Assembly: GCA_028821125.1 (NCBI GenBank)
Contig: JAPPHD010000140.1
Span: 1-55,071, forward strand
Direction of reading: 5' to 3'
Source: Gammaproteobacteria bacterium
GTDB lineage: Bacteria; Pseudomonadota; Gammaproteobacteria; Pseudomonadales; Azotimanducaceae
DNA length: 55,071 bases
Below, piece after piece: positions 1 to 55,071 of this stretch; position 1 is the stretch's first letter, and every line of letters starts with the position of its first letter. The notes beneath the pieces are model-generated. The model did not search any database. It saw only the letters and a list, made by a program, of their open reading frames with translations, and was not told the DNA's origin. The translations under genes were made by a program, and so were the position numbers.

Positions 1-1
1 G

Positions 2-82
2 GACAATGTGGCCGTGCGCCGAAAGGGAAGCGCCGTATGCGAACTCGCTGTTGAGACGTTTTTCCATGCTGGAAACGGCTGA
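2..82 (+). CDS. 3' end of an upstream gene, possibly dxr
   Basis: An open frame enters from the left edge and stops at TGA 80-82, three bases before the rseP ATG. Only 26 residues are visible and no motif can be recognised. dxr commonly precedes rseP in gammaproteobacteria, so it is the best guess from gene order. A second frame (3-92) is also open to a TGA that overlaps the rseP start, so even the frame is uncertain. Confidence 0.3.
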   Translation, partial: DNVAVRRKGSAVCELAVETFFHAGNG

Positions 83-85
83 AGT

Positions 86-1411
86 ATGCTGATTTATCCC
101 CTGGCATTCCTGGTGACGCTCGGCGTTCTGGTCACCATTCACGAGCTGGGCCATTTCGTGGTGGCGCGCTGGTCGGGTGTCCGCATCGTGCGGTTCTCGG
201 TGGGTTTCGGCAAACCCATCTGGTCCCGGTTCGACAGGCACGGCACCGAGTTCGCCCTGGCCGCCATTCCGCTGGGCGGTTACGTGCGCATGCTCGATGA
301 ACGCGACGCCGATGCGGGCGTGGAAATCAGGCGCGGCGACGTGACCTACACGAAACTCAGCGTCTGGTGGCGCATGGCGATCGCCGTTGCCGGCCCGTTC
401 GCGAACTTCGTGCTGGCGGCCGTCGCCTACTGGTGCCTGGCGGTGGCGGGCACCGTCAACCTCGTTCCCATGATCGGCGAGCTGGAGGAGACGAGCCCCG
501 CCTGGGAAGCGGGAATGGAAAACTACCGGGAGATCGTCGCCGTGGACGGCCGGCCGGTGAAGACCTGGCAGGAAGTGGTCATGGCCCTGTCCAACCGGCT
601 GGGCGACAGCGGCGAGATCCAGCTCGGCGTGCGCGAGTTCGGCGATGACGCCGCCACCACCGTGGCTGTTCCCGTCCGCGATTGGCTACGGGGCGTGGCG
701 GATCCCGACCTGCTCGATTCCCTGGGCCTGGCGCCCGCCCACCTGGCGGTCGTCGGGCTGGTGCAGGCTGACGGGCCGGCATCCCGCGGCGGCGTCGAGG
801 TATGGGACCGCATCACCGCCATCGACGGGGTGCCGGTCGAAGACTGGCCGGCCATGGTTGGCGAGGTGCAGGGGTCCCCGGGACGCGCCACGGAATGGAC
901 GGTTGTCCGCCGGGGCGTGACGCTGATCCTGTCGGTGACGCCGGACAGCCGTGTGCTCGAAGACGGGTCCGAAATCGGTTTCGTGGGTATCGGCTGGGCG
1001 ACGAACCAGGTCCGCTACGGGCCGCTGGAAGCCGTTCCGAGGAGCCTCGCGGAAACCGGCTCCAAGACCCTGCTGATGCTCGACCACCTGAAAAAGATGT
1101 TCGTCGGCGCGGTATCGGTGCGCAACCTGGGGGGGCCGATCACCATCGCCAAGGTGGCCGGCGATTCCGCCCAGGCCGGCTGGCGTGTCTATGTCGGAAT
1201 TCTCGCGCTTTTGAGCATTTCGCTCGGTGTGCTGAACATGCTGCCCATACCCATGCTCGACGGCGGCCACGTGCTCTATTGCCTGGCGGAGCTGATCGGC
1301 CGTCGGCCGGTGCCGGAGCGGGTCCAGCTTGTCGGCGCCCAGGTGGGCCTGCTGGTGGTGGGCGGCATCATCATGCTCGTTCTCATCAACGATATCGCGA
1401 GGTTCATGTAG
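86..1411 (+). CDS. rseP: RIP site-2 zinc metalloprotease RseP
   Basis: Inner-membrane intramembrane protease that performs the second cleavage of the anti-sigma-E factor RseA and clears signal-peptide remnants. The 441-residue protein begins with a membrane helix carrying HELGH (H19, E20, H23), the zinc-binding HEXXH motif. Two PDZ-like regions follow in the periplasmic centre (about residues 115-300). Near the C-terminus NMLPIPMLDGG supplies the third zinc ligand (the LDG motif), and a final membrane helix closes the protein. Length matches the family (about 450). It heads the envelope cluster and its stop TAG overlaps the bamA GTG by one base, so the two are translationally coupled, consistent with their shared role in outer-membrane homeostasis. 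Confidence 0.97.
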   Translation: MLIYPLAFLVTLGVLVTIHELGHFVVARWSGVRIVRFSVGFGKPIWSRFDRHGTEFALAAIPLGGYVRMLDERDADAGVEIRRGDVTYTKLSVWWRMAIAVAGPFANFVLAAVAYWCLAVAGTVNLVPMIGELEETSPAWEAGMENYREIVAVDGRPVKTWQEVVMALSNRLGDSGEIQLGVREFGDDAATTVAVPVRDWLRGVADPDLLDSLGLAPAHLAVVGLVQADGPASRGGVEVWDRITAIDGVPVEDWPAMVGEVQGSPGRATEWTVVRRGVTLILSVTPDSRVLEDGSEIGFVGIGWATNQVRYGPLEAVPRSLAETGSKTLLMLDHLKKMFVGAVSVRNLGGPITIAKVAGDSAQAGWRVYVGILALLSISLGVLNMLPIPMLDGGHVLYCLAELIGRRPVPERVQLVGAQVGLLVVGGIIMLVLINDIARFM

Positions 1412-3807
1412 TGGCCCGGGCGGCACAGACGGCGCGGCGGGCCTGGGCCGTTCTGGCGTTCGTCTGCGCGCTGCTGCTGCCGGCGGCCGGCTGGGCACAA
1501 CAGGCGTTTACCATTTCCGACATCCGCCTGCAGGGGCTGCAACGCGTCTCCGCGGGAACCGTGTTCAACATCCTGCCCGTCCAGGTGGGCGATACCGTCG
1601 ATGAAGTCGCGGTGCGCCAGCTCATGCGGCTGCTGTTCTCCTCCGGTTACTTCGATGACATCCGCATGGCGCGCGACGACGACGTACTCGTGGTCTCGGT
1701 GATCGAGCGCCCCGCCATCGAGTCCATCGAGATCGAGGGCAACAAGGCGATCAAGACCGAGGCCCTGCTCGAAGGCCTCACCCAGCAGGGATTGAGCGAA
1801 GGCGAGATATTCAAGCAGGCGACCCTGGAGCGGGTCGGCCTGGAACTGGAACGGCAATACGTCTCCCAGGGGCGCTACGGCGCCTCCATCGAGACGAACA
1901 TCGAGGAACTGCCCCGCAACCGGGTTGCCATCGGCATCGACATCGAGGAGGGCAAGACCTCGGGCATCCGGCACATCAATGTGGTCGGCGCCACCATATT
2001 TCCGGAAAAGGAACTGCTCGAAGAGATGGAACTGCAGCACCCGGGCCTGTTCTCCTTCTTCCGCAACAACGACAAGTACAACCGCGAGAAACTCACCGGA
2101 GACCTCGAGAAGATCGAGTCGTACTACAAAGACCGGGGATACGTCGAGTTCGAGCTCACCTCCACCCAGGTGAGCATCACCCCCGACAAGCGCCAGGTGT
2201 ACATCTCCATGAACGTCGAGGAAGGCGAGAAATACACCATCGACGAGGTCAATCTGCTCGGCGAGCTGAACGACGTGAAGCCTGAAGACCTGCGCCCGCT
2301 GATGCTGGTGGAGCCGGGGCAGGTGTTCTCGCAGGCCTGGCTGACCGCCACGGAGGAACGCCTGGAGGCGGCGCTGGGCAATTCCGGTTATACCTTCGCC
2401 AGTGCGGGCGGCATTCCCCGCGTCAAGGAAGGCGGCACGGTGAGCATCGATGTGGTGGTCGATGCCGGCAAGAGGGCCTACGTGCGCCGCGTGAGCTTCG
2501 CCGGCAACCGCGTGACCCAGGACGAGGTGATGCGCCGGGAGCTGCGCCAGATGGAAGGCGGTTGGGCCTCCACTGCCCAGATCGACCTGTCGAAGCTGCG
2601 CCTGGAACGCCTCGGCTACTTTCAGGCAGTGAACGTCGAAACCCCGGAGGTACCCGGCACGGACGATCAGATCGACGTGAATTTCTCGGTGGAGGAACAA
2701 CCCTCGGGCAGCATTTCGGCGACCCTGGGTTACAGCCAGGGATGGGGCCTGGTGGTCGGCGCCAACTACCAGGAAAACAACGTGCTCGGCACGGGCAACA
2801 GCCTGGGCCTCGGCCTTTCGTACTCGAAATATCAGAAATCGGCCAACTTCAATTACTTCAACCCCTACTACACCCTCGACGGCATCAGCCGGGGCTACAA
2901 CGCCTATTTCCGCCGCCTCGACTGGGACGAGCGCAATATCGCCCGCTACAGCACCGATGCCTTCGGTGTGGGCGTGAATTTCGGCTTTCCCATCGGCGAG
3001 ACCCAGCGCATCAACTTCGGCGGCTCCGTGGAACAGACATCCCTTACCGAAGGGCGCTTTCCGGCGCTGGAGATCAGCGAGTTCCTCGAGAAGAACGGCG
3101 ACGACTTCCTGAATTTCAAGGCCAACCTGTCCTGGGTCGGTTCCACGCTCAACCGTGGCCTGTTCCCGACCCGCGGCCGCTCCCAGACGCTGGCCCTGCA
3201 GGCATCGATACCGGGCAGCGACCTGCAGTTCTGGAAGGTTACCTACCGGGGCGAACAGTACTTCCCGTTCTTCGCCGGGCTGACGCTGCGCTTCCGCACG
3301 GAGCTTGGGTATGGCGGCGGCTACGGCAATACCAAGGCGCTGCCGTTCTACGAGCACTTCTTTGCCGGCGGCTTCGGCTCCATTCGCGGGTTCGAGCAGT
3401 CCACGCTCGGGCCGCGCACCACCAATCCCACCCACGACATCGACGGGAACCCCATCCCCGAGGGCTTTTTCCGCCGGGGCAGGGCCCGTGACGGAGACCC
3501 GTTCGGCGGCAACATGCTGGTCGAGGGCAGCCTGGAACTCATCCTCACCCTGCCCTTCGTCGAGGAGAACCGGCAGTTCCGGCCGGTGATATTCGTCGAC
3601 GCCGGCAACGTCTTCAACTCCAACTGCCCGGACGTCAGCCGCAACTGCTTCGGTTTCGATGTCAACGAGTTCCGGTACTCGGTGGGCTTCGGCGTTACCT
3701 GGCTCACCGCCATGGGGCCCATGACCTTCGGCATCGCGAAGCCGTTCAACACCAGCGAGATCGACGAGAAGGAGTCGTTCCAGTTCGAGTTGGGCGTCGC
3801 TCGATAA
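1411..3807 (+). CDS. bamA: Outer-membrane protein assembly factor BamA
   Basis: Omp85-family core of the BAM complex, which inserts beta-barrel proteins into the outer membrane. I chose GTG 1411, which overlaps the rseP stop (TAGTG). It gives 798 residues (E. coli BamA is about 810) and places a hydrophobic signal peptide directly at the N-terminus, ending near GWAQQ. Five POTRA domains follow (about residues 30-420; the first opens FTISDIRLQGLQ) and then a C-terminal 16-strand barrel. The barrel contains the conserved loop-6 motif in the IRGFEQS segment. The longer frame that extends upstream into rseP lacks a signal peptide at its start and is spurious. Confidence 0.97.
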   Translation: MARAAQTARRAWAVLAFVCALLLPAAGWAQQAFTISDIRLQGLQRVSAGTVFNILPVQVGDTVDEVAVRQLMRLLFSSGYFDDIRMARDDDVLVVSVIERPAIESIEIEGNKAIKTEALLEGLTQQGLSEGEIFKQATLERVGLELERQYVSQGRYGASIETNIEELPRNRVAIGIDIEEGKTSGIRHINVVGATIFPEKELLEEMELQHPGLFSFFRNNDKYNREKLTGDLEKIESYYKDRGYVEFELTSTQVSITPDKRQVYISMNVEEGEKYTIDEVNLLGELNDVKPEDLRPLMLVEPGQVFSQAWLTATEERLEAALGNSGYTFASAGGIPRVKEGGTVSIDVVVDAGKRAYVRRVSFAGNRVTQDEVMRRELRQMEGGWASTAQIDLSKLRLERLGYFQAVNVETPEVPGTDDQIDVNFSVEEQPSGSISATLGYSQGWGLVVGANYQENNVLGTGNSLGLGLSYSKYQKSANFNYFNPYYTLDGISRGYNAYFRRLDWDERNIARYSTDAFGVGVNFGFPIGETQRINFGGSVEQTSLTEGRFPALEISEFLEKNGDDFLNFKANLSWVGSTLNRGLFPTRGRSQTLALQASIPGSDLQFWKVTYRGEQYFPFFAGLTLRFRTELGYGGGYGNTKALPFYEHFFAGGFGSIRGFEQSTLGPRTTNPTHDIDGNPIPEGFFRRGRARDGDPFGGNMLVEGSLELILTLPFVEENRQFRPVIFVDAGNVFNSNCPDVSRNCFGFDVNEFRYSVGFGVTWLTAMGPMTFGIAKPFNTSEIDEKESFQFELGVAR

Positions 3808-4024
3808 CCCCCGTCGAATCCGGCCGACAGCCGGGTGACACATGCGACGGCCTGAGACGGCTTCGGAAAGGCGGACGGCGCGCGGTGTCCTCGCTTCCCG
3901 GGGAAAGGCGGGTCAAGCCAGCCTGCCTGTTCTGATGTAGAATGACGCCCGGTACGAAAGTCGGCGAAACAGGCGGGGCGGGCTGGCATCAGGCTCTGAG
4001 CGGGACCAGAAGAGGAGTTGCAGT

Positions 4025-4567
4025 GTGAACAACAGGCTGGCGGTCGAAATCACCGGATTGGCATTGTGCGGGTTTCTTCTCGCCACGCCGCTGGCGGCGG
4101 CGGAACTGGAAATCGCCGTTCTGGACACCCAGCGGGCAATCGTCTCCACCGAAGAAGCCCAGGCGCTGATGGAGAAGGCGCAGAACGAGCTTAAAGAGGA
4201 AGAGACCGAGGTCAATGCCCTGGGCGAGGAGCTTCTCGCACTGCAGCAGCAGATCGAGAAAGACGGCGAGATCATGAGCCCGAGCGAGCAGCGCCGCATC
4301 CAGAAGGAAATCGAAGACAAGCAGATCGATTACCAGTACCTGGTCAACAAGCTGCAGAAGCAACTCAACGACAAGCGGCAGGAACTGCTGCAGGTGATGG
4401 CGCCCAAGCTCAATGCCGTGCTCGAAGACCTGATCGCCCTGGAAGGCTACGACCTCATCATGGAGCGGGCCAACCTTCGCTACGTCAATCCCAAGCACGA
4501 CATAACGCGCCGGGTCACCGAGAAACTCAACGAGAAGCGCGAAAAAACCGAAAATTCCGATTCGTGA
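4025..4567 (+). CDS. skp: Periplasmic chaperone Skp/OmpH
   Basis: Skp holds unfolded outer-membrane proteins in the periplasm and delivers them to BamA. GTG 4025 is preceded by a purine-rich ribosome site (AAGAGGAG) at a suitable distance. The product is 180 residues with a signal peptide ending at about LAAAE (residue 26). The rest is rich in Glu, Lys and Gln in heptad-like order, as expected for the long coiled-coil arms of the Skp trimer, followed by the conserved hydrophobic C-terminal block around GYDLIMERANLRYVNP. A 217-base gap separates it from bamA, so it may have its own promoter, though none is convincing. The position between bamA and lpxD is the classical one. Confidence 0.95.
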   Translation: MNNRLAVEITGLALCGFLLATPLAAAELEIAVLDTQRAIVSTEEAQALMEKAQNELKEEETEVNALGEELLALQQQIEKDGEIMSPSEQRRIQKEIEDKQIDYQYLVNKLQKQLNDKRQELLQVMAPKLNAVLEDLIALEGYDLIMERANLRYVNPKHDITRRVTEKLNEKREKTENSDS

Positions 4568-4571
4568 CCCG

Positions 4572-5636
4572 ATGCGGGGGCGCGAGGGGGTTGACTCCCG
4601 CCAGAATCGTCCCAGGGCGTTCAGCCTCGGCGAACTGGCCGAACGCGTAGGCGGCGAGGTCGTCGGCGACCCGGCCATCGAGATCGAGGGGCCGGGCAGC
4701 CTGGCCGGCGCCCGGGCCGGGCAGATCAGCCACCTTTCCCATGCCGCCTACCGGGACAAGCTCGCCACCACGGGCGCGTCCGCGGTGATTCTAAGGCCGG
4801 ACGATCTCGCCGGCTGCCCGACCAATGCCCTGGTCGTCGCCAATCCCTACCACGCGTTCGCCAGGGTCTCCCAGCTCTGGGACGATCCGCCGCCCCTGAA
4901 TCGGGGAATACACCCGAGTGCCGACGTCCACCCCGGCGCCTCGATTCACCAGGCAGCCCGTATCGGCCCGAATGTGGTGGTGGGTCCCGATACCGAGGTG
5001 GCCCCCGGGGTTCGCGTTTATGCCAATGCCGTGATAGGCCCGCGCTGCAGGCTCGATGAGGACGTTCGGCTGATGGCGAACGCGACGCTGTACGCCGATG
5101 TCAAACTCGGGGCGCGAACCGTGGTCCATTCCAATTCGGTGATCGGCTCGGACGGCTTCGGCTACGCCCCGGACGCGAACGGGCGGCTGGAAGCCATTGC
5201 CCAGCTCGGTGGCGTGACGGTGGGCCGTGATGTCTCGATAGGCTCGGGGACGACCATCGACCGGGGCGCCATCGACGATACGGTGATCGAAGACGGCGTC
5301 AAGATCGACAACCAGGTGCAGATCGGGCACAACTGCCGCGTCGGGGCGCACAGCCTCATCTGCGGGTGCGTTGGATTGGTGGGCAGCACAACCGTCGGCC
5401 GCCACTGCGTGCTGGCGGGCATGGTAGGCGTCGGCGGCGACCGTCCCATCGACATCTGCGACCACGTGACGGTGAGCGGGGTGACCCACGTGGCGGGCTC
5501 CATCACCGAGCCCGGCACCTATGCGGGCGGTACAATCCACGACAGGATGCGCCCCTGGAAACGCAATGCCCTGCGTTTTCAGCGGCTCGACGAACTCTTC
5601 AAGCGCGTTACCCGGCTGGAGCGGAAGATCCGATGA
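4572..5636 (+). CDS. lpxD: UDP-3-O-acylglucosamine N-acyltransferase LpxD
   Basis: Third step of lipid A synthesis: transfers a 3-hydroxyacyl chain from ACP to the 2-amino group of UDP-3-O-acylglucosamine. The 354-residue protein has the N-terminal uridine-binding domain (about 15-110, starting FSLGELAERVGGE). A left-handed beta-helix of hexapeptide repeats follows (about 112-320), then a C-terminal helix. The NQVQIGHN segment carries the histidine corresponding to the catalytic base. The ATG lies four bases after the skp stop and the 3' end overlaps fabZ by ATGA, so this is one lipid A transcription unit. Confidence 0.96.
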   Translation: MRGREGVDSRQNRPRAFSLGELAERVGGEVVGDPAIEIEGPGSLAGARAGQISHLSHAAYRDKLATTGASAVILRPDDLAGCPTNALVVANPYHAFARVSQLWDDPPPLNRGIHPSADVHPGASIHQAARIGPNVVVGPDTEVAPGVRVYANAVIGPRCRLDEDVRLMANATLYADVKLGARTVVHSNSVIGSDGFGYAPDANGRLEAIAQLGGVTVGRDVSIGSGTTIDRGAIDDTVIEDGVKIDNQVQIGHNCRVGAHSLICGCVGLVGSTTVGRHCVLAGMVGVGGDRPIDICDHVTVSGVTHVAGSITEPGTYAGGTIHDRMRPWKRNALRFQRLDELFKRVTRLERKIR

Positions 5637-6088
5637 ACCAAGGTCCACAGGAACCCCTAGACATCAAGAGCCTGTCGGAGTACCTGCCGCACCGCTACCC
5701 GTTCCTGCTGGTCGACCGGGTCACCGAGCTGGTGCGGGGGAAGCGTGTCAAGGGCTACAAGAACGTCACCGTCAACGAGCCGTTCTTCGCCGGCCACTTC
5801 CCGGGTCATCCGATCATGCCCGGCGTACTGATCGTGGAGGCCATGGCCCAGGTGTCGGGGGTGCTGGCGATGGAGACCCGGGAAACCCCGCCGGTGGGCT
5901 CCATTTTCTACCTGGCGGGAATGGACAACACCCGGTTCAAGCGGCCCGTGGTGCCGGGCGACCGGCTCGACATGGAAAGCGAGTTGCTCGTGGAACGCCG
6001 TACCGTGATGAAATTCGCGTGCAAGGCCCATGTTGCGGGCGAGCTTGCCTGCGAGACGCAGATTCTCTGCGCGGCACGCACGTTGTGA
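5633..6088 (+). CDS. fabZ: 3-hydroxyacyl-ACP dehydratase FabZ
   Basis: Hot-dog-fold dehydratase that converts 3-hydroxyacyl-ACP to trans-2-enoyl-ACP. It draws on the same 3-hydroxyacyl-ACP pool as LpxA and LpxD. ATG 5633 overlaps the lpxD stop (ATGA) and gives a 151-residue protein, the family length; the longer frame starting inside lpxD is not used. HRYPFLLVDRV near the N-terminus is diagnostic. The central GHFPGHPIMPGV segment carries the catalytic His55, followed by Glu69 in the long hot-dog helix. The 3' end overlaps lpxA by GTGA. Confidence 0.97.
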   Translation: MNQGPQEPLDIKSLSEYLPHRYPFLLVDRVTELVRGKRVKGYKNVTVNEPFFAGHFPGHPIMPGVLIVEAMAQVSGVLAMETRETPPVGSIFYLAGMDNTRFKRPVVPGDRLDMESELLVERRTVMKFACKAHVAGELACETQILCAARTL

Positions 6089-6882
6089 GTTCCATCGACG
6101 CGCGGGCGATCGTCGACCCGGATGCGCGGCTCGGCGAAGACGTCGAAGTGGGGCCGTGGAGCGTCATCGGCCCGGGCGTGGTCATCGGCGACCGCTGCCG
6201 CATCGGCACCCACGCCATCATCAAGGGCCCGACCCGCATGGGCGCCGGCAACCGGGTGTTCCAGTTCGCGACCCTCGGCGAGGAAACGCCCGCCCTGGCT
6301 TACCGTGGCGAGCCGACCGTGCTGGAAATCGGTGACGACAACGTCTTTCGCGAGGGCGTGACCGTGCATCGGGGCATGGTTCAGGGCCGGGGAAAGACCG
6401 TCGTGGGCAGCCACGGGCTCTTCATGGCCTATGTGCACATCGGCCACGACTGCCTGGTGGGCGACCATGTCGTCATGGCGAACAACGCCTCGATCGCCGG
6501 GCACTGCACGGTGGGCGATCATGCCAACTTCGGCGGCTACGCGGGCGTGCCTCAATTCCGCTATGTGGGGGCCCACACTCATGTGGCCGCGATGAGCCTG
6601 GTTCTCAAGGATGTACCGGACTATGTTACGGCGGCCGGCAATCCGGCCTGCGCCGTGGGCATAAACGCCGAAGGCCTGCGCAGGCGCTGCGCAGGCGCCG
6701 AAACCATATACGCTCTCAAGGAGGCGTTCAGGGTGGTGTTCCGGTTGGGCCTTACCGCCGACGAAGCCTGTGCGCGGTTGTGTGCGGACTATCCCGACTC
6801 GGCGGAGGTCGGGCGCTTCGTCGCATCGATCCGGGCTTCCGAGGTGGGTATCGTCCGGCCGCGTCCGGGCCGGCCGGAGTAG
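6085..6882 (+). CDS. lpxA: UDP-N-acetylglucosamine acyltransferase LpxA
   Basis: First step of lipid A synthesis: 3-O-acylation of UDP-GlcNAc. GTG 6085 overlaps the fabZ stop (GTGA) and gives 265 residues (E. coli LpxA is 262). Hexapeptide repeats start at once (VSSIDARAIVDPDARLGEDVEVGP) and run to about residue 190, followed by an alpha-helical C-terminal domain. The catalytic-histidine region reads AYVHIGHDC, retaining both histidines of the E. coli AHIAHDC segment. YRGEPTVLEIGDDNVFRE is the typical substrate-binding stretch. Confidence 0.96.
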   Translation: MSSIDARAIVDPDARLGEDVEVGPWSVIGPGVVIGDRCRIGTHAIIKGPTRMGAGNRVFQFATLGEETPALAYRGEPTVLEIGDDNVFREGVTVHRGMVQGRGKTVVGSHGLFMAYVHIGHDCLVGDHVVMANNASIAGHCTVGDHANFGGYAGVPQFRYVGAHTHVAAMSLVLKDVPDYVTAAGNPACAVGINAEGLRRRCAGAETIYALKEAFRVVFRLGLTADEACARLCADYPDSAEVGRFVASIRASEVGIVRPRPGRPE

Positions 6883-6951
6883 CGAACGGCGTGCTGCCCG
6901 GCGGGTGACGATGACCGCTCGGCAACGAACCCCGGATTGGGGCCGGAGAGC

Positions 6952-8124
6952 GTGACGGCCACCATCGGCATCGTTGCGGGCGAACCATCGGGCGACAAGC
7001 TTGGTGCGGGCCTGATGCGGGCCCTTCACCGACGCTACGACGGGTTGCGATTCGCCGGCGTGGGTGGCAATGCCATGCTCGAACAGGGCCTGGAATCCAT
7101 GGGCAGCATGGAAACGCTGGCGGTAAACGGCTTCCGGGATCCCCTGTTGAAGCTGCCGGGCATTCTGGGCCTGCTCGCGGACCTGCGCCGGCGCTTCCTT
7201 GCCGATCCCCCGGCCGTCTTCGTCGGCGTCGATTCCAACGTCTTCAACCTGCGCCTTGAACGCATGCTGAAAGGCCGTGGCGTTCCGACCGTCCACTACG
7301 TCAGCCCGTCGGTCTACGCCTGGCGCCGCGGCCGGGTGAAGCGCATCGGGCGGTCGGCAGACCGGCTGCTGGCCCTGTTTCCCTTCGACAAAGCCTGCTA
7401 CGCAGGGACGGAGACCGAAATCGTGTACGTCGGCCATCCGCTCGCCGATGCCATCGGCCCCGACGCCGGTGCCGAGGCCAATCGCCGGGCCGCGCGGCAC
7501 AGCCTGGGCCTTGCCGGGGACAAACCGGTGGTCGCGCTCCTCCCGGGGAGCCGCATCGGCGAGGTGAGGCTGATGCTCGACTCCTTTCTGGAAGCCGCCG
7601 GGCTGCTCCTGGATTCGATCGACGGAGCGACCTTCGTGATTCCCTGCCCGTCGCCGCGGGTTGCGGAGATGGTGAAGAAGTCGCTGCTCGAGTGGCCGCA
7701 ACTGCCCTGTTCGGTACATCCCGGCGACGGCCGGCTGCCCCTGACCGCGTGCGATGCGGCCCTGGTCAAGTCGGGCACGGGGACGCTCGAGGCGATGTTG
7801 CTGCGCAGGCCCATGGTGGTGACGTACCGCCTCGGGCCGCTGACGTGGTGGCTGGCCCGCCGGCTTGTCCACACGGACTTCGTTGCGCTGCCGAACCTGC
7901 TGGCCGGCCGGGCCCTGGTACCGGAACTTCTGCAGGGTGACGCGACCCCGGCCGCGCTGGCGGAAAAACTGCATTCGGAACTGGACAAATCCACTCGCCA
8001 TCCAGATCATTTGCAGGCGTTTTCGGCATTGCACGAGCGCCTGCGCAGGAACGCCAGCGAACGTGCGGCCGATGCGGTGGCGGGCCTGTTGCCGAAGGCG
8101 AACGCGATGGAGCGCGGAACATAA
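6952..8124 (+). CDS. lpxB: Lipid-A-disaccharide synthase LpxB
   Basis: GT19 glycosyltransferase that joins UDP-2,3-diacylglucosamine and lipid X to make the lipid A disaccharide. I prefer GTG 6952, which follows a GGAG-like site five to eight bases upstream and begins VTATIGIVAGEPSGD. An in-frame TTG at 6937 would add five residues. The protein is 390 residues. AGEPSGDKLGAGL near the N-terminus, VSPSVYAWRRGRVKRI in the middle and the C-terminal nucleotide-sugar region (LLPGSRIGEV, SGTGTLEAML) are family hallmarks. It follows lpxA after a 69-base gap. Confidence 0.95.
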   Translation: MTATIGIVAGEPSGDKLGAGLMRALHRRYDGLRFAGVGGNAMLEQGLESMGSMETLAVNGFRDPLLKLPGILGLLADLRRRFLADPPAVFVGVDSNVFNLRLERMLKGRGVPTVHYVSPSVYAWRRGRVKRIGRSADRLLALFPFDKACYAGTETEIVYVGHPLADAIGPDAGAEANRRAARHSLGLAGDKPVVALLPGSRIGEVRLMLDSFLEAAGLLLDSIDGATFVIPCPSPRVAEMVKKSLLEWPQLPCSVHPGDGRLPLTACDAALVKSGTGTLEAMLLRRPMVVTYRLGPLTWWLARRLVHTDFVALPNLLAGRALVPELLQGDATPAALAEKLHSELDKSTRHPDHLQAFSALHERLRRNASERAADAVAGLLPKANAMERGT

Positions 8125-8215
8125 CCACGGCCGGAAAGACCCTGTTCGACGCGGGGGAAACATCGAGACGGTGCGCTGAGGCAACCCGCCGCGGAAGGGG
8201 TGAACGGGTACGGAT

Positions 8216-8839
8216 GTGGCTCAACTGACGGTCTTTTCCGGAAGCGGCAGGAATACCTGGGAGGCTCACCTGGCGGCGGGCGTCGACGAAGTGGGCCGCG
8301 GCCCGCTGGCCGGCCCGGTGGTGGCGGGCGCGGTCATCCTCGACCCCGAGCGGCCCATAGAAGGCCTGAGGGATTCCAAGCGCCTGAGCCCGGGGCGACG
8401 GAATGAGCTTTCCCTTGAAATCCGGGAGAGCGCCCTTGCCTGCGCGCTCGGGCGGGCTGAAGTGGAAGAGGTGGACCGGCTCAACGTGCTGGGCGCCAGC
8501 CTGCTCGCCATGCGGCGCGCGGTGGAGGCATTGGGGGTGCGGCCGCGCATCGTCTACGTGGATGGAAACACCTCGCCGGCGCTGCGGGTGACCACGGTCG
8601 CCGTTGTGGGCGGCGACGACCTCCTGCCCCAGATCAGCGCCGGCTCCATCATTGCGAAGACGGCGCGGGATGCGGAGATGGCCGAGCTGGCCGGCGCCTT
8701 TCCGGGCTACGGCTTTGAATCCCACAAGGGCTATGCGACCCGGCAGCATCTCGACGCACTTGCCCGGCTTGGCCCCTGTGCGGCCCATCGGAACAGTTTC
8801 GCGCCGGTTCGCCGGGCGCTTGCGGAGGCAATGAGGTGA
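8216..8839 (+). CDS. rnhB: Ribonuclease HII
   Basis: Removes RNA from RNA-DNA hybrids and initiates ribonucleotide excision. The 207-residue product starts at GTG 8216. [16 protein letters not shown] carries the first acidic pair (Asp and Glu of DEVGRGP), and IVYVDGN and [12 protein letters not shown] carry further active-site acids. [10 protein letters not shown] is the conserved C-terminal signature. rnhB stands between lpxB and dnaE as in many proteobacteria, and its stop overlaps the dnaE start (GTGA). Confidence 0.95.
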
Positions 8840-11800
8840 ACAACGCCGGTTTCGTCCATCTGCGGGTTCACAGCGAGTATTCCATTGCCGACGGATTGAT
8901 TCGCCTGAAAGACCTCGCCCGGCGCGCGGCGGAGTTGTCCATGCCCGCGGTGGCCCTGACGGACCGCGGCAATCTCTACGGGCTCATGAAGTTCCACCGG
9001 GCCTGTACGGACAACGGCGTCAAACCCATAGCGGGTCTCGATATCCGCTGTCCGGAAAACGGCGGCGCGCCGGCTGCGCCGCCTCATGCGCCGGCAGACC
9101 CGACGGCCGGCGGGGAGGCCCGTGTCACGCTGCTCGCGTGCGGCGCTGCCGGCTACGGCAACCTGCTCAGCCTCGCATCGCTTGGGCACGGTGACCGCAA
9201 GCGATGGGGCATCGTCAGCCGCGAACAGCTTGCCGGCAACGCGGACGGGCTGATCGCGCTGTCCGGAGGCCGGGACGGCGAGATCGGCCGCGCCCTCCTG
9301 CGCGGGGATGCCCCGGGCGCGCGCCGGTCGGCCGAGTGGTGGGCCGGCCGGTTTCCCGAGCGCTTTTATGTCGAACTGCAGCGCACCGGCAGGCCGGAGG
9401 AGGAGCGCTACCTGCGGGACGCATTGCAGCTTGCCGCGGAATGCGACCTGCCGGTGGTCGCCACCAACGATGTCTGCTTCCTGGACCAGGACGACTTCGA
9501 GGCGCATGAAACCCGGGTCTGCATCCAGCAGGGCAGAACCCTCGACGACCCGCGCCGGGAGCGTCCGTACAGTTCGGCCCAGTACTTCAGGTCCGTAACG
9601 GAGATGGCAAGCCTGTTCGCCGATCTTCCGGAAGCCCTGGACAACTCCCTGGAAATCGCCCAACGCTGCACGGTCTGGCCAGACACCCACGAGACCTACC
9701 TGCCGAGCTACCCGGTGCCGGAGGGGGAGACGCTGGAAGCCTACCTGGCCAGGAAGGCTCGTTCCGGGCTGGCCGAACGCCTGGCGGAAGGCAGGTCGGC
9801 CGGGACCGGTGACGTGGATACGGAGGTCTACGAAGAGCGCCTGAAATACGAGCTGGACGTTATCCGGAAAATGGGGTTTCCAGGCTACTTTCTCGTGGTC
9901 ATGGAATTCATCGCCTGGGCACGAAGCCGGAAGATTCCCGTGGGCCCCGGGCGGGGTTCCGGCGCCGGCTCGCTGGTGGCTTACGCGCTCCGGATCACGG
10001 ACCTGGACCCCATCCGCCATGACCTGCTCTTCGAGCGGTTCCTGAACCCTGAGCGGGTGTCCCTGCCGGACTTCGACGTGGATTTCTGCATGGACGGCCG
10101 CGACCGGGTCATCGAGCACGTCACGGAGCGCTACGGCCGCGAGGCGGTCAGCCAGATCGTCACGTTCGGCACGATGGCGGCCAAGGCCGTGGTGCGGGAC
10201 GTGGCGCGTGCCCAGGGAAAACCTTACGGGCTGGGGGACAAGCTGTCCAAGATGGTGCCGTTCCAGGTGGGGATGACCCTCGAGAAGGCCATGCAGGAGA
10301 GCGCCGAGTTGAAGGCGTTCGTCGACGAGGACGAGGAAGCCGGCGAGATCATGGACATGGCGTTCAAGCTGGAGGGCATCGTGCGCAACGAGGGCCGGCA
10401 CGCGGGCGGTGTGGTTATTGCGCCGGACAACCTCGAGGGCTACGTGCCGGTGAGCGTGGACGAACTCGGCAGCGGCCTCGTCTCCCAGTTCGACAAGGAC
10501 GACGTCGAGCGCGCGGGGCTTGTAAAGTTCGACTTCCTGGGCCTGAAGACGCTGACGATCATCGACTGGACGGTCAAGGCCGTGAATGCGGAGCGGAACG
10601 GGGAGCACAATGGTGAAGAGCCGCTCTTGATCGAGAACATCCCCCTGGACGATCCGGCCACTTACAGCCTGTTGAGAAATGCGGCGACCACCGGCGTCTT
10701 CCAACTCGAATCCCGCGGCATGAAAGACCTGATCCGGGGGCTCAAGCCGGACAACATCGACGACATCATCGCCTCCATCGCCCTGTTCCGGCCGGGGCCG
10801 CTGCAATCCGGCGCGGTGGAGGAATACATCGACCGCAAGCATGGCAGGGAAAGGGTGACCTACCCCCATCCGGATCTGGAGCCGGTGCTCAGGAACACCT
10901 ACGGGGTGATGCTCTACCAGGAACAGGTGATGGAAACGGCGCGGGTGCTGGCGGGTTTCACCCTGGGCCAGGCAGACCTGCTGCGCCGGGCCATGGGGAA
11001 GAAGAAGCCGGAAGAAATGGAAAAGGTCCGCCGCCAGTTCGAGGAAGGCGCCGTCGGCAACGGGGTGGATGCGAGGCTCGCGAACGACCTGTTCGACCAG
11101 ATGGAGAAATTCGCCGGTTACGCCTTCAACAAGTCGCACTCGGCCGGCTATGCGCTGGTTTCGTACCAGACGGCCTGGCTGAAGGCGAACTTCCCCGCCC
11201 AGTTCATGGCGGCGACCCTGTCGGCGGACATGCAGAACATCGACAAGGTGGTCACGCTCGTCGATGAGGTGCGCAGCATGGGGTTGTCGCTGAAACCCCC
11301 GAACGTCAACCTGAGCCGGTACCGGTTCACCGTGGCCGACGGCGGCGTGGTCTATGGGCTCGGCGCCGTGCGCGGCGTCGGCGAGGGCCCGGTGGAAGCC
11401 ATAGAGGCGGCGCGGGCTTCCGGCCCGTTCCGGGATCTTGCCGGGTTCTGTGTGCGGGTGGACGCGAAGAAAGCGAACCGGCGGGTGGTGGAAGCGCTGA
11501 TACGGTGTGGAGCACTCGACGATTTCGCGCTCGCCGGGGAATCCCCGGGAGCGGTGCGGGCCCGGCTGTGGAGCGACCTCGATCAGGCCCTCAAGGGCGC
11601 GGACCAGGCGGCGCGCAATGCCGCCTCGGGGATGGCCGACATGTTCGGCGGCATCGATGCGGCGGCGCCGGCCCCGTCGACGGCGGGCGTGCGCCCCTGG
11701 GCGCCGGATGAGCGTCTGGAGGGGGAGAAACAGACCCTCGGATTCTACCTGACGGGCCATCCCATCGAATCGTACCTCGGTGAACTGAGCCGCTTCTGTA

Positions 11801-12348
11801 CCGGAATCGACGCCTTGCAGGCAGGCAGGGAACGGCAGGTCGTGGGCGGTACGGTATTGAGCCTGCGCACCCGCCGGGGCCGCCGCGGCGATACGATGGG
11901 GTTCGCCGTTATCGACGACCGCTCGGGCCGCATGGAAGCGTCGTTCTTTGCCGAGGTGTACGAACGGGACAGGAACAAACTGGAAAAAGACAGTCTCGTC
12001 ATCCTAGAGGGCGAGGTGCAGAAAGACGACTACACCGACGGCTACAAGCTGGTGGCCCAGCGAGCCCTGACCATGGAGGAAGCGCGGGGCCGGTTCTCGG
12101 ACGGGTTGCGCATCAACTTGCGCGACGATGACCCCGCCGCGGATACCGCCGGGCGCCTGAAGGCGGCGCTCGAGCCCCATGTCAGCGAGAACGGCGGCTG
12201 CCCTGTCAGCGTCTGCTACAGCTCGCATGGCGCGGAAGCGCAGGTTCGCCTGGGCCCCGGCTGGCGGGTTCGGGGAAGCGACGAAATGCTCTCGCGGTTG
12301 AGGTCCGAATTCGGCCCCGAGAGCGTGGCCTTCCACTACTCCCGCTGA
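8836..12348 (+). CDS. dnaE: DNA polymerase III alpha subunit
   Basis: Catalytic subunit of the replicative C-family polymerase. GTG 8836 overlaps the rnhB stop. The 1,170-residue length matches E. coli DnaE (1,160). Visible in order: the PHP domain (starting [15 protein letters not shown]), the palm with [14 protein letters not shown] and catalytic aspartates in [15 protein letters not shown], a further catalytic aspartate in [10 protein letters not shown], fingers, helix-hairpin-helix region, and a C-terminal OB fold ([22 protein letters not shown]). The accA gene that follows dnaE in E. coli and Pseudomonas is missing here; tilS comes next. Confidence 0.97.
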
Positions 12349-12372
12349 CCGGCCCGCGGTCATTCGACGACC

Positions 12373-13650
12373 TTGAACGCGCCGCCTGTCGATCTCGAGG
12401 AAAAGCTGCGGTCTCAACTCGCGGAGTTTCCGTACCGGCGGCTGTACGTCGGTTTTTCCGGGGGTCTTGATTCCACGGTCCTGCTTCATGTCGGCCGGGC
12501 CGTGCAGGCCGATATCACGGCCTTGCATGTCAATCATGGCCTGCAACCCGACGCGGTTCGCTGGGAAAGCCACTGCAGCGAATTCTGTGGGCAACTGGGC
12601 GTCCGATTCGTGAGTTCGCGCGCCGAACCCGGCAATGGCAGCGAGGGGGCCGCTCGTGCCGCCCGCTATGCGGTGTTCGACAATCGGCTGGACGTCGACG
12701 ACCTGCTGCTGCTGGGCCACCATGAGGATGACCAGGCGGAGACCGTGCTGATGCGACTTGTCCAGGGCCGCGCGCCGCTCGGCATGCCACGGACCCGGCG
12801 CCTCCATTGCGGAGCCCGAATCCTGCGCCCGTGGCTCGCGACACCCAAGGAAGCCCTGTTGCGCCATGCCCGGGAGGCCGGGCTCGACTGGGTTGAAGAC
12901 CCTTCCAATGCGCGGGTGGACCACGACCGGAATTTCCTGCGCCGCGAGATCGTTCCCAGGCTGGCCGGCCGCTGGCCGGACGTGGGGAAGACCCTGGCCG
13001 CGAGTGCGGCGATGCAGTTCGCCCGCGATGCGTTGCTCGATCACCTGGCCGACGGCGTTTCGGCCGCCCCCCCGGTGGCCGGAACCACGCCCGACGGTGG
13101 CGGGGAACTCGCCTTGCGGGAGTTTCCGGCGGAGCTCCGCGTGCCGGTACTTCAGCTCTGGTTGCGAGGCCTGGGTGAATTCTCCACGCCCGGCAATGCG
13201 CTCGCGGAATTTGCCCGGCAGTTCGATGCGCCCCCGGATGCCCACCCGCGGCTCGACCTTCGGCACGGCGTGCTTCGACGTCATGGCGAAAAGGCGGTGT
13301 ACACCGGGCCGGATTTCGAGCTCCACCCCAGATATCGGCTCGACCTGCCGGGCGTGCTGGCATTGCCGCACGGGATCCTGTCGGTGGAGCGGCAAGCCCT
13401 GGGATTCCATGCCGCCGGCCCGCTCGAGGTGCGGTTCCGCGGCGGCGGGGAACGCCTGCGCTCACGCGGGCGAACCCGGTCCGTGAAGAAACTCCTGCAC
13501 GGTGCGGGGGTACCGCCCTGGCAGCGGCGTACCTGGCCCCTGGTCTATTCCGGAGACGCACTGATCTGCATCCCCGGCATCGCCATCGCGGACTCTCCCG
13601 AAAGGGAACCGCGCTGGCGTGTTGCCTGGCATCCGGAAATCAATCGCTGA
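12373..13650 (+). CDS. tilS: tRNA(Ile)-lysidine synthetase TilS
   Basis: Modifies C34 of the minor tRNA-Ile(CAU) to lysidine, switching decoding from AUG to AUA. The frame begins at TTG 12373, 24 bases after dnaE; no better-placed ATG or GTG precedes the ATP-binding motif, so a TTG start is likely. VGFSGGLDSTVLLH (about residues 28-41) is the PP-loop SGGxDS motif of N-type ATP pyrophosphatases. GHHEDDQAETVLMRL and DPSNARVDHDRNFLRREI are characteristic of TilS. The C-terminal lysidine-synthetase domain (about 350-425) is present. The length of 425 fits the family. Confidence 0.94.
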   Translation: MNAPPVDLEEKLRSQLAEFPYRRLYVGFSGGLDSTVLLHVGRAVQADITALHVNHGLQPDAVRWESHCSEFCGQLGVRFVSSRAEPGNGSEGAARAARYAVFDNRLDVDDLLLLGHHEDDQAETVLMRLVQGRAPLGMPRTRRLHCGARILRPWLATPKEALLRHAREAGLDWVEDPSNARVDHDRNFLRREIVPRLAGRWPDVGKTLAASAAMQFARDALLDHLADGVSAAPPVAGTTPDGGGELALREFPAELRVPVLQLWLRGLGEFSTPGNALAEFARQFDAPPDAHPRLDLRHGVLRRHGEKAVYTGPDFELHPRYRLDLPGVLALPHGILSVERQALGFHAAGPLEVRFRGGGERLRSRGRTRSVKKLLHGAGVPPWQRRTWPLVYSGDALICIPGIAIADSPEREPRWRVAWHPEINR

Positions 13651-13739
13651 CTACGAGATGGCCCGGCCCGGCGGAAAAACGGCGATCGGGAGCGAACCTG
13701 GCGCGTTCCGCAACCCGATCCGTGAATGAGGGGTCTGGT

Positions 13740-13768
13740 TTGTCCTTACGGGCGTGTTTTGCTATTGT
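13740..13768 (+). promoter_or_regulatory. Candidate sigma-70 promoter for pyrG
   Basis: TTGTCC at 13740-13745 and TATTGT at 13763-13768 are separated by 17 bases in the 237-base gap between tilS and pyrG. Each hexamer matches four of six consensus positions. The gap is one of the longest in the core half, supporting a new transcription start here. No strong intrinsic terminator was seen after tilS. Confidence 0.4.
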
Positions 13769-13875
13769 TTAATCCCATCTTGGCCACCGGCCGAATCGTT
13801 TCGAGATCGACGGCAACGTCTCGCATCCATTCGTGAAGGTGGCTGTCCGGCCGGGGCATTGGTCCGGGCCGATAA

Positions 13876-18081
<4,206 letters not shown>

Positions 18082-18111
18082 CCCGCGTGGGCCATAGAAG
18101 GCGAACGCGAC

Positions 18112-18777
18112 GTGAACCGCTTTGACCCCGTCGGCATCGGCATGACCTCCCGGCGAACCCGGGAACGCCTGGTGTCGCGCCTGGAGGAGCAGGGAATCAC
18201 CCACCCGGACGTTCTCGATGCGTTTTCTGCCACGCCCCGCCACATCTTCATCGAAGAAGCGCTGGCGCATCGTGCCTATGAAGATACGGCCCTGCCCATC
18301 GGCCACGGCCAGACCATCTCGCAGCCGCTGATCGTGGCGCTCATGACGGCAACGCTCTTGAACGTGCCACGGCCCAGGATTCTCGAGGTGGGAACGGGTT
18401 CCGGCTATCAGGCGGCCATCCTGGCCGGACTCTGCCGCCGGGTGTTCACGATCGAGCGTATCGAATCCCTGGCGGGCCGTGCACAGGAACGTTTCGATGC
18501 GCTGTCGCTCAACAACGTGGTCGCCAAGACCGGAGACGGCTATCTCGGCTGGCCGGAGCAGGCGCCTTTTGACGGCATACTGGTGACCGCGGCGCCCCGC
18601 GGCATCCCCGAAGCGCTGCTCGACCAGCTTGACGAAGGCGGGCGGATGGTATTGCCGGTGGGTGGAGGCGATGTGCAGGAACTCCGGGTCATCGACCGGA
18701 GTGCGGGCGGATTCGAGGAAACCGTCGTCAAGCAGGTGCGTTTCGTGCCGCTCCTGAAGGGAGTGCGGGGCTCGTGA
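18112..18777 (+). CDS. pcm: Protein-L-isoaspartate O-methyltransferase
   Basis: Repairs isoaspartyl residues in aged proteins using S-adenosylmethionine. The 221-residue protein begins at GTG 18112; an in-frame ATG 30 bases downstream is an alternative. IGHGQTISQPLIVALM and the SAM-binding ILEVGTGSGYQAAIL are diagnostic, and VTAAPRGIPEALLDQL matches the family. In many gammaproteobacteria pcm stands between surE and nlpD; here surE is missing and a DUF368 gene is inserted before nlpD. Confidence 0.93.
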   Translation: MNRFDPVGIGMTSRRTRERLVSRLEEQGITHPDVLDAFSATPRHIFIEEALAHRAYEDTALPIGHGQTISQPLIVALMTATLLNVPRPRILEVGTGSGYQAAILAGLCRRVFTIERIESLAGRAQERFDALSLNNVVAKTGDGYLGWPEQAPFDGILVTAAPRGIPEALLDQLDEGGRMVLPVGGGDVQELRVIDRSAGGFEETVVKQVRFVPLLKGVRGS

Positions 18778-19673
18778 CGGATGCCGGTGCGCCGGGCGGG
18801 CGCGACGCGGGGGCCTGGACGGGCATTCTGGTGCGCGGTGCGGCCATGGGCGTGGCGGAAGTCGTTCCCGGCGTATCCGGTGGCACCATTGCCTTCGTGA
18901 CGGGTATCTATCGGGAACTGATCGCCAGCCTTGCCGCGTTCTCGCCGAAGACCCTGCCCTGGCTCGTCACCGACCCCCGGCTCTTCTGGCGGCACCACAA
19001 CCTGGGCTTTCTGGCCTGTCTCGGCAGCGGCATGCTGGTGAGCGTCCTGCTGCTGGCCCGTGCGATTACCGCCGCCATCGAGACGGTCCCGACCCTGGTC
19101 TGGGGATTCTTCTTCGGACTTGTGCTTTTCTCGGTGTTCGACATCGGCCGCGCCCGCCCGCCGGTCATCCTGTCGACCCTGGGTGTGGCGGGGCTGCTGC
19201 TCGGCGCGGCGACCGGGCTCCTCGATCCCGTGGGTACCGATCCGACCTATCCGGCCTATTTCCTCGGCGGGGCGCTGGCGGTATGCGCCTGGCTGCTGCC
19301 GGCGGTCTCCGGCAGTTTTCTCCTTGTCGTGCTGGGCCTGTACGCCGACGTCCTCGCAGCCGCGGCGTCGTTGAACCTGCCGGTGCTGGCGGTGTTCGTT
19401 CTCGGGATGGCGACCGGCATTGCGCTCTTCGCCAGGCTGCTCAAATACCTGATGGACCGTTTTGTCGAGCCGGTGCTGGGATTCCTGACGGGCTTCATGG
19501 CGGGAGCGCTGGTCAACCTGTGGCCCTGGCAGGCGGGCGGCGCGCTGCTTTCTCCGGGCGCCTGGAGTGAAACTTCCGGTTCACCGGCACGGGTCGGGCT
19601 CACCCTTGCCATGATGATAGCCGGCGCGGTGGCTTTGTGGCTGCTCGCCAGGCTCAGATTTCAGGGATCGTGA
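18774..19673 (+). CDS. DUF368 membrane protein, probable polyprenyl-phosphate translocase
   Basis: A 299-residue polytopic inner-membrane protein with about eight or nine hydrophobic segments. The N-terminal RGAAMGVAEVVPGVSGGTIAF segment and the internally similar LLPAVSGSFLLVVLGLY are the paired PGVSGG-type motifs of DUF368. Members of DUF368 (PopT) have been linked to recycling undecaprenyl phosphate across the membrane; applying that role here is family-based inference. GTG 18774 overlaps the pcm stop and the 3' end overlaps nlpD, so it is coupled to a cell-wall-related neighbour, which fits a lipid-carrier role. Confidence 0.85.
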   Translation: MTDAGAPGGRDAGAWTGILVRGAAMGVAEVVPGVSGGTIAFVTGIYRELIASLAAFSPKTLPWLVTDPRLFWRHHNLGFLACLGSGMLVSVLLLARAITAAIETVPTLVWGFFFGLVLFSVFDIGRARPPVILSTLGVAGLLLGAATGLLDPVGTDPTYPAYFLGGALAVCAWLLPAVSGSFLLVVLGLYADVLAAAASLNLPVLAVFVLGMATGIALFARLLKYLMDRFVEPVLGFLTGFMAGALVNLWPWQAGGALLSPGAWSETSGSPARVGLTLAMMIAGAVALWLLARLRFQGS

Positions 19674-20452
19674 TGGCGTCGGGGCCCCGTCGCCTGACCA
19701 TGGCCCTGCGCGGCCTGCTCGCGCTGCTGCTGGTCTTTGCCTGGGCAGGATGCGCGACGCCCGGAAGCCCCGTCGTCGTGGAACGGGGGCCGTCGCCGGA
19801 GCGCAGCTCAACGCCCGCGCCGCGCACCGCAGCCATCCCGCGCTCCGGCATCCACGTCGTCAGGCGCGGAGATACGCTGTACTCCATCGCCTGGCGGTAC
19901 GGCCTGGACCTGAACCGCCTGGCGAGGAACAACCGCATCGGGCCGCCCTACACCATCTATCCCGGCCAGAGGCTGCGCCTGACGGGGCCGGCGGTGGCAA
20001 AAACACTTCCGCGAACGCCCCCGAGATCGTCCAGGCCGCCTCCCCGGAAGCCGGCCCCGGCCACACCGGCTCCGCAGACTCCCTCATCTGGGCTGGTCTG
20101 GCAATGGCCCGCATCGAGCCCGGTCGTGCGCGAGTTCGGGGGCGCCAGCAAGGGCCTCGATTTCGAAATGAATGCCGGTTCACCGGTCAAGGCGGCGGCC
20201 GTGGGCGAGGTCGTCTATGCCGGGTCCGGGCTCGGCGGCTATGAACGCCTGGTGATCGTCAAGCACAACGACAGCTATCTTTCGGCCTACAGTCTCAACC
20301 AGCCCTTCACCGTCAGGGAGGGGCAGCGCGTCAACGGCGGCCAGCGCATCGCCAGCATCGGCCGGGGTTCATCGAAGCTGCGCACGCTGCATTTCGAGAT
20401 CCGGCGCGACGGCGATCCCGTGAGCCCGAGGTCACTGTTGCGGCGCAAGTAG
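19673..20452 (+). CDS. nlpD: NlpD-like LysM/M23 lipoprotein
   Basis: Envelope lipoprotein that in E. coli activates the amidase AmiC at the septum. ATG 19673 overlaps the DUF368 stop (TGATG); GTG 19670 is also possible. The 259-residue product has a hydrophobic leader and a lipobox-like WAGC, although tryptophan at -3 is unusual. A LysM domain follows (about residues 60-105, with HVVRRGDTLYSIAWRYG), then a Pro-rich linker and a C-terminal LytM domain (about 150-255). The LytM domain lacks the zinc-binding histidines, reading KGLDFEM and SAYSLNQ, so it is presumably a non-catalytic activator. rpoS does not follow it. Confidence 0.9.
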   Translation: MASGPRRLTMALRGLLALLLVFAWAGCATPGSPVVVERGPSPERSSTPAPRTAAIPRSGIHVVRRGDTLYSIAWRYGLDLNRLARNNRIGPPYTIYPGQRLRLTGPAVAKTLPRTPPRSSRPPPRKPAPATPAPQTPSSGLVWQWPASSPVVREFGGASKGLDFEMNAGSPVKAAAVGEVVYAGSGLGGYERLVIVKHNDSYLSAYSLNQPFTVREGQRVNGGQRIASIGRGSSKLRTLHFEIRRDGDPVSPRSLLRRK

Positions 20453-20513
20453 TCTGAGGTTGGGCCGCGGACATCTGCAGGCCAAGTGCGGCGAATCTTT
20501 CGGAGCGGCAACC

Positions 20514-21476
20514 ATGATTCTGAAACTGGGGACCGAGGAATCCATGAAGCTTGCATTGGCCGGCGGCAAGGGGGCGAGCCTCGGCAGGCTGGTCCGGGCG
20601 GACTTTCCCGTACCCCCTGGCTTCGTGGTGACTACGCAAGCGTATACCGCCTACCTGGCCGCGAACGACTTGCAGCCGCGCATCGACGGGATTCTCAACG
20701 GCGTCGATTTTGCGTACCCGGAACAGGTGGAGCGGGAGACCGCGCGTATCCGCGATCTGTTCCGGGACGCCGCGATTCCCAAGCGGCTGGCGGGTGAGAT
20801 TCGGGAGGTCTACAGGTCGCTGGGTGACGATCCGTTTGTCGCCGTGCGTTCCTCCGGTACGGCGGAAGATCTGGCCGGGGCGTCCTTTGCGGGGCAGTAC
20901 GACACCTATCTCGACATCCGCGGCGCGCCGGCGCTGCTCGATGCGCTGCGCCGCTGCTGGGCATCGATGTGGACGGGGCGGGCGGTGGCGTACCGTCACC
21001 GGCACGGATTCGACGGGGAACAACCGAGTATCGCGGTGGTGGTCCAGGCGATGGTGGAAGCGGATGTCTCCGGCGTAATGTTCGTCGGCAACCCGATGAA
21101 CGCGCGAGCCGACGAGATCGTGGTGAACGCGAGTTGGGGGCTTGGCGAGGCGGTGGTCTCGGGTTTGGTCAACCCGGATGAGTACATCCTGGACGCGAAG
21201 ACCGGCAAGCCCAAGGCGCGGCGCATGGGCGACAAGGCGCTGACCATCCGGCGCGGCGCTGGGCCGGAGGGAGGTACAGTGCGGGTTCCAACCGAGCCCG
21301 CGCTTCAGGCGCGCCTGACGCTGAACGACGAGCAGCTCGAGGAATTGGCGGCGCTGGGAGCAAAGGCGACGGCGTTTTACGGCGGGTTGCCGCAGGATCT
21401 GGAATGGGCGCTGTCCGGGGGACGCTTCTGCCTGCTCCAGTCCCGCCCGATCACCGGCGTGGATTTCTCCCGGTAG
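20514..21476 (+). CDS. Stand-alone ATP-grasp (PPDK_N) subunit of a split dikinase-type phosphotransferase
   Basis: ATG 20514 follows a GGAG site and gives 320 residues, which is a complete PEP/pyruvate-binding ATP-grasp domain and nothing more. Motifs in order: GGKGASLGRL (residues 19-28), VPPGFVVTT, VRSSGTAEDLAGASFAGQ, QAMVEADVSGVMFVGNP, NASWGLGEAVVSG, and DLEWAL with the terminal LLQSRPIT. Full-length PEP synthases and rifampicin phosphotransferases continue from this point into central and swivelling-histidine domains; here the protein stops eight residues later. The missing half is found at 39,860-41,548. The nearest architectural precedent known to me is phenylphosphate synthase, whose ATP-binding and histidine parts are separate proteins. 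The substrate is unknown. It begins 61 bases after nlpD and marks the start of the accessory half. Confidence 0.85.
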   Translation: MILKLGTEESMKLALAGGKGASLGRLVRADFPVPPGFVVTTQAYTAYLAANDLQPRIDGILNGVDFAYPEQVERETARIRDLFRDAAIPKRLAGEIREVYRSLGDDPFVAVRSSGTAEDLAGASFAGQYDTYLDIRGAPALLDALRRCWASMWTGRAVAYRHRHGFDGEQPSIAVVVQAMVEADVSGVMFVGNPMNARADEIVVNASWGLGEAVVSGLVNPDEYILDAKTGKPKARRMGDKALTIRRGAGPEGGTVRVPTEPALQARLTLNDEQLEELAALGAKATAFYGGLPQDLEWALSGGRFCLLQSRPITGVDFSR

Positions 21477-21477
21477 T

Positions 21478-21491
21478 TAGACAGATGCCTA
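21478..21491. promoter_or_regulatory. Palindromic operator (site e) over the -10 of the SDR gene
   Basis: TAGACA-GA-TGCCTA matches the TRGACA-N2-TGTCTA palindrome seen upstream of other accessory units with one mismatch in the right arm. It begins two bases after the stop of the ATP-grasp gene. Its last bases overlap TATAAT (21,490-21,495), a perfect -10 hexamer, so binding here would be expected to repress the downstream SDR gene. Confidence 0.55.
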
Positions 21492-21527
21492 TAATTCCTT
21501 CGCGGCGTGTTCGAGTTTGGTGAGGTC

Positions 21528-22343
21528 ATGAAACTGAAAGACCGGATCGCGGTGATTACCGGTGGGGGCACCGGCATGGGGGCCGGCGCCGCTCGGGTGC
21601 TGGCGGCGCAGGGAGTCACTGCCTGTCTGCTCGGCCGTCGGCTGCAGGTGCTCAAGGACACCGCGGCAGCGGTCGGTGGAGGCGCCTTTCAATGCGATGT
21701 GTCGGACCCGGAGGCGCTCGACGCCGTATTCGATGCCATCGGGGACCGGTTCGGCACTCCGCGGCTACTGGTTCATGCCGCCGCCAACGGCAGTATGCCG
21801 CCGCTCCTTGCAGGGCGGGGTAAAGCCTGCTCCAGGGAGGCGCTGCGCGAGATTGTTGAAACCAATGTTCTCGGCACACTGTATGTCAACCAGGTGTTTG
21901 CCGATCGTTTGAGCCGAATCGAGCGGATGGAGGACGGCCTGCGCGGCCTGATCGTCAACGTTTCCTCGATCGGAGCGCTCGACGGCGTGGTCGGTAGCAG
22001 CTATGTCACGTCAAAGGCCGCGGTCAACGGCCTGTGCCTGAGCCTGGCCCGCGAGTTGAGCGGGTACGGCATCCGCGTCATGACCATAGCGCCCGGGGGT
22101 ATCGATACGCCGATGTTCCGACGGGGTGCCAACGAGGCCGTCCACGAACTGGTCGCTTCGACGGTACCGGCGCTGGAGCGTTTGGGCACCCCGCTCGAGT
22201 TCGGAGACCTGGTGCGGCACATCTGCGAAAACGACTACCTCAACGGCTCGATCATCCGCCTTGATGGCGGCATGCGGATTCCGTTTGTGAAAAACGTAGG
22301 TAAAGACACGGCAGTGCTCGAGCAGGCGGATGACAGGGGTTGA
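21528..22343 (+). CDS. Short-chain dehydrogenase/reductase (SDR)
   Basis: NAD(P)-dependent classical SDR of 271 residues. I chose ATG 21528 (TGAGG site at -10), starting MKLKDRIAVITGGGTGMG; an in-frame GTG at 21,507 would add seven residues. The cofactor motif TGGGTGMG, the NVSSIG serine and SYVTSK (YxxxK) are present. The C-terminal half (GIRVMTIAPGGIDTPMF, NGSIIRLDGGMRIP) resembles type-2 3-hydroxyacyl-CoA dehydrogenases (HSD10-like), so an alcohol or 3-hydroxyacyl-CoA oxidation is plausible. The substrate cannot be read from sequence. It lies under operator e and next to the split phosphotransferase subunit. Confidence 0.88.
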   Translation: MKLKDRIAVITGGGTGMGAGAARVLAAQGVTACLLGRRLQVLKDTAAAVGGGAFQCDVSDPEALDAVFDAIGDRFGTPRLLVHAAANGSMPPLLAGRGKACSREALREIVETNVLGTLYVNQVFADRLSRIERMEDGLRGLIVNVSSIGALDGVVGSSYVTSKAAVNGLCLSLARELSGYGIRVMTIAPGGIDTPMFRRGANEAVHELVASTVPALERLGTPLEFGDLVRHICENDYLNGSIIRLDGGMRIPFVKNVGKDTAVLEQADDRG

Positions 22344-22425
22344 CGTTCACCTGGTTTCAGGGTCGCCGCCAGAGCCATCGGGCCGACTCCGAACACCGGC
22401 ATCCCGGCGCCACAAAGTGCGTTTA

Positions 22426-22454
22426 TTGACAACCACGCCGGCTGCCGCTAGTTT
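22426..22454 (+). promoter_or_regulatory. Candidate promoter for the small protein-ferredoxin unit
   Basis: A perfect -35 hexamer TTGACA (22,426-22,431) is followed 17 bases later by TAGTTT (22,449-22,454), a weak -10. Operator a begins five bases downstream, at or near the transcription start. Confidence 0.4.
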
Positions 22455-22458
22455 TCTA

Positions 22459-22472
22459 TAGACATGTGTTGA
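22459..22472. promoter_or_regulatory. Palindromic operator (site a)
   Basis: TAGACA-TG-TGTTGA, with flanking TA bases extending the dyad. The left arm is identical to sites b and e and the spacing is the same. It lies immediately downstream of the candidate promoter for the small protein and ferredoxin genes. Confidence 0.55.
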
Positions 22473-22535
22473 TATACAGGATTCGTGTTCTCAGTGGTCG
22501 ATCTGCGGCCCTGTGCCTGGTAGCGGGAGGAATTC

Positions 22536-22868
22536 ATGAGCTTGCCGGAGCGGTTTTCAGAACTGGAAACCTACGTCGAAAAGTGGGACCAGCCGGACTA
22601 CAACGCCCGCTACGCGGTGCGCCTGGCTTCCTCCATGGAAGAACTCCGGGACTTCTATGCAGCCATGCTGGAGCGGGCCGAAGATATCAAGTCGTACCTG
22701 GACCGGAAATCCTTCGACCAGTACCAGGACGAGGACAGGCGATTGGCGCGCCTGATGTTCGCCGTCAGCGTGGTGGGGCCGGCCGTGGACATTTACCGCA
22801 GCCCCGTGGTGCCCGACAGCGGCGCCACCAGCTTCGAAATGGTTCTCGACGTGGAATTGCCCGGGTAG
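22536..22868 (+). CDS. Small protein of unknown function, paralogue of the protein at 41,673-42,008
   Basis: 110 residues, preceded by GGGAGG six bases before the ATG. I do not recognise a family. It shares a strong pattern with a second small protein in this window: LPERF, VEKWD, RAEDIKS, LARLMFA and a C-terminal VPD-G motif are all common to both. No signal peptide, membrane segment or cysteine cluster is visible. Composition suggests a compact helical protein with a charged surface. This copy is directly upstream of a [2Fe-2S] ferredoxin and the other is directly upstream of two Rieske oxygenase genes, so a role as an accessory subunit or chaperone of the oxygenase system is a reasonable inference. 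Confidence 0.8.
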   Translation: MSLPERFSELETYVEKWDQPDYNARYAVRLASSMEELRDFYAAMLERAEDIKSYLDRKSFDQYQDEDRRLARLMFAVSVVGPAVDIYRSPVVPDSGATSFEMVLDVELPG

Positions 22869-22942
22869 CGCCGGGGGCCAGACATGCCACCGAGGGGTTG
22901 CCGAAGGTCTGGTGTTGCGAAACCGCGGCAGGGGATCGCTCC

Positions 22943-23266
22943 ATGATCAATGTCACCTACGTTGAATTCAACGGCGCCGAGCACGAGGTGGAGGCGAAAC
23001 CCGGCGTAAGCCTGATGGAAGCGGCGCGCAGCAACAATGTGCCGGGGATACTGGCCGACTGCGGGGGCGCCTGCGCCTGCGCCACCTGCCATGTCATGGT
23101 CGAACCGGAATGGCTGGGCCGTCTCCCGTCGGTCTCCGAGGAGGAAGACACCATGCTGGAATTCGGCCTGGAGGAGCGCACCGAAGCGAGCCGTCTTTCC
23201 TGCCAGATCCAGGCGACCGCAGCGTTGGACGGAATCGTTCTGCGCCTGCCGGAATCGCAGTACTGA
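22943..23266 (+). CDS. Adrenodoxin/putidaredoxin-type [2Fe-2S] ferredoxin
   Basis: 107-residue electron carrier. The cluster ligands are visible as C-x5-C-x2-C in ADCGGACACATCH, with the fourth cysteine about 36 residues later in RLSCQIQ, the spacing of the adrenodoxin/putidaredoxin class. The N-terminal INVTYVEFNGAEHEVEA is the usual beta-grasp start. It probably donates electrons to one or both P450s or the Rieske enzymes of this region. No ferredoxin reductase gene is present in the window, so the reductase must lie elsewhere. It follows the small protein gene by 74 bases. Confidence 0.93.
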   Translation: MINVTYVEFNGAEHEVEAKPGVSLMEAARSNNVPGILADCGGACACATCHVMVEPEWLGRLPSVSEEEDTMLEFGLEERTEASRLSCQIQATAALDGIVLRLPESQY

Positions 23267-23356
23267 CCGGCCGATGCTTCAACCTGACGGGAGTCACACG
23301 CGATCGTGTACCTTTCCTGTTGATTACCAATCAGAATCCGACCGGGAGATGAGTGA

Positions 23357-24232
23357 ATGCAAACAAGGACGATAACCTACTACAGCGACGGCGATGTCGT
23401 GGTGGCGGACCTGCACGTACCCGACGATTTCGATGAAGAGAAACGATACCCGGTGATCCTGCAGTGCCAGGGATTTACCGGCATACGCATGATGGTGCAG
23501 CCGCTGTTCGCCGAGTATTTCGTCAACGCGGGTTTCCTCGCCCTGGCAATCGACTACCGGGGTTGGGGAGACAGTGGCGGCGAACGCGGCAGAATGGCGC
23601 CCTTCGAGCAGGTGGAGGATTGCCGGAACGGTTTTTCCTGGCTGGAGGCGCAACCCTTCGTGGACGCCGATCGCATGGGGCAGTTCGGGGCCAGTTTCGG
23701 TGCGCTGATCACCGCCTACACCATGGCTCTGGACAGCCGGGTGCAGGCCGGGGTGGCTACCGGTGGCGTCGCCGATGGCTACGAGGCCATCACCAACCAG
23801 CGTACTCCCGAACAGATGGCCGAGTGGGAACGGAAAATGGCCGAGGCCCGACAGAAGCGCGTCCTCACCAACGAGGTCGATCGCGACCTGACCGTCCTGG
23901 ACATCTTCATCGACCCGGACAGCCGTTCATGGGAGCCGGAATTCTGGGAAGCCGTGCCCGCCTGGCGCAACTGGATGGGCTTCGATTCCATGTCGCGGGT
24001 GGTGGATTTCCGGCCGATCGATGTGGCCCATCGAATCGGGAAACCGATTGCCTACTTTCTGGCCGAGCAGGACATAGTGGCCAACACGGACAGTTTCCGG
24101 GCACTGTACGAGGCCACCGCCGAGCCCAAGAAGCTGTATACGTACGATTGCGGGCACTACGACTGGTACGACGGCGAGTACCTGGAAAAGAGCATGAACG
24201 ATGCCTGTGCCTTCTTTCTGGAACACGTGTGA
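23357..24232 (+). CDS. Alpha/beta hydrolase
   Basis: 291 residues. GASFGA holds the nucleophile serine, AEQDIVA a likely acid and CGHYDWY the catalytic histidine near the C-terminus. AIDYRGWGDSGGERG resembles the oxyanion strand of Xaa-Pro peptidase/dienelactone-hydrolase-like families. No signal peptide is seen, so it is cytoplasmic. An ester- or lactone-hydrolysing step fits the neighbouring oxygenases but the substrate is unknown. The upstream 90 bases contain two short dyads, ACACG-N4-CGTGT and TGATT-N3-AATCA, of uncertain meaning. Confidence 0.85.
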   Translation: MQTRTITYYSDGDVVVADLHVPDDFDEEKRYPVILQCQGFTGIRMMVQPLFAEYFVNAGFLALAIDYRGWGDSGGERGRMAPFEQVEDCRNGFSWLEAQPFVDADRMGQFGASFGALITAYTMALDSRVQAGVATGGVADGYEAITNQRTPEQMAEWERKMAEARQKRVLTNEVDRDLTVLDIFIDPDSRSWEPEFWEAVPAWRNWMGFDSMSRVVDFRPIDVAHRIGKPIAYFLAEQDIVANTDSFRALYEATAEPKKLYTYDCGHYDWYDGEYLEKSMNDACAFFLEHV

Positions 24233-24433
24233 GTCCGCAGACGTTGCACAACCGAAATCGCTGCGCAAGCGCCACCCGGGCCGCGCCTTGCCACGGACCT
24301 TGTGCGGCACGCTGCAAGGCAGCGTATTCGTGACACGGGACACTGGATCGTCGTACGGTCCAAGTGGTGGCGATGGACCGCCCCGAAGGATGGAAACGCC
24401 AAAAAAACGGAACCAAATGCAGAGGCCAGGTGA

Positions 24434-25267
24434 ATGGTGAACATGCTCGTAGGGAAGGTGGCGGTGATCACCGGCGCCGCTCGAGGAATTGGCGAAGCCA
24501 CCGCGAGGCGCTTTGTTGAGGAGGGGGCACGAGTGGTCCTGGCTGACGTGCTCGATGACGCCGGCGAAACCGTGGCGGAAGGCCTGGGGAGCGCGGCGCT
24601 GTACCGCCACGCCGACGTGACGCAGTCCGGCCAGGTTCAGGCGCTCATAGATACGGCGGTCGAGGAATTCGGCGGGCTGCACATCATGTTCAACAACGCC
24701 GGCACCATGGGCACTCTTCAGGCGGACTTTCTGGAGGAAGACTTTCATGCCTTCCGCAAAACAATCGAGGTCAACCTGCTCGGCCCGATGCTTGGCGCGA
24801 GCTTCGCTGCCCGCCACATGGCGAAGAACGGCGGCGGCTGCATCCTGAGTACCGCGTCCAGTTCGGCGCTTTACGGCGGTTACGGCATCATCCCCTATCG
24901 CGCCACCAAGGCGGGCGTGGTGAGCATGACCCGGTCGCTGGCCATTGAACTCGGCAAGTACGGCATCCGGGTCAATTGCATCTCACCGGGCCCCACCCGC
25001 ACCCCGATGACCGCCATGGAGGGTGCGCCCGAAGACAGGGTGGAGGAACTGGTGGACATATCGATGGAGGCCATGCGGGGCAGGATGCCGCTCGGCCGGC
25101 TCGGCATGCCGGAGGATGTCGCCAACGCGGCCGTCTTCCTGGCGAGCGACCAGGCAGCGCAGATCACGGGCGTCGACCTGGCGGTCGATGGCGGAGAAAC
25201 CCTGGGCAATATGGAAAACACCGGGGAAATCATCCAAGACCGGATCCTGGAAGTGCTGGGCGGATAG
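24434..25267 (+). CDS. Short-chain dehydrogenase/reductase (SDR)
   Basis: Classical SDR of 277 residues: GAARGIG cofactor motif, NNAG, STASSSAL serine region, YRATK active-site pair and SPGPTRTPM. The C-terminus extends about 20 residues beyond the usual DGG end. It resembles 3-alpha/7-alpha-hydroxysteroid dehydrogenase and cyclopentanol-dehydrogenase-like SDRs, but that level of call is weak. An ATG nine bases downstream is an alternative start. The 200 bases upstream show no recognisable promoter, and none of the shared palindromes occurs there. Confidence 0.88.
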   Translation: MVNMLVGKVAVITGAARGIGEATARRFVEEGARVVLADVLDDAGETVAEGLGSAALYRHADVTQSGQVQALIDTAVEEFGGLHIMFNNAGTMGTLQADFLEEDFHAFRKTIEVNLLGPMLGASFAARHMAKNGGGCILSTASSSALYGGYGIIPYRATKAGVVSMTRSLAIELGKYGIRVNCISPGPTRTPMTAMEGAPEDRVEELVDISMEAMRGRMPLGRLGMPEDVANAAVFLASDQAAQITGVDLAVDGGETLGNMENTGEIIQDRILEVLGG

Positions 25268-25273
25268 CCGGCA

Positions 25274-25429
25274 TTACGGGGCGCCGCCTGCACCACTGGG
25301 GAACCCCAGACTTCCACCCGTGCCCCCCGCATCGAGAAAGCTGCGCGCGATCGCGTTACCGATACCGCTCGATCCACCGCAGACCAGAACGTTCAGGCCC
25401 GCGAAATCCAATGGGTTTTCTGCTTTCAT
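25274..25429 (-). pseudogene. Truncated SDR gene (N-terminal 51 residues only)
   Basis: ATG 25,429 overlaps the stop of the upstream SnoaL gene (ATGA), so it was once the second gene of that operon. The peptide begins as a normal SDR (FAGLNVLVCGGSSGIGNAIARS) but after about 37 residues turns into low-complexity Gly/Ser/Pro and stops, seven bases from the end of the convergent SDR gene. The rest of the fold, including YxxxK, is missing. Most likely a deletion or recombination joined it to the neighbouring locus. Confidence 0.65.
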
Positions 25430-25833
25430 GACTGTGTATCCATCGTCGCAGCCGCCGCGAGCGGATCGAAAAACTCCAGCCATCGCACGACCCTGTCCTC
25501 CCGGAACCGGAATACGAAGACGTAGCGGTTCTGATAAATCCGGCGGGATTTCATGAGCCCCATGCTGGTGGCTTCCAGGATTGCCGTGTTTCTCCCGGCG
25601 CACCAATACCGTTCGTGAATGCTGAACTGAAACCGGTGGAATGTTTCCGGCGCGGAGCGCATTGCCCGAATGACATTCTCCAGGCCTGCAAAGCGCAGGG
25701 GTTCGTTTCCGGGCGCAAAAGGCAGTTCCATCACGATGTCTTCATGGAGGTAGCCGCGCAAACCGTCGATGTCGAGCCGGGCAATCCTGTCGAGGAGCCC
25801 TTCGGCGGTTGCGAGATGCGGGGAATCGGGCAT
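25426..25833 (-). CDS. SnoaL/NTF2-fold protein
   Basis: 135-residue cone-shaped alpha+beta barrel protein of the SnoaL/ketosteroid-isomerase-like superfamily (HEDIVMELPFAPG, RYVFVFRFREDRVVRWLEFFDP). Such proteins can be isomerases, cyclases, hydrolases or binding proteins, so no reaction can be assigned. It is clearly related to the protein at 34,477-34,896: both share YxHEDIVME and an xYQNRY segment. It is divergent to the SDR operon across the duplicated promoter region R1 and precedes a broken SDR gene. Confidence 0.85.
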   Translation of the reverse strand: MPDSPHLATAEGLLDRIARLDIDGLRGYLHEDIVMELPFAPGNEPLRFAGLENVIRAMRSAPETFHRFQFSIHERYWCAGRNTAILEATSMGLMKSRRIYQNRYVFVFRFREDRVVRWLEFFDPLAAAATMDTQS

Positions 25834-25933
25834 GTGATTGTCGGAACGGCGAGCCGGCGTTGCGGGAAGCCATGATAACCGATGGGCGGTAGGATACTTT
25901 GGCCTCTATCCGGCCGGTTCCACGCGCCCGTTG

Positions 25934-26037
25934 CAACGTCAGAGTCCCTTGCGCAACCACGCACCCATCTTTAGAGTGGACAAGTGTCTATTGGACTGAT
26001 TCTGCCGCCTGGCAGGAAGATTGGGAACGTCGTCGAT
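25934..26037. repeat. Duplicated divergent promoter segment, copy R1
   Basis: About 104 bases match 32,034-32,137 without gaps at a constant offset of 6,100 bases; by eye about 89 of 104 positions agree. The core TTGCGCAACCACGCACCCA and the operator TGGACAAGTGTCTATTGGACTG are nearly invariant. It lies between the SnoaL gene on the minus strand and the SDR-sulfotransferase operon on the plus strand. The similarity fades before the first start codon, so the regulatory segment was copied without the gene. Confidence 0.8.
25977..25990. promoter_or_regulatory. Palindromic operator (site R1)
   Basis: TGGACA-AG-TGTCTA, the clearest form of the shared palindrome, just downstream of a TTTAGA -10-like element. 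The identical 14 bases occur at 32,077-32,090. Confidence 0.6.
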
Positions 26038-26050
26038 CGGGGCGCCTCGC

Positions 26051-26800
26051 ATGAACGGCCTTGACGGAAAGACCGCGCTCATCACCGGGGGCGGCACGGG
26101 CATCGGCCGGGCCACGGCGGAACTGCTGGCGGCGGCGGGCTGCCGGGTGCTCATCGGCGGCCGCCGCGAGGAACCGTTGCGTAGCGTTGCCGACAGTTCG
26201 GGGGGCATGATTGCCTGGGAACGGATTGACGTGGCTCAAGCAGCCGACCGCGCGCGGGCGCTCGAGGCGGCGCGCAGCACCTTCGGACGGCTGGACATAT
26301 TGATCAACAACGCCGCCGCTTCCGTAACCGCCGACTTCGACGCACAGGACCCGGAGCAGATCCGTGAGCAGGTCGAGGTGAACCTGGTGGCCCCCATGCT
26401 GCTCGTTCACGAGGCGCTGCCGCTGCTCCGGCGCGGCGGCAGCATCGTCAACGTCACTTCCGCGGGAGCGCGTTACCAGGGCATGCCGCCGGCCGGCATG
26501 GCGCCCTATGCGGCATCCAAGGCGGGCCTGAACCAGTTGACGCGCGTGCTCGCCACCGAGCTGGGTCCCAAAGGCATTCGTGTCAACGCCGTGGCGCCGG
26601 GCCTGACGGATACGGAGATAGCCGCCGAGGCCGTCAAAAACGAGGCGTACGCCGCGGCGCTGGTGCAGATCACGCCGCTGGGTCGGGTGGGGCAACCCAT
26701 CGACGTTGCCCGGGTCATCGCCTTCCTCGCAAGCGATGAGGCTGCTTGGGTGACGGGACAGGTGGTCGATGCCAGCGGTGGGTTCTGGCTGTCCGCCTGA
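26051..26800 (+). CDS. Short-chain dehydrogenase/reductase (SDR)
   Basis: 249-residue classical SDR starting at ATG 26,051 (MNGLDGKTALITGGGTGIG); an upstream in-frame start at 26,021 lies inside the duplicated promoter and is rejected. It has NNAAAS, VTSAGARYQ, YAASK and APGLTDT, and ends DASGGFWLSA, typical of FabG-like 3-oxoacyl reductases, although the substrate here may be a ring alcohol. Its stop overlaps the sulfotransferase start (TGATG). It is the first gene of the operon controlled by R1. Confidence 0.88.
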   Translation: MNGLDGKTALITGGGTGIGRATAELLAAAGCRVLIGGRREEPLRSVADSSGGMIAWERIDVAQAADRARALEAARSTFGRLDILINNAAASVTADFDAQDPEQIREQVEVNLVAPMLLVHEALPLLRRGGSIVNVTSAGARYQGMPPAGMAPYAASKAGLNQLTRVLATELGPKGIRVNAVAPGLTDTEIAAEAVKNEAYAAALVQITPLGRVGQPIDVARVIAFLASDEAAWVTGQVVDASGGFWLSA

Positions 26801-27960
26801 TGGAAGCCGCGTACGATCTCGACAGCGTGCTGGCCGCCGCCAGGGAAGAGGCGGGGCTGGAGGATTTCGGGAACACCGGCTTTACCGAGGCGCTGGCCAA
26901 GGTGCTCGATTGCGCCAGGCGCGACCTGTGCTTCTCCGACACCGGCTTCATGGCCTTTCAGGGCAACATCCGCCGCTGGCTGGTCAACCGCCTGCGCTAT
27001 GTGGATGGGGTGAAGTCGCACCCCGCCATACTGGAGGAGGATGTCTCCGACCCGATCGTCGTGCTCGGCATGCCGAGGTGCGGCACCACCAAGATGCAGC
27101 GGCTGCTCACGGCGGCGCCGGGGACCATCGCGCTGCCCCTGTGGATGACGCAGAACCCGGCGCCCTTTCCGGACGAGGAACCGGGCAATCCGGCCGGACG
27201 CATCGCCTTCGCCCGCGCCATCCAGGAAGCGCAGCGGGCGAACAACCCGGACTTCCTGGCCTCCCACGAACGGACCGCGGAACAGGCGGAGGAGGATTCC
27301 GACCTGCTCCTGTTCGCCATCGACTACCTGATGATTTTCATCATCCACCCGAGCGATGCGCTGCTCGACTGGCTGCGTGAGCGGCCCCGCCTGCCCGCCT
27401 ACGAACTGCAGCACAGGCTGCTGCAATACCTGCAATGGCAGCAGGGTGGCCGGCAGGGTCGCCGCTGGATTCTCAAGAACCCCGGCCATATCGGCCAACT
27501 GGATGCCCTCTCCACCGTCTACCCGAAGGCAACGATCCTGCACCTGCACCGCGACCTGCGCACCGTGCTGCCGTCGTACTGCCAGTTGATCAGGGCGATC
27601 TACCTGGACCTCTTCGACGATTACGACCCCCGGCGCATCGGCCGCCAGACCCTGGCTTACTGGGGGCCGGAGTTCCGGCGCCACCGGGCGCAACGGGAGG
27701 CGTTGCGCGACCGGCTGAACATTGTGGACGCCCCCTACCGGGCGGTGCTCGAAGACGCCGTCGGGGTTGCCGGTGCGGTCTTCGAACGGGCCGGCATGCC
27801 GATTACCGGACAGACCGTACAGGCGCTCGAGCAATGGCAGGCCGAAAACGCGCAGCACAGGCACGGCAAGCCCTCCTATTCCATGGAGGAATTCGGACTG
27901 GACGATGAGGCGATCCTGGCGGCATTCGGCACATTCGATGAAGCGGAGGACTGGACATGA
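26800..27960 (+). CDS. PAPS-dependent sulfotransferase-family protein
   Basis: 386-residue protein of the Sulfotransfer_3 type. GMPRCGTTKMQRLL (about residues 92-105) is the 5'-phosphosulfate loop, and HLHRDLRTVLPSYCQL (about 247-262) resembles the 3'-phosphate-binding segment. The family transfers sulfate from PAPS to hydroxyls of lipids or sugars. In catabolic clusters many members are uncharacterised, so sulfation is a family inference. It overlaps the SDR upstream and the DUF1214-like gene downstream (ATGA). The tight three-gene packing suggests they act on one substrate. Confidence 0.85.
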   Translation: MEAAYDLDSVLAAAREEAGLEDFGNTGFTEALAKVLDCARRDLCFSDTGFMAFQGNIRRWLVNRLRYVDGVKSHPAILEEDVSDPIVVLGMPRCGTTKMQRLLTAAPGTIALPLWMTQNPAPFPDEEPGNPAGRIAFARAIQEAQRANNPDFLASHERTAEQAEEDSDLLLFAIDYLMIFIIHPSDALLDWLRERPRLPAYELQHRLLQYLQWQQGGRQGRRWILKNPGHIGQLDALSTVYPKATILHLHRDLRTVLPSYCQLIRAIYLDLFDDYDPRRIGRQTLAYWGPEFRRHRAQREALRDRLNIVDAPYRAVLEDAVGVAGAVFERAGMPITGQTVQALEQWQAENAQHRHGKPSYSMEEFGLDDEAILAAFGTFDEAEDWT

Positions 27961-29159
27961 GCGAGGCGGCAGACGACAGGATCCTTCCGGCAACCGTCGC
28001 CGGCCTGCTGGCCGACTGTGAGAGCGCATTCGCCGAGGCGGTCGCCAATCTGTGCACCGGCCCGGCCGCGGACCACCCCCTCTACGCCCTGGAAGGTTTC
28101 CGGCAGGCCGTGCGCCTCGCCAATGCCGGTCACCTGATGCACCTGGAGGCCGACCCCGCCAACCCGCTGCTGATCAAGATGCAGTCGCTGCAGCGCCAGA
28201 TGATGTCGCCGTCGGCGGATGCGGTGTATCACCAGGCCCGGCTGCACGGCGACTACAGCTATCGGCTGACCGGCAACCGGGGTTCGGCGCACCTGTTCCA
28301 GATCGCCGTGTATCGCGGCAGCAGCGCGTACTACCCGGATTTCGAGCCGGCCTGCCTGCGGGACAATCTCGAGGGCGAGTCTCTGGCCGCCGGAAAAGAC
28401 CTCGAACTGGTATTCGATGCTTCGCCACGGCCGGAACTCGGCGACCGCTGGCTGCCGCTGCCCGGGGGCGAATGCGAACTGCACGTCCGCCAGTACTATT
28501 ACGACTGGCGCTCGGAAGAGCCCGCGCGGCTGGTTCTCGAACGGGAGGGGGGCGAGCATCCGCCGCCACCCATTGGTGCCGACGCCATCGCCGAGCGGGT
28601 AGGGCACATGAACAGTTGGCTGCGGGTGCAGTCCGCCGTGGGCCAGCGTTATGTGCGATCACTGCTGGAGGCCGACCCGGAGATCCTGAAGGGAATCGAC
28701 ATCCCCGGCGCGTTCGAGGGAACCTGCTATATCAACAGCCACTACCGCTGCGCGCCGGAGGAGGCGGTGATCATGGAAGGCGAGGCGCCGGATGCCGTCT
28801 ATTGGGCCTTTCAGTTGAGCAACCTCGGCTGGGAGGGGCTGGACTACTATCAGCGCCAGACCTCCCTGAACGGGCACCAGGCGGTGATCGACGACGACGG
28901 CCGGTTCCGGACGGTCATCAGCCACCGGGACCCGGGCGTGGCGAACTGGCTGGACGCCGGGGGGCGGGAGCTCGGCATCATCAACGGGCGCGCGTTCCGA
29001 GTGGCCGCGACGCCGGAGTTCCGGCTCACCACGGTCCCCCTGGAACGGGTTCTTGATCACCTGCCGGAGACCACCGTGCGGGTAAGCGGCGTGGAACGTG
29101 CCCGGTCGCTGCGCGAGAGGTGGGCATCCGTGCACCGGCGGTATTGCAGCGACCAGTAA
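27957..29159 (+). CDS. DUF1214-like protein
   Basis: 400 residues, no signal peptide. The C-terminal part (about 265-340, with WAFQLSNLGWEGLDYY and DGRFRTVISHRDPGVANWL) resembles the DUF1214/DUF1254 fold. The N-terminal half is not recognised. No catalytic motif is evident; His, Asp and Tyr are abundant in the conserved block. It is translationally coupled to the sulfotransferase, which makes a partner or downstream enzyme likely. What it does is unknown. Confidence 0.7.
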   Translation: MSEAADDRILPATVAGLLADCESAFAEAVANLCTGPAADHPLYALEGFRQAVRLANAGHLMHLEADPANPLLIKMQSLQRQMMSPSADAVYHQARLHGDYSYRLTGNRGSAHLFQIAVYRGSSAYYPDFEPACLRDNLEGESLAAGKDLELVFDASPRPELGDRWLPLPGGECELHVRQYYYDWRSEEPARLVLEREGGEHPPPPIGADAIAERVGHMNSWLRVQSAVGQRYVRSLLEADPEILKGIDIPGAFEGTCYINSHYRCAPEEAVIMEGEAPDAVYWAFQLSNLGWEGLDYYQRQTSLNGHQAVIDDDGRFRTVISHRDPGVANWLDAGGRELGIINGRAFRVAATPEFRLTTVPLERVLDHLPETTVRVSGVERARSLRERWASVHRRYCSDQ

Positions 29160-29162
29160 TGG

Positions 29163-29190
29163 GCCGGTGCACCCCGTACACGCGGGGATG
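29163..29190. other. Solitary hairpin resembling a type I-E CRISPR repeat
   Basis: GGTGCACCCCGTACACGCGGGGATGCTCC-like sequence with a CCCCG...CGGGG stem, four bases after the DUF1214 stop. It resembles type I-E repeats (GTGTTCCCCGCGCACGCGGGGATG) but only one copy exists, with no spacer array and no cas genes. It may equally be a transcription terminator without a U-tract or a chance hairpin. Confidence 0.35.
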
Positions 29191-29192
29191 CT

Positions 29193-29278
29193 CCATGTTT
29201 CAGAGCGAGGACTCTCGGGAATGCGTGCGCGCCTTCATGGAGCCCCGCAAACCGGACGTTACCGGGCGCCATGCCAGT
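29193..29278 (+). pseudogene. C-terminal remnant of an enoyl-CoA hydratase/isomerase gene
   Basis: The short in-frame peptide MFQSEDSRECVRAFMEPRKP followed by DVTGR reproduces the usual C-terminus of crotonases (SED-x2-EGVRAFxEKRxPxFTGR). Nothing upstream of it is crotonase-like; it abuts the solitary hairpin. It is therefore a tail fragment left by deletion. Confidence 0.5.
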
Positions 29279-29320
29279 ATCGAGGACCTCGCGCCGCTGC
29301 ACCGGATTGCGAGGAATCCG

Positions 29321-30322
29321 CTACAGTTTGCCGGTTTTGGCGAGCAGTTCCGTGTCCGTTTCGCAGTCAATGATCCAGCCGCCCACTTCAGTCAAGCGAT
29401 CCGTATCCGTCACGGTGGCGATCTGCCCGGCCAACGCTGCCGCCGTTCCCGCATTGAACTTGCGCTCGGCCATGTGGCACAGGAGTTCGCGTTCCGCGGC
29501 CAGGCCACGTTTTACGCCCCGCTCTATGCCCTGCTGCAGCCAATCTGCTTCCCATTGCTTCGCCCGCTCCGCCAACAAAGACATCGTGTTCTCCCGTTCT
29601 CGTACTTCCTGTTGCATTTTCGCCACCATGCGATGGGCGGCGCCCGAACCCGGGAACATCCTTGGCGTCACCGCCGCAAGCCAGTCGACAATCGTCGTCA
29701 GTACGACGTTGACCGCAGCAGCATCCACGACTCCCGGTAGCCAGGCCGAAAGGTCGCGAATGTGACCGGGAATGCCGGCCGGCGAAGCCAAGGTGTCCAA
29801 CTCGAAAACCGTCGCGACCAGGTTTCGCGACGGCAGATCCTGTTGTGCCAGCCGCTGTACGTCAAGAGACAGATAGCTGAACGCCAGCGGCAGCAGTATC
29901 TCTCCATCGCGGCCCAGTTTGATTTCCTTCGCACCTCCGGGCGCGTTCCAGATCTGGTTGCCGGAGTGAATCACGACGGGAAGCAGGCGCAATTGGCCGC
30001 ACGCATCGAATCTCCGTTGCCGACTGAGCGCTTCGTAAGCCATTACCTTATAGCGCTGAACACGTACGGCCATGCTTTGATCGACGCTCGACTGAAATTC
30101 CAGCAGCAGCACCAGCGACCGGCCTGTCCCGTCGGAGTAGTTCACGCGCCAGGCGGCATCACCGTGGCGTTGCTCTCGGTCAGGACCGGACCAACTGGCG
30201 GACAACTCCTGCAAGGAGCCGAAATCGAGCCGCGACGCTACAGGTGTGACAAAGCCGCGCAACAAATGTTCCACAACTATTGGCAGGCCGAACAGGTGCT
30301 TCCATGCGGTGTCCAAATCCAT
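29321..30322 (-). CDS. Rpn/YhgA-family PD-(D/E)XK nuclease-like protein
   Basis: 333 residues from ATG 30,322 (MDLDTAWKHLF); the open frame continues upstream only to a TTG. The block HGDAAWRVNYSDG...LVLLLEFQSSVDQSMAVR contains the aspartate and E-x-Q pair of the Rpn (recombination-promoting nuclease, PF04754-like) active site, followed by VQRYKVMAYEAL. The C-terminal 60 residues (RELLCHMAERKFNAGTAAAL) resemble the DUF4351 tail. Such genes are mobile, and RpnA promotes RecA-independent recombination in E. coli. It is flanked by broken genes and stands apart from the catabolic operons. Confidence 0.85.
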   Translation of the reverse strand: MDLDTAWKHLFGLPIVVEHLLRGFVTPVASRLDFGSLQELSASWSGPDREQRHGDAAWRVNYSDGTGRSLVLLLEFQSSVDQSMAVRVQRYKVMAYEALSRQRRFDACGQLRLLPVVIHSGNQIWNAPGGAKEIKLGRDGEILLPLAFSYLSLDVQRLAQQDLPSRNLVATVFELDTLASPAGIPGHIRDLSAWLPGVVDAAAVNVVLTTIVDWLAAVTPRMFPGSGAAHRMVAKMQQEVRERENTMSLLAERAKQWEADWLQQGIERGVKRGLAAERELLCHMAERKFNAGTAAALAGQIATVTDTDRLTEVGGWIIDCETDTELLAKTGKL

Positions 30323-30343
30323 GGCCGAAGCGTAGGACGGCAA

Positions 30344-30853
30344 AGGCCACTGAAAGAAGAAGCGATTGACGCAGGTTTGCGTGAGCCTTCAACTCGATAG
30401 GTCCGAGATACGGATCGGCGCGGGTGTTCGGCAGCGACAGGCGCGTACACCCAGACTGGCACGACCGCTACCGCATCATCCCGGTGATGATCGAATCCTT
30501 CGTCGAAACTCCGCGATTCACTATGCGCGCCAAGTTCCGTTCGGACGAAGTTCTCGGCGATGAAGCCCTTCCCGCCTGCGAAACGGAAGGTGTGAATTCT
30601 CGGCCCGGTTGTTCATCCGGCGTCCGTCTCGTCACCCCGGATCGCGGCCAGCGCCACCTTCGCCTTGAACTCGGCGGAGTACTGTCTCCTCTTTGCCATG
30701 TCGATTGCCTCCTGCGGCTAATCGACCACACCGTAGCGTGTTGTTCAAAAACCAGGGTCCACTTCTCAGAAAGACCCACCCGGCAATCCCGCTCTCATCC
30801 AGGGATTCAACGTTGTTTGCGCGTCAGCGTACCTGCCGTCAGGGCGAAACCTG
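30344..30853. other. Gene-free stretch with mobile-element debris
   Basis: About 510 bases without an intact gene. On the plus strand near 30,424-30,530 a frame reads DWHDRYRIIPVMIESFVETPRF, similar to the W-x2-RYG-x2-PVLIETFV block of DUF4338 (DruA-like) proteins, but the frame does not continue into the rest of that domain. On the minus strand 30,613-30,699 encodes an IS3 OrfA stub, listed separately. The remainder shows nothing recognisable. Confidence 0.5.
30613..30761 (-). mobile_element. Left-end remnant of an IS3-family insertion sequence with truncated orfA
   Basis: On the minus strand ATG 30,699 follows GCAGGAGG and encodes 28 residues starting MAKRRQYSAEFKAKVALAAI, the classic N-terminus of IS3-family OrfA, then hits a stop at 30,613-30,615. 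About 60 bases upstream TGGACCCTGGTTTTTGAACA looks like the terminal region of such an element. OrfB and the right end are absent, so the element is dead. Confidence 0.65.
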
Positions 30854-31870
30854 TTATTGCTGCAGTGCTTCTCTTACCCTGGGGAGTACCTGCCGGGCGA
30901 TGAGTTCGATGCGCCGGGATCCGGATTCGATGGGTTCGCCGGGAAACTGTGCCCAGAAGTGCATGTCCCGGATCTGTGGAAATGCTTTCAACTCCGACAG
31001 GATCTGTTCCACGGCCTGATCCGGGGTCCAGAACTGGTAGAAGCCGCCGGCCACCGCATCGGCGGGCGTATCGAACCGGGGCGCGCCGTCGCCGCCGCCG
31101 AAAGCACCCATCTCGAGGTAGCCCTGCATCTGGTGCAGCAGGTACGGGCCCAGTGCTTCGGCTTCCCGCTCCGGGTCTTCGGCGACGATTCCCCAGCATC
31201 CCGCAAAAATGTTGCCGCCATCGCCGGGCCTGTCCAGGGCTGCCAGCGCATTGACGAAATCCTCCTGCCCGATGCCGCCCGAGGAGAGAAAGCCGTCGCT
31301 GATACGGGCGGCCCGTTCGACTGCGGGGGGCGAGGTCGCGCCCATGAGTATCCTGATTGGCTGTTCCGGAGCGGGCAGCACAGGGATGTTCCCGACCTGG
31401 AAGCGCTTGCCCTGGAAGCTGACGGGCTCGCCCGACCAGGCCCGGCGAATGATGGCAATGGACTCTTCCATCAGGCTGGGACGGTTTCTGAGCGAGCGGC
31501 CGAAGGTGCGGTACTCCGCTTCAACGTAGCCCGCGCCCACGCCCAGATCGAACCGGCCGCCGCTGAGCAGGGAGAGTGTGGCCGCATCCTCGGCCACCCG
31601 TACCGGATGGTAGAGCGGCAGCAGGATCAGGTTGGTGCCGATACGCATGGTCCGGGTGCGGGCGCCGATGGCGCTGGCGACCACCAGGGGCGAGGGGCTG
31701 TAGCCGTCGTCGCAGAAGTGGTGCTCGGTGAGCCACACCGAATCGAAACCGAGCTGCTCGGCCCAGGCGATCTGCTCAAGCGATGCGCGGTAGAAGTCCT
31801 CGAACTGAAGACGCCGTGGCGCGGGATTGCGAAAGTCGTACCAGAGCCCGAAATTGACCTGAGCAGACAC
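30854..31870 (-). CDS. LLM-class flavin-dependent oxidoreductase
   Basis: Bacterial luciferase-like TIM-barrel protein. I chose GTG 31,870, preceded by a perfect AGGAGG eight bases upstream; the longer frame begins at a GTG that precedes that site. The product is 338 residues. LTEHHFCDDGYSPSPLVV (EHH motif), RIGTNLILLPLYHPVRVAED and GRFDLGVGAGYVEAEY are typical of the luciferase-like monooxygenase family, which uses FMNH2 or F420. As a monooxygenase or reductase it would fit a catabolic cluster. It is divergent to the SnoaL-BVMO operon across the duplicated promoter segment R2. Confidence 0.9.
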   Translation of the reverse strand: MSAQVNFGLWYDFRNPAPRRLQFEDFYRASLEQIAWAEQLGFDSVWLTEHHFCDDGYSPSPLVVASAIGARTRTMRIGTNLILLPLYHPVRVAEDAATLSLLSGGRFDLGVGAGYVEAEYRTFGRSLRNRPSLMEESIAIIRRAWSGEPVSFQGKRFQVGNIPVLPAPEQPIRILMGATSPPAVERAARISDGFLSSGGIGQEDFVNALAALDRPGDGGNIFAGCWGIVAEDPEREAEALGPYLLHQMQGYLEMGAFGGGDGAPRFDTPADAVAGGFYQFWTPDQAVEQILSELKAFPQIRDMHFWAQFPGEPIESGSRRIELIARQVLPRVREALQQ

Positions 31871-32033
31871 TTGCGGTTCCTCCTGGTGGTTGCGCACCGT
31901 GTGGCGCCGGAATTGATGGGAGCGCCAAACGCCTATATCGGAAAAGTCGACGCTCGTCTACCGGAGGCGCTTCTTCCTGCGCCGGATTCGCGACCCCTCA
32001 GGCGGGCACTCTGCCGTTACCGCACGCCCGTGC

Positions 32034-32137
32034 CAACGTCGGACTCTCTTGCGCAACCACGCACCCAACTATAAAGTGGACAAGTGTCTATTGGACTGAC
32101 TCTGTCGCCTGGCGACGAGGTTGGAATCGTCGTCGAT
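32034..32137. repeat. Duplicated divergent promoter segment, copy R2
   Basis: Second copy of the segment at 25,934-26,037, about 86% identical by eye and ungapped. It lies in the 307-base gap between the LLM gene (minus) and the SnoaL gene (plus). TTGCGC (32,049-32,054) and TATAAA (32,070-32,075) are 15 bases apart and may be a promoter reading to the right, with the operator immediately downstream. The rest of the 307-base gap shows nothing recognisable. Confidence 0.8.
32077..32090. promoter_or_regulatory. Palindromic operator (site R2)
   Basis: TGGACA-AG-TGTCTA, identical to site R1, one base after the TATAAA element. Expected to control the SnoaL-monooxygenase-SnoaL operon and perhaps the divergent LLM gene. 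Confidence 0.6.
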
Positions 32138-32177
32138 TTCACTCCGGCCATGCAGAGACCGGCAGGAACAAAGAAAC

Positions 32178-32579
32178 ATGCACGACAACCTTGCCCGGAT
32201 GCGGGCCTTTCTGGACAGGTTCCAGTCGGGCGACTGGGAAGGCGCCTGCACCGACTTCTGCCACCCGGATTTCGAGATCCGTGAACCGCCGGGCCTGCCC
32301 CAGAGCGGTTTGCACAGGGGACAACGTGCATCGATCGATGTGAGCAGCATCTACCGCGGCATCTGGGATGTGGAGATCGGCGAACAGTCGCTCTGGGCGG
32401 CCCGGGATGCCGACCTGGTCTTTTCCCGCTATGTCATGACGTGGACGAGCAAGGCGACGGGCAAGACCCTGACCCAGCCGGTGGTGGAACTCAACCGGTT
32501 CCGGGACGGCAAGCTGGCGGGCATGGAGGTGTTCATGTCGGATCCGATCGGCCTGATGGCGACGCTCAAGGAGGACTGA
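32178..32579 (+). CDS. SnoaL/NTF2-fold protein
   Basis: 133 residues from ATG 32,178; the longer frame starting at 32,121 lies within the promoter repeat and is rejected. The fold is indicated by the N-terminal helix (LARMRAFLDRFQSGDW), HPDFEIREPPGLPQ and the terminal strand VVELNRFRDGKLAGMEVF. It is less similar to the other two SnoaL proteins here than they are to each other. It starts the operon with the Baeyer-Villiger-type enzyme, so isomerisation or hydrolysis of its product is possible; no reaction can be proved. Confidence 0.85.
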   Translation: MHDNLARMRAFLDRFQSGDWEGACTDFCHPDFEIREPPGLPQSGLHRGQRASIDVSSIYRGIWDVEIGEQSLWAARDADLVFSRYVMTWTSKATGKTLTQPVVELNRFRDGKLAGMEVFMSDPIGLMATLKED

Positions 32580-32583
32580 GCCC

Positions 32584-34458
32584 ATGGATCCGGCCATCGA
32601 GTCACTGGTAGGCGAGTACGACTTCGATCCCGCCGAACTGGTGGCGATCTATGCTCAAGAGCGCGACAAGAGGCTGCGCCCCGACAAGAACGAACAGTAC
32701 CTGGAAGTCACCGGCGCGTACTCGAAGTTCCTGGACGATCCCTACGCCGAACCCGCCACCGAACGGGAACCGCTCCTCGATTCGGTGGAGGTGCTGGTGA
32801 TCGGAGGTGGCTTCGGTGGCGTGCTGGGTGCGGTGTACCTGCGCGAACAGGGGTTCGAGGATATCCGCATCGTCGAAAAGGCCGGCGACTTCGGCGGCTG
32901 CTGGTACTGGAACCGCTATCCCGGCATCCGTTGCGATACGGAAGCCTACGTATACATGCCGCTGCTCGAGAAAATGGGCTATGTGCCGACGGAGAAGTAC
33001 GCCAGGGGATCGGAGATCCACGACTACATCGTACGCATCGCCCGGCGCTACGGGCTTTACGACGACGCCTGTTTCCAGACCAGCGTCACCGGCATGCGCT
33101 GGGACGACGGAGAGGGCGCCTGGCAGGTGACCACCGACCGGGGCGACCGCATGCGCGCCCGTTTCGTGCTGATGGCCAACGGCCCCCTGGACCGGGCGAA
33201 GCTGCCGGGCATCCCCGGCATCGACCGGTTCGGGGGCCACATGTTCCATACCTCCCGCTGGGACTACGGCTACACCGGCGGCGACTTCGACGGCAATCTC
33301 ACCGGTCTTGAGGACAAGAAAGTCGCCGTCCTCGGAACCGGCGCTTCCGCCGTGCAATGCGTGCCGCTGATCGCCGAAACGGCACAGCACCTGTATGTGA
33401 TTCAGCGCACCCCGGCCGCCGTCGAACCCCGGAACAACCGCCCGACGGATCCTCAATGGCGCGCCGCGCTGGCCCCAGGCTGGCAGGAAGCGCGCAAGGA
33501 GAACTTCAACCGCTGGGTGACGGGCGATCCGTCCGGCGAAGACATGGTGGACGACGGCTGGACGGCCATCGGCCGCCTGCTCGACCCCACCGCCACCTGG
33601 GCCGCCCCGCTGGTCGGCCGGGCGCTGACGCCGGAAGAGGGCAAGTACATCAGCGACATCCTGGACGACAAGCAGATGAACGCCCTGCGGCAGTGGATCG
33701 ACGATGTGGTGGACGATCCCGAAACGGCGGCGAAGCTCAAGCCCTGGCACAGGCGCTGGTGCAAGCGGCCGCTGTTTCACGACGACTACTACGCCACATT
33801 CAACCGGCCCAACGTCACGTTGGTGGATACGGACGGCCGCGGCGTCGAGAAGATCACGGAAACCGGCATCGTCGCGGACGGCGTGGAATACGAAGTGGAC
33901 TGCCTCATCTTCGCGAGCGGGTTCGAGGTGGGCACCGCCTACCGCCGCCGGGCGGGATACGACCCGGTCGGGCGCGACGGCCGCAGGCTGAGCGAGCATT
34001 GGGCCAACGGCATGCGCACCTTCAAGGGGTTGCACATCCGCGACTTCCCCAACTGCTTCTATATCGGTTTCGGCCAGAACGCCAACGCGACCAATTTCTG
34101 TTTTATTCTCGATGAGCAGGCGCAGCACGTCGCCTATGTGCTGACCGAAATGCGCCGCCGCGGCGCGCGCCGGGTCGAGCCGACGCCCGAGGCGGTGGAT
34201 GCCTATGTGGAGGAAGTCAGCCCCCTGGCCATCAGCCAACTGGAATTCTGGGTCGATTGCACGCCGGGTTATTTCAACGGCGAGGGAGACCACGACGACC
34301 CCAACGGCTTTTTCGCCAACCTGCACCCGGCGGGCACGGTGGTGTTCTACGACCAACTGCGTGCCTGGCGGGCGGAGGGGAACCTGCGCGGCCTGGAACT
34401 CGATGGCCGCGAGTCGGACGGTGCCGCGGTGGCCAGCAACGATGCCGCCAGTGCCTGA
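32584..34458 (+). CDS. Baeyer-Villiger-type flavin monooxygenase
   Basis: 624-residue FAD/NADPH monooxygenase. An N-terminal extension of about 65 residues precedes the FAD Rossmann motif VIGGGFGG (residues 72-79). FGGHMFHTSRWD (216-227) satisfies the BVMO fingerprint F-x-G-x3-H-x3-W-D. A second Rossmann motif, VLGTGASAVQ (249-258), binds NADPH. The long N-terminus resembles cyclopentadecanone/steroid/acetone-monooxygenase-type BVMOs that act on bulky ketones. It would insert oxygen next to a ketone to make an ester or lactone, which the local hydrolases could open. It lies five bases after the SnoaL gene and 18 bases before the next one. Confidence 0.92.
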   Translation: MDPAIESLVGEYDFDPAELVAIYAQERDKRLRPDKNEQYLEVTGAYSKFLDDPYAEPATEREPLLDSVEVLVIGGGFGGVLGAVYLREQGFEDIRIVEKAGDFGGCWYWNRYPGIRCDTEAYVYMPLLEKMGYVPTEKYARGSEIHDYIVRIARRYGLYDDACFQTSVTGMRWDDGEGAWQVTTDRGDRMRARFVLMANGPLDRAKLPGIPGIDRFGGHMFHTSRWDYGYTGGDFDGNLTGLEDKKVAVLGTGASAVQCVPLIAETAQHLYVIQRTPAAVEPRNNRPTDPQWRAALAPGWQEARKENFNRWVTGDPSGEDMVDDGWTAIGRLLDPTATWAAPLVGRALTPEEGKYISDILDDKQMNALRQWIDDVVDDPETAAKLKPWHRRWCKRPLFHDDYYATFNRPNVTLVDTDGRGVEKITETGIVADGVEYEVDCLIFASGFEVGTAYRRRAGYDPVGRDGRRLSEHWANGMRTFKGLHIRDFPNCFYIGFGQNANATNFCFILDEQAQHVAYVLTEMRRRGARRVEPTPEAVDAYVEEVSPLAISQLEFWVDCTPGYFNGEGDHDDPNGFFANLHPAGTVVFYDQLRAWRAEGNLRGLELDGRESDGAAVASNDAASA

Positions 34459-34476
34459 CAACCCGAGGGAACGCCG

Positions 34477-34896
34477 ATGACCGGAACCCTGACCAATGCC
34501 GACGTGACACGCCGGGTAATCGAACTGGTGTCGGCCTTCCGGTTCGGCGAACTGGAACCGTATATACACGAAGACATCGTCATGGAAGCCCCGTACCAGG
34601 CCTTCCACGCCGGCCCCATGCGGCGGGGCCGGGCAAAGTTCATGGAGGGCATGTCGTTCGTCCCGAACGTGTTCAAGGCGTTCAAGCTGAACATCCACGA
34701 ACTCTACGACTGCCCGGAACAGGACGTGGTGGTCTTCGAACAGACCAGCATGGGCGTATTCGCCGGCAACGGCGCGACCTATCAGAACCGTTACATCATG
34801 GTGTTCGGATTCCGGGACGGGCAGATCGTGCTGTGGCGCGAGTTCTACAATCCGGAGATCATGAACGCGGGCATGCTGTTCATGCTCGACGGTTGA
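34477..34896 (+). CDS. SnoaL/NTF2-fold protein
   Basis: 139 residues, preceded by GAGGGAA. YIHEDIVMEAPYQAFHAG, NIHELYDC and ATYQNRYIMVFGFRDGQIVLWREFYNPE show the SnoaL-like fold and close relationship to the protein at 25,426-25,833. Third gene of the R2 operon after the monooxygenase. Its last 17 bases overlap the 3' end of the convergent AMP-dependent ligase gene. Function unknown; ketosteroid-isomerase-like chemistry is one option. Confidence 0.85.
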   Translation: MTGTLTNADVTRRVIELVSAFRFGELEPYIHEDIVMEAPYQAFHAGPMRRGRAKFMEGMSFVPNVFKAFKLNIHELYDCPEQDVVVFEQTSMGVFAGNGATYQNRYIMVFGFRDGQIVLWREFYNPEIMNAGMLFMLDG

Positions 34897-36637
34897 GCCG
34901 GCCCGACTCCAGCTCGGTTACAAGCTGCTCCCTGAGCCTGTATTTTTCGACCTTCATGGTCTGGGTGACCGGCAGTGCCTCGACGATGCGCACATGTCTC
35001 GGGCGCATGAATTTCGGCAGCGCGGTCCGTGCCCATTCACTGATTTCCCGCGCGCTCAGGGACGCGGTGCGCTCCGGCACGATGAAGGCGCCGATGTCGT
35101 CCTCGGAGCCTTCGCCCGCGGGAACGGCCACCACGGCGCAGTGGCTCACCCCCGGGTGGCCGTTGAGCAGCGTTTCCACCTGGGTAGCGGCGACGTTCTC
35201 GCCCCGCACCCGGATGAAACCCTGTTCGCGGTCCATGAAGTACAGGGCGCCATTGTCGTCGGCGGCGACGATGTCCGAAGAATGAAAACAGCCGTCCCGC
35301 AGCGACGCCGCGGTGGCGTCGGGCTTGTTCAGGTATCCCCTGAACAGGATGCCGGGCTGCACCGGCCGCATGGTGAGCCTGCCCGGCGTACCGGCCGGCG
35401 CCGGCTTGCCGTCCCGGTCTGTTACGACCGGTTCGTAGACGCCCGGCGTCCTGCCCATGAAACCGTCCGGCACCGGTTTCGAACCGTCGAGGATGGCGTG
35501 CTCGCCCGCCATCGCCCGGACGATGGCGCGGATCTCCTGTTTGTCGTAACCCTTCCAGAGATGTTTCGGGGTGCCCGGAGCATCGCCGAGTTCATCGATC
35601 AGTCCCGTGGCCCCGAGGCCGAGTTCCGTGGACCCGTAGCCGACGGCTATGAAGTCGAGGCCGAAACGGCGGGCCAGCGTATTGTGATTGGCGGGCAATG
35701 GCTGCACGTGGGCACGAATGATCGGGTTCTCCCGGTCGCCTGCACGCTCCGGCTGCTGCATCAGCCAGTCGTTCATCACATCGAGCAGCAGTGTGATGCT
35801 GGCGCCGCTCAGGCGAATGCGGCGCCAGAAATCGGCGGGGCTGAAGCGGTTCCAGACGGCGATGGAGGCGCCTGCCCAGGCAGCCCGCACCAGGTTCGCG
35901 TAGGCGCCGCCGATGTGGTAGAGCGGCAGATCGCAGTACAGCACATCGTCGCGGTGGGTCATGGTCGCGAGCGCCGTGCCGAAAGCCCGCAACCACCCGT
36001 GCGGGTGGATGACGCCCTTGGGATTTCCCGTGGTGCCGGAGGTATAGACGACGCTGCAGAGATCGTCGGTCTCGATTGCCGCCGTGGGCCTTGTCTCGCC
36101 GGCGGCTGTCAATTCCGAAAAGAGAGTCGACCGGAAGTCCCGGTGGGGCAGGGCCTGTTCGTACCGAGGGTCGAAGTCGGCCTCGTCCCTGGCCGGCGCG
36201 TGCACGATCACCCGGGGGATGCCGGTGGTCAGTCTGCCCCGGCAGTCGTTCAGAGCGGGCACGAGATGCCGGTCCGCGATCAGCACCGGGGGTGCGAGAT
36301 CGTCGATGACATAGGCGAGCAGGTCACCCACGAACCGGTAATTGATCGGGCAATACAGCGCACCCGTTTTCCAGGCTGCGAACATGCCGAGCGCGCAGAC
36401 CAGTCCGTTGGTGGACAGCACCGCCACCCGGTCTCCCCGCCCGATGCCGAGGGCGGCGAGCGAGTTGGCGACCCGGTTGGTGAGGAGATCGAACTCCCGG
36501 TAGGTGAACCGCCGCTCGTCTTCGCCGTAGAAAAAGAACGGCCGGTCGGGCTGCGTCCGCGCCCAGGCGTCGAAGCGGTGCAGAACGGTGGGTTCGTCCG
36601 TCAGCAACCGTTCGCGAACCAGTTCGCCTGCAATCAT
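34880..36637 (-). CDS. AMP-dependent acyl-CoA synthetase/ligase
   Basis: ANL-superfamily enzyme of 585 residues from ATG 36,637; the long upstream extension of the frame is antisense to an SDR gene and is spurious. YTSGTTGNPKGVIHPHG is the AMP-binding P-loop, GYGSTELGLG the A5-type motif, and RLTMRP...RGYLNKPDAT, DREQGFIRVRGENVAATQVE and QTMKVEKYRLR complete the core and C-terminal subdomain including the catalytic lysine (TMKVEKYRLR). It resembles FadD17/FadD3- or carnitine-CoA-ligase (CaiC)-like enzymes and probably activates a carboxylic acid released from the substrate. It is divergent from the SDR at 36,841. Confidence 0.9.
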   Translation of the reverse strand: MIAGELVRERLLTDEPTVLHRFDAWARTQPDRPFFFYGEDERRFTYREFDLLTNRVANSLAALGIGRGDRVAVLSTNGLVCALGMFAAWKTGALYCPINYRFVGDLLAYVIDDLAPPVLIADRHLVPALNDCRGRLTTGIPRVIVHAPARDEADFDPRYEQALPHRDFRSTLFSELTAAGETRPTAAIETDDLCSVVYTSGTTGNPKGVIHPHGWLRAFGTALATMTHRDDVLYCDLPLYHIGGAYANLVRAAWAGASIAVWNRFSPADFWRRIRLSGASITLLLDVMNDWLMQQPERAGDRENPIIRAHVQPLPANHNTLARRFGLDFIAVGYGSTELGLGATGLIDELGDAPGTPKHLWKGYDKQEIRAIVRAMAGEHAILDGSKPVPDGFMGRTPGVYEPVVTDRDGKPAPAGTPGRLTMRPVQPGILFRGYLNKPDATAASLRDGCFHSSDIVAADDNGALYFMDREQGFIRVRGENVAATQVETLLNGHPGVSHCAVVAVPAGEGSEDDIGAFIVPERTASLSAREISEWARTALPKFMRPRHVRIVEALPVTQTMKVEKYRLREQLVTELESGRLNRRA

Positions 36638-36840
36638 GATCGTCGTACCGGAAGGATCACTGGAATCATGCGCTCGGACGGCGTCTATTGCCGGCGCGAC
36701 CCGCGCACCCTTTGCGCGTCGAATGGGTCGCCTGCCGCCCTGAACCAAGTTAGCGGGGATGTCGTGGGAAAGCCAGCGCCTTGCGGCCGGCTTGCAGATC
36801 GCGCCGCCCCTGCAGGGTTGCGCCACGGGAGGAGTTGACC

Positions 36841-37704
36841 ATGTCTTTTTTTGACTTGTCGAACAAGGTTGCCGTGGTGACCGGCGCCACAAAGGGCATC
36901 GGCCGCGGGATTGTCGAACGGCTTGCCGAGCACGGCGCCAGCGTTGTGGTGTCGAGCCGCCGTCAGGCCGCTTGCGACGAAGTGGCGGCGGAACTCGACG
37001 AAGACTATGGGAAAAACTGTATGCGGATCGCGCACGGGGTCGCCTGCGATATCGAGCGCCTCGAGCAGATCGAGCGGCTCGCCGAGCGCTCGGCCGAACA
37101 CTTCGATGGCATCGACATTCTCGTGGCCAATGCCGCCGTACTGCCCTTCGTGGGCGCCTCGAGGGACACGCCCCCGGCACTCTTCGAGCGCATTCTGACC
37201 AAAAACCTGCACAACAGTTTTCGGCTCTGCCAGGCGGTTCGCCCCCACATGGCAAGGCGCGGCGGCGGCAGCATCGTGCTGATCGGTTCGCTGGCCGGGC
37301 TCGTTCCCTTTCCCACCCTGATGGCGTACTCCATCGCCAAAGCCGGGCTGGCTCACCTGGCGCGCTGCCTGGCGGACGAGTTTGCCCCGGACGGCATCAC
37401 CGTCAACTGCGTTTCGCCGGGGTCGATCCGCACCGCCTCCTCGGCCCGGTCGGGCGTGGACGACGACAACCGGCGGTCCGCAGCCGTTCCGCTGCAACGA
37501 GTCGGCGAACCGGACGACATCGCCGGCGCGGTGATCTACCTGGCTTCCGCTGCCGGCTCCTACGTCACCGGCGTCACCCTGCCCGTGGACGGCGGCCGGT
37601 CGCAACTGTCGCCGGCAGACCGAGGGGTACCCACCACACACCGCAGGCTCTGGGGCACGGACCTCAACGCTGCATCCGGGTCGGCCGACGAGAGTCTCGA
37701 ATGA
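36841..37704 (+). CDS. Short-chain dehydrogenase/reductase (SDR)
   Basis: 287 residues from ATG 36,841 with GGGAGG nine bases upstream. GATKGIG, ANAAVLP, LIGSLAGLVPF, YSIAK and SPGSIRT are the SDR landmarks, followed by VTGVTLPVDGGRS and an unusual 30-residue C-terminal tail. It resembles gluconate 5-dehydrogenase/HSD-like SDRs. The 200-base divergent gap with the ligase gene contains GGACGGCGTCTATTG at about 36,676-36,690, which looks like the shared operator with one base deleted. Confidence 0.87.
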   Translation: MSFFDLSNKVAVVTGATKGIGRGIVERLAEHGASVVVSSRRQAACDEVAAELDEDYGKNCMRIAHGVACDIERLEQIERLAERSAEHFDGIDILVANAAVLPFVGASRDTPPALFERILTKNLHNSFRLCQAVRPHMARRGGGSIVLIGSLAGLVPFPTLMAYSIAKAGLAHLARCLADEFAPDGITVNCVSPGSIRTASSARSGVDDDNRRSAAVPLQRVGEPDDIAGAVIYLASAAGSYVTGVTLPVDGGRSQLSPADRGVPTTHRRLWGTDLNAASGSADESLE

Positions 37705-37830
37705 ACCCGTTGCGTGCCGTGATTCCCGCGTGCCGCGCCACCCGGTGCTTTCACTACTCTTGTCAGCCTCGCTACGTTCATTCATGAACAGGTCCGGCTA
37801 GACTCGGTTGGATCCAGGAGGGGATAAGCA

Positions 37831-39510
37831 ATGCAAATGACCGATACGCCCGAAGCCCTGACCGCCAACGTGGAAATGCCCAGGGTGGTCGAAGACCCCG
37901 ACTCGGTGCCTTGGGCGGACGAGGCGGATCTCGTGGTCGTCGGCTTCGGCGGCGCCGGGGTGGTGGCGGCGCTCGAAGCGGTGCAATCCGGAGCGAGCGT
38001 GCTGGCCGTGGACCGCTTCACGGGTGGTGGCGCCACGGCACTGAGCGGCGGCGTCGTCTATGCGGGCGGTACGCGCCACCAGCGGGAAGCGGGCTTCGAC
38101 GATACCGCGGAGGAGATGTTCAAGTACCTGTCGTTCGAAGGCGTTCCGGTCCGGGACGATACTCTGCGGCGCTTCTGCGAATCGAGCAACGACAACATCG
38201 AATGGCTGGAACAGTTCGGCGTCCGCTTCGGCTCGACGTTCTACGGGGAGCGCATTGCCTATCCGCCGGACGGCTTCTTCCTCTATTACACCGGCATGGA
38301 GAAGTTCCGCGCCGAAGCCGCCCGGGTCGCCCCGCGGGGCCACCGGACGGTCGGCAAGGGGCCCACCGGACATCGGTACTTCGCCCCCCTGAAGGAGGCG
38401 GCGCTCGGCGGCGGGGTTCGCCTGATGCCCCATGCGCCGGTACGCCGCCTGATCGTGGACGGGAACGAACGTGTGGTCGGCGTGGAAATCCAGGCCATGC
38501 CCCGGGAGAAGCAGGGAGAGCACGAGGCCCTGTGCCGCCGCGTCAACCCGTACAAGATGGGCAATGGAGCAACCGCTGAACGGGCCATCGCCGAGTGCCG
38601 GGAATTCGAGCAGCGCCACGACGGCGACCGTCAGTCAATCCGTGCCCGCCGAGGCGTGGTGCTCGCGGCGGGCGGTTACAACTACAACTTGGAACTCTTC
38701 AGCCGCTACCGGCCGATCATCCGGGATGTCTATCGCGAGATCGTGCGCGGCGGATCGATGGGCTGTGACGGCAGCGGCATCGAACTCGGCACCACGGTCG
38801 GCGGCGCGCTCAGCCACATGGACCGGCTGTTCGTGACCAAGCCGGTCTCGCCGCCGGAATCCTTCGTTTTCGGGGTGCTCGTAAACGCCGAAGGAAAGCG
38901 CTACATCACGGAGGATGCCTACCTGGGCAATGTCGGCTGCATCACCTCCGAACAGAGCCGTCTCGGCATGGCCTGGCTGATTCTCGACCGCCGCCTGTTT
39001 CGCAAGGGCCTGAAGGAACTGCTCTGGCCGCCGAAGAACGCGCTGTCCTGGTACGGCATGCCGGCGCTCATCAACATTTTCGCGGGCGGAACCAAACGTG
39101 CCCGCACGATCGAGGCGCTGGCGGAGCGCTGTGACGTGGATGCGGCGGGGCTGCGCCGAACCATCGACGATTACAATCGATACGCGTCGCGGGGTGAAGA
39201 CCCCGAGCACGGCAAGCTGCCGGTGCATCTCGAGCCCCTCGACTCTCCGCCCTACGTTGCACTCAACATGTCGATGCGCAACAAATGGGCGTTCTCCGGC
39301 ACCATGCCCTACGGCGGACTGACCGTCGACGAAGACACCGGCGCCGTTACCCGCGAGGACGGCACGGTGATCGGCGGCCTCTACGCTGCCGGCCGCACCG
39401 CGGTGGGGGTCTGTTCGGAGAGCAACTTCAGCGGGCTGTCGATCGCCGATACGGTCTTCTCGGGTCGCCGCGCGGCGCGGGCCGCGTTGCGGCTCAACGA
39501 GCCCAATTGA
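37831..39510 (+). CDS. FAD-dependent dehydrogenase, KstD/fumarate-reductase-like
   Basis: 559-residue flavoprotein of the FAD_binding_2 family. After a 33-residue leader, LVVVGFGGAGVVAALEAVQSGASVLAVDR is the FAD Rossmann motif. FTGGGATALSGGVVYAGGT, VVLAAGGYNYN and the C-terminal GGLYAAGRTAVGVCSESNFSGLSIADTVFSGRRAA are typical of 3-ketosteroid-delta1-dehydrogenases and related flavoproteins. The C-terminal block deviates from canonical KstD, so the exact reaction is uncertain; introduction of a C=C next to a ketone is the leading idea. A stop codon and a DUF433 stub follow. Confidence 0.88.
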   Translation: MQMTDTPEALTANVEMPRVVEDPDSVPWADEADLVVVGFGGAGVVAALEAVQSGASVLAVDRFTGGGATALSGGVVYAGGTRHQREAGFDDTAEEMFKYLSFEGVPVRDDTLRRFCESSNDNIEWLEQFGVRFGSTFYGERIAYPPDGFFLYYTGMEKFRAEAARVAPRGHRTVGKGPTGHRYFAPLKEAALGGGVRLMPHAPVRRLIVDGNERVVGVEIQAMPREKQGEHEALCRRVNPYKMGNGATAERAIAECREFEQRHDGDRQSIRARRGVVLAAGGYNYNLELFSRYRPIIRDVYREIVRGGSMGCDGSGIELGTTVGGALSHMDRLFVTKPVSPPESFVFGVLVNAEGKRYITEDAYLGNVGCITSEQSRLGMAWLILDRRLFRKGLKELLWPPKNALSWYGMPALINIFAGGTKRARTIEALAERCDVDAAGLRRTIDDYNRYASRGEDPEHGKLPVHLEPLDSPPYVALNMSMRNKWAFSGTMPYGGLTVDEDTGAVTREDGTVIGGLYAAGRTAVGVCSESNFSGLSIADTVFSGRRAARAALRLNEPN

Positions 39511-39680
39511 AAAAAGCCCTGACTCAAGGGATCGAACAGCTTGACCGCATAACGGTCCGGACCGACGTATTCAACGGCAAGCCGATTGTCCGTGACTTGC
39601 GCTTCGTCGCCAGACCTCAGCCGACAATCGCGCATGCCAATCGCTCCAGTAACGGAAACAGACAGTTGATTTTCGCCTAA
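39507..39680 (+). pseudogene. DUF433-like antitoxin fragment
   Basis: A short frame beginning at TTG 39,507, overlapping the previous stop, reads LDRITVRTDVFNGKPIVRDLRFV, close to the DUF433 N-terminus (LDRITxxPxVxGGKPxIRGTRIPV). It then loses similarity and ends at TAA. No toxin partner is present. Probably a remnant of a small mobile toxin-antitoxin gene. Confidence 0.4.
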
Positions 39681-39859
39681 CTTCATTTAAACACCCCATT
39701 GTTCTGTACTTTATTCGAACTAAAGACAGGCCTGTTTTGTCACGAAAAGTCAGTGCGGTTGACGTTCGAGCGAATCGTATGGGAGTAACGCCCCTGACCC
39801 GAAATCCGATTTGACTCTGACCCCAAATTCAGACTTTTCAAGAGTCGCCAGCGTGTCCC
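39681..39859. other. AT-richer spacer with short repeats
   Basis: Between the DUF433 stub and the convergent phosphotransferase subunit. It contains the 10-base palindrome ACAGGCCTGT (about 39,735-39,744) and an imperfect 22-base tandem pair, CTGACCCGAAATCC / CTGACCCCAAATTC, near 39,794 and 39,816. No gene is seen, and no standard intrinsic terminator, although the ACAGGCCTGTTTT stem-plus-T run could act as a weak one. Confidence 0.4.
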
Positions 39860-41548
39860 TTATGGCGGTGCCGGGCCGCCTGTCGGGCTTGCCTGGAGGA
39901 TTTCGACGATGCCGGTCGATCCGTCCATGCGGACCCGGTCGCCGGTGCGCAGGATATTGCTGCCGTTGCCGGTATTCATGACGCAGGGGATGCCCAGTTC
40001 ACGGGCCACCACGGCGCCGTGACTGAGCGAGCCGCCCATGTCGATGACCGCACCGGATGCAAGCATGAGCAAACCCGCCCAACTCGGATCCGTTGTCGGG
40101 CATACCAGGATTTCCCCTGATTCGATGCGCGCGTCGCCGTCAGAGCCGGTCAGCACGCGGACGCGCCCTTCAGCGATTCCCCGACTCACACCCATGCCGG
40201 CGATGGTTTTCGGCATTCCGGGTTCGCCCGTTTCCGCGTCCTCCGGCTTCGTCTCCTGTGGTTGCCTGTCGAGCGGTTTCGGGACCCCGCTGAAGCTGAA
40301 CGGCAATTCGATATTCAGATAGGTTTCCCGTTGCGCGATGCGCCGGGCGATCGTTTCGCGTAATGCCGCGGGGTCATCGCGAAACGCGGGGTCTGCAATC
40401 TCCGACAAGGTCAGGTGAAAGATGTGCCGGGCGGATTCCAGTGCCGCCGCGTTCGCCAGTCGATCCCCCAACGCCCGCGCGGCGCATCGCGCCGCATCGA
40501 TAACGCGCAGGAAACTGGCTTTGCTGGTCTCGCGCAATTGCACGAAGCGCCGGGCCAGGCCAAGGAGGAGCCTCGCCTTCGTGCGTTGCGCAACGGGTAG
40601 CTGCGCCAGGAACGACCGTTGCGCTTCGGCGCGCGAGCGTTCCCGGGCGCGCTGCAGGCTGCCTGGCGACTGTTCCTCCGGTCTTACGCGCATCTCCTCG
40701 ATCTGGCTCGCGAGCAGGGTGGGGTCTTCGCGCCACGAAGGCTCGGAGAGCTGCCCTTCCGCGGTTCCGTGGAAGCCGTGCCGCCGGATGAAGTCGTCCA
40801 GCCCCGTCCGGCCGTGCGCCACCTCCCACAGGTCATTGAGCACTTCCGTTTCGTCGATGCCGCGGGCGCCGGTTACCAGTTCGGTTTCGAGGCCGGGATG
40901 TCCGGCCGATGCCACAAGCCTCGCCAGGCGGGCGTAGAGCAGTCCCATGATCATGCCCGTTGCCATGTGGGTTTCCATGATGCGCACGAATCGGTCGTGG
41001 GCATCGACGATCGTATCCACGGCGCCTTCGATCGTCCGGGGCTTGCCCGCACCCACCGCGCGCGTCCACCAGCGATCGGTCTCGAGGCGCAGTGCCGCCT
41101 GCCTGCGGGGGAGCCACAGCGCCGTCCATAGCATTCGTGCAACGCGCGAGACCGGGAACCGGAAAGCGGGCCGGCGCCCGCCAACGGCGGGGCCGTCGCC
41201 GTCCTTGCTCATCATGACCTCTTCCATCGTGCTCCTGGAGTACAGCGGCACCCGGTCAAAGAACGGCTGTTGCGCGCCAAGGTTGATTGCCGCCTGGCCG
41301 AAGAACGCACCGAAGAAGAAGTCTTCCGGCCGCTCCGGCATTTTCACTTCGGAACGGCCACAGGCGCCCACGGCCCGGAAACCCCGGAGTACGCCCAGGT
41401 TGTTGGGCTCGAACCAGAACGTGAATCCCAGCGCGGTACAGACTCCCGGGATGGCCTCGGCGATGTTGTTGCGCGACCAGTTGGTGTGATCGGGCACGTT
41501 GAGATGAAGGGGGTCGAGGTCGGGTTTGCCCGATCCTGTGGGTTCCAT
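39860..41548 (-). CDS. Stand-alone PEP-utilising (swivelling histidine) subunit of a split dikinase-type phosphotransferase
   Basis: 562 residues. The N-terminus (NWSRNNIAEAIPGVCTALGF) matches the start of the central, substrate-binding domain of rifampicin phosphotransferase-like enzymes. A long helical region follows (about 60-430). The C-terminal swivelling domain has VCPTTDPSWAGLLMLASG, then MGGSLSHGAVVARELGIPCV with the phospho-accepting His510. No ATP-grasp domain is present; that part is the gene at 20,514. The gene is divergent to the small protein-Rieske operon, and operator d lies between them, tying this subunit to the oxygenase regulon. By analogy it would transfer a phosphoryl group to a hydroxyl on an organic substrate. 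Confidence 0.85.
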   Translation of the reverse strand: MEPTGSGKPDLDPLHLNVPDHTNWSRNNIAEAIPGVCTALGFTFWFEPNNLGVLRGFRAVGACGRSEVKMPERPEDFFFGAFFGQAAINLGAQQPFFDRVPLYSRSTMEEVMMSKDGDGPAVGGRRPAFRFPVSRVARMLWTALWLPRRQAALRLETDRWWTRAVGAGKPRTIEGAVDTIVDAHDRFVRIMETHMATGMIMGLLYARLARLVASAGHPGLETELVTGARGIDETEVLNDLWEVAHGRTGLDDFIRRHGFHGTAEGQLSEPSWREDPTLLASQIEEMRVRPEEQSPGSLQRARERSRAEAQRSFLAQLPVAQRTKARLLLGLARRFVQLRETSKASFLRVIDAARCAARALGDRLANAAALESARHIFHLTLSEIADPAFRDDPAALRETIARRIAQRETYLNIELPFSFSGVPKPLDRQPQETKPEDAETGEPGMPKTIAGMGVSRGIAEGRVRVLTGSDGDARIESGEILVCPTTDPSWAGLLMLASGAVIDMGGSLSHGAVVARELGIPCVMNTGNGSNILRTGDRVRMDGSTGIVEILQASPTGGPAPP

Positions 41549-41600
41549 ATTGACTTCCGGGCAATCCGGTTGAATGCTACTTCATCTACAATTATCCTTT

Positions 41601-41620
41601 CAATAGACGATAGTCTGTTG
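41601..41620. promoter_or_regulatory. Palindromic operator (site d) between divergent units
   Basis: CAATAGACGA-TAGTCTGTTG is a 20-base dyad with 8 of 10 arm positions paired. Its core TAGACG-AT-AGTCTG has the same spacing as the other sites. It lies 53 bases from the phosphotransferase start on one side and about 50 bases from the small-protein start on the other. Confidence 0.6.
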
Positions 41621-41672
41621 AGCAATGCCGGTTTCGATTACGGGATTGGATGCCGGTTTCAGGGATATGGAT

Positions 41673-42008
41673 ATGCCTGCCACTCGATTGCCGGAACGGT
41701 TCGCGGATCTTGAACCCTTCGTCGAAAAATGGGACCTGCCCGATATCAACAGCCGCTATTCCGCGCGGCTCTCGAGTTCCATGGACGACATGCAGGCGTT
41801 CAACGATGCCATGGTCGTTCGCGCCGAAGACATCAAGTCCTGGCTCGACGGCCGCGGTTTCGACCACTACACGGATGCGGACCGGTGCCTGGCACGCCTC
41901 ATGTTCGCTTATGCGGTGGTGGCGCAGTCCGTCGAGATCTACAAACAGCCCGCCGTGCCGGATGCGGGCAACCGCATGTTCGATGTCGTTCTCGAACCGA
42001 AAGTGTGA
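41673..42008 (+). CDS. Small protein of unknown function, paralogue of the protein at 22,536-22,868
   Basis: I chose ATG 41,673 (MPATRLPERF), with AGGG eight bases upstream, because it aligns with the paralogue's start; ATG 41,625 is only five bases from operator d and has no room for a ribosome site. The 111 residues share LPERF, EPFVEKWD, RYSARLSSSMDD, RAEDIKSWLD, DADRCLARLMFA, VEIYKQP and VPDAGN with the other copy. No known family is recognised. It is the first gene of the operon with the two Rieske alpha subunits. Confidence 0.8.
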   Translation: MPATRLPERFADLEPFVEKWDLPDINSRYSARLSSSMDDMQAFNDAMVVRAEDIKSWLDGRGFDHYTDADRCLARLMFAYAVVAQSVEIYKQPAVPDAGNRMFDVVLEPKV

Positions 42009-42076
42009 CCGTGACCGGGCCGGGTGCCGGTGGGTGAAGATTCGGCGGGTGACACGGGCCAGCAGAAGGAGTGCAA

Positions 42077-43399
42077 ATGTCTGAGAACTACTCGGTCGGT
42101 ATCGACCCGTCCGTGTTGGCGAAGGAACCGGACGAGAAATGGACCGACAAGTACCCGCGCATTGACAAGTCCCGGGTCAGCTACGAGAGCATGACCTCTC
42201 CGGAGTTCCACGAACTCGAACGGGAAGCCGTTTTCCGCCGCAACTGGCTCTACGCCGGGCGGGCCGAATGGGTTGACCGGCCCGGTCGGTTCTTCACCAA
42301 GGAATACGAGGTTCTCAGGAATTCGATCATCGTCGTGCACGGCCACGACGGCAATATCCGGGCTTTCTACAACGTCTGTCCGCACCGGGGCAACAAGCTG
42401 GTATGGAAAGACGAGCCGGGAGAACCCATCGAAGGGGTCTGCAAGCGCTTCTACTGCAAGTACCACGGCCTTGGTTACGGCACCGACGGGAAACTGGAGG
42501 TTCTGACCGACCGGGAATCCTGGTTCGGCGAACCGGGCAGGGAACTTGCGCTGGCGGAGGTGCCGCTGGAGTCCTGGAACGGCTTCCTGTTCGTCAACAT
42601 GAACCGGGCTGGGCCGGAACAGACGTTACGGGAGTTTCTGGGCGACTACTACTGGGAGGGTTTCGACTGGCCTTTCGAGAAACTCACCGAGCGCTTTGTG
42701 GCGCGGGGCGTGACACAGTGCAACTGGAAAGGCCTCATGGATGCGTTCAACGAGATCTATCACGGTGTCTACGTTCACAAGGAAGCCTTTCCCTATCTGC
42801 AGAAGATGAGTTTCGATGCACTGCAGGCCATGCACGTCAAGACGATGGCCCTGGTCGGAAAGCACGGCTTCTACATGTCACCGCGCAATCCCCAGGGCCT
42901 GTTCGTCACCGATATCGAACGGATTTCACAATGCACGGGCACTGGCCCGCAATACCCGGCCACCGAGGACCTCACAACGCTGCCGCCGGCCGCAAACCCG
43001 ATCCATACCGACGATTGGGGAACGAGCAGCCACTTCATCTTTCCCAACATCCAGATACAGTTCTACTATCCCAACTGGTATCTCGTGTATCAGTATTGGC
43101 CGTTGGCCTACAACAGGATGCGCTTCGAGATCGACTGCCACTATCAGCCGTCGCAGAACTTCTCCGAGCTGATGTCGCACTACGGCCATGTGGCAACCTT
43201 CTGGGATGCGGCGCTGCAGGACATCAACAACCTGGAGGCAACGCAGAAGGGCCTTGAAATGGGCGTATTCCAGGACTGGCCGCTGACCGATCAGGAACTC
43301 ATGATCCGGGGCTTTCACCGTCAGATATACGACCACGTCGCCCGGTACAGGGAGGAGCGGGGCAGGGACGACACCACCGTGCGGCCAGACGGAGCCTGA
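42077..43399 (+). CDS. Rieske non-heme iron oxygenase alpha subunit (first of pair)
   Basis: 440 residues from ATG 42,077, preceded by AAGGAG; a GTG six bases earlier is disfavoured. Rieske cluster ligands: C101 and H103 in VCPHRGNKL, C127 and H130 in FYCKYHGL. Catalytic iron histidines: H229 and H234 in NEIYHGVYVH. The residue normally Asp just before the first histidine (ND-x-YH) is Glu226 here. This bridging carboxylate relays electrons between subunits; glutamate at this site is known in carnitine monooxygenase CntA. The enzyme hydroxylates a ring or alkyl carbon using electrons from a ferredoxin, probably the one at 22,943. No beta subunit gene is present. Confidence 0.93.
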   Translation: MSENYSVGIDPSVLAKEPDEKWTDKYPRIDKSRVSYESMTSPEFHELEREAVFRRNWLYAGRAEWVDRPGRFFTKEYEVLRNSIIVVHGHDGNIRAFYNVCPHRGNKLVWKDEPGEPIEGVCKRFYCKYHGLGYGTDGKLEVLTDRESWFGEPGRELALAEVPLESWNGFLFVNMNRAGPEQTLREFLGDYYWEGFDWPFEKLTERFVARGVTQCNWKGLMDAFNEIYHGVYVHKEAFPYLQKMSFDALQAMHVKTMALVGKHGFYMSPRNPQGLFVTDIERISQCTGTGPQYPATEDLTTLPPAANPIHTDDWGTSSHFIFPNIQIQFYYPNWYLVYQYWPLAYNRMRFEIDCHYQPSQNFSELMSHYGHVATFWDAALQDINNLEATQKGLEMGVFQDWPLTDQELMIRGFHRQIYDHVARYREERGRDDTTVRPDGA

Positions 43400-43455
43400 C
43401 AGGAACGGCATGTCGTTGCCCTGACGACGAGCCATCGGGAGTTAGTCGCCGAACC

Positions 43456-44745
43456 ATGGACGGAAAGATCAAGACCCCACCCGAGAACCGCATCATCGCG
43501 GGCGGCGGAGCCTACGATCAGCGGCACTACGAAGACCATCCCGAACTCGGCACCGGCCTTGTCAGCTACGAGCATGCCATTTCGCCCCGCAGCTTCGAAC
43601 TGGAACGGGAAGCCCTGTTCCGGCGTTCCTGGATCAACGTCGGCCACGAACTGCGCCTTCCCAAAGTCGGGAGCTATTTCACCCGTGAGCTGGAGGTTCT
43701 GAATACTTCCATCATCGTGGTGCGCGGAAAAGACAGGAAAATCCGCGCTTTTCACAACGTCTGCCCGCACCGGGGCAATAAGCTCGTCTGGGAGGGCCAC
43801 CCGGCACAGGAGACTTCGGGCCGGACCATGGCGTTCTTCTGCAAGTACCACGGCCTCGGATATGCCCTGGACGGCAGTATGGAAGTGCTGCGCGACCCGG
43901 ACAACTGGTTCGGGTCCCAGGGCTGCGACCTGCACCTGGTGGAGGTGCCCGTCGAGCTGTGGAACGGCTTCATTTTCGCGAACTTCCAGCCTGGCGGTGC
44001 GAGCGAGTCACTGCGCGCCTACATGGGCGAGCACATCTTCTCGGCACTGGACGACATTCCGGTCGACCTCTATACCGACCACGTCCGCGGGCACGGCGAA
44101 ATCAGAAGCAACTGGAAGACCCTGCACGATGCGTTCTCGGAGGCCTGGCACGGCTCGGTGCTGCACAGCCAGGCCATGGTGACCATGCGCAACATCACCT
44201 TCAGGGCGCCGCCGTCGCGCTTCGACGGCCCGCACCGCACCGCCATCGCCTGCGGTACCGTGCCCGAAGGCGCATATACCTTCGATATCGAACGGATATC
44301 CCGGGCTTCCGTGACCGGCAGCCAGATACGGCCGGCCCATGAGATCGAGGCCCCCAAGGCGGCGTTCGGGCCCGACCTGCAGGACTGGGTGGCGGTGACC
44401 TTCACGGTCTTCCCCAACTTCCAACTACAGATCTACGCACCGGGCTGGATCAACACCTACAACTACTGGCCCCTGGCCCACAACCGCATGCGCTTCGAGA
44501 TCAACCAGTACTTCCAGCCGGCGCGCAACTTCTCGGAACTGTTCGCCCGCACCACCGGCATCGCCCTGGTGCTGGACAACGTGCTGCAGGACCTCGGGAT
44601 GCTGGAAGCGACCCAGCGGGGCCTGGAGTCCCGCGTCTACGACGCCTATCCGCTGATCGACGAAGAGCACAACATCCGGCACTTTCACAAGATGGTCGAT
44701 GAACGGATCAGGGCGTATCGGCAGGAACTCGGAGAGGATGGATGA
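43456..44745 (+). CDS. Rieske non-heme iron oxygenase alpha subunit (second of pair)
   Basis: 429 residues. C103 and H105 in VCPHRGNKL, C129 and H132 in FFCKYHGL form the Rieske site; H232 and H237 in SEAWHGSVLH are iron ligands, and the bridging position is again glutamate (Glu229). It is clearly a paralogue of the upstream gene, sharing the ELEREAxFRRxW and WNGF blocks and the RMRFEI-x-QP-x2-NFSEL region. Two alpha subunits in tandem could form a mixed trimer or act on successive positions of one substrate. It follows the first gene by 57 bases. Confidence 0.93.
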   Translation: MDGKIKTPPENRIIAGGGAYDQRHYEDHPELGTGLVSYEHAISPRSFELEREALFRRSWINVGHELRLPKVGSYFTRELEVLNTSIIVVRGKDRKIRAFHNVCPHRGNKLVWEGHPAQETSGRTMAFFCKYHGLGYALDGSMEVLRDPDNWFGSQGCDLHLVEVPVELWNGFIFANFQPGGASESLRAYMGEHIFSALDDIPVDLYTDHVRGHGEIRSNWKTLHDAFSEAWHGSVLHSQAMVTMRNITFRAPPSRFDGPHRTAIACGTVPEGAYTFDIERISRASVTGSQIRPAHEIEAPKAAFGPDLQDWVAVTFTVFPNFQLQIYAPGWINTYNYWPLAHNRMRFEINQYFQPARNFSELFARTTGIALVLDNVLQDLGMLEATQRGLESRVYDAYPLIDEEHNIRHFHKMVDERIRAYRQELGEDG

Positions 44746-44801
44746 ATACAGCACATCTTTCAGCACAATGCGCGTCGGCACGCAGCGTCATGCCCTAAAG
44801 T

Positions 44802-44825
44802 ATGCTATTTTGCACCAATAGTATG
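44802..44825. promoter_or_regulatory. Candidate ParD autoregulatory operator
   Basis: ATGCTATT-N7-AATAGTAT is a near-perfect inverted repeat directly upstream of the parD-like gene, as expected for ribbon-helix-helix autorepression. The stretch is visibly richer in A and T than the surroundings. Confidence 0.5.
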
Positions 44826-44853
44826 ACAGATGGTGAATTCCAAGGACGCCCAT

Positions 44854-45099
44854 ATGGCCACAGTTCGCAAAACCATCACGCTAACGGACCAGCAGGACGG
44901 CTGGATCAAGGCACAGGTCGCCAATGGTGACTACACCAGCGACAGCGAGTACTTTCGGGACCTGGTTCGTCAAGACCAGGAGAAGTTCAGGGCATTGAAG
45001 GCCGCCGTTGAGGAAGGAATCGCAAGCGGCCCGAGCACGCGAACGATAGACGACATTTGGGCCGAGGCGGAAGTGCGTAGCAGCGGCCCAGATGAGTAA
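44854..45099 (+). CDS. ParD-type ribbon-helix-helix antitoxin
   Basis: 81 residues from ATG 44,854 (MATVRKTITLTDQQDGWIK), which has AAGGA about eight bases upstream; a start 24 bases earlier is possible. The N-terminal strand-helix-helix (KTITLTDQQDGWIKAQV, SEYFRDLVRQDQE) is the DNA-binding domain, and the acidic C-terminus (about 60-81) would wrap the toxin. It overlaps the toxin gene by eight bases, typical of type II modules, and would be autoregulated through the upstream dyad. It lies just after the Rieske pair and is probably unrelated to catabolism. Confidence 0.88.
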   Translation: MATVRKTITLTDQQDGWIKAQVANGDYTSDSEYFRDLVRQDQEKFRALKAAVEEGIASGPSTRTIDDIWAEAEVRSSGPDE

Positions 45100-45382
45100 A
45101 TTCCGGCTCTCGCGTCGAGCGGCAACCGATCTCGAGAACATCGCCGGCTACACGATCAAGCGATTCGGCGTCGAGCAGGCCCGCGTTTATCGCGATTCGC
45201 TGAAATCGTGTTTTCAGCGACTGGCGAACAACCCGGAAATGGGTCGAAAGGCGGAACAACTGGCGCGCGGGCTGCGCCGCTTTGAACACCAGGCCCACAT
45301 CGTTTTCTACACAGTCGATGACAATGAGATATACGTTGTACGAGTTCTGCACTCTCGAATGGACGTTCGGCGCCACTTCTGA
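45092..45382 (+). CDS. ParE-type toxin
   Basis: 96 residues of the RelE/ParE superfamily: FRLSRRAATDLENIAGYTIKRFG, YRDSLKSCFQRLANNPEMGRK, FEHQAHIVFYTVDDNEIYVVRVLHSRMDVRRHF. The last segment with VLHxRMD is the ParE signature. ParE toxins poison DNA gyrase, and the adjacent antitoxin blocks this. The module may stabilise the accessory region. Confidence 0.9.
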   Translation: MSKFRLSRRAATDLENIAGYTIKRFGVEQARVYRDSLKSCFQRLANNPEMGRKAEQLARGLRRFEHQAHIVFYTVDDNEIYVVRVLHSRMDVRRHF

Positions 45383-45414
45383 GGCATAGGCGACGACCGA
45401 TGAGTGGCGTTTTC

Positions 45415-45425
45415 GACAGTCTGTC
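45415..45425. promoter_or_regulatory. Short palindrome upstream of a hydrolase gene
   Basis: GACAG-T-CTGTC is a perfect 11-base dyad shortly after the ParE stop and 153 bases before the hydrolase ATG. The core GACA-N3-TGTC resembles the shared operator (GACA-N2-TGTC) but the spacing differs, so it may be a variant site or coincidence. Confidence 0.3.
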
Positions 45426-45577
45426 ATCCTTCGACATCATCGTTTACCTGCTGCCAGCGGGAGCAACTGGTGGATGACCGGAACAGGGTGCACCGACGGC
45501 AATACGGAGAGGTCGAGTGAGTATGGGACACCCCAAAATCCCGACCGGATGATCAGGAGCAAACGGAATCAATCGAA

Positions 45578-46477
45578 ATGTCTGAAAATCAGGTAAACGC
45601 CGTATTGGAGCAGTTCAACGCGCTGCAATCCGGGTGGAACGAGGAAACCACGTTCGTCGATATGCGGCGTGACCTCGACTCTTTTTACGATTCGCTTGCA
45701 CAGGACATCGGCGCTCGGGTCGAAGCGGTATCGGTGATGGACGTGCCCTGCGAATCGACGACATTCGGGCCGGTCGACAACGGCCTCGTGATCGTCTATT
45801 TCCATGGTGGAGGCTACGTGGTTTCTTCGCCGCAAACGCACCGGGACATCGCGTCGCACCTCGCGAAGGCGGCCGGTGCCCGCGTAGTGAACGTCGGCTA
45901 TCGGCTTGCGCCCGAACATCGGTTTCCGGCGGCGCTGGAAGATGCGGAGGCCGTTTACCGTTCGCTGCTGGAAGACGGGTGCAACCCCGGGCGGGTCGTG
46001 CTCGCGGGCGACTCGGCGGGCGGCGGCCTGGCGGCAGCGTTGCTGGTCAAGCTGCGCGATGCGGGTGCGGAACTGCCGGCCGGAGCGGCCCTGCTTTGCC
46101 CCTGGGCCGATCTTGCCTGTGCGGGCGAGAGCTATGTGTCAAGGGCCGAACGCAGCCCGGTGGGCAACAGGGAGATGGGCCTCATGATGGGGCAACTGTA
46201 CCTCGGAGAGGACGGCGACACCGGGCATCCGCACGCATCGCCCGTCCATGCCGACCTCAACGGGCTACCGCCGCTGTTGATCCAGGCTTGCGAAAACGAA
46301 GTGTTCCTGGACGATGCCCGCACCCTTGCCCGCAATGCCGAGCAGGCCGGCGTCAGTGTGGAACTCAAGATATGGCCCGGCCTGTTTCACACCTGGCAGA
46401 TCTATGCCAGCGCGCTCGAGGAGGCGCGAACGGCCATCGGCGACGTGGCGAAGTTCATTGAGTCGGTCGTAACCTGA
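45578..46477 (+). CDS. Alpha/beta hydrolase, hormone-sensitive-lipase (esterase IV) family
   Basis: 299-residue cytoplasmic esterase. FHGGGYV is the oxyanion motif of the HSL family; YRLAPEHRFPAALEDAE follows it as usual. GDSAGGGLA holds the nucleophile, and the acid and histidine lie in the C-terminal third (NEVFLDDART, GLFHTWQ). It probably hydrolyses an ester or lactone formed by the monooxygenases. The 195-base upstream gap holds the short dyad listed separately but no clear promoter. Confidence 0.92.
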   Translation: MSENQVNAVLEQFNALQSGWNEETTFVDMRRDLDSFYDSLAQDIGARVEAVSVMDVPCESTTFGPVDNGLVIVYFHGGGYVVSSPQTHRDIASHLAKAAGARVVNVGYRLAPEHRFPAALEDAEAVYRSLLEDGCNPGRVVLAGDSAGGGLAAALLVKLRDAGAELPAGAALLCPWADLACAGESYVSRAERSPVGNREMGLMMGQLYLGEDGDTGHPHASPVHADLNGLPPLLIQACENEVFLDDARTLARNAEQAGVSVELKIWPGLFHTWQIYASALEEARTAIGDVAKFIESVVT

Positions 46478-46593
46478 GCTATTGGGGGGCAATGCCTCAG
46501 CCCGACCCGAGCACATTGCCCAGATGCGAAATTCGCCCGATCGTCAACCCTGTCCGCGCAATCGAGGTTCGGCGTCGGAAAGGAATTCAGAGC

Positions 46594-47382
46594 CTACCGT
46601 TCCTTGCCGATTACCTTGCGCATTTCGTTCAAACCGTCCTTTACGGCGTCGCGGGCGAACGACAGGGACTCGAGCGACAGCCATTCATCCAACAGCGGCG
46701 AAGCCGCGCGCAGGTTGTAGCTGAGAGCCCGCTTCGTCCAGCTCAGCATTCTGGGGTCGCGCCGGGCGAGATCCCGGGCAAAGTCGAGCGCCTCATCCAG
46801 CAGCGTGGCGTCATCGGTGACCACGCTGATCAACCCGATGCGCTCGGCCTCGGCGGCATCGATCGTGCTGGACTTGAACAGGTGATATTTCGCCTTCGCC
46901 GAACTGACCCCGCGCGCCGGCCACAGGAACGCATCGGGCGCCGGAAGGGCATTGATTCTGAGTTGGGAAGCGGTCAGCATCCTGGCCCCGCGCGCCATGA
47001 AGATCACGTCGCACAGGAGCGCAATACCAAGGCCGCCCCCCAGGACGTCCCCGTTTACGGCGGCGATCACCGGCTTGTGCAGGTCCATCAACCGCCGCAG
47101 TGCCGACGTGTACTGAACACTCGAGTCGATGGAGCGTTCCACGTCTTCATTGAATGTCCCGACCAGGTCGATATCGGCGCCCACCGAGAACGCCTGGCCC
47201 GCGCCGGTGACGACCACGACCCGCACGTTCGAGTCGTCCGCCAGTTGCAGCCAGAGCCGGTTGAGTTCACCGAGCAGCCGTTCATCGAGCGCATTTAAGC
47301 GCTTCGGGCGGTTCAGGGTCGCCAGCAGCACGCCGTCGTCGTGGCATTCGACAAGAATGTCCGAATATTGCGAATAGTCCAT
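46594..47382 (-). CDS. Enoyl-CoA hydratase/isomerase (crotonase) family protein
   Basis: 262 residues from ATG 47,382 (MDYSQYSDILVE); a TTG 36 bases upstream is less likely. The fold is clear: TLNRPKRLNALDERLL, VVVTGAGQAFSVGADI (oxyanion hole) and VNGDVLGGGLGIALLCD. However, the two glutamates that perform hydration in classical crotonases are absent: the first site reads GGGLGIAL and the second region LPAPDAFLWPARG. It may be an isomerase, hydrolase or another crotonase-fold enzyme. It is divergent to the first P450 gene with operator b between them. Confidence 0.85.
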   Translation of the reverse strand: MDYSQYSDILVECHDDGVLLATLNRPKRLNALDERLLGELNRLWLQLADDSNVRVVVVTGAGQAFSVGADIDLVGTFNEDVERSIDSSVQYTSALRRLMDLHKPVIAAVNGDVLGGGLGIALLCDVIFMARGARMLTASQLRINALPAPDAFLWPARGVSSAKAKYHLFKSSTIDAAEAERIGLISVVTDDATLLDEALDFARDLARRDPRMLSWTKRALSYNLRAASPLLDEWLSLESLSFARDAVKDGLNEMRKVIGKER

Positions 47383-47469
47383 CGGAAGTCTCTGCGAGTG
47401 TGAGTCAAATCGGGTCAAATTGGTGAAATGGCTTCCCGTGCGCCAAGCGCTTTACCGCGTACAGGTCAC

Positions 47470-47483
47470 TAGACATCTGTTGT
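47470..47483. promoter_or_regulatory. Palindromic operator (site b) between crotonase and P450 genes
   Basis: TAGACA-TC-TGTTGT shares its left arm exactly with sites a and e and keeps the two-base spacing. A longer dyad, AGACAT-N19-ATGTCT, also starts here. It is 76 bases upstream of the P450 ATG and 88 bases upstream of the divergent crotonase start. Confidence 0.5.
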
Positions 47484-47558
47484 TTCAACGATTGCATGTC
47501 TTGAGACGGGGTGTCAATATGGCTCGGCTTGCAAGTCACCGAACCGGGGGGAGTTGCC

Positions 47559-48782
47559 ATGAGTATCGCCGACAGCTTTCAGCCTGTGGGCGCGCCCTAC
47601 GATGAGGTCTATTCCCTGTATCGGCAGTCGCGCGAAGAAGAGCCGGTTTTCTATTCCAGGGATCTGCAGTGCTGGGTGGTTTCCCGGTACGACGACATCA
47701 TGGACATGCTCGCAGACCCCGTATTCACCAACGAGGGAACGCTCTCCGGCTTCAACTACGAACCGGAAACCGAGGCAATCCTGTCGAGCGGCATCAACTG
47801 GAACGCCACCTCGCACATCAATGGCGTGGAGGGCGCCGAGCACCAGCGCTTCAAGAAAGTCCTGGTGCCCATACTGTCACCCCTCCGGCTGCGTGCCCAG
47901 GAGGCCGCGGTCCGCGCGATCGCGGTCGAGCTGATCGAAGCGTTCAAGGACCGGGGACATTGCGAGTTCATGAAGGAATTCGCTTATCTTCTGCCCATCC
48001 TGACCATGTTCCAGTTCATCGGCTTCAACAAACGGGAAGACGACCTGGAACAGCTCGCCAGGTGGAGCGGCAGTACCTTCGCCATGTGGCTGACGCCCAT
48101 GCAGCCCGCCGAGCAGAAGGAATGCGCGCTGCAGGCCGTGGCGTACCAGCGCTACATCCGCGACAAGCTGAACGACCGGAGGCGGAACCCCAGGGACGAC
48201 CTGATGACCGAAATGGTCCTGGCGATGGACCGCGGCGAGATCGACCTGAGCGAAGACGAACTGGTGTTGATGTACATCTTCACCTTCATCGGCGCCGGCC
48301 ACGAAACCACCATGGCGCAGTTGGGAAACACGTTTTATCAGTTGCTGCTCGATCGAGAGCGCTGGCAGGCATTGCTGGACGACCCAAAGCTGGTGGACGA
48401 CGTGGTGGAGGAAACTATCCGCTACGATGCCTCGGTGGTCGCCTGGTACCGCCGTGTCGCCGAAGACACCGAATTCCGTGGCTTTCCCATGAAAAAGGGG
48501 GAGTTCGTCGTCATGATGTTCGGTTCGGGCAACCATGACGAGCGCAAGTTCGACGAACCTGAAAACTACTGTCCCGTCAGGCCGAACCGGGAACGGCCGC
48601 TTACCTTCAGCCGCGGGCGGCACTTCTGCCTGGGCGCGCCGTTGGCGAGGCTGGAAGTGCGGGTTGCCCTCGAGGAGTTCGCGGCGCGCCTGCCCGGCGT
48701 TCGACTGGCCCCGGGTCAGGCGATCGACATGGCGCCCTCCGTGGCGACAAGGGCGATAGAACGGCTCGAACTGCAATGGTGA
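47559..48782 (+). CDS. Cytochrome P450 (first)
   Basis: 407-residue soluble bacterial P450 from ATG 47,559, preceded by GGGGGAG; earlier in-frame starts lack a ribosome site. The I-helix reads FIGAGHETT, the K-helix ETIR (ExxR), and the heme loop FSRGRHFCLG with the cysteine ligand. It needs electrons from a ferredoxin, and the [2Fe-2S] protein at 22,943 is a candidate. It hydroxylates an unknown lipophilic substrate. Operator b lies upstream, placing it in the same presumed regulon as the Rieske and SDR genes. Confidence 0.93.
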   Translation: MSIADSFQPVGAPYDEVYSLYRQSREEEPVFYSRDLQCWVVSRYDDIMDMLADPVFTNEGTLSGFNYEPETEAILSSGINWNATSHINGVEGAEHQRFKKVLVPILSPLRLRAQEAAVRAIAVELIEAFKDRGHCEFMKEFAYLLPILTMFQFIGFNKREDDLEQLARWSGSTFAMWLTPMQPAEQKECALQAVAYQRYIRDKLNDRRRNPRDDLMTEMVLAMDRGEIDLSEDELVLMYIFTFIGAGHETTMAQLGNTFYQLLLDRERWQALLDDPKLVDDVVEETIRYDASVVAWYRRVAEDTEFRGFPMKKGEFVVMMFGSGNHDERKFDEPENYCPVRPNRERPLTFSRGRHFCLGAPLARLEVRVALEEFAARLPGVRLAPGQAIDMAPSVATRAIERLELQW

Positions 48783-48833
48783 GCGGGGTGACTCGCGGCT
48801 TGTTCCCGGAGCCGGCTTGCCGCGCAGTCGCCG

Positions 48834-50099
48834 TTACATCGCGCGCCGCGTGAACGTGACGGGCAGCGAGCGCGGGCCCCTGAACACGAACGTACCCCAG
48901 ATGTCCAGGTCTTCCTCCGCGATGCTCACCCGGAGATCGTCCATCCGGTTCACGATCTCACGGAAGGCGCATTTCATCTCCATGCGCGCCAGCATGGCTC
49001 CGAGGCACCGGTGCACGCCGGTGCCGAAGGTCAGGTGCTGGCCCACATTGGCGCGTTCGAGGTCGAAATCGTCCGCATTCGCGAAGGTCGCCGCATCGCG
49101 GTTGGCCGATGCCCAGCACAGGTAGATGAAACTGCCCTGCGGGATCCTGGTGCCGCCGATCTCACAGTCCGCCACGGCGACCCTGGGCAACTGGGGAACC
49201 GGCGGCTGGATGCGCAGGGTCTCCTCCACGAACCGTTTCAGCGCCCGCTCCTGGTCCTCCGCGGTCCGGAGCCTGTGCATCAGCTCGGGGTTGTTGGCGA
49301 GAATCAGGCTCCCCCAGGAAATCCCGTTCCTGGTGGTCTCGTTGCCGGCCGCGATCAGGGCAACGCCGCAGGAAAGCAGTTCCGTCTCGCTGAGGGTGGG
49401 GTTCTCCTCGTCGTCGATCTGCGCATGCACCAGGTCGGAGAGCATGTCGTCCCTGCGGTTGCGGCGACGCTCCTCGAACTGTTCGTGCAGGAAGCGGTGC
49501 ATGTCCATCATGTCTTGTGCGTAGCCGTACGCCTCCTCTTTGGTAATGCCGCGGCCGATGGGTGCGACCGAGGCGTCGGACCAGCGCTCCACGTCGTCGC
49601 GGCGCTGCCGCGGCACGCCGAGCATGTCGGAGATGACGTAGATGGCGGTGGGAACCGAGAACTCCCGAACCAGGTCCGCCTCGCCCCGGCCGATGAAGGC
49701 GTCCACGAGGTCGCGGACGATCGTGGCGATCTCCTCTTCCATCGCCGAGACACGGTGTGCGCCGAACGCCTGGTTGACCAGGCCGCGGCGGCGCGCGTGC
49801 AGGGGCGGGTCGACGTTGAAGTTGTCGCCCGCCCGGTGCGGCCCGAAACCCTCGCGGCGCATCATCTCGTCGATCTCGTCCTGCCAGGGCGGGCGGCCGA
49901 CGTTGTCGAGGCCCAGGCCGTTGGACAGCACGTCGGTCATGCGCGCGGCCTGCTTGATGTCGTCGTGACGCGTCACCAGCCAGGCGCCGGCGCGCTCGTC
50001 GAAATGAACCGGCTCCTCGGTGCGCATGCGCTCGTAGTAGTCGAAGGGCAGGCGGACGACATCCGGGTCGGTGAGAGATAGCTCCGCAAGTGTTTTCAT
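48834..50099 (-). CDS. Cytochrome P450 (second), CYP125/124/142-like
   Basis: 421 residues from ATG 50,099; the frame extends 17 residues upstream without a good site. The I-helix motif ALIAAGNETTRNGIS contains GNETTRN, a version well known in CYP124, CYP125 and CYP142, which hydroxylate the side-chain terminus of sterols and branched lipids. ETLR and the heme loop LTFGTGVHRCLG are intact. Similarity to these families is based on motifs only. It is convergent with the first P450 (about 50 bases between stops) and divergent from the TetR gene. Confidence 0.92.
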   Translation of the reverse strand: MKTLAELSLTDPDVVRLPFDYYERMRTEEPVHFDERAGAWLVTRHDDIKQAARMTDVLSNGLGLDNVGRPPWQDEIDEMMRREGFGPHRAGDNFNVDPPLHARRRGLVNQAFGAHRVSAMEEEIATIVRDLVDAFIGRGEADLVREFSVPTAIYVISDMLGVPRQRRDDVERWSDASVAPIGRGITKEEAYGYAQDMMDMHRFLHEQFEERRRNRRDDMLSDLVHAQIDDEENPTLSETELLSCGVALIAAGNETTRNGISWGSLILANNPELMHRLRTAEDQERALKRFVEETLRIQPPVPQLPRVAVADCEIGGTRIPQGSFIYLCWASANRDAATFANADDFDLERANVGQHLTFGTGVHRCLGAMLARMEMKCAFREIVNRMDDLRVSIAEEDLDIWGTFVFRGPRSLPVTFTRRAM

Positions 50100-50151
50100 G
50101 GTTTTCTCTGGACGGGCGACTACCCGCTGTTTATGCCGAATAGCGTACATT

Positions 50152-50174
50152 AACTAGACATTAGGTGTATAGTT
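50152..50174. promoter_or_regulatory. Inverted repeat (site c) between P450 and TetR genes
   Basis: AACTAGACA-TTAGG-TGTATAGTT: nine-base arms with one mismatch and a five-base spacer. The left arm contains the TAGACA half-site of the other operators, but spacing to the right arm is wider. It is 53 bases from the P450 start and 39 bases from the TetR start, the usual place for an autoregulated TetR site. Confidence 0.55.
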
Positions 50175-50212
50175 CAACACACTTCATGTTCGGCTGGGAG
50201 GGTATTCGAAAC

Positions 50213-50806
50213 ATGGCCGAAAAGCGCTCCTCACTGCGAACCCAACAGCGCGAGTTCACCCGTGCCCGCTTCATCGATGCGGGCGTCGAAGTATTCGCGG
50301 AGGTGGGTTTCCACAACGCGACCATCGACATGATCACGGAGCGCGCCGGGGCAAACCGGTCGACGTTCTACCTGCATTTCAAGGACAAGACCAGCCTCAT
50401 GCTGGCGGCCCACGAACGGGTGGGACCAGAGCGGAAGGCGACCATCGGCATGATCAACGCGATGGACGATCCCGATCTCAAGGAGTTCCGCGCCTGGATG
50501 GGGCGCCTCGCCGCGGACTGGGAAAGAGACCGCCGGCTTTACGAAGCGGTCATGCAGGCGCAATTGACCGAACCGAGCATCACGAAGAAGAACTACGAGG
50601 TCGTCTGCGAGGAATTGAGCGGCTACCTCTCCCGATTCGAGGGCAGGCAGCGCGAAGCGGCCGAGTACCGGGTGATGATGTTCCTGATGCAGTTCGAAAT
50701 GTACTTCTACACCACCATCTGCGAGAGCGGGGAGGAACCCTCGCCCAAGGCGCTGGACGCGCTGGCCGAGCTGGGCCTGTACGCGCTTTTCAACAAGACC
50801 GGATAG
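50213..50806 (+). CDS. TetR-family transcriptional regulator
   Basis: 197 residues from ATG 50,213 with GGGAGGG about ten bases upstream. The N-terminal helix-turn-helix spans about residues 15-60 (IDAGVEVFAEVGFHNATIDMITERAGANRSTFYLHFKDKTSL). The C-terminal ligand-binding part has no recognised subfamily signature. It is the only regulator gene in the accessory half and is divergent to the second P450 across inverted repeat c. It is therefore the best candidate to bind the TRGACA-N2-TGTCTA sites and to sense the substrate or a CoA thioester. Confidence 0.92.
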   Translation: MAEKRSSLRTQQREFTRARFIDAGVEVFAEVGFHNATIDMITERAGANRSTFYLHFKDKTSLMLAAHERVGPERKATIGMINAMDDPDLKEFRAWMGRLAADWERDRRLYEAVMQAQLTEPSITKKNYEVVCEELSGYLSRFEGRQREAAEYRVMMFLMQFEMYFYTTICESGEEPSPKALDALAELGLYALFNKTG

Positions 50807-50955
50807 CAATGGCCGCCCCGCGAATTCCGGCACCGTCCGGGTTCCTTCGGCTGTTGCGGTTTCATGCGGAGGCACGATCCGGTCCACTTTGACAAACACC
50901 GGTTTCCAGCCGGACCCATCTACGAATGGGCCGGGCTGGACGACATGGAGGACTC

Positions 50956-52227
50956 ATGCTCACCAAGTACGACGAATACCCCATACACCAGGCGGTGCGG
51001 CCTTTCAGTGAACTCCCGTCGACCGACCTCGGCTGGAACGACGGGTATTACTTCGCGATCTTCAACCCAGAGCTGAAAATCAAGCTGTTCTGGTGTCTGC
51101 GGGTACACCCCAACTCGGATGTCGTGCACGCATGGGCCGGGTTCGTGCGCAACGACCGCCAGCGCACGGTGCGCTTCAGCCGCGCCTGGAGACCGGACTG
51201 CGATACGGTGATCGGCCCTTACGGAATCGACTTCATCGAGGCGTACCGGCGCATCCGCCTGAGTCTGGATGCCAATGATTCGGGCTACGGCTTCGATCTC
51301 GAATGGCTGGGCATCGCCCCGCCTCACGAAGAGGACCGGCGGGTGTTTTCGGAAAACGGGCGCCGGGTGACGGACCAGTTGCGCTACGTTCAGGAAGGGA
51401 CGGCCCGGGGCTGGTTCGAGATCGATGGGGAACGCATGGAAGTGAGCCCCAATGCAGGCTGGGGAGCGTTTCGGGATCACTCCTGGGGCATCTACTTCTC
51501 AAGCCCCCCGATTCAGCCGGACCCGAAGTGGTTTCCTCCCAAGGTGCGGACCCGCGCCTTCGAACCGAATGCGCACATCGAGCCGGGGCGCCTGGCCTTC
51601 ATGACCTGGAACAACATTCAGACGGATTCGTTCTCGGGGATCTACTGGATCTACGAAGACGAGGACGGCGTCACCCACCCGGCGTGGACCTCACCGCAAG
51701 CCATGCAGATCGGGGGCGCCCTGGATTTCGGCTGGGACGGGCCGCGCCTGCACATCGTCGATGTCAGGCACGACTTCCGTTTCAACGAGGGTACGCGGGT
51801 ATTCGCCGGCGGCACCACCACGCTCACCGACGAGAACGGGGGGCAATGGATCAACGAGTACGAACGGGGAGGAGCCCCCTGGCTGTTCTATCCCTGTGGC
51901 CCGTGGCCGGGGGCCTGGAACGACGGGGGTACCTGGGCGACCTGGCACGGAGAAGGCGTCGCCATGCAGTGGGACGACATCGATATCTCCAACCAGCCGA
52001 TGGACTACCAGGCCTCTCCCGACATGCCCGTCGTCCGCGATCTGCTCGGTACGGAATACGAGTGCAAGCTGCGCGTCACCGATCCTTCGGGAAAGGTTCA
52101 TCAGGGAACCGGCCACCTGGAGCTGATTACGTTCGGCCGGCACAAGCGCTACGGTTTCGGTGACGGCTACCCGCCGGGCGGCGGCAGCGGCGGCGGCAGC
52201 GGGGGCAGCGGAACGTTCGAGACCTGA
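50956..52227 (+). CDS. Unrecognised 423-residue protein, possibly AttH/CrtC-like beta-barrel, with Gly-Ser tail
   Basis: ATG 50,956 follows GGAGG six bases upstream. No signal peptide is seen. The protein is rich in Trp, Tyr, Asp and Gly, with features such as GWNDGYYFAIF, WGAFRDHSWGIYF, FMTWNNIQTDS and GTGHLELITFGRHKRYGFGDGY. Repeated GxxxDHSWG-type blocks recall the lipocalin-like hydroxyneurosporene-synthase/AttH superfamily (terpenoid hydratases) and the DUF7064/7065 proteins of steroid clusters; this is a weak comparison. The C-terminus is PPGGGSGGGSGGSGTFET, an unusual flexible linker-like tail. Its function is unknown, but it follows the TetR gene in a catabolic neighbourhood. Confidence 0.75.
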   Translation: MLTKYDEYPIHQAVRPFSELPSTDLGWNDGYYFAIFNPELKIKLFWCLRVHPNSDVVHAWAGFVRNDRQRTVRFSRAWRPDCDTVIGPYGIDFIEAYRRIRLSLDANDSGYGFDLEWLGIAPPHEEDRRVFSENGRRVTDQLRYVQEGTARGWFEIDGERMEVSPNAGWGAFRDHSWGIYFSSPPIQPDPKWFPPKVRTRAFEPNAHIEPGRLAFMTWNNIQTDSFSGIYWIYEDEDGVTHPAWTSPQAMQIGGALDFGWDGPRLHIVDVRHDFRFNEGTRVFAGGTTTLTDENGGQWINEYERGGAPWLFYPCGPWPGAWNDGGTWATWHGEGVAMQWDDIDISNQPMDYQASPDMPVVRDLLGTEYECKLRVTDPSGKVHQGTGHLELITFGRHKRYGFGDGYPPGGGSGGGSGGSGTFET

Positions 52228-52300
52228 GCGGCGGGAGCACGCCCTGTGTTTTCGCTGCTGTTGACGAGCGCAGGTGTTTATTCACGAATGGGAGCGGCTT

Positions 52301-52756
52301 GTGATCACCGGGATCTACCACGTCAACGTCAATTGCACCGACATCGAGCGCTCGCGGGCGTTCTACGAGTTGCTGGGCTTCCGCGTCGTCGCGGAGTTCG
52401 AGGAAAAAGACAATCCGAGCCTCAACAAGGGCCTGGGCATACCCGCCTCGCACACGCAAGCCCTGTTCCTGAAAGCGGGCAGGGGCAGGGACGCGACCCT
52501 GATCGACCTGGTGCAATGGCGCCGGCCTGTGAGCCCGCCCAAGGGGGAGGTGGAGAAGGACATTGCCGCCCTGGGCGTGCCGCGCATCGCATTGAAAGCG
52601 GAAAACCTGCTGCGGCTATACGAAGACCTGAAAGCCAAGGGCGTCGAGTTTGTCTCGGAACCCCAGCAACTGGCGTTTCCGGAGTTCGGCACGGAACCCC
52701 TGTTCTGCGTGTGCCTGGACCCGGACGGCCTTCTGATCGAACTGGTTGAGGTCTGA
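52301..52756 (+). CDS. VOC (glyoxalase/dioxygenase-fold) family protein
   Basis: 151 residues from GTG 52,301, which has GGAG seven bases upstream; an in-frame GTG at 52,274 is the alternative. ITGIYHVNVNCTDIERSRAFYELLGF is a typical vicinal-oxygen-chelate start, with His7 as a likely metal ligand. The second half (EDLKAKGVEFVSEP, CLDPDGLLIELVEV) supplies the terminal glutamate. The usual histidine at the start of the second module is replaced (VPRIALKAEN), so the metal site may be incomplete. The reaction is unknown. It lies 73 bases after the preceding gene. Confidence 0.87.
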   Translation: MITGIYHVNVNCTDIERSRAFYELLGFRVVAEFEEKDNPSLNKGLGIPASHTQALFLKAGRGRDATLIDLVQWRRPVSPPKGEVEKDIAALGVPRIALKAENLLRLYEDLKAKGVEFVSEPQQLAFPEFGTEPLFCVCLDPDGLLIELVEV

Positions 52757-52846
52757 CCCGGTTTCATAGGGCGTACTGTTTTCTGTCGACGCACCGACGC
52801 GTTCAGATCACTCTGATCGAAGGAACAGGCCAAACCTGGTGTCCGG

Positions 52847-54895
52847 TCAGCCTCCCGGTTCCTTGAGGGTGAAGGCGATCAGGTGGTCGCCCTTGGTCGT
52901 GCCGTAGTAGGGGTGCCCGCCTGCCATGACGACCACGTACTGACGTCCGCCCGCCGCGTAGGTCATGGGTGTGGACTGGCCCCCGGCCGGCAGTTCCGCC
53001 TCCCAGAGTTTCTGGCCCGTCTCGATGTCGAACGCCCGGATCCGGTCGTCGGCGGTGGCGGCGATGAAGGCGAGGCCGCCCGCGGTGACGATGGGGCCGC
53101 CGGCCATCGGTGTGCCCATTTCGAGCGGCATTGGCACACCGATCCGATCGGCGGCGAGTTGCTCAATGGAACCAAGCGGCACCTGCCAAAGCAGCTCGCC
53201 GGTCCCGAGGTCCACCGCGCTGAGCCTCGCCCATGGCGGTTCCGTGCAGGGTGTGCCCAGCGGCGATGTCAGGAAGTACAGTTCCATCACGTAATCGGTG
53301 CCCGCCATCGGGAAGTACAAGTGCGAGCCCGAACCGCGGTTTTCGGAGTCGATCCGGTCCCGGGGGACGAGACGGTGCACCTGGGCCATGTGCAGGGTCG
53401 GGGTGATCAGGATTCCGGTTCCGGGCACAACCGCGCCGCCGCCCCAGTTCATGCCGCCGGCGGAAGAGGGGAAAACGACCGTTCCCCGGGTGCTGGGGGG
53501 CGTGTACATTCCCTCGCTGCGAAGGTCCTCGATCTGCCGCCGGCACTGATTCCTGTCCCAGAACGTGAAACCCCAGGCATCTTCCGGCCGCAATCCCTGG
53601 CCGACGAGGCCGGGTTGCATCGCAAAGGGTTGGGTCGGCGACAGCCATTCTCCCTGAACGTCGGTGGTCTGCGGCACCGGGCGTTCCTCGATGGGCAACA
53701 GGGGCTCTCCGGTCAACCGGTTGAATACGAACACCATGCCCTGCTTGGTCAGCTGCACGACCGCGGGAACCCGTTCCCCGTCGCGCTCGACATCCGTCAG
53801 GATGGGTTGCGCCGGCAGGTCGTAGTCCCACAGGTCGTGGTGCACGATCTGGAAATGCCAGCGAACTTCACCGGTATTGCTGTCGAGCGCCACCAGCGAA
53901 TCCGTATAGCGGTTCTCACCCGGGCGATAGTTGCCCACCAGGTCGACGCTGGGACTCGTGGTGGGCACGTACACCAGTTCGTTCTCCGGGTCGGCCGACA
54001 GCAGGCTCCAGGCGTTGCCGGCGCCGACCGGCCCGGCGCCGTCCGGGCCCCAGGTCGCCGCTGCCGGGCTGGCGTCGCGGGGCACCGGGTCGAAGGTCCA
54101 AAGCAGTTCGCCGCTCTTGGCATCCAGGGCGCGGACCATGCCGCTCGGCGCCTGCACCTGCAGGTTGTCCGCCAGGGTGGAGCCGAATACGGCAACGTGC
54201 CCCGCCAGGGCAGGTGGAGCGTGAATCTGCACCTCGTCGTGGAACTGCAGGTTGGGGCCGGGGTCCAGTTGCACCTCGCCGGGGGTGCCGTCATCGGCGC
54301 CGAAGTCCGGGCAGCGCCGGCCCGTACGGGCATCGACGGCGAAGACGCGCAGGTCCCCCGTACCCCAGAGCAATCTCGTTCTGCAAACGGCATCGGCGGC
54401 GGCCGAATTGTCGACATAGGTCGAGACGCCGCGGCACTTGACGAAGGTGTGGCCGAAGGGCGAGAACGCCACGCCGGGATCGAAGGTCCACCGCTCCTCG
54501 CCGGTGACCGGGTCCAGCGCCAGCAGCCGCCCTGTCGGCGTACAGGCGATGAGTGTGTCTTCCACCAGAACCGGCGTCGATTCCCAGGGGTTGAAAGGCT
54601 GTTCTCCGGCCAGAATGGCGTCGAGTTCGCCGGCCTGGTAGACCCACGCCACCTCCAGGCCTCCGACGTTGCCGCGATTGATCTGGTCGAGCCCGGACCA
54701 GCGTTCGCCGCCCGTGTTGTTGCCGTATTGCGGCCACTCGGTGTCGGCGGGCGGCTTGCCGGTTTCGGCTGGTTCGTAGGGAAGCGTCTGCGGGCCGGTA
54801 TTCCAGTACACCAGTACGCTGGCAAGAACGTAGATGACCACGGCGCCCAAGAGAACTGCAATCAAGGCCGCTACGGTTTTACGGACGTTGCTCAT
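52847..54895 (-). CDS. Membrane-anchored PQQ-dependent (quinoprotein) dehydrogenase
   Basis: 682 residues with one N-terminal membrane helix (about 9-31) instead of the four or five of glucose dehydrogenase. The eight-bladed propeller follows, with repeated DxxTGExxW motifs (DPVTGEERWTF, DAKSGELLWTF, DSNTGEVRWHF, DLGTGELLWQV, DIETGQKLWEA). HHDLWDYDLPAQP is characteristic of the glucose/quinate dehydrogenase group. It would oxidise an alcohol or sugar in the periplasm and pass electrons to ubiquinone. Its link to the cytoplasmic catabolic genes is by position only. Confidence 0.92.
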   Translation of the reverse strand: MSNVRKTVAALIAVLLGAVVIYVLASVLVYWNTGPQTLPYEPAETGKPPADTEWPQYGNNTGGERWSGLDQINRGNVGGLEVAWVYQAGELDAILAGEQPFNPWESTPVLVEDTLIACTPTGRLLALDPVTGEERWTFDPGVAFSPFGHTFVKCRGVSTYVDNSAAADAVCRTRLLWGTGDLRVFAVDARTGRRCPDFGADDGTPGEVQLDPGPNLQFHDEVQIHAPPALAGHVAVFGSTLADNLQVQAPSGMVRALDAKSGELLWTFDPVPRDASPAAATWGPDGAGPVGAGNAWSLLSADPENELVYVPTTSPSVDLVGNYRPGENRYTDSLVALDSNTGEVRWHFQIVHHDLWDYDLPAQPILTDVERDGERVPAVVQLTKQGMVFVFNRLTGEPLLPIEERPVPQTTDVQGEWLSPTQPFAMQPGLVGQGLRPEDAWGFTFWDRNQCRRQIEDLRSEGMYTPPSTRGTVVFPSSAGGMNWGGGAVVPGTGILITPTLHMAQVHRLVPRDRIDSENRGSGSHLYFPMAGTDYVMELYFLTSPLGTPCTEPPWARLSAVDLGTGELLWQVPLGSIEQLAADRIGVPMPLEMGTPMAGGPIVTAGGLAFIAATADDRIRAFDIETGQKLWEAELPAGGQSTPMTYAAGGRQYVVVMAGGHPYYGTTKGDHLIAFTLKEPGG

Positions 54896-55071
54896 CGCTG
54901 CGCTACTCGGGACTGCGGATGTCCCGGTGCTTGGTACTCCGGTGCGGGGCAGGATTCAGCGACCGGCTGAAGAATATGCCCCGGCGTCCGGCGCGCCGAG
55001 ACGAGGACGAGCAAGCAACAGACGACCGCTGGGAGAGAGCAGGTGTGCGGTACGGGTATCCGGCACCTTTA
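54896..55071. other. Terminal 176 bases, no gene seen
   Basis: Upstream of the quinoprotein dehydrogenase gene. It contains no copy of the shared palindrome, and no promoter can be named with confidence. Confidence 0.4.

Follow-up and report, generated by a model that had tools for sequence, protein, structure and literature searches.

Two genes of different ancestry as probable components of one small-molecule dikinase in a catabolic-looking gene cluster of a gammaproteobacterium

A small-molecule dikinase appears to be divided between two proteins, P0001 and P0002, whose genes lie in the 55,071-nucleotide stretch of DNA analysed here (the window; Table 1). Based on the domains, the catalytic residues, the selection acting on P0002, the different ancestries of the two proteins and their joint decay in one other genome, it is proposed that they are probably the components of a single enzyme of mixed ancestry that phosphorylates a hydroxyl group of a terpenoid- or steroid-like intermediate.

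Table 1. Features of the window that bear on the putative two-component dikinase
Feature	Position	Strand	Remarks
P0001, ATP-side subunit	20514..21476	+	320 aa, ATP-grasp / PPDK_N only, no swivel domain
SDR1 (SDR)	21507..22343	+	First intact conserved gene beside P0001; 86% identical in G057
Baeyer-Villiger monooxygenase (BVMO), PtlE-like	32584..34458	+	NCBIfam NF045818, 725 bits, below the cut-off of 1100; solved BVMOs match
Acyl-CoA ligase-like AMP-binding enzyme	34880..36640	-	PF00501, E 5e-54
FAD enzyme	37831..39510	+	Best solved match 3-ketosteroid delta4-(5alpha)-dehydrogenase, 4at0, E 3e-58
P0002, acceptor-and-swivel subunit	39860..41548	-	562 aa, no ATP-grasp domain
Swivelling phosphohistidine domain of P0002	39911..40123	-	Pfam match, residues 476-546
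H510 codon (predicted phosphohistidine, P0002)	40019..40021	-	His in 43/43 aligned acceptor rows
R339, E340, K343 codons (P0002), predicted acceptor-site catalytic residues	40520..40534	-	
Rieske ring-hydroxylating oxygenase alpha subunit 1	42071-43399	+	PF00848/PF00355; NCBIfam oxygenase models below cut-offs
Rieske ring-hydroxylating oxygenase alpha subunit 2	43456-44745	+	NCBIfam oxygenase models below cut-offs
Cytochrome P450 1	47511-48782	+	NCBIfam P450 below cut-offs; many solved P450s match, including steroid C26-monooxygenase
Cytochrome P450 2	48834-50150	-	NCBIfam P450 models, below cut-offs
DUF7064/DUF7065-related candidate accessory protein	50926..52227	+	No Pfam match; decayed in G057

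PPDK_N is the sole Pfam domain of P0001 (PF01326, E 4e-94, residues 15-314), which ends with QSRPITGVDFSR, and PEP-utilizers is the sole Pfam domain of P0002 (PF00391, E 6e-22, residues 476-546), with H510 located in GGSLSHGAVVAREL. The ATP-grasp and the acceptor-swivel parts accordingly reside on separate proteins, encoded 18.4 kb apart on opposite strands, and Pfam confirms the two single-domain reading frames that an earlier note on this DNA had read as a split dikinase. An alignment assigned K19, R112 and T131 of P0001 to Lys22, Arg117 and Thr136 of the Listeria rifampin phosphotransferase (RPH), and R339, E340, K343 and H510 of P0002 to its Arg666, Glu667, Lys670 and His825, as numbered in the accessible part of PMC4844700. 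All seven residues are present, the ATP-site residues in P0001 and the acceptor-site residues and catalytic His in P0002, as expected from the earlier note. R339 is Arg in 43 of the 43 rows of the acceptor alignment, E340 is Glu in 30 and K343 is Lys in 19. Purifying selection on P0002 is indicated by a dN/dS of 0.21 relative to a 76%-identical orthologue on a MAG contig (L075). As judged from their sequences, P0001 and P0002 are real genes rather than chance open reading frames.

We infer that the two proteins act as partners, in the following order and on the following substrate; the mechanism is drawn up by homology to RPH (PMC4844700) and HpeHI (PMC12167813) as described in the available text of both papers. 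P0001 would grasp ATP; H510 on the swivel of P0002 would dock on P0001 and take the beta-phosphate, and AMP and Pi would leave. The swivel would then turn toward the acceptor domain of P0002 itself, where R339, E340 and K343 may help to pass the phosphate to the hydroxyl of a hydrophobic oxygenated intermediate. The phosphate acceptor would be made by the oxygenases of the cluster and is probably terpenoid- or steroid-like. The setting does look catabolic, as the earlier note had stated: the pair lies in a cluster with genes for a BVMO, Rieske oxygenases, P450s and a flavin enzyme, and this cluster, seen in 2 of 206 genomes of the family and on the L075 MAG contig, may serve the degradation of a terpenoid- or steroid-like compound.

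The two halves have different closest relatives. P0001 groups with three fused kinases of G002, a genome of the same bacterial family (58-62% identity, support 99/94), which sit in open frames of 924-965 aa. P0002 falls into a 16-row clade of mostly stand-alone acceptor proteins (type A; support 100/97) from actinobacterial and one betaproteobacterial (Diaphorobacter) catabolic loci, with 32-38% identity across nearly the full length, including the N-terminal part. For the first approximately 180 residues of P0002 no match to fused RPH-like proteins was reported except to the type-A fusions L103 and L106. The AU tests compared groups that were named after the first trees had been seen and contained long branches, and their tiny p values mean "rejected" and nothing beyond. 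They rejected the joining of P0001 to the fused type-A proteins on the ATP side (p-AU 1e-13) and that of P0002 plus its L075 orthologue to the fused kinases nearest P0001 (p-AU 2e-7; 6e-6 when M. branderi was added). P0001 also lies outside the PpsB/CreI/HpeI clade (p-AU 2e-120; 1e-5 including the type-A fused rows), and P0002 lies outside the clade formed by five PpsA/CreH/HpeH rows (100/100, judged by support values). The trees leave out truncated copies of fused genes as well as the short dikinases, whose ATP side is too divergent; L105 was retained in the acceptor trees and excluded from the count of type-A loci. Because the halves differ in their closest relatives, the idea implied by the earlier note, a single enzyme divided into two parts, is rejected, and the ATP-side and acceptor-side trees reject fission of a single kinase gene. 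The sequences are best explained by an ATP half from a fused-kinase lineage of the host family and an acceptor half whose clade consists mostly of stand-alone proteins and is otherwise known mainly from Actinobacteria.

In the sister genome G057, 24 of the 27 genes of the block are intact, and the three decayed ones are P0001, P0002 and the DUF7064/7065 relative, the last present as a remnant only. P0001 and P0002 are deletion remnants there, with residues 1-34 and about 251-318 left of P0001 and residues 9-43 left of P0002. The former remnant is located directly before SDR1 and the latter between the FAD enzyme gene and hyp127, in both cases as in the window; given the shared position of its remnant, P0001 was probably present before the two species diverged. 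The chance of finding both halves among 3 decayed genes of 27 is 0.0085 when three mobile-type genes absent from G057 are set aside, and rises to 15/435 = 0.034 when these are counted as losses, both values describing a pattern in one genome that was noticed after the fact. The three mobile-type genes are presumably an Rpn-like gene, a toxin gene and an antitoxin gene. The remaining cluster genes persist in G057 although the kinase is lost there, so the cluster does not require it, which counts against the proposed reading.

Among three groups of DUF7064/7065-type proteins with genes close to dikinase genes, the product of the third decayed gene is linked to one by hhalign (99.1%), without hhalign support for the other two, and blastp (E 4e-27) relates it to the M. 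branderi protein of this type. DUF7064/7065 genes also occur near 6 of the 9 fetched loci of the P0002 type, and the protein probably serves the same step as the dikinase. In the open-licence library searched, no paper names DUF7064 or DUF7065.

The pairing of P0001 with P0002 is favoured because their single domains are complementary and the catalytic set is complete, because the genome was found to encode just one PPDK_N protein besides P0001, and that one has its own swivel, because the two genes lie in the same syntenic block and decayed together in G057, and because in the actinobacterial proteins L103 and L106 a P0002-type acceptor is joined with a complete PPDK_N domain, so that such an acceptor can probably work with a domain of this kind. 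Against the pairing, the phylogenies of P0001 and P0002 are incongruent, whereas those of the components of PpsAB, CreHI and HpeHI are reported to be congruent in the accessible part of PMC9618137. The window is the only locus found with both halves intact. In the L075 MAG, with its intact P0002 orthologue, neither a P0001 orthologue (best match 38%) nor the DUF7064/7065 relative was seen, which likewise counts against the pairing. These gaps say little, however, because SDR1 was not found in that MAG either; the left part of the cluster may simply be unassembled.

A further argument against the pairing comes from the other stand-alone type-A loci, of which 7/7 fetched (besides the window and L075) have a short dikinase, consisting of PPDK_N plus swivel, within approximately 3.5 kb. 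Such a gene is absent from the window, and its homologue is found on contig C21 instead. Searches of the genome (97.3% complete) with PF01326 and PF00391 revealed no full-length fused RPH-like paralogue elsewhere, which is in line with the earlier note. PF01326 matched P0001 and the C21 short dikinase and no others; PF00391 matched P0002, again the C21 dikinase, another C21 protein of 316 aa and a protein on C136 that we take to be PtsP-like. P0002 might be phosphorylated in trans by the C21 dikinase (592 aa) and its adjoining 211-aa companion, as its relatives presumably are by their short dikinases, with P0001 having another role or serving both. The C21 dikinase is 46-54% identical to the short dikinases near the stand-alone relatives of P0002, and its neighbour matches, at 32-39%, the companion of approximately 200 aa in each of the six cases compared, which did not include L104. 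Nevertheless, the C21 module already has its own swivel protein and an orphan subunit, its dikinase persists in G057 (L085) though P0002 is lost there, and the presence of P0001 in the same block and its joint decay with P0002 would be left unexplained. This alternative is considered unlikely.

It is quite improbable that the two proteins are functionally unrelated, P0001 being a fragment of a fused kinase and P0002 having some other partner or being idle. The fused state of the three nearest relatives of P0001, the distance and opposite orientation of the genes and the lack of a second intact locus with both halves would fit such a view, whereas the complete ATP-grasp domain of P0001 with its catalytic residues, its remnant at the same site in G057, probably older than the species split, and the purifying selection on P0002 argue against it. 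Very little weight is given to an ATP-dependent condensing or activating enzyme resembling the prodigiosin ligases PigC and RedH, which would form an activated phosphate intermediate and release no phosphoester. The NCBIfam models PigC and RedH score 253 and 256 bits on P0001 and 118 and 134 bits on P0002, far below their cut-offs of 1300 and 1350; models named for PEP synthase score higher (309 bits on P0001, 163 on P0002), and no second building block was recognised in the cluster. A dikinase composed of P0001 and P0002 remains the preferred reading.

P0002 shares with the type-A clade its full-length similarity and the nearby DUF7064/7065 genes; the fetched stand-alone members are accompanied by a swivel-bearing short dikinase, whereas the window contains a swivel-less ATP domain of another lineage. 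The type-A sample is small: a search of genome contigs, which finds close relatives only, yielded 4 loci, and 7 plasmid records cover 80% of P0002, of which 6 were fetched; the seventh (H6) is an unannotated R. koreensis plasmid with match values equal to those of H7. With the N-terminal part of P0002 as query, 2 of 390 genomes of the order matched, the window's own and one with an E 8e-4 match containing three stops that is taken as spurious. A P0002 profile matched 1 of 398 genomes of the phylum (E 1e-10) among the best candidates, at most seven, per listed genome. This sampling misses Diaphorobacter, which came from the plasmid collection only; the P0002 type is rare in the genome sample, yet not absent from the phylum. 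No published characterisation of type-A proteins was recognised in a literature search at the level of titles and abstract openings.

RPH and fused RPH-like kinases share the ATP-grasp, acceptor and swivel domains and the catalytic residues with P0001 plus P0002, RPH being one polypeptide instead of two. With 270 and 127 bits against the cut-off of 999 of the NCBIfam RPH equivalog, neither protein is a single three-domain RPH. Among solved structures, P0001 matches a PEP synthase best (8a8e, 241 bits), and it scores higher against RPH (201-205 bits) than against HpeI (9goj, 175 bits). The phenylphosphate synthase precedent (PpsAB) was correctly named in the earlier note: HpeHI, CreHI and PpsAB have the same division into ATP-grasp and acceptor-swivel proteins, the conserved His and a catabolic setting (PMC12167813, accessible part), but they act on phenolic substrates and are encoded by adjacent gene pairs, unlike the halves described here, which lie 18 kb apart. 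The new context claimed in that note was not borne out. Among the compared two-component loci (L140-L144, genuine or probable), the CreHI-like L142 and L144 lie beside P450 and SDR genes, the available text of PMC12167813 places HpeHI in aerobic catabolism, and plasmid relatives of P0002 adjoin Rieske, P450, SDR and acyl-CoA dehydrogenase genes. The 25-hydroxysteroid kinase of Sterolibacterium, which likewise carries out ATP-dependent phosphorylation in steroid catabolism, had been considered as a possible two-part enzyme and was dropped as a model; according to the abstract of PMC8449060, it has a ternary-complex mechanism, forms ATP from ADP in reverse and shows little similarity to known phosphotransferases, and is not a dikinase. 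Split dikinases acting on catabolic substrates, also beside P450 and SDR genes, are already known; new here are the mixed ancestry of the halves, their joint decay in a sister genome and the BVMO/Rieske/P450/flavin-enzyme setting.

Small-molecule dikinases have been characterised for rifampicin and for phenolics. It is possible, if doubtful, that a two-lineage dikinase and a DUF7064/7065 protein phosphorylate a terpenoid- or steroid-like alcohol in aerobic catabolism and represent a wider, undescribed class of catabolic dikinases with exchangeable type-A acceptors. If so, type-A acceptors would have combined with ATP proteins of no fewer than three kinds: short dikinases, fused HpeI-like domains and, here, a domain of an RPH-like fused lineage. 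Mixed ancestry in such a pair would demonstrate that different lineages can swap their ATP and acceptor modules. P0002 points to an apparently undescribed acceptor clade in Rieske/P450/SDR loci, including those of mycobacterial plasmids, and the fact that both halves decayed along with the DUF7064/7065 relative offers a clue to the function of this domain family.

The earlier note described a dikinase split between two genes, each lacking the other's domain, and this was confirmed: the ATP-side protein P0001 carries PPDK_N alone and the acceptor-and-swivel protein P0002 the PEP-utilizers swivel alone. The genes lie 18.4 kb apart on opposite strands. The residues tested in Listeria rifampin phosphotransferase (RPH), according to extracts of PMC4844700, are Lys22, Arg117, Thr136, Arg666, Glu667, Lys670 and His825. 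Their equivalents are all present (K19, R112 and T131 in P0001; R339, E340, K343 and H510 in P0002), so that a check for lost catalytic residues revealed none among the seven. Conservation in the first tree sets is complete for K19 and R112 (29/29 rows) and for R339 and H510 (43/43 rows); Thr occupies the T131 position in 28/29, Glu that of E340 in 30/43 and Lys that of K343 in 19/43.

Features of the window and of the loci compared with it
Feature	Location	Strand	Description
P0001	20514-21476	+	320 aa; PPDK_N as sole domain
SDR1	21507-22343		neighbor of P0001
P0002	39860-41548	-	562 aa; PEP-utilizers swivel as sole domain; H510 in GGSLSHGAVVAREL
Third gene	50926-52227	+	DUF7064/7065 relative
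Small paralogues	22536-22868 and 41625-42008		no Pfam match
Rpn-like and toxin-antitoxin-like genes (presumed)	29321-30343 and 44830-45382		inside cluster
pcm, DUF368, nlpD-like (presumed)	18112-20514		directly before cluster start
C21 module	L073 6264-12668		592-aa short dikinase, 211-aa companion, 513-aa protein (no Pfam match), 316-aa swivel protein
SurE-type gene with swivel-domain protein	L105 4286-7185		directly adjoining
SurE-type gene with swivel-domain protein	L073 11718-13478		directly adjoining
Swivel protein beside type-A acceptor	L078 12060-13031		C-terminal PF00391

By homology to RPH (PMC4844700) and HpeHI (PMC12167813), as far as extracts of both describe them, P0001 would bind ATP, the β-phosphate would be attacked by H510, and the swivel would bring the phosphate to the acceptor site of P0002, where a hydroxyl of the substrate would take it. 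According to PMC12167813, HpeH and HpeI formed no stable complex, so separate proteins are no obstacle; as the purpose of substrate phosphorylation by HpeHI, its authors suggest trapping in the cell.

The two halves differ in ancestry. In the ATP-side tree, the nearest neighbors of P0001 are three fused kinases encoded by the family genome G002 (99/94), followed by the one of M. branderi (98/93). Grouping with HpeI/CreI/PpsB of the known two-component dikinases was rejected (p-AU 2e-120; 1e-5 with fused type-A proteins added). In the acceptor-side tree, P0002 and its orthologue on the MAG contig L075 fall within a 16-row clade (100/97), termed type A and comprising 14 stand-alone proteins and two fusions, with the remaining rows from Actinobacteria and Diaphorobacter; HpeH/CreH/PpsA form a separate clade (100/100). 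A grouping that joins P0002 and L075 to the kinases of G002 was rejected, with p-AU 2e-7 for the complete acceptor part and p-AU 4e-56 for the last 330 residues; all tested groups had been picked after the first trees were seen. According to extracts of PMC9618137, the components of known two-component enzymes share congruent phylogenies, whereas those of P0001 and P0002 are not congruent. The known types were represented by L141 (phenylphosphate carboxylase genes), L142 and L144 (P450-linked CreHI-like pairs), L143 (Hpe-like pair) and the Rhodococcus plasmid L140, which encodes a protein sharing 97.5% identity with the HpeI part of the structure 9goj; names such as CreHI-like are our reading of the gene neighborhood.

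From P0001 to 54895, 30 genes were counted. The oxygenases include a PtlE-like Baeyer-Villiger monooxygenase, two Rieske oxygenase subunits and two P450s; further products are SDRs, an acyl-CoA ligase, a PQQ-type dehydrogenase, a member of the sulfotransferase family and an FAD enzyme that, among solved structures, best matches 3-ketosteroid delta4-(5alpha)-dehydrogenase. A stringent Rieske query found the cluster in 2/206 family genomes, the window's own and its sister G057; its middle part occurs on L075, a contig of MAG SB0676_bin_28. Two small paralogues, approximately 55-57% identical (each measured against the other's G057 copy) and both kept in G057, lie one shortly past P0001 and SDR1 and the other divergent from and adjoining P0002. 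What we take to be an Rpn-like nuclease gene and a toxin-antitoxin-like pair are wholly missing from the G057 block and are perhaps late insertions. The presumed pcm, DUF368 and nlpD-like genes, next to which rpoS often follows in related bacteria, were not found in the 14 kb preceding the G057 block, hence the setting of the cluster there differs.

In G057 the gene order is nearly the same and intact genes are 78-95% identical to those of the window. When three mobile-type genes wholly absent from G057 are set aside, 24 of 27 block genes are intact (coverage 0.92-1.0), stops in three of them lying before the likely start or within the last residues. Decay affects three genes: P0001, of which residues 1-34 and about 251-318 remain in different frames, P0002, reduced to residues 9-43, and the third gene. 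The chance that both kinase halves are among the three is 0.0085, or 0.034 if the absent genes count as losses, in a single genome and noticed post hoc. Since G057 retains the remainder of the cluster although the pair is gone, the phosphorylation step may act on a side substrate or may be bypassed. On L075 the P0002 orthologue is intact and 76% identical, with a dN/dS of 0.21 versus 0.07-0.28 for its neighbors. P0001 and the third gene were not found in that MAG, but SDR1, which adjoins P0001, was not found there either.

Pfam gives no match for the third gene, and none of the three PF23213 matches of the genome falls on it. It is nonetheless related to DUF7064/7065-type proteins: by blastp it matches one of M. 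branderi (E 4e-27), whose gene lies approximately 2.5 kb away from the fused kinase next nearest to P0001 after G002, and another whose gene adjoins a P0002-type gene (E 3e-9). With that group hhalign gave 99.1%; two other groups received no hhalign support. DUF7064/7065 genes lie near 6/9 fetched type-A loci (L076, L077, L099, L101, L102, L103) and none was found near L104 and L106. At L078 one neighbor was scanned, and it matched the swivel family instead; its N-terminus resembles by eye neighboring DUF7065-type proteins. Near fused kinases of other types, searched by a different method and often in shorter stretches, such a gene was found at 1/6 loci (L100; none near L071, L072, L107, L108, L135).

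A serious rival to P0001 as the partner of P0002 is the module on C21, another contig of this genome. Apart from the window and L075, seven loci with stand-alone type-A genes were fetched (L076, L077, L078, L099, L101, L102, L104). Each of them has a short dikinase (PPDK_N plus swivel) nearby, a companion of approximately 200 aa occurs at 6/6 compared, and C21 holds homologues of both (dikinase 46-54%, companion 32-39% identical). In the two fused type-A proteins, the ATP domain falls with HpeI/CreI/PpsB (100/99); these fusions suggest that an acceptor of this type can also function together with a full PPDK_N domain. The C21 module, a second dikinase of several parts in this genome, adjoins biotin-carboxylase genes, an AMP-ligase and SurE, and resembles a phosphorylate-then-carboxylate pathway with further split subunits. 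The SurE-type nucleotidases encoded directly next to swivel-domain proteins, here and at L105, possibly act as phosphatases on the phosphorylated product.

The genome (5.28 Mb, 193 contigs, 97.3% complete) encodes two PPDK_N proteins, P0001 and the C21 dikinase, and four swivel proteins: P0002, two on C21 and a PtsP-like one on contig C136. No fused RPH-like protein, the kind of paralogue that would have spoken against the reading in the earlier note, was found in it. Of eight other genus genomes searched, five (G033, G057, G061, G063, G064) have a dikinase match whose open frame is of fused length (876-1041 aa), which is absent here. G057, one of the five, has lost the split pair, and its match (L125) falls in a different clade from P0001.

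The interpretation in the earlier note thus stands in part: the split dikinase architecture holds and is of an already known kind. New points are the mixed ancestry of the halves, the type-A clade and their joint decay with a DUF7064/7065 relative. Judged from sequence, these data suggest that P0001 and P0002 are partners, and the cluster enzymes suggest a terpenoid- or steroid-like substrate.
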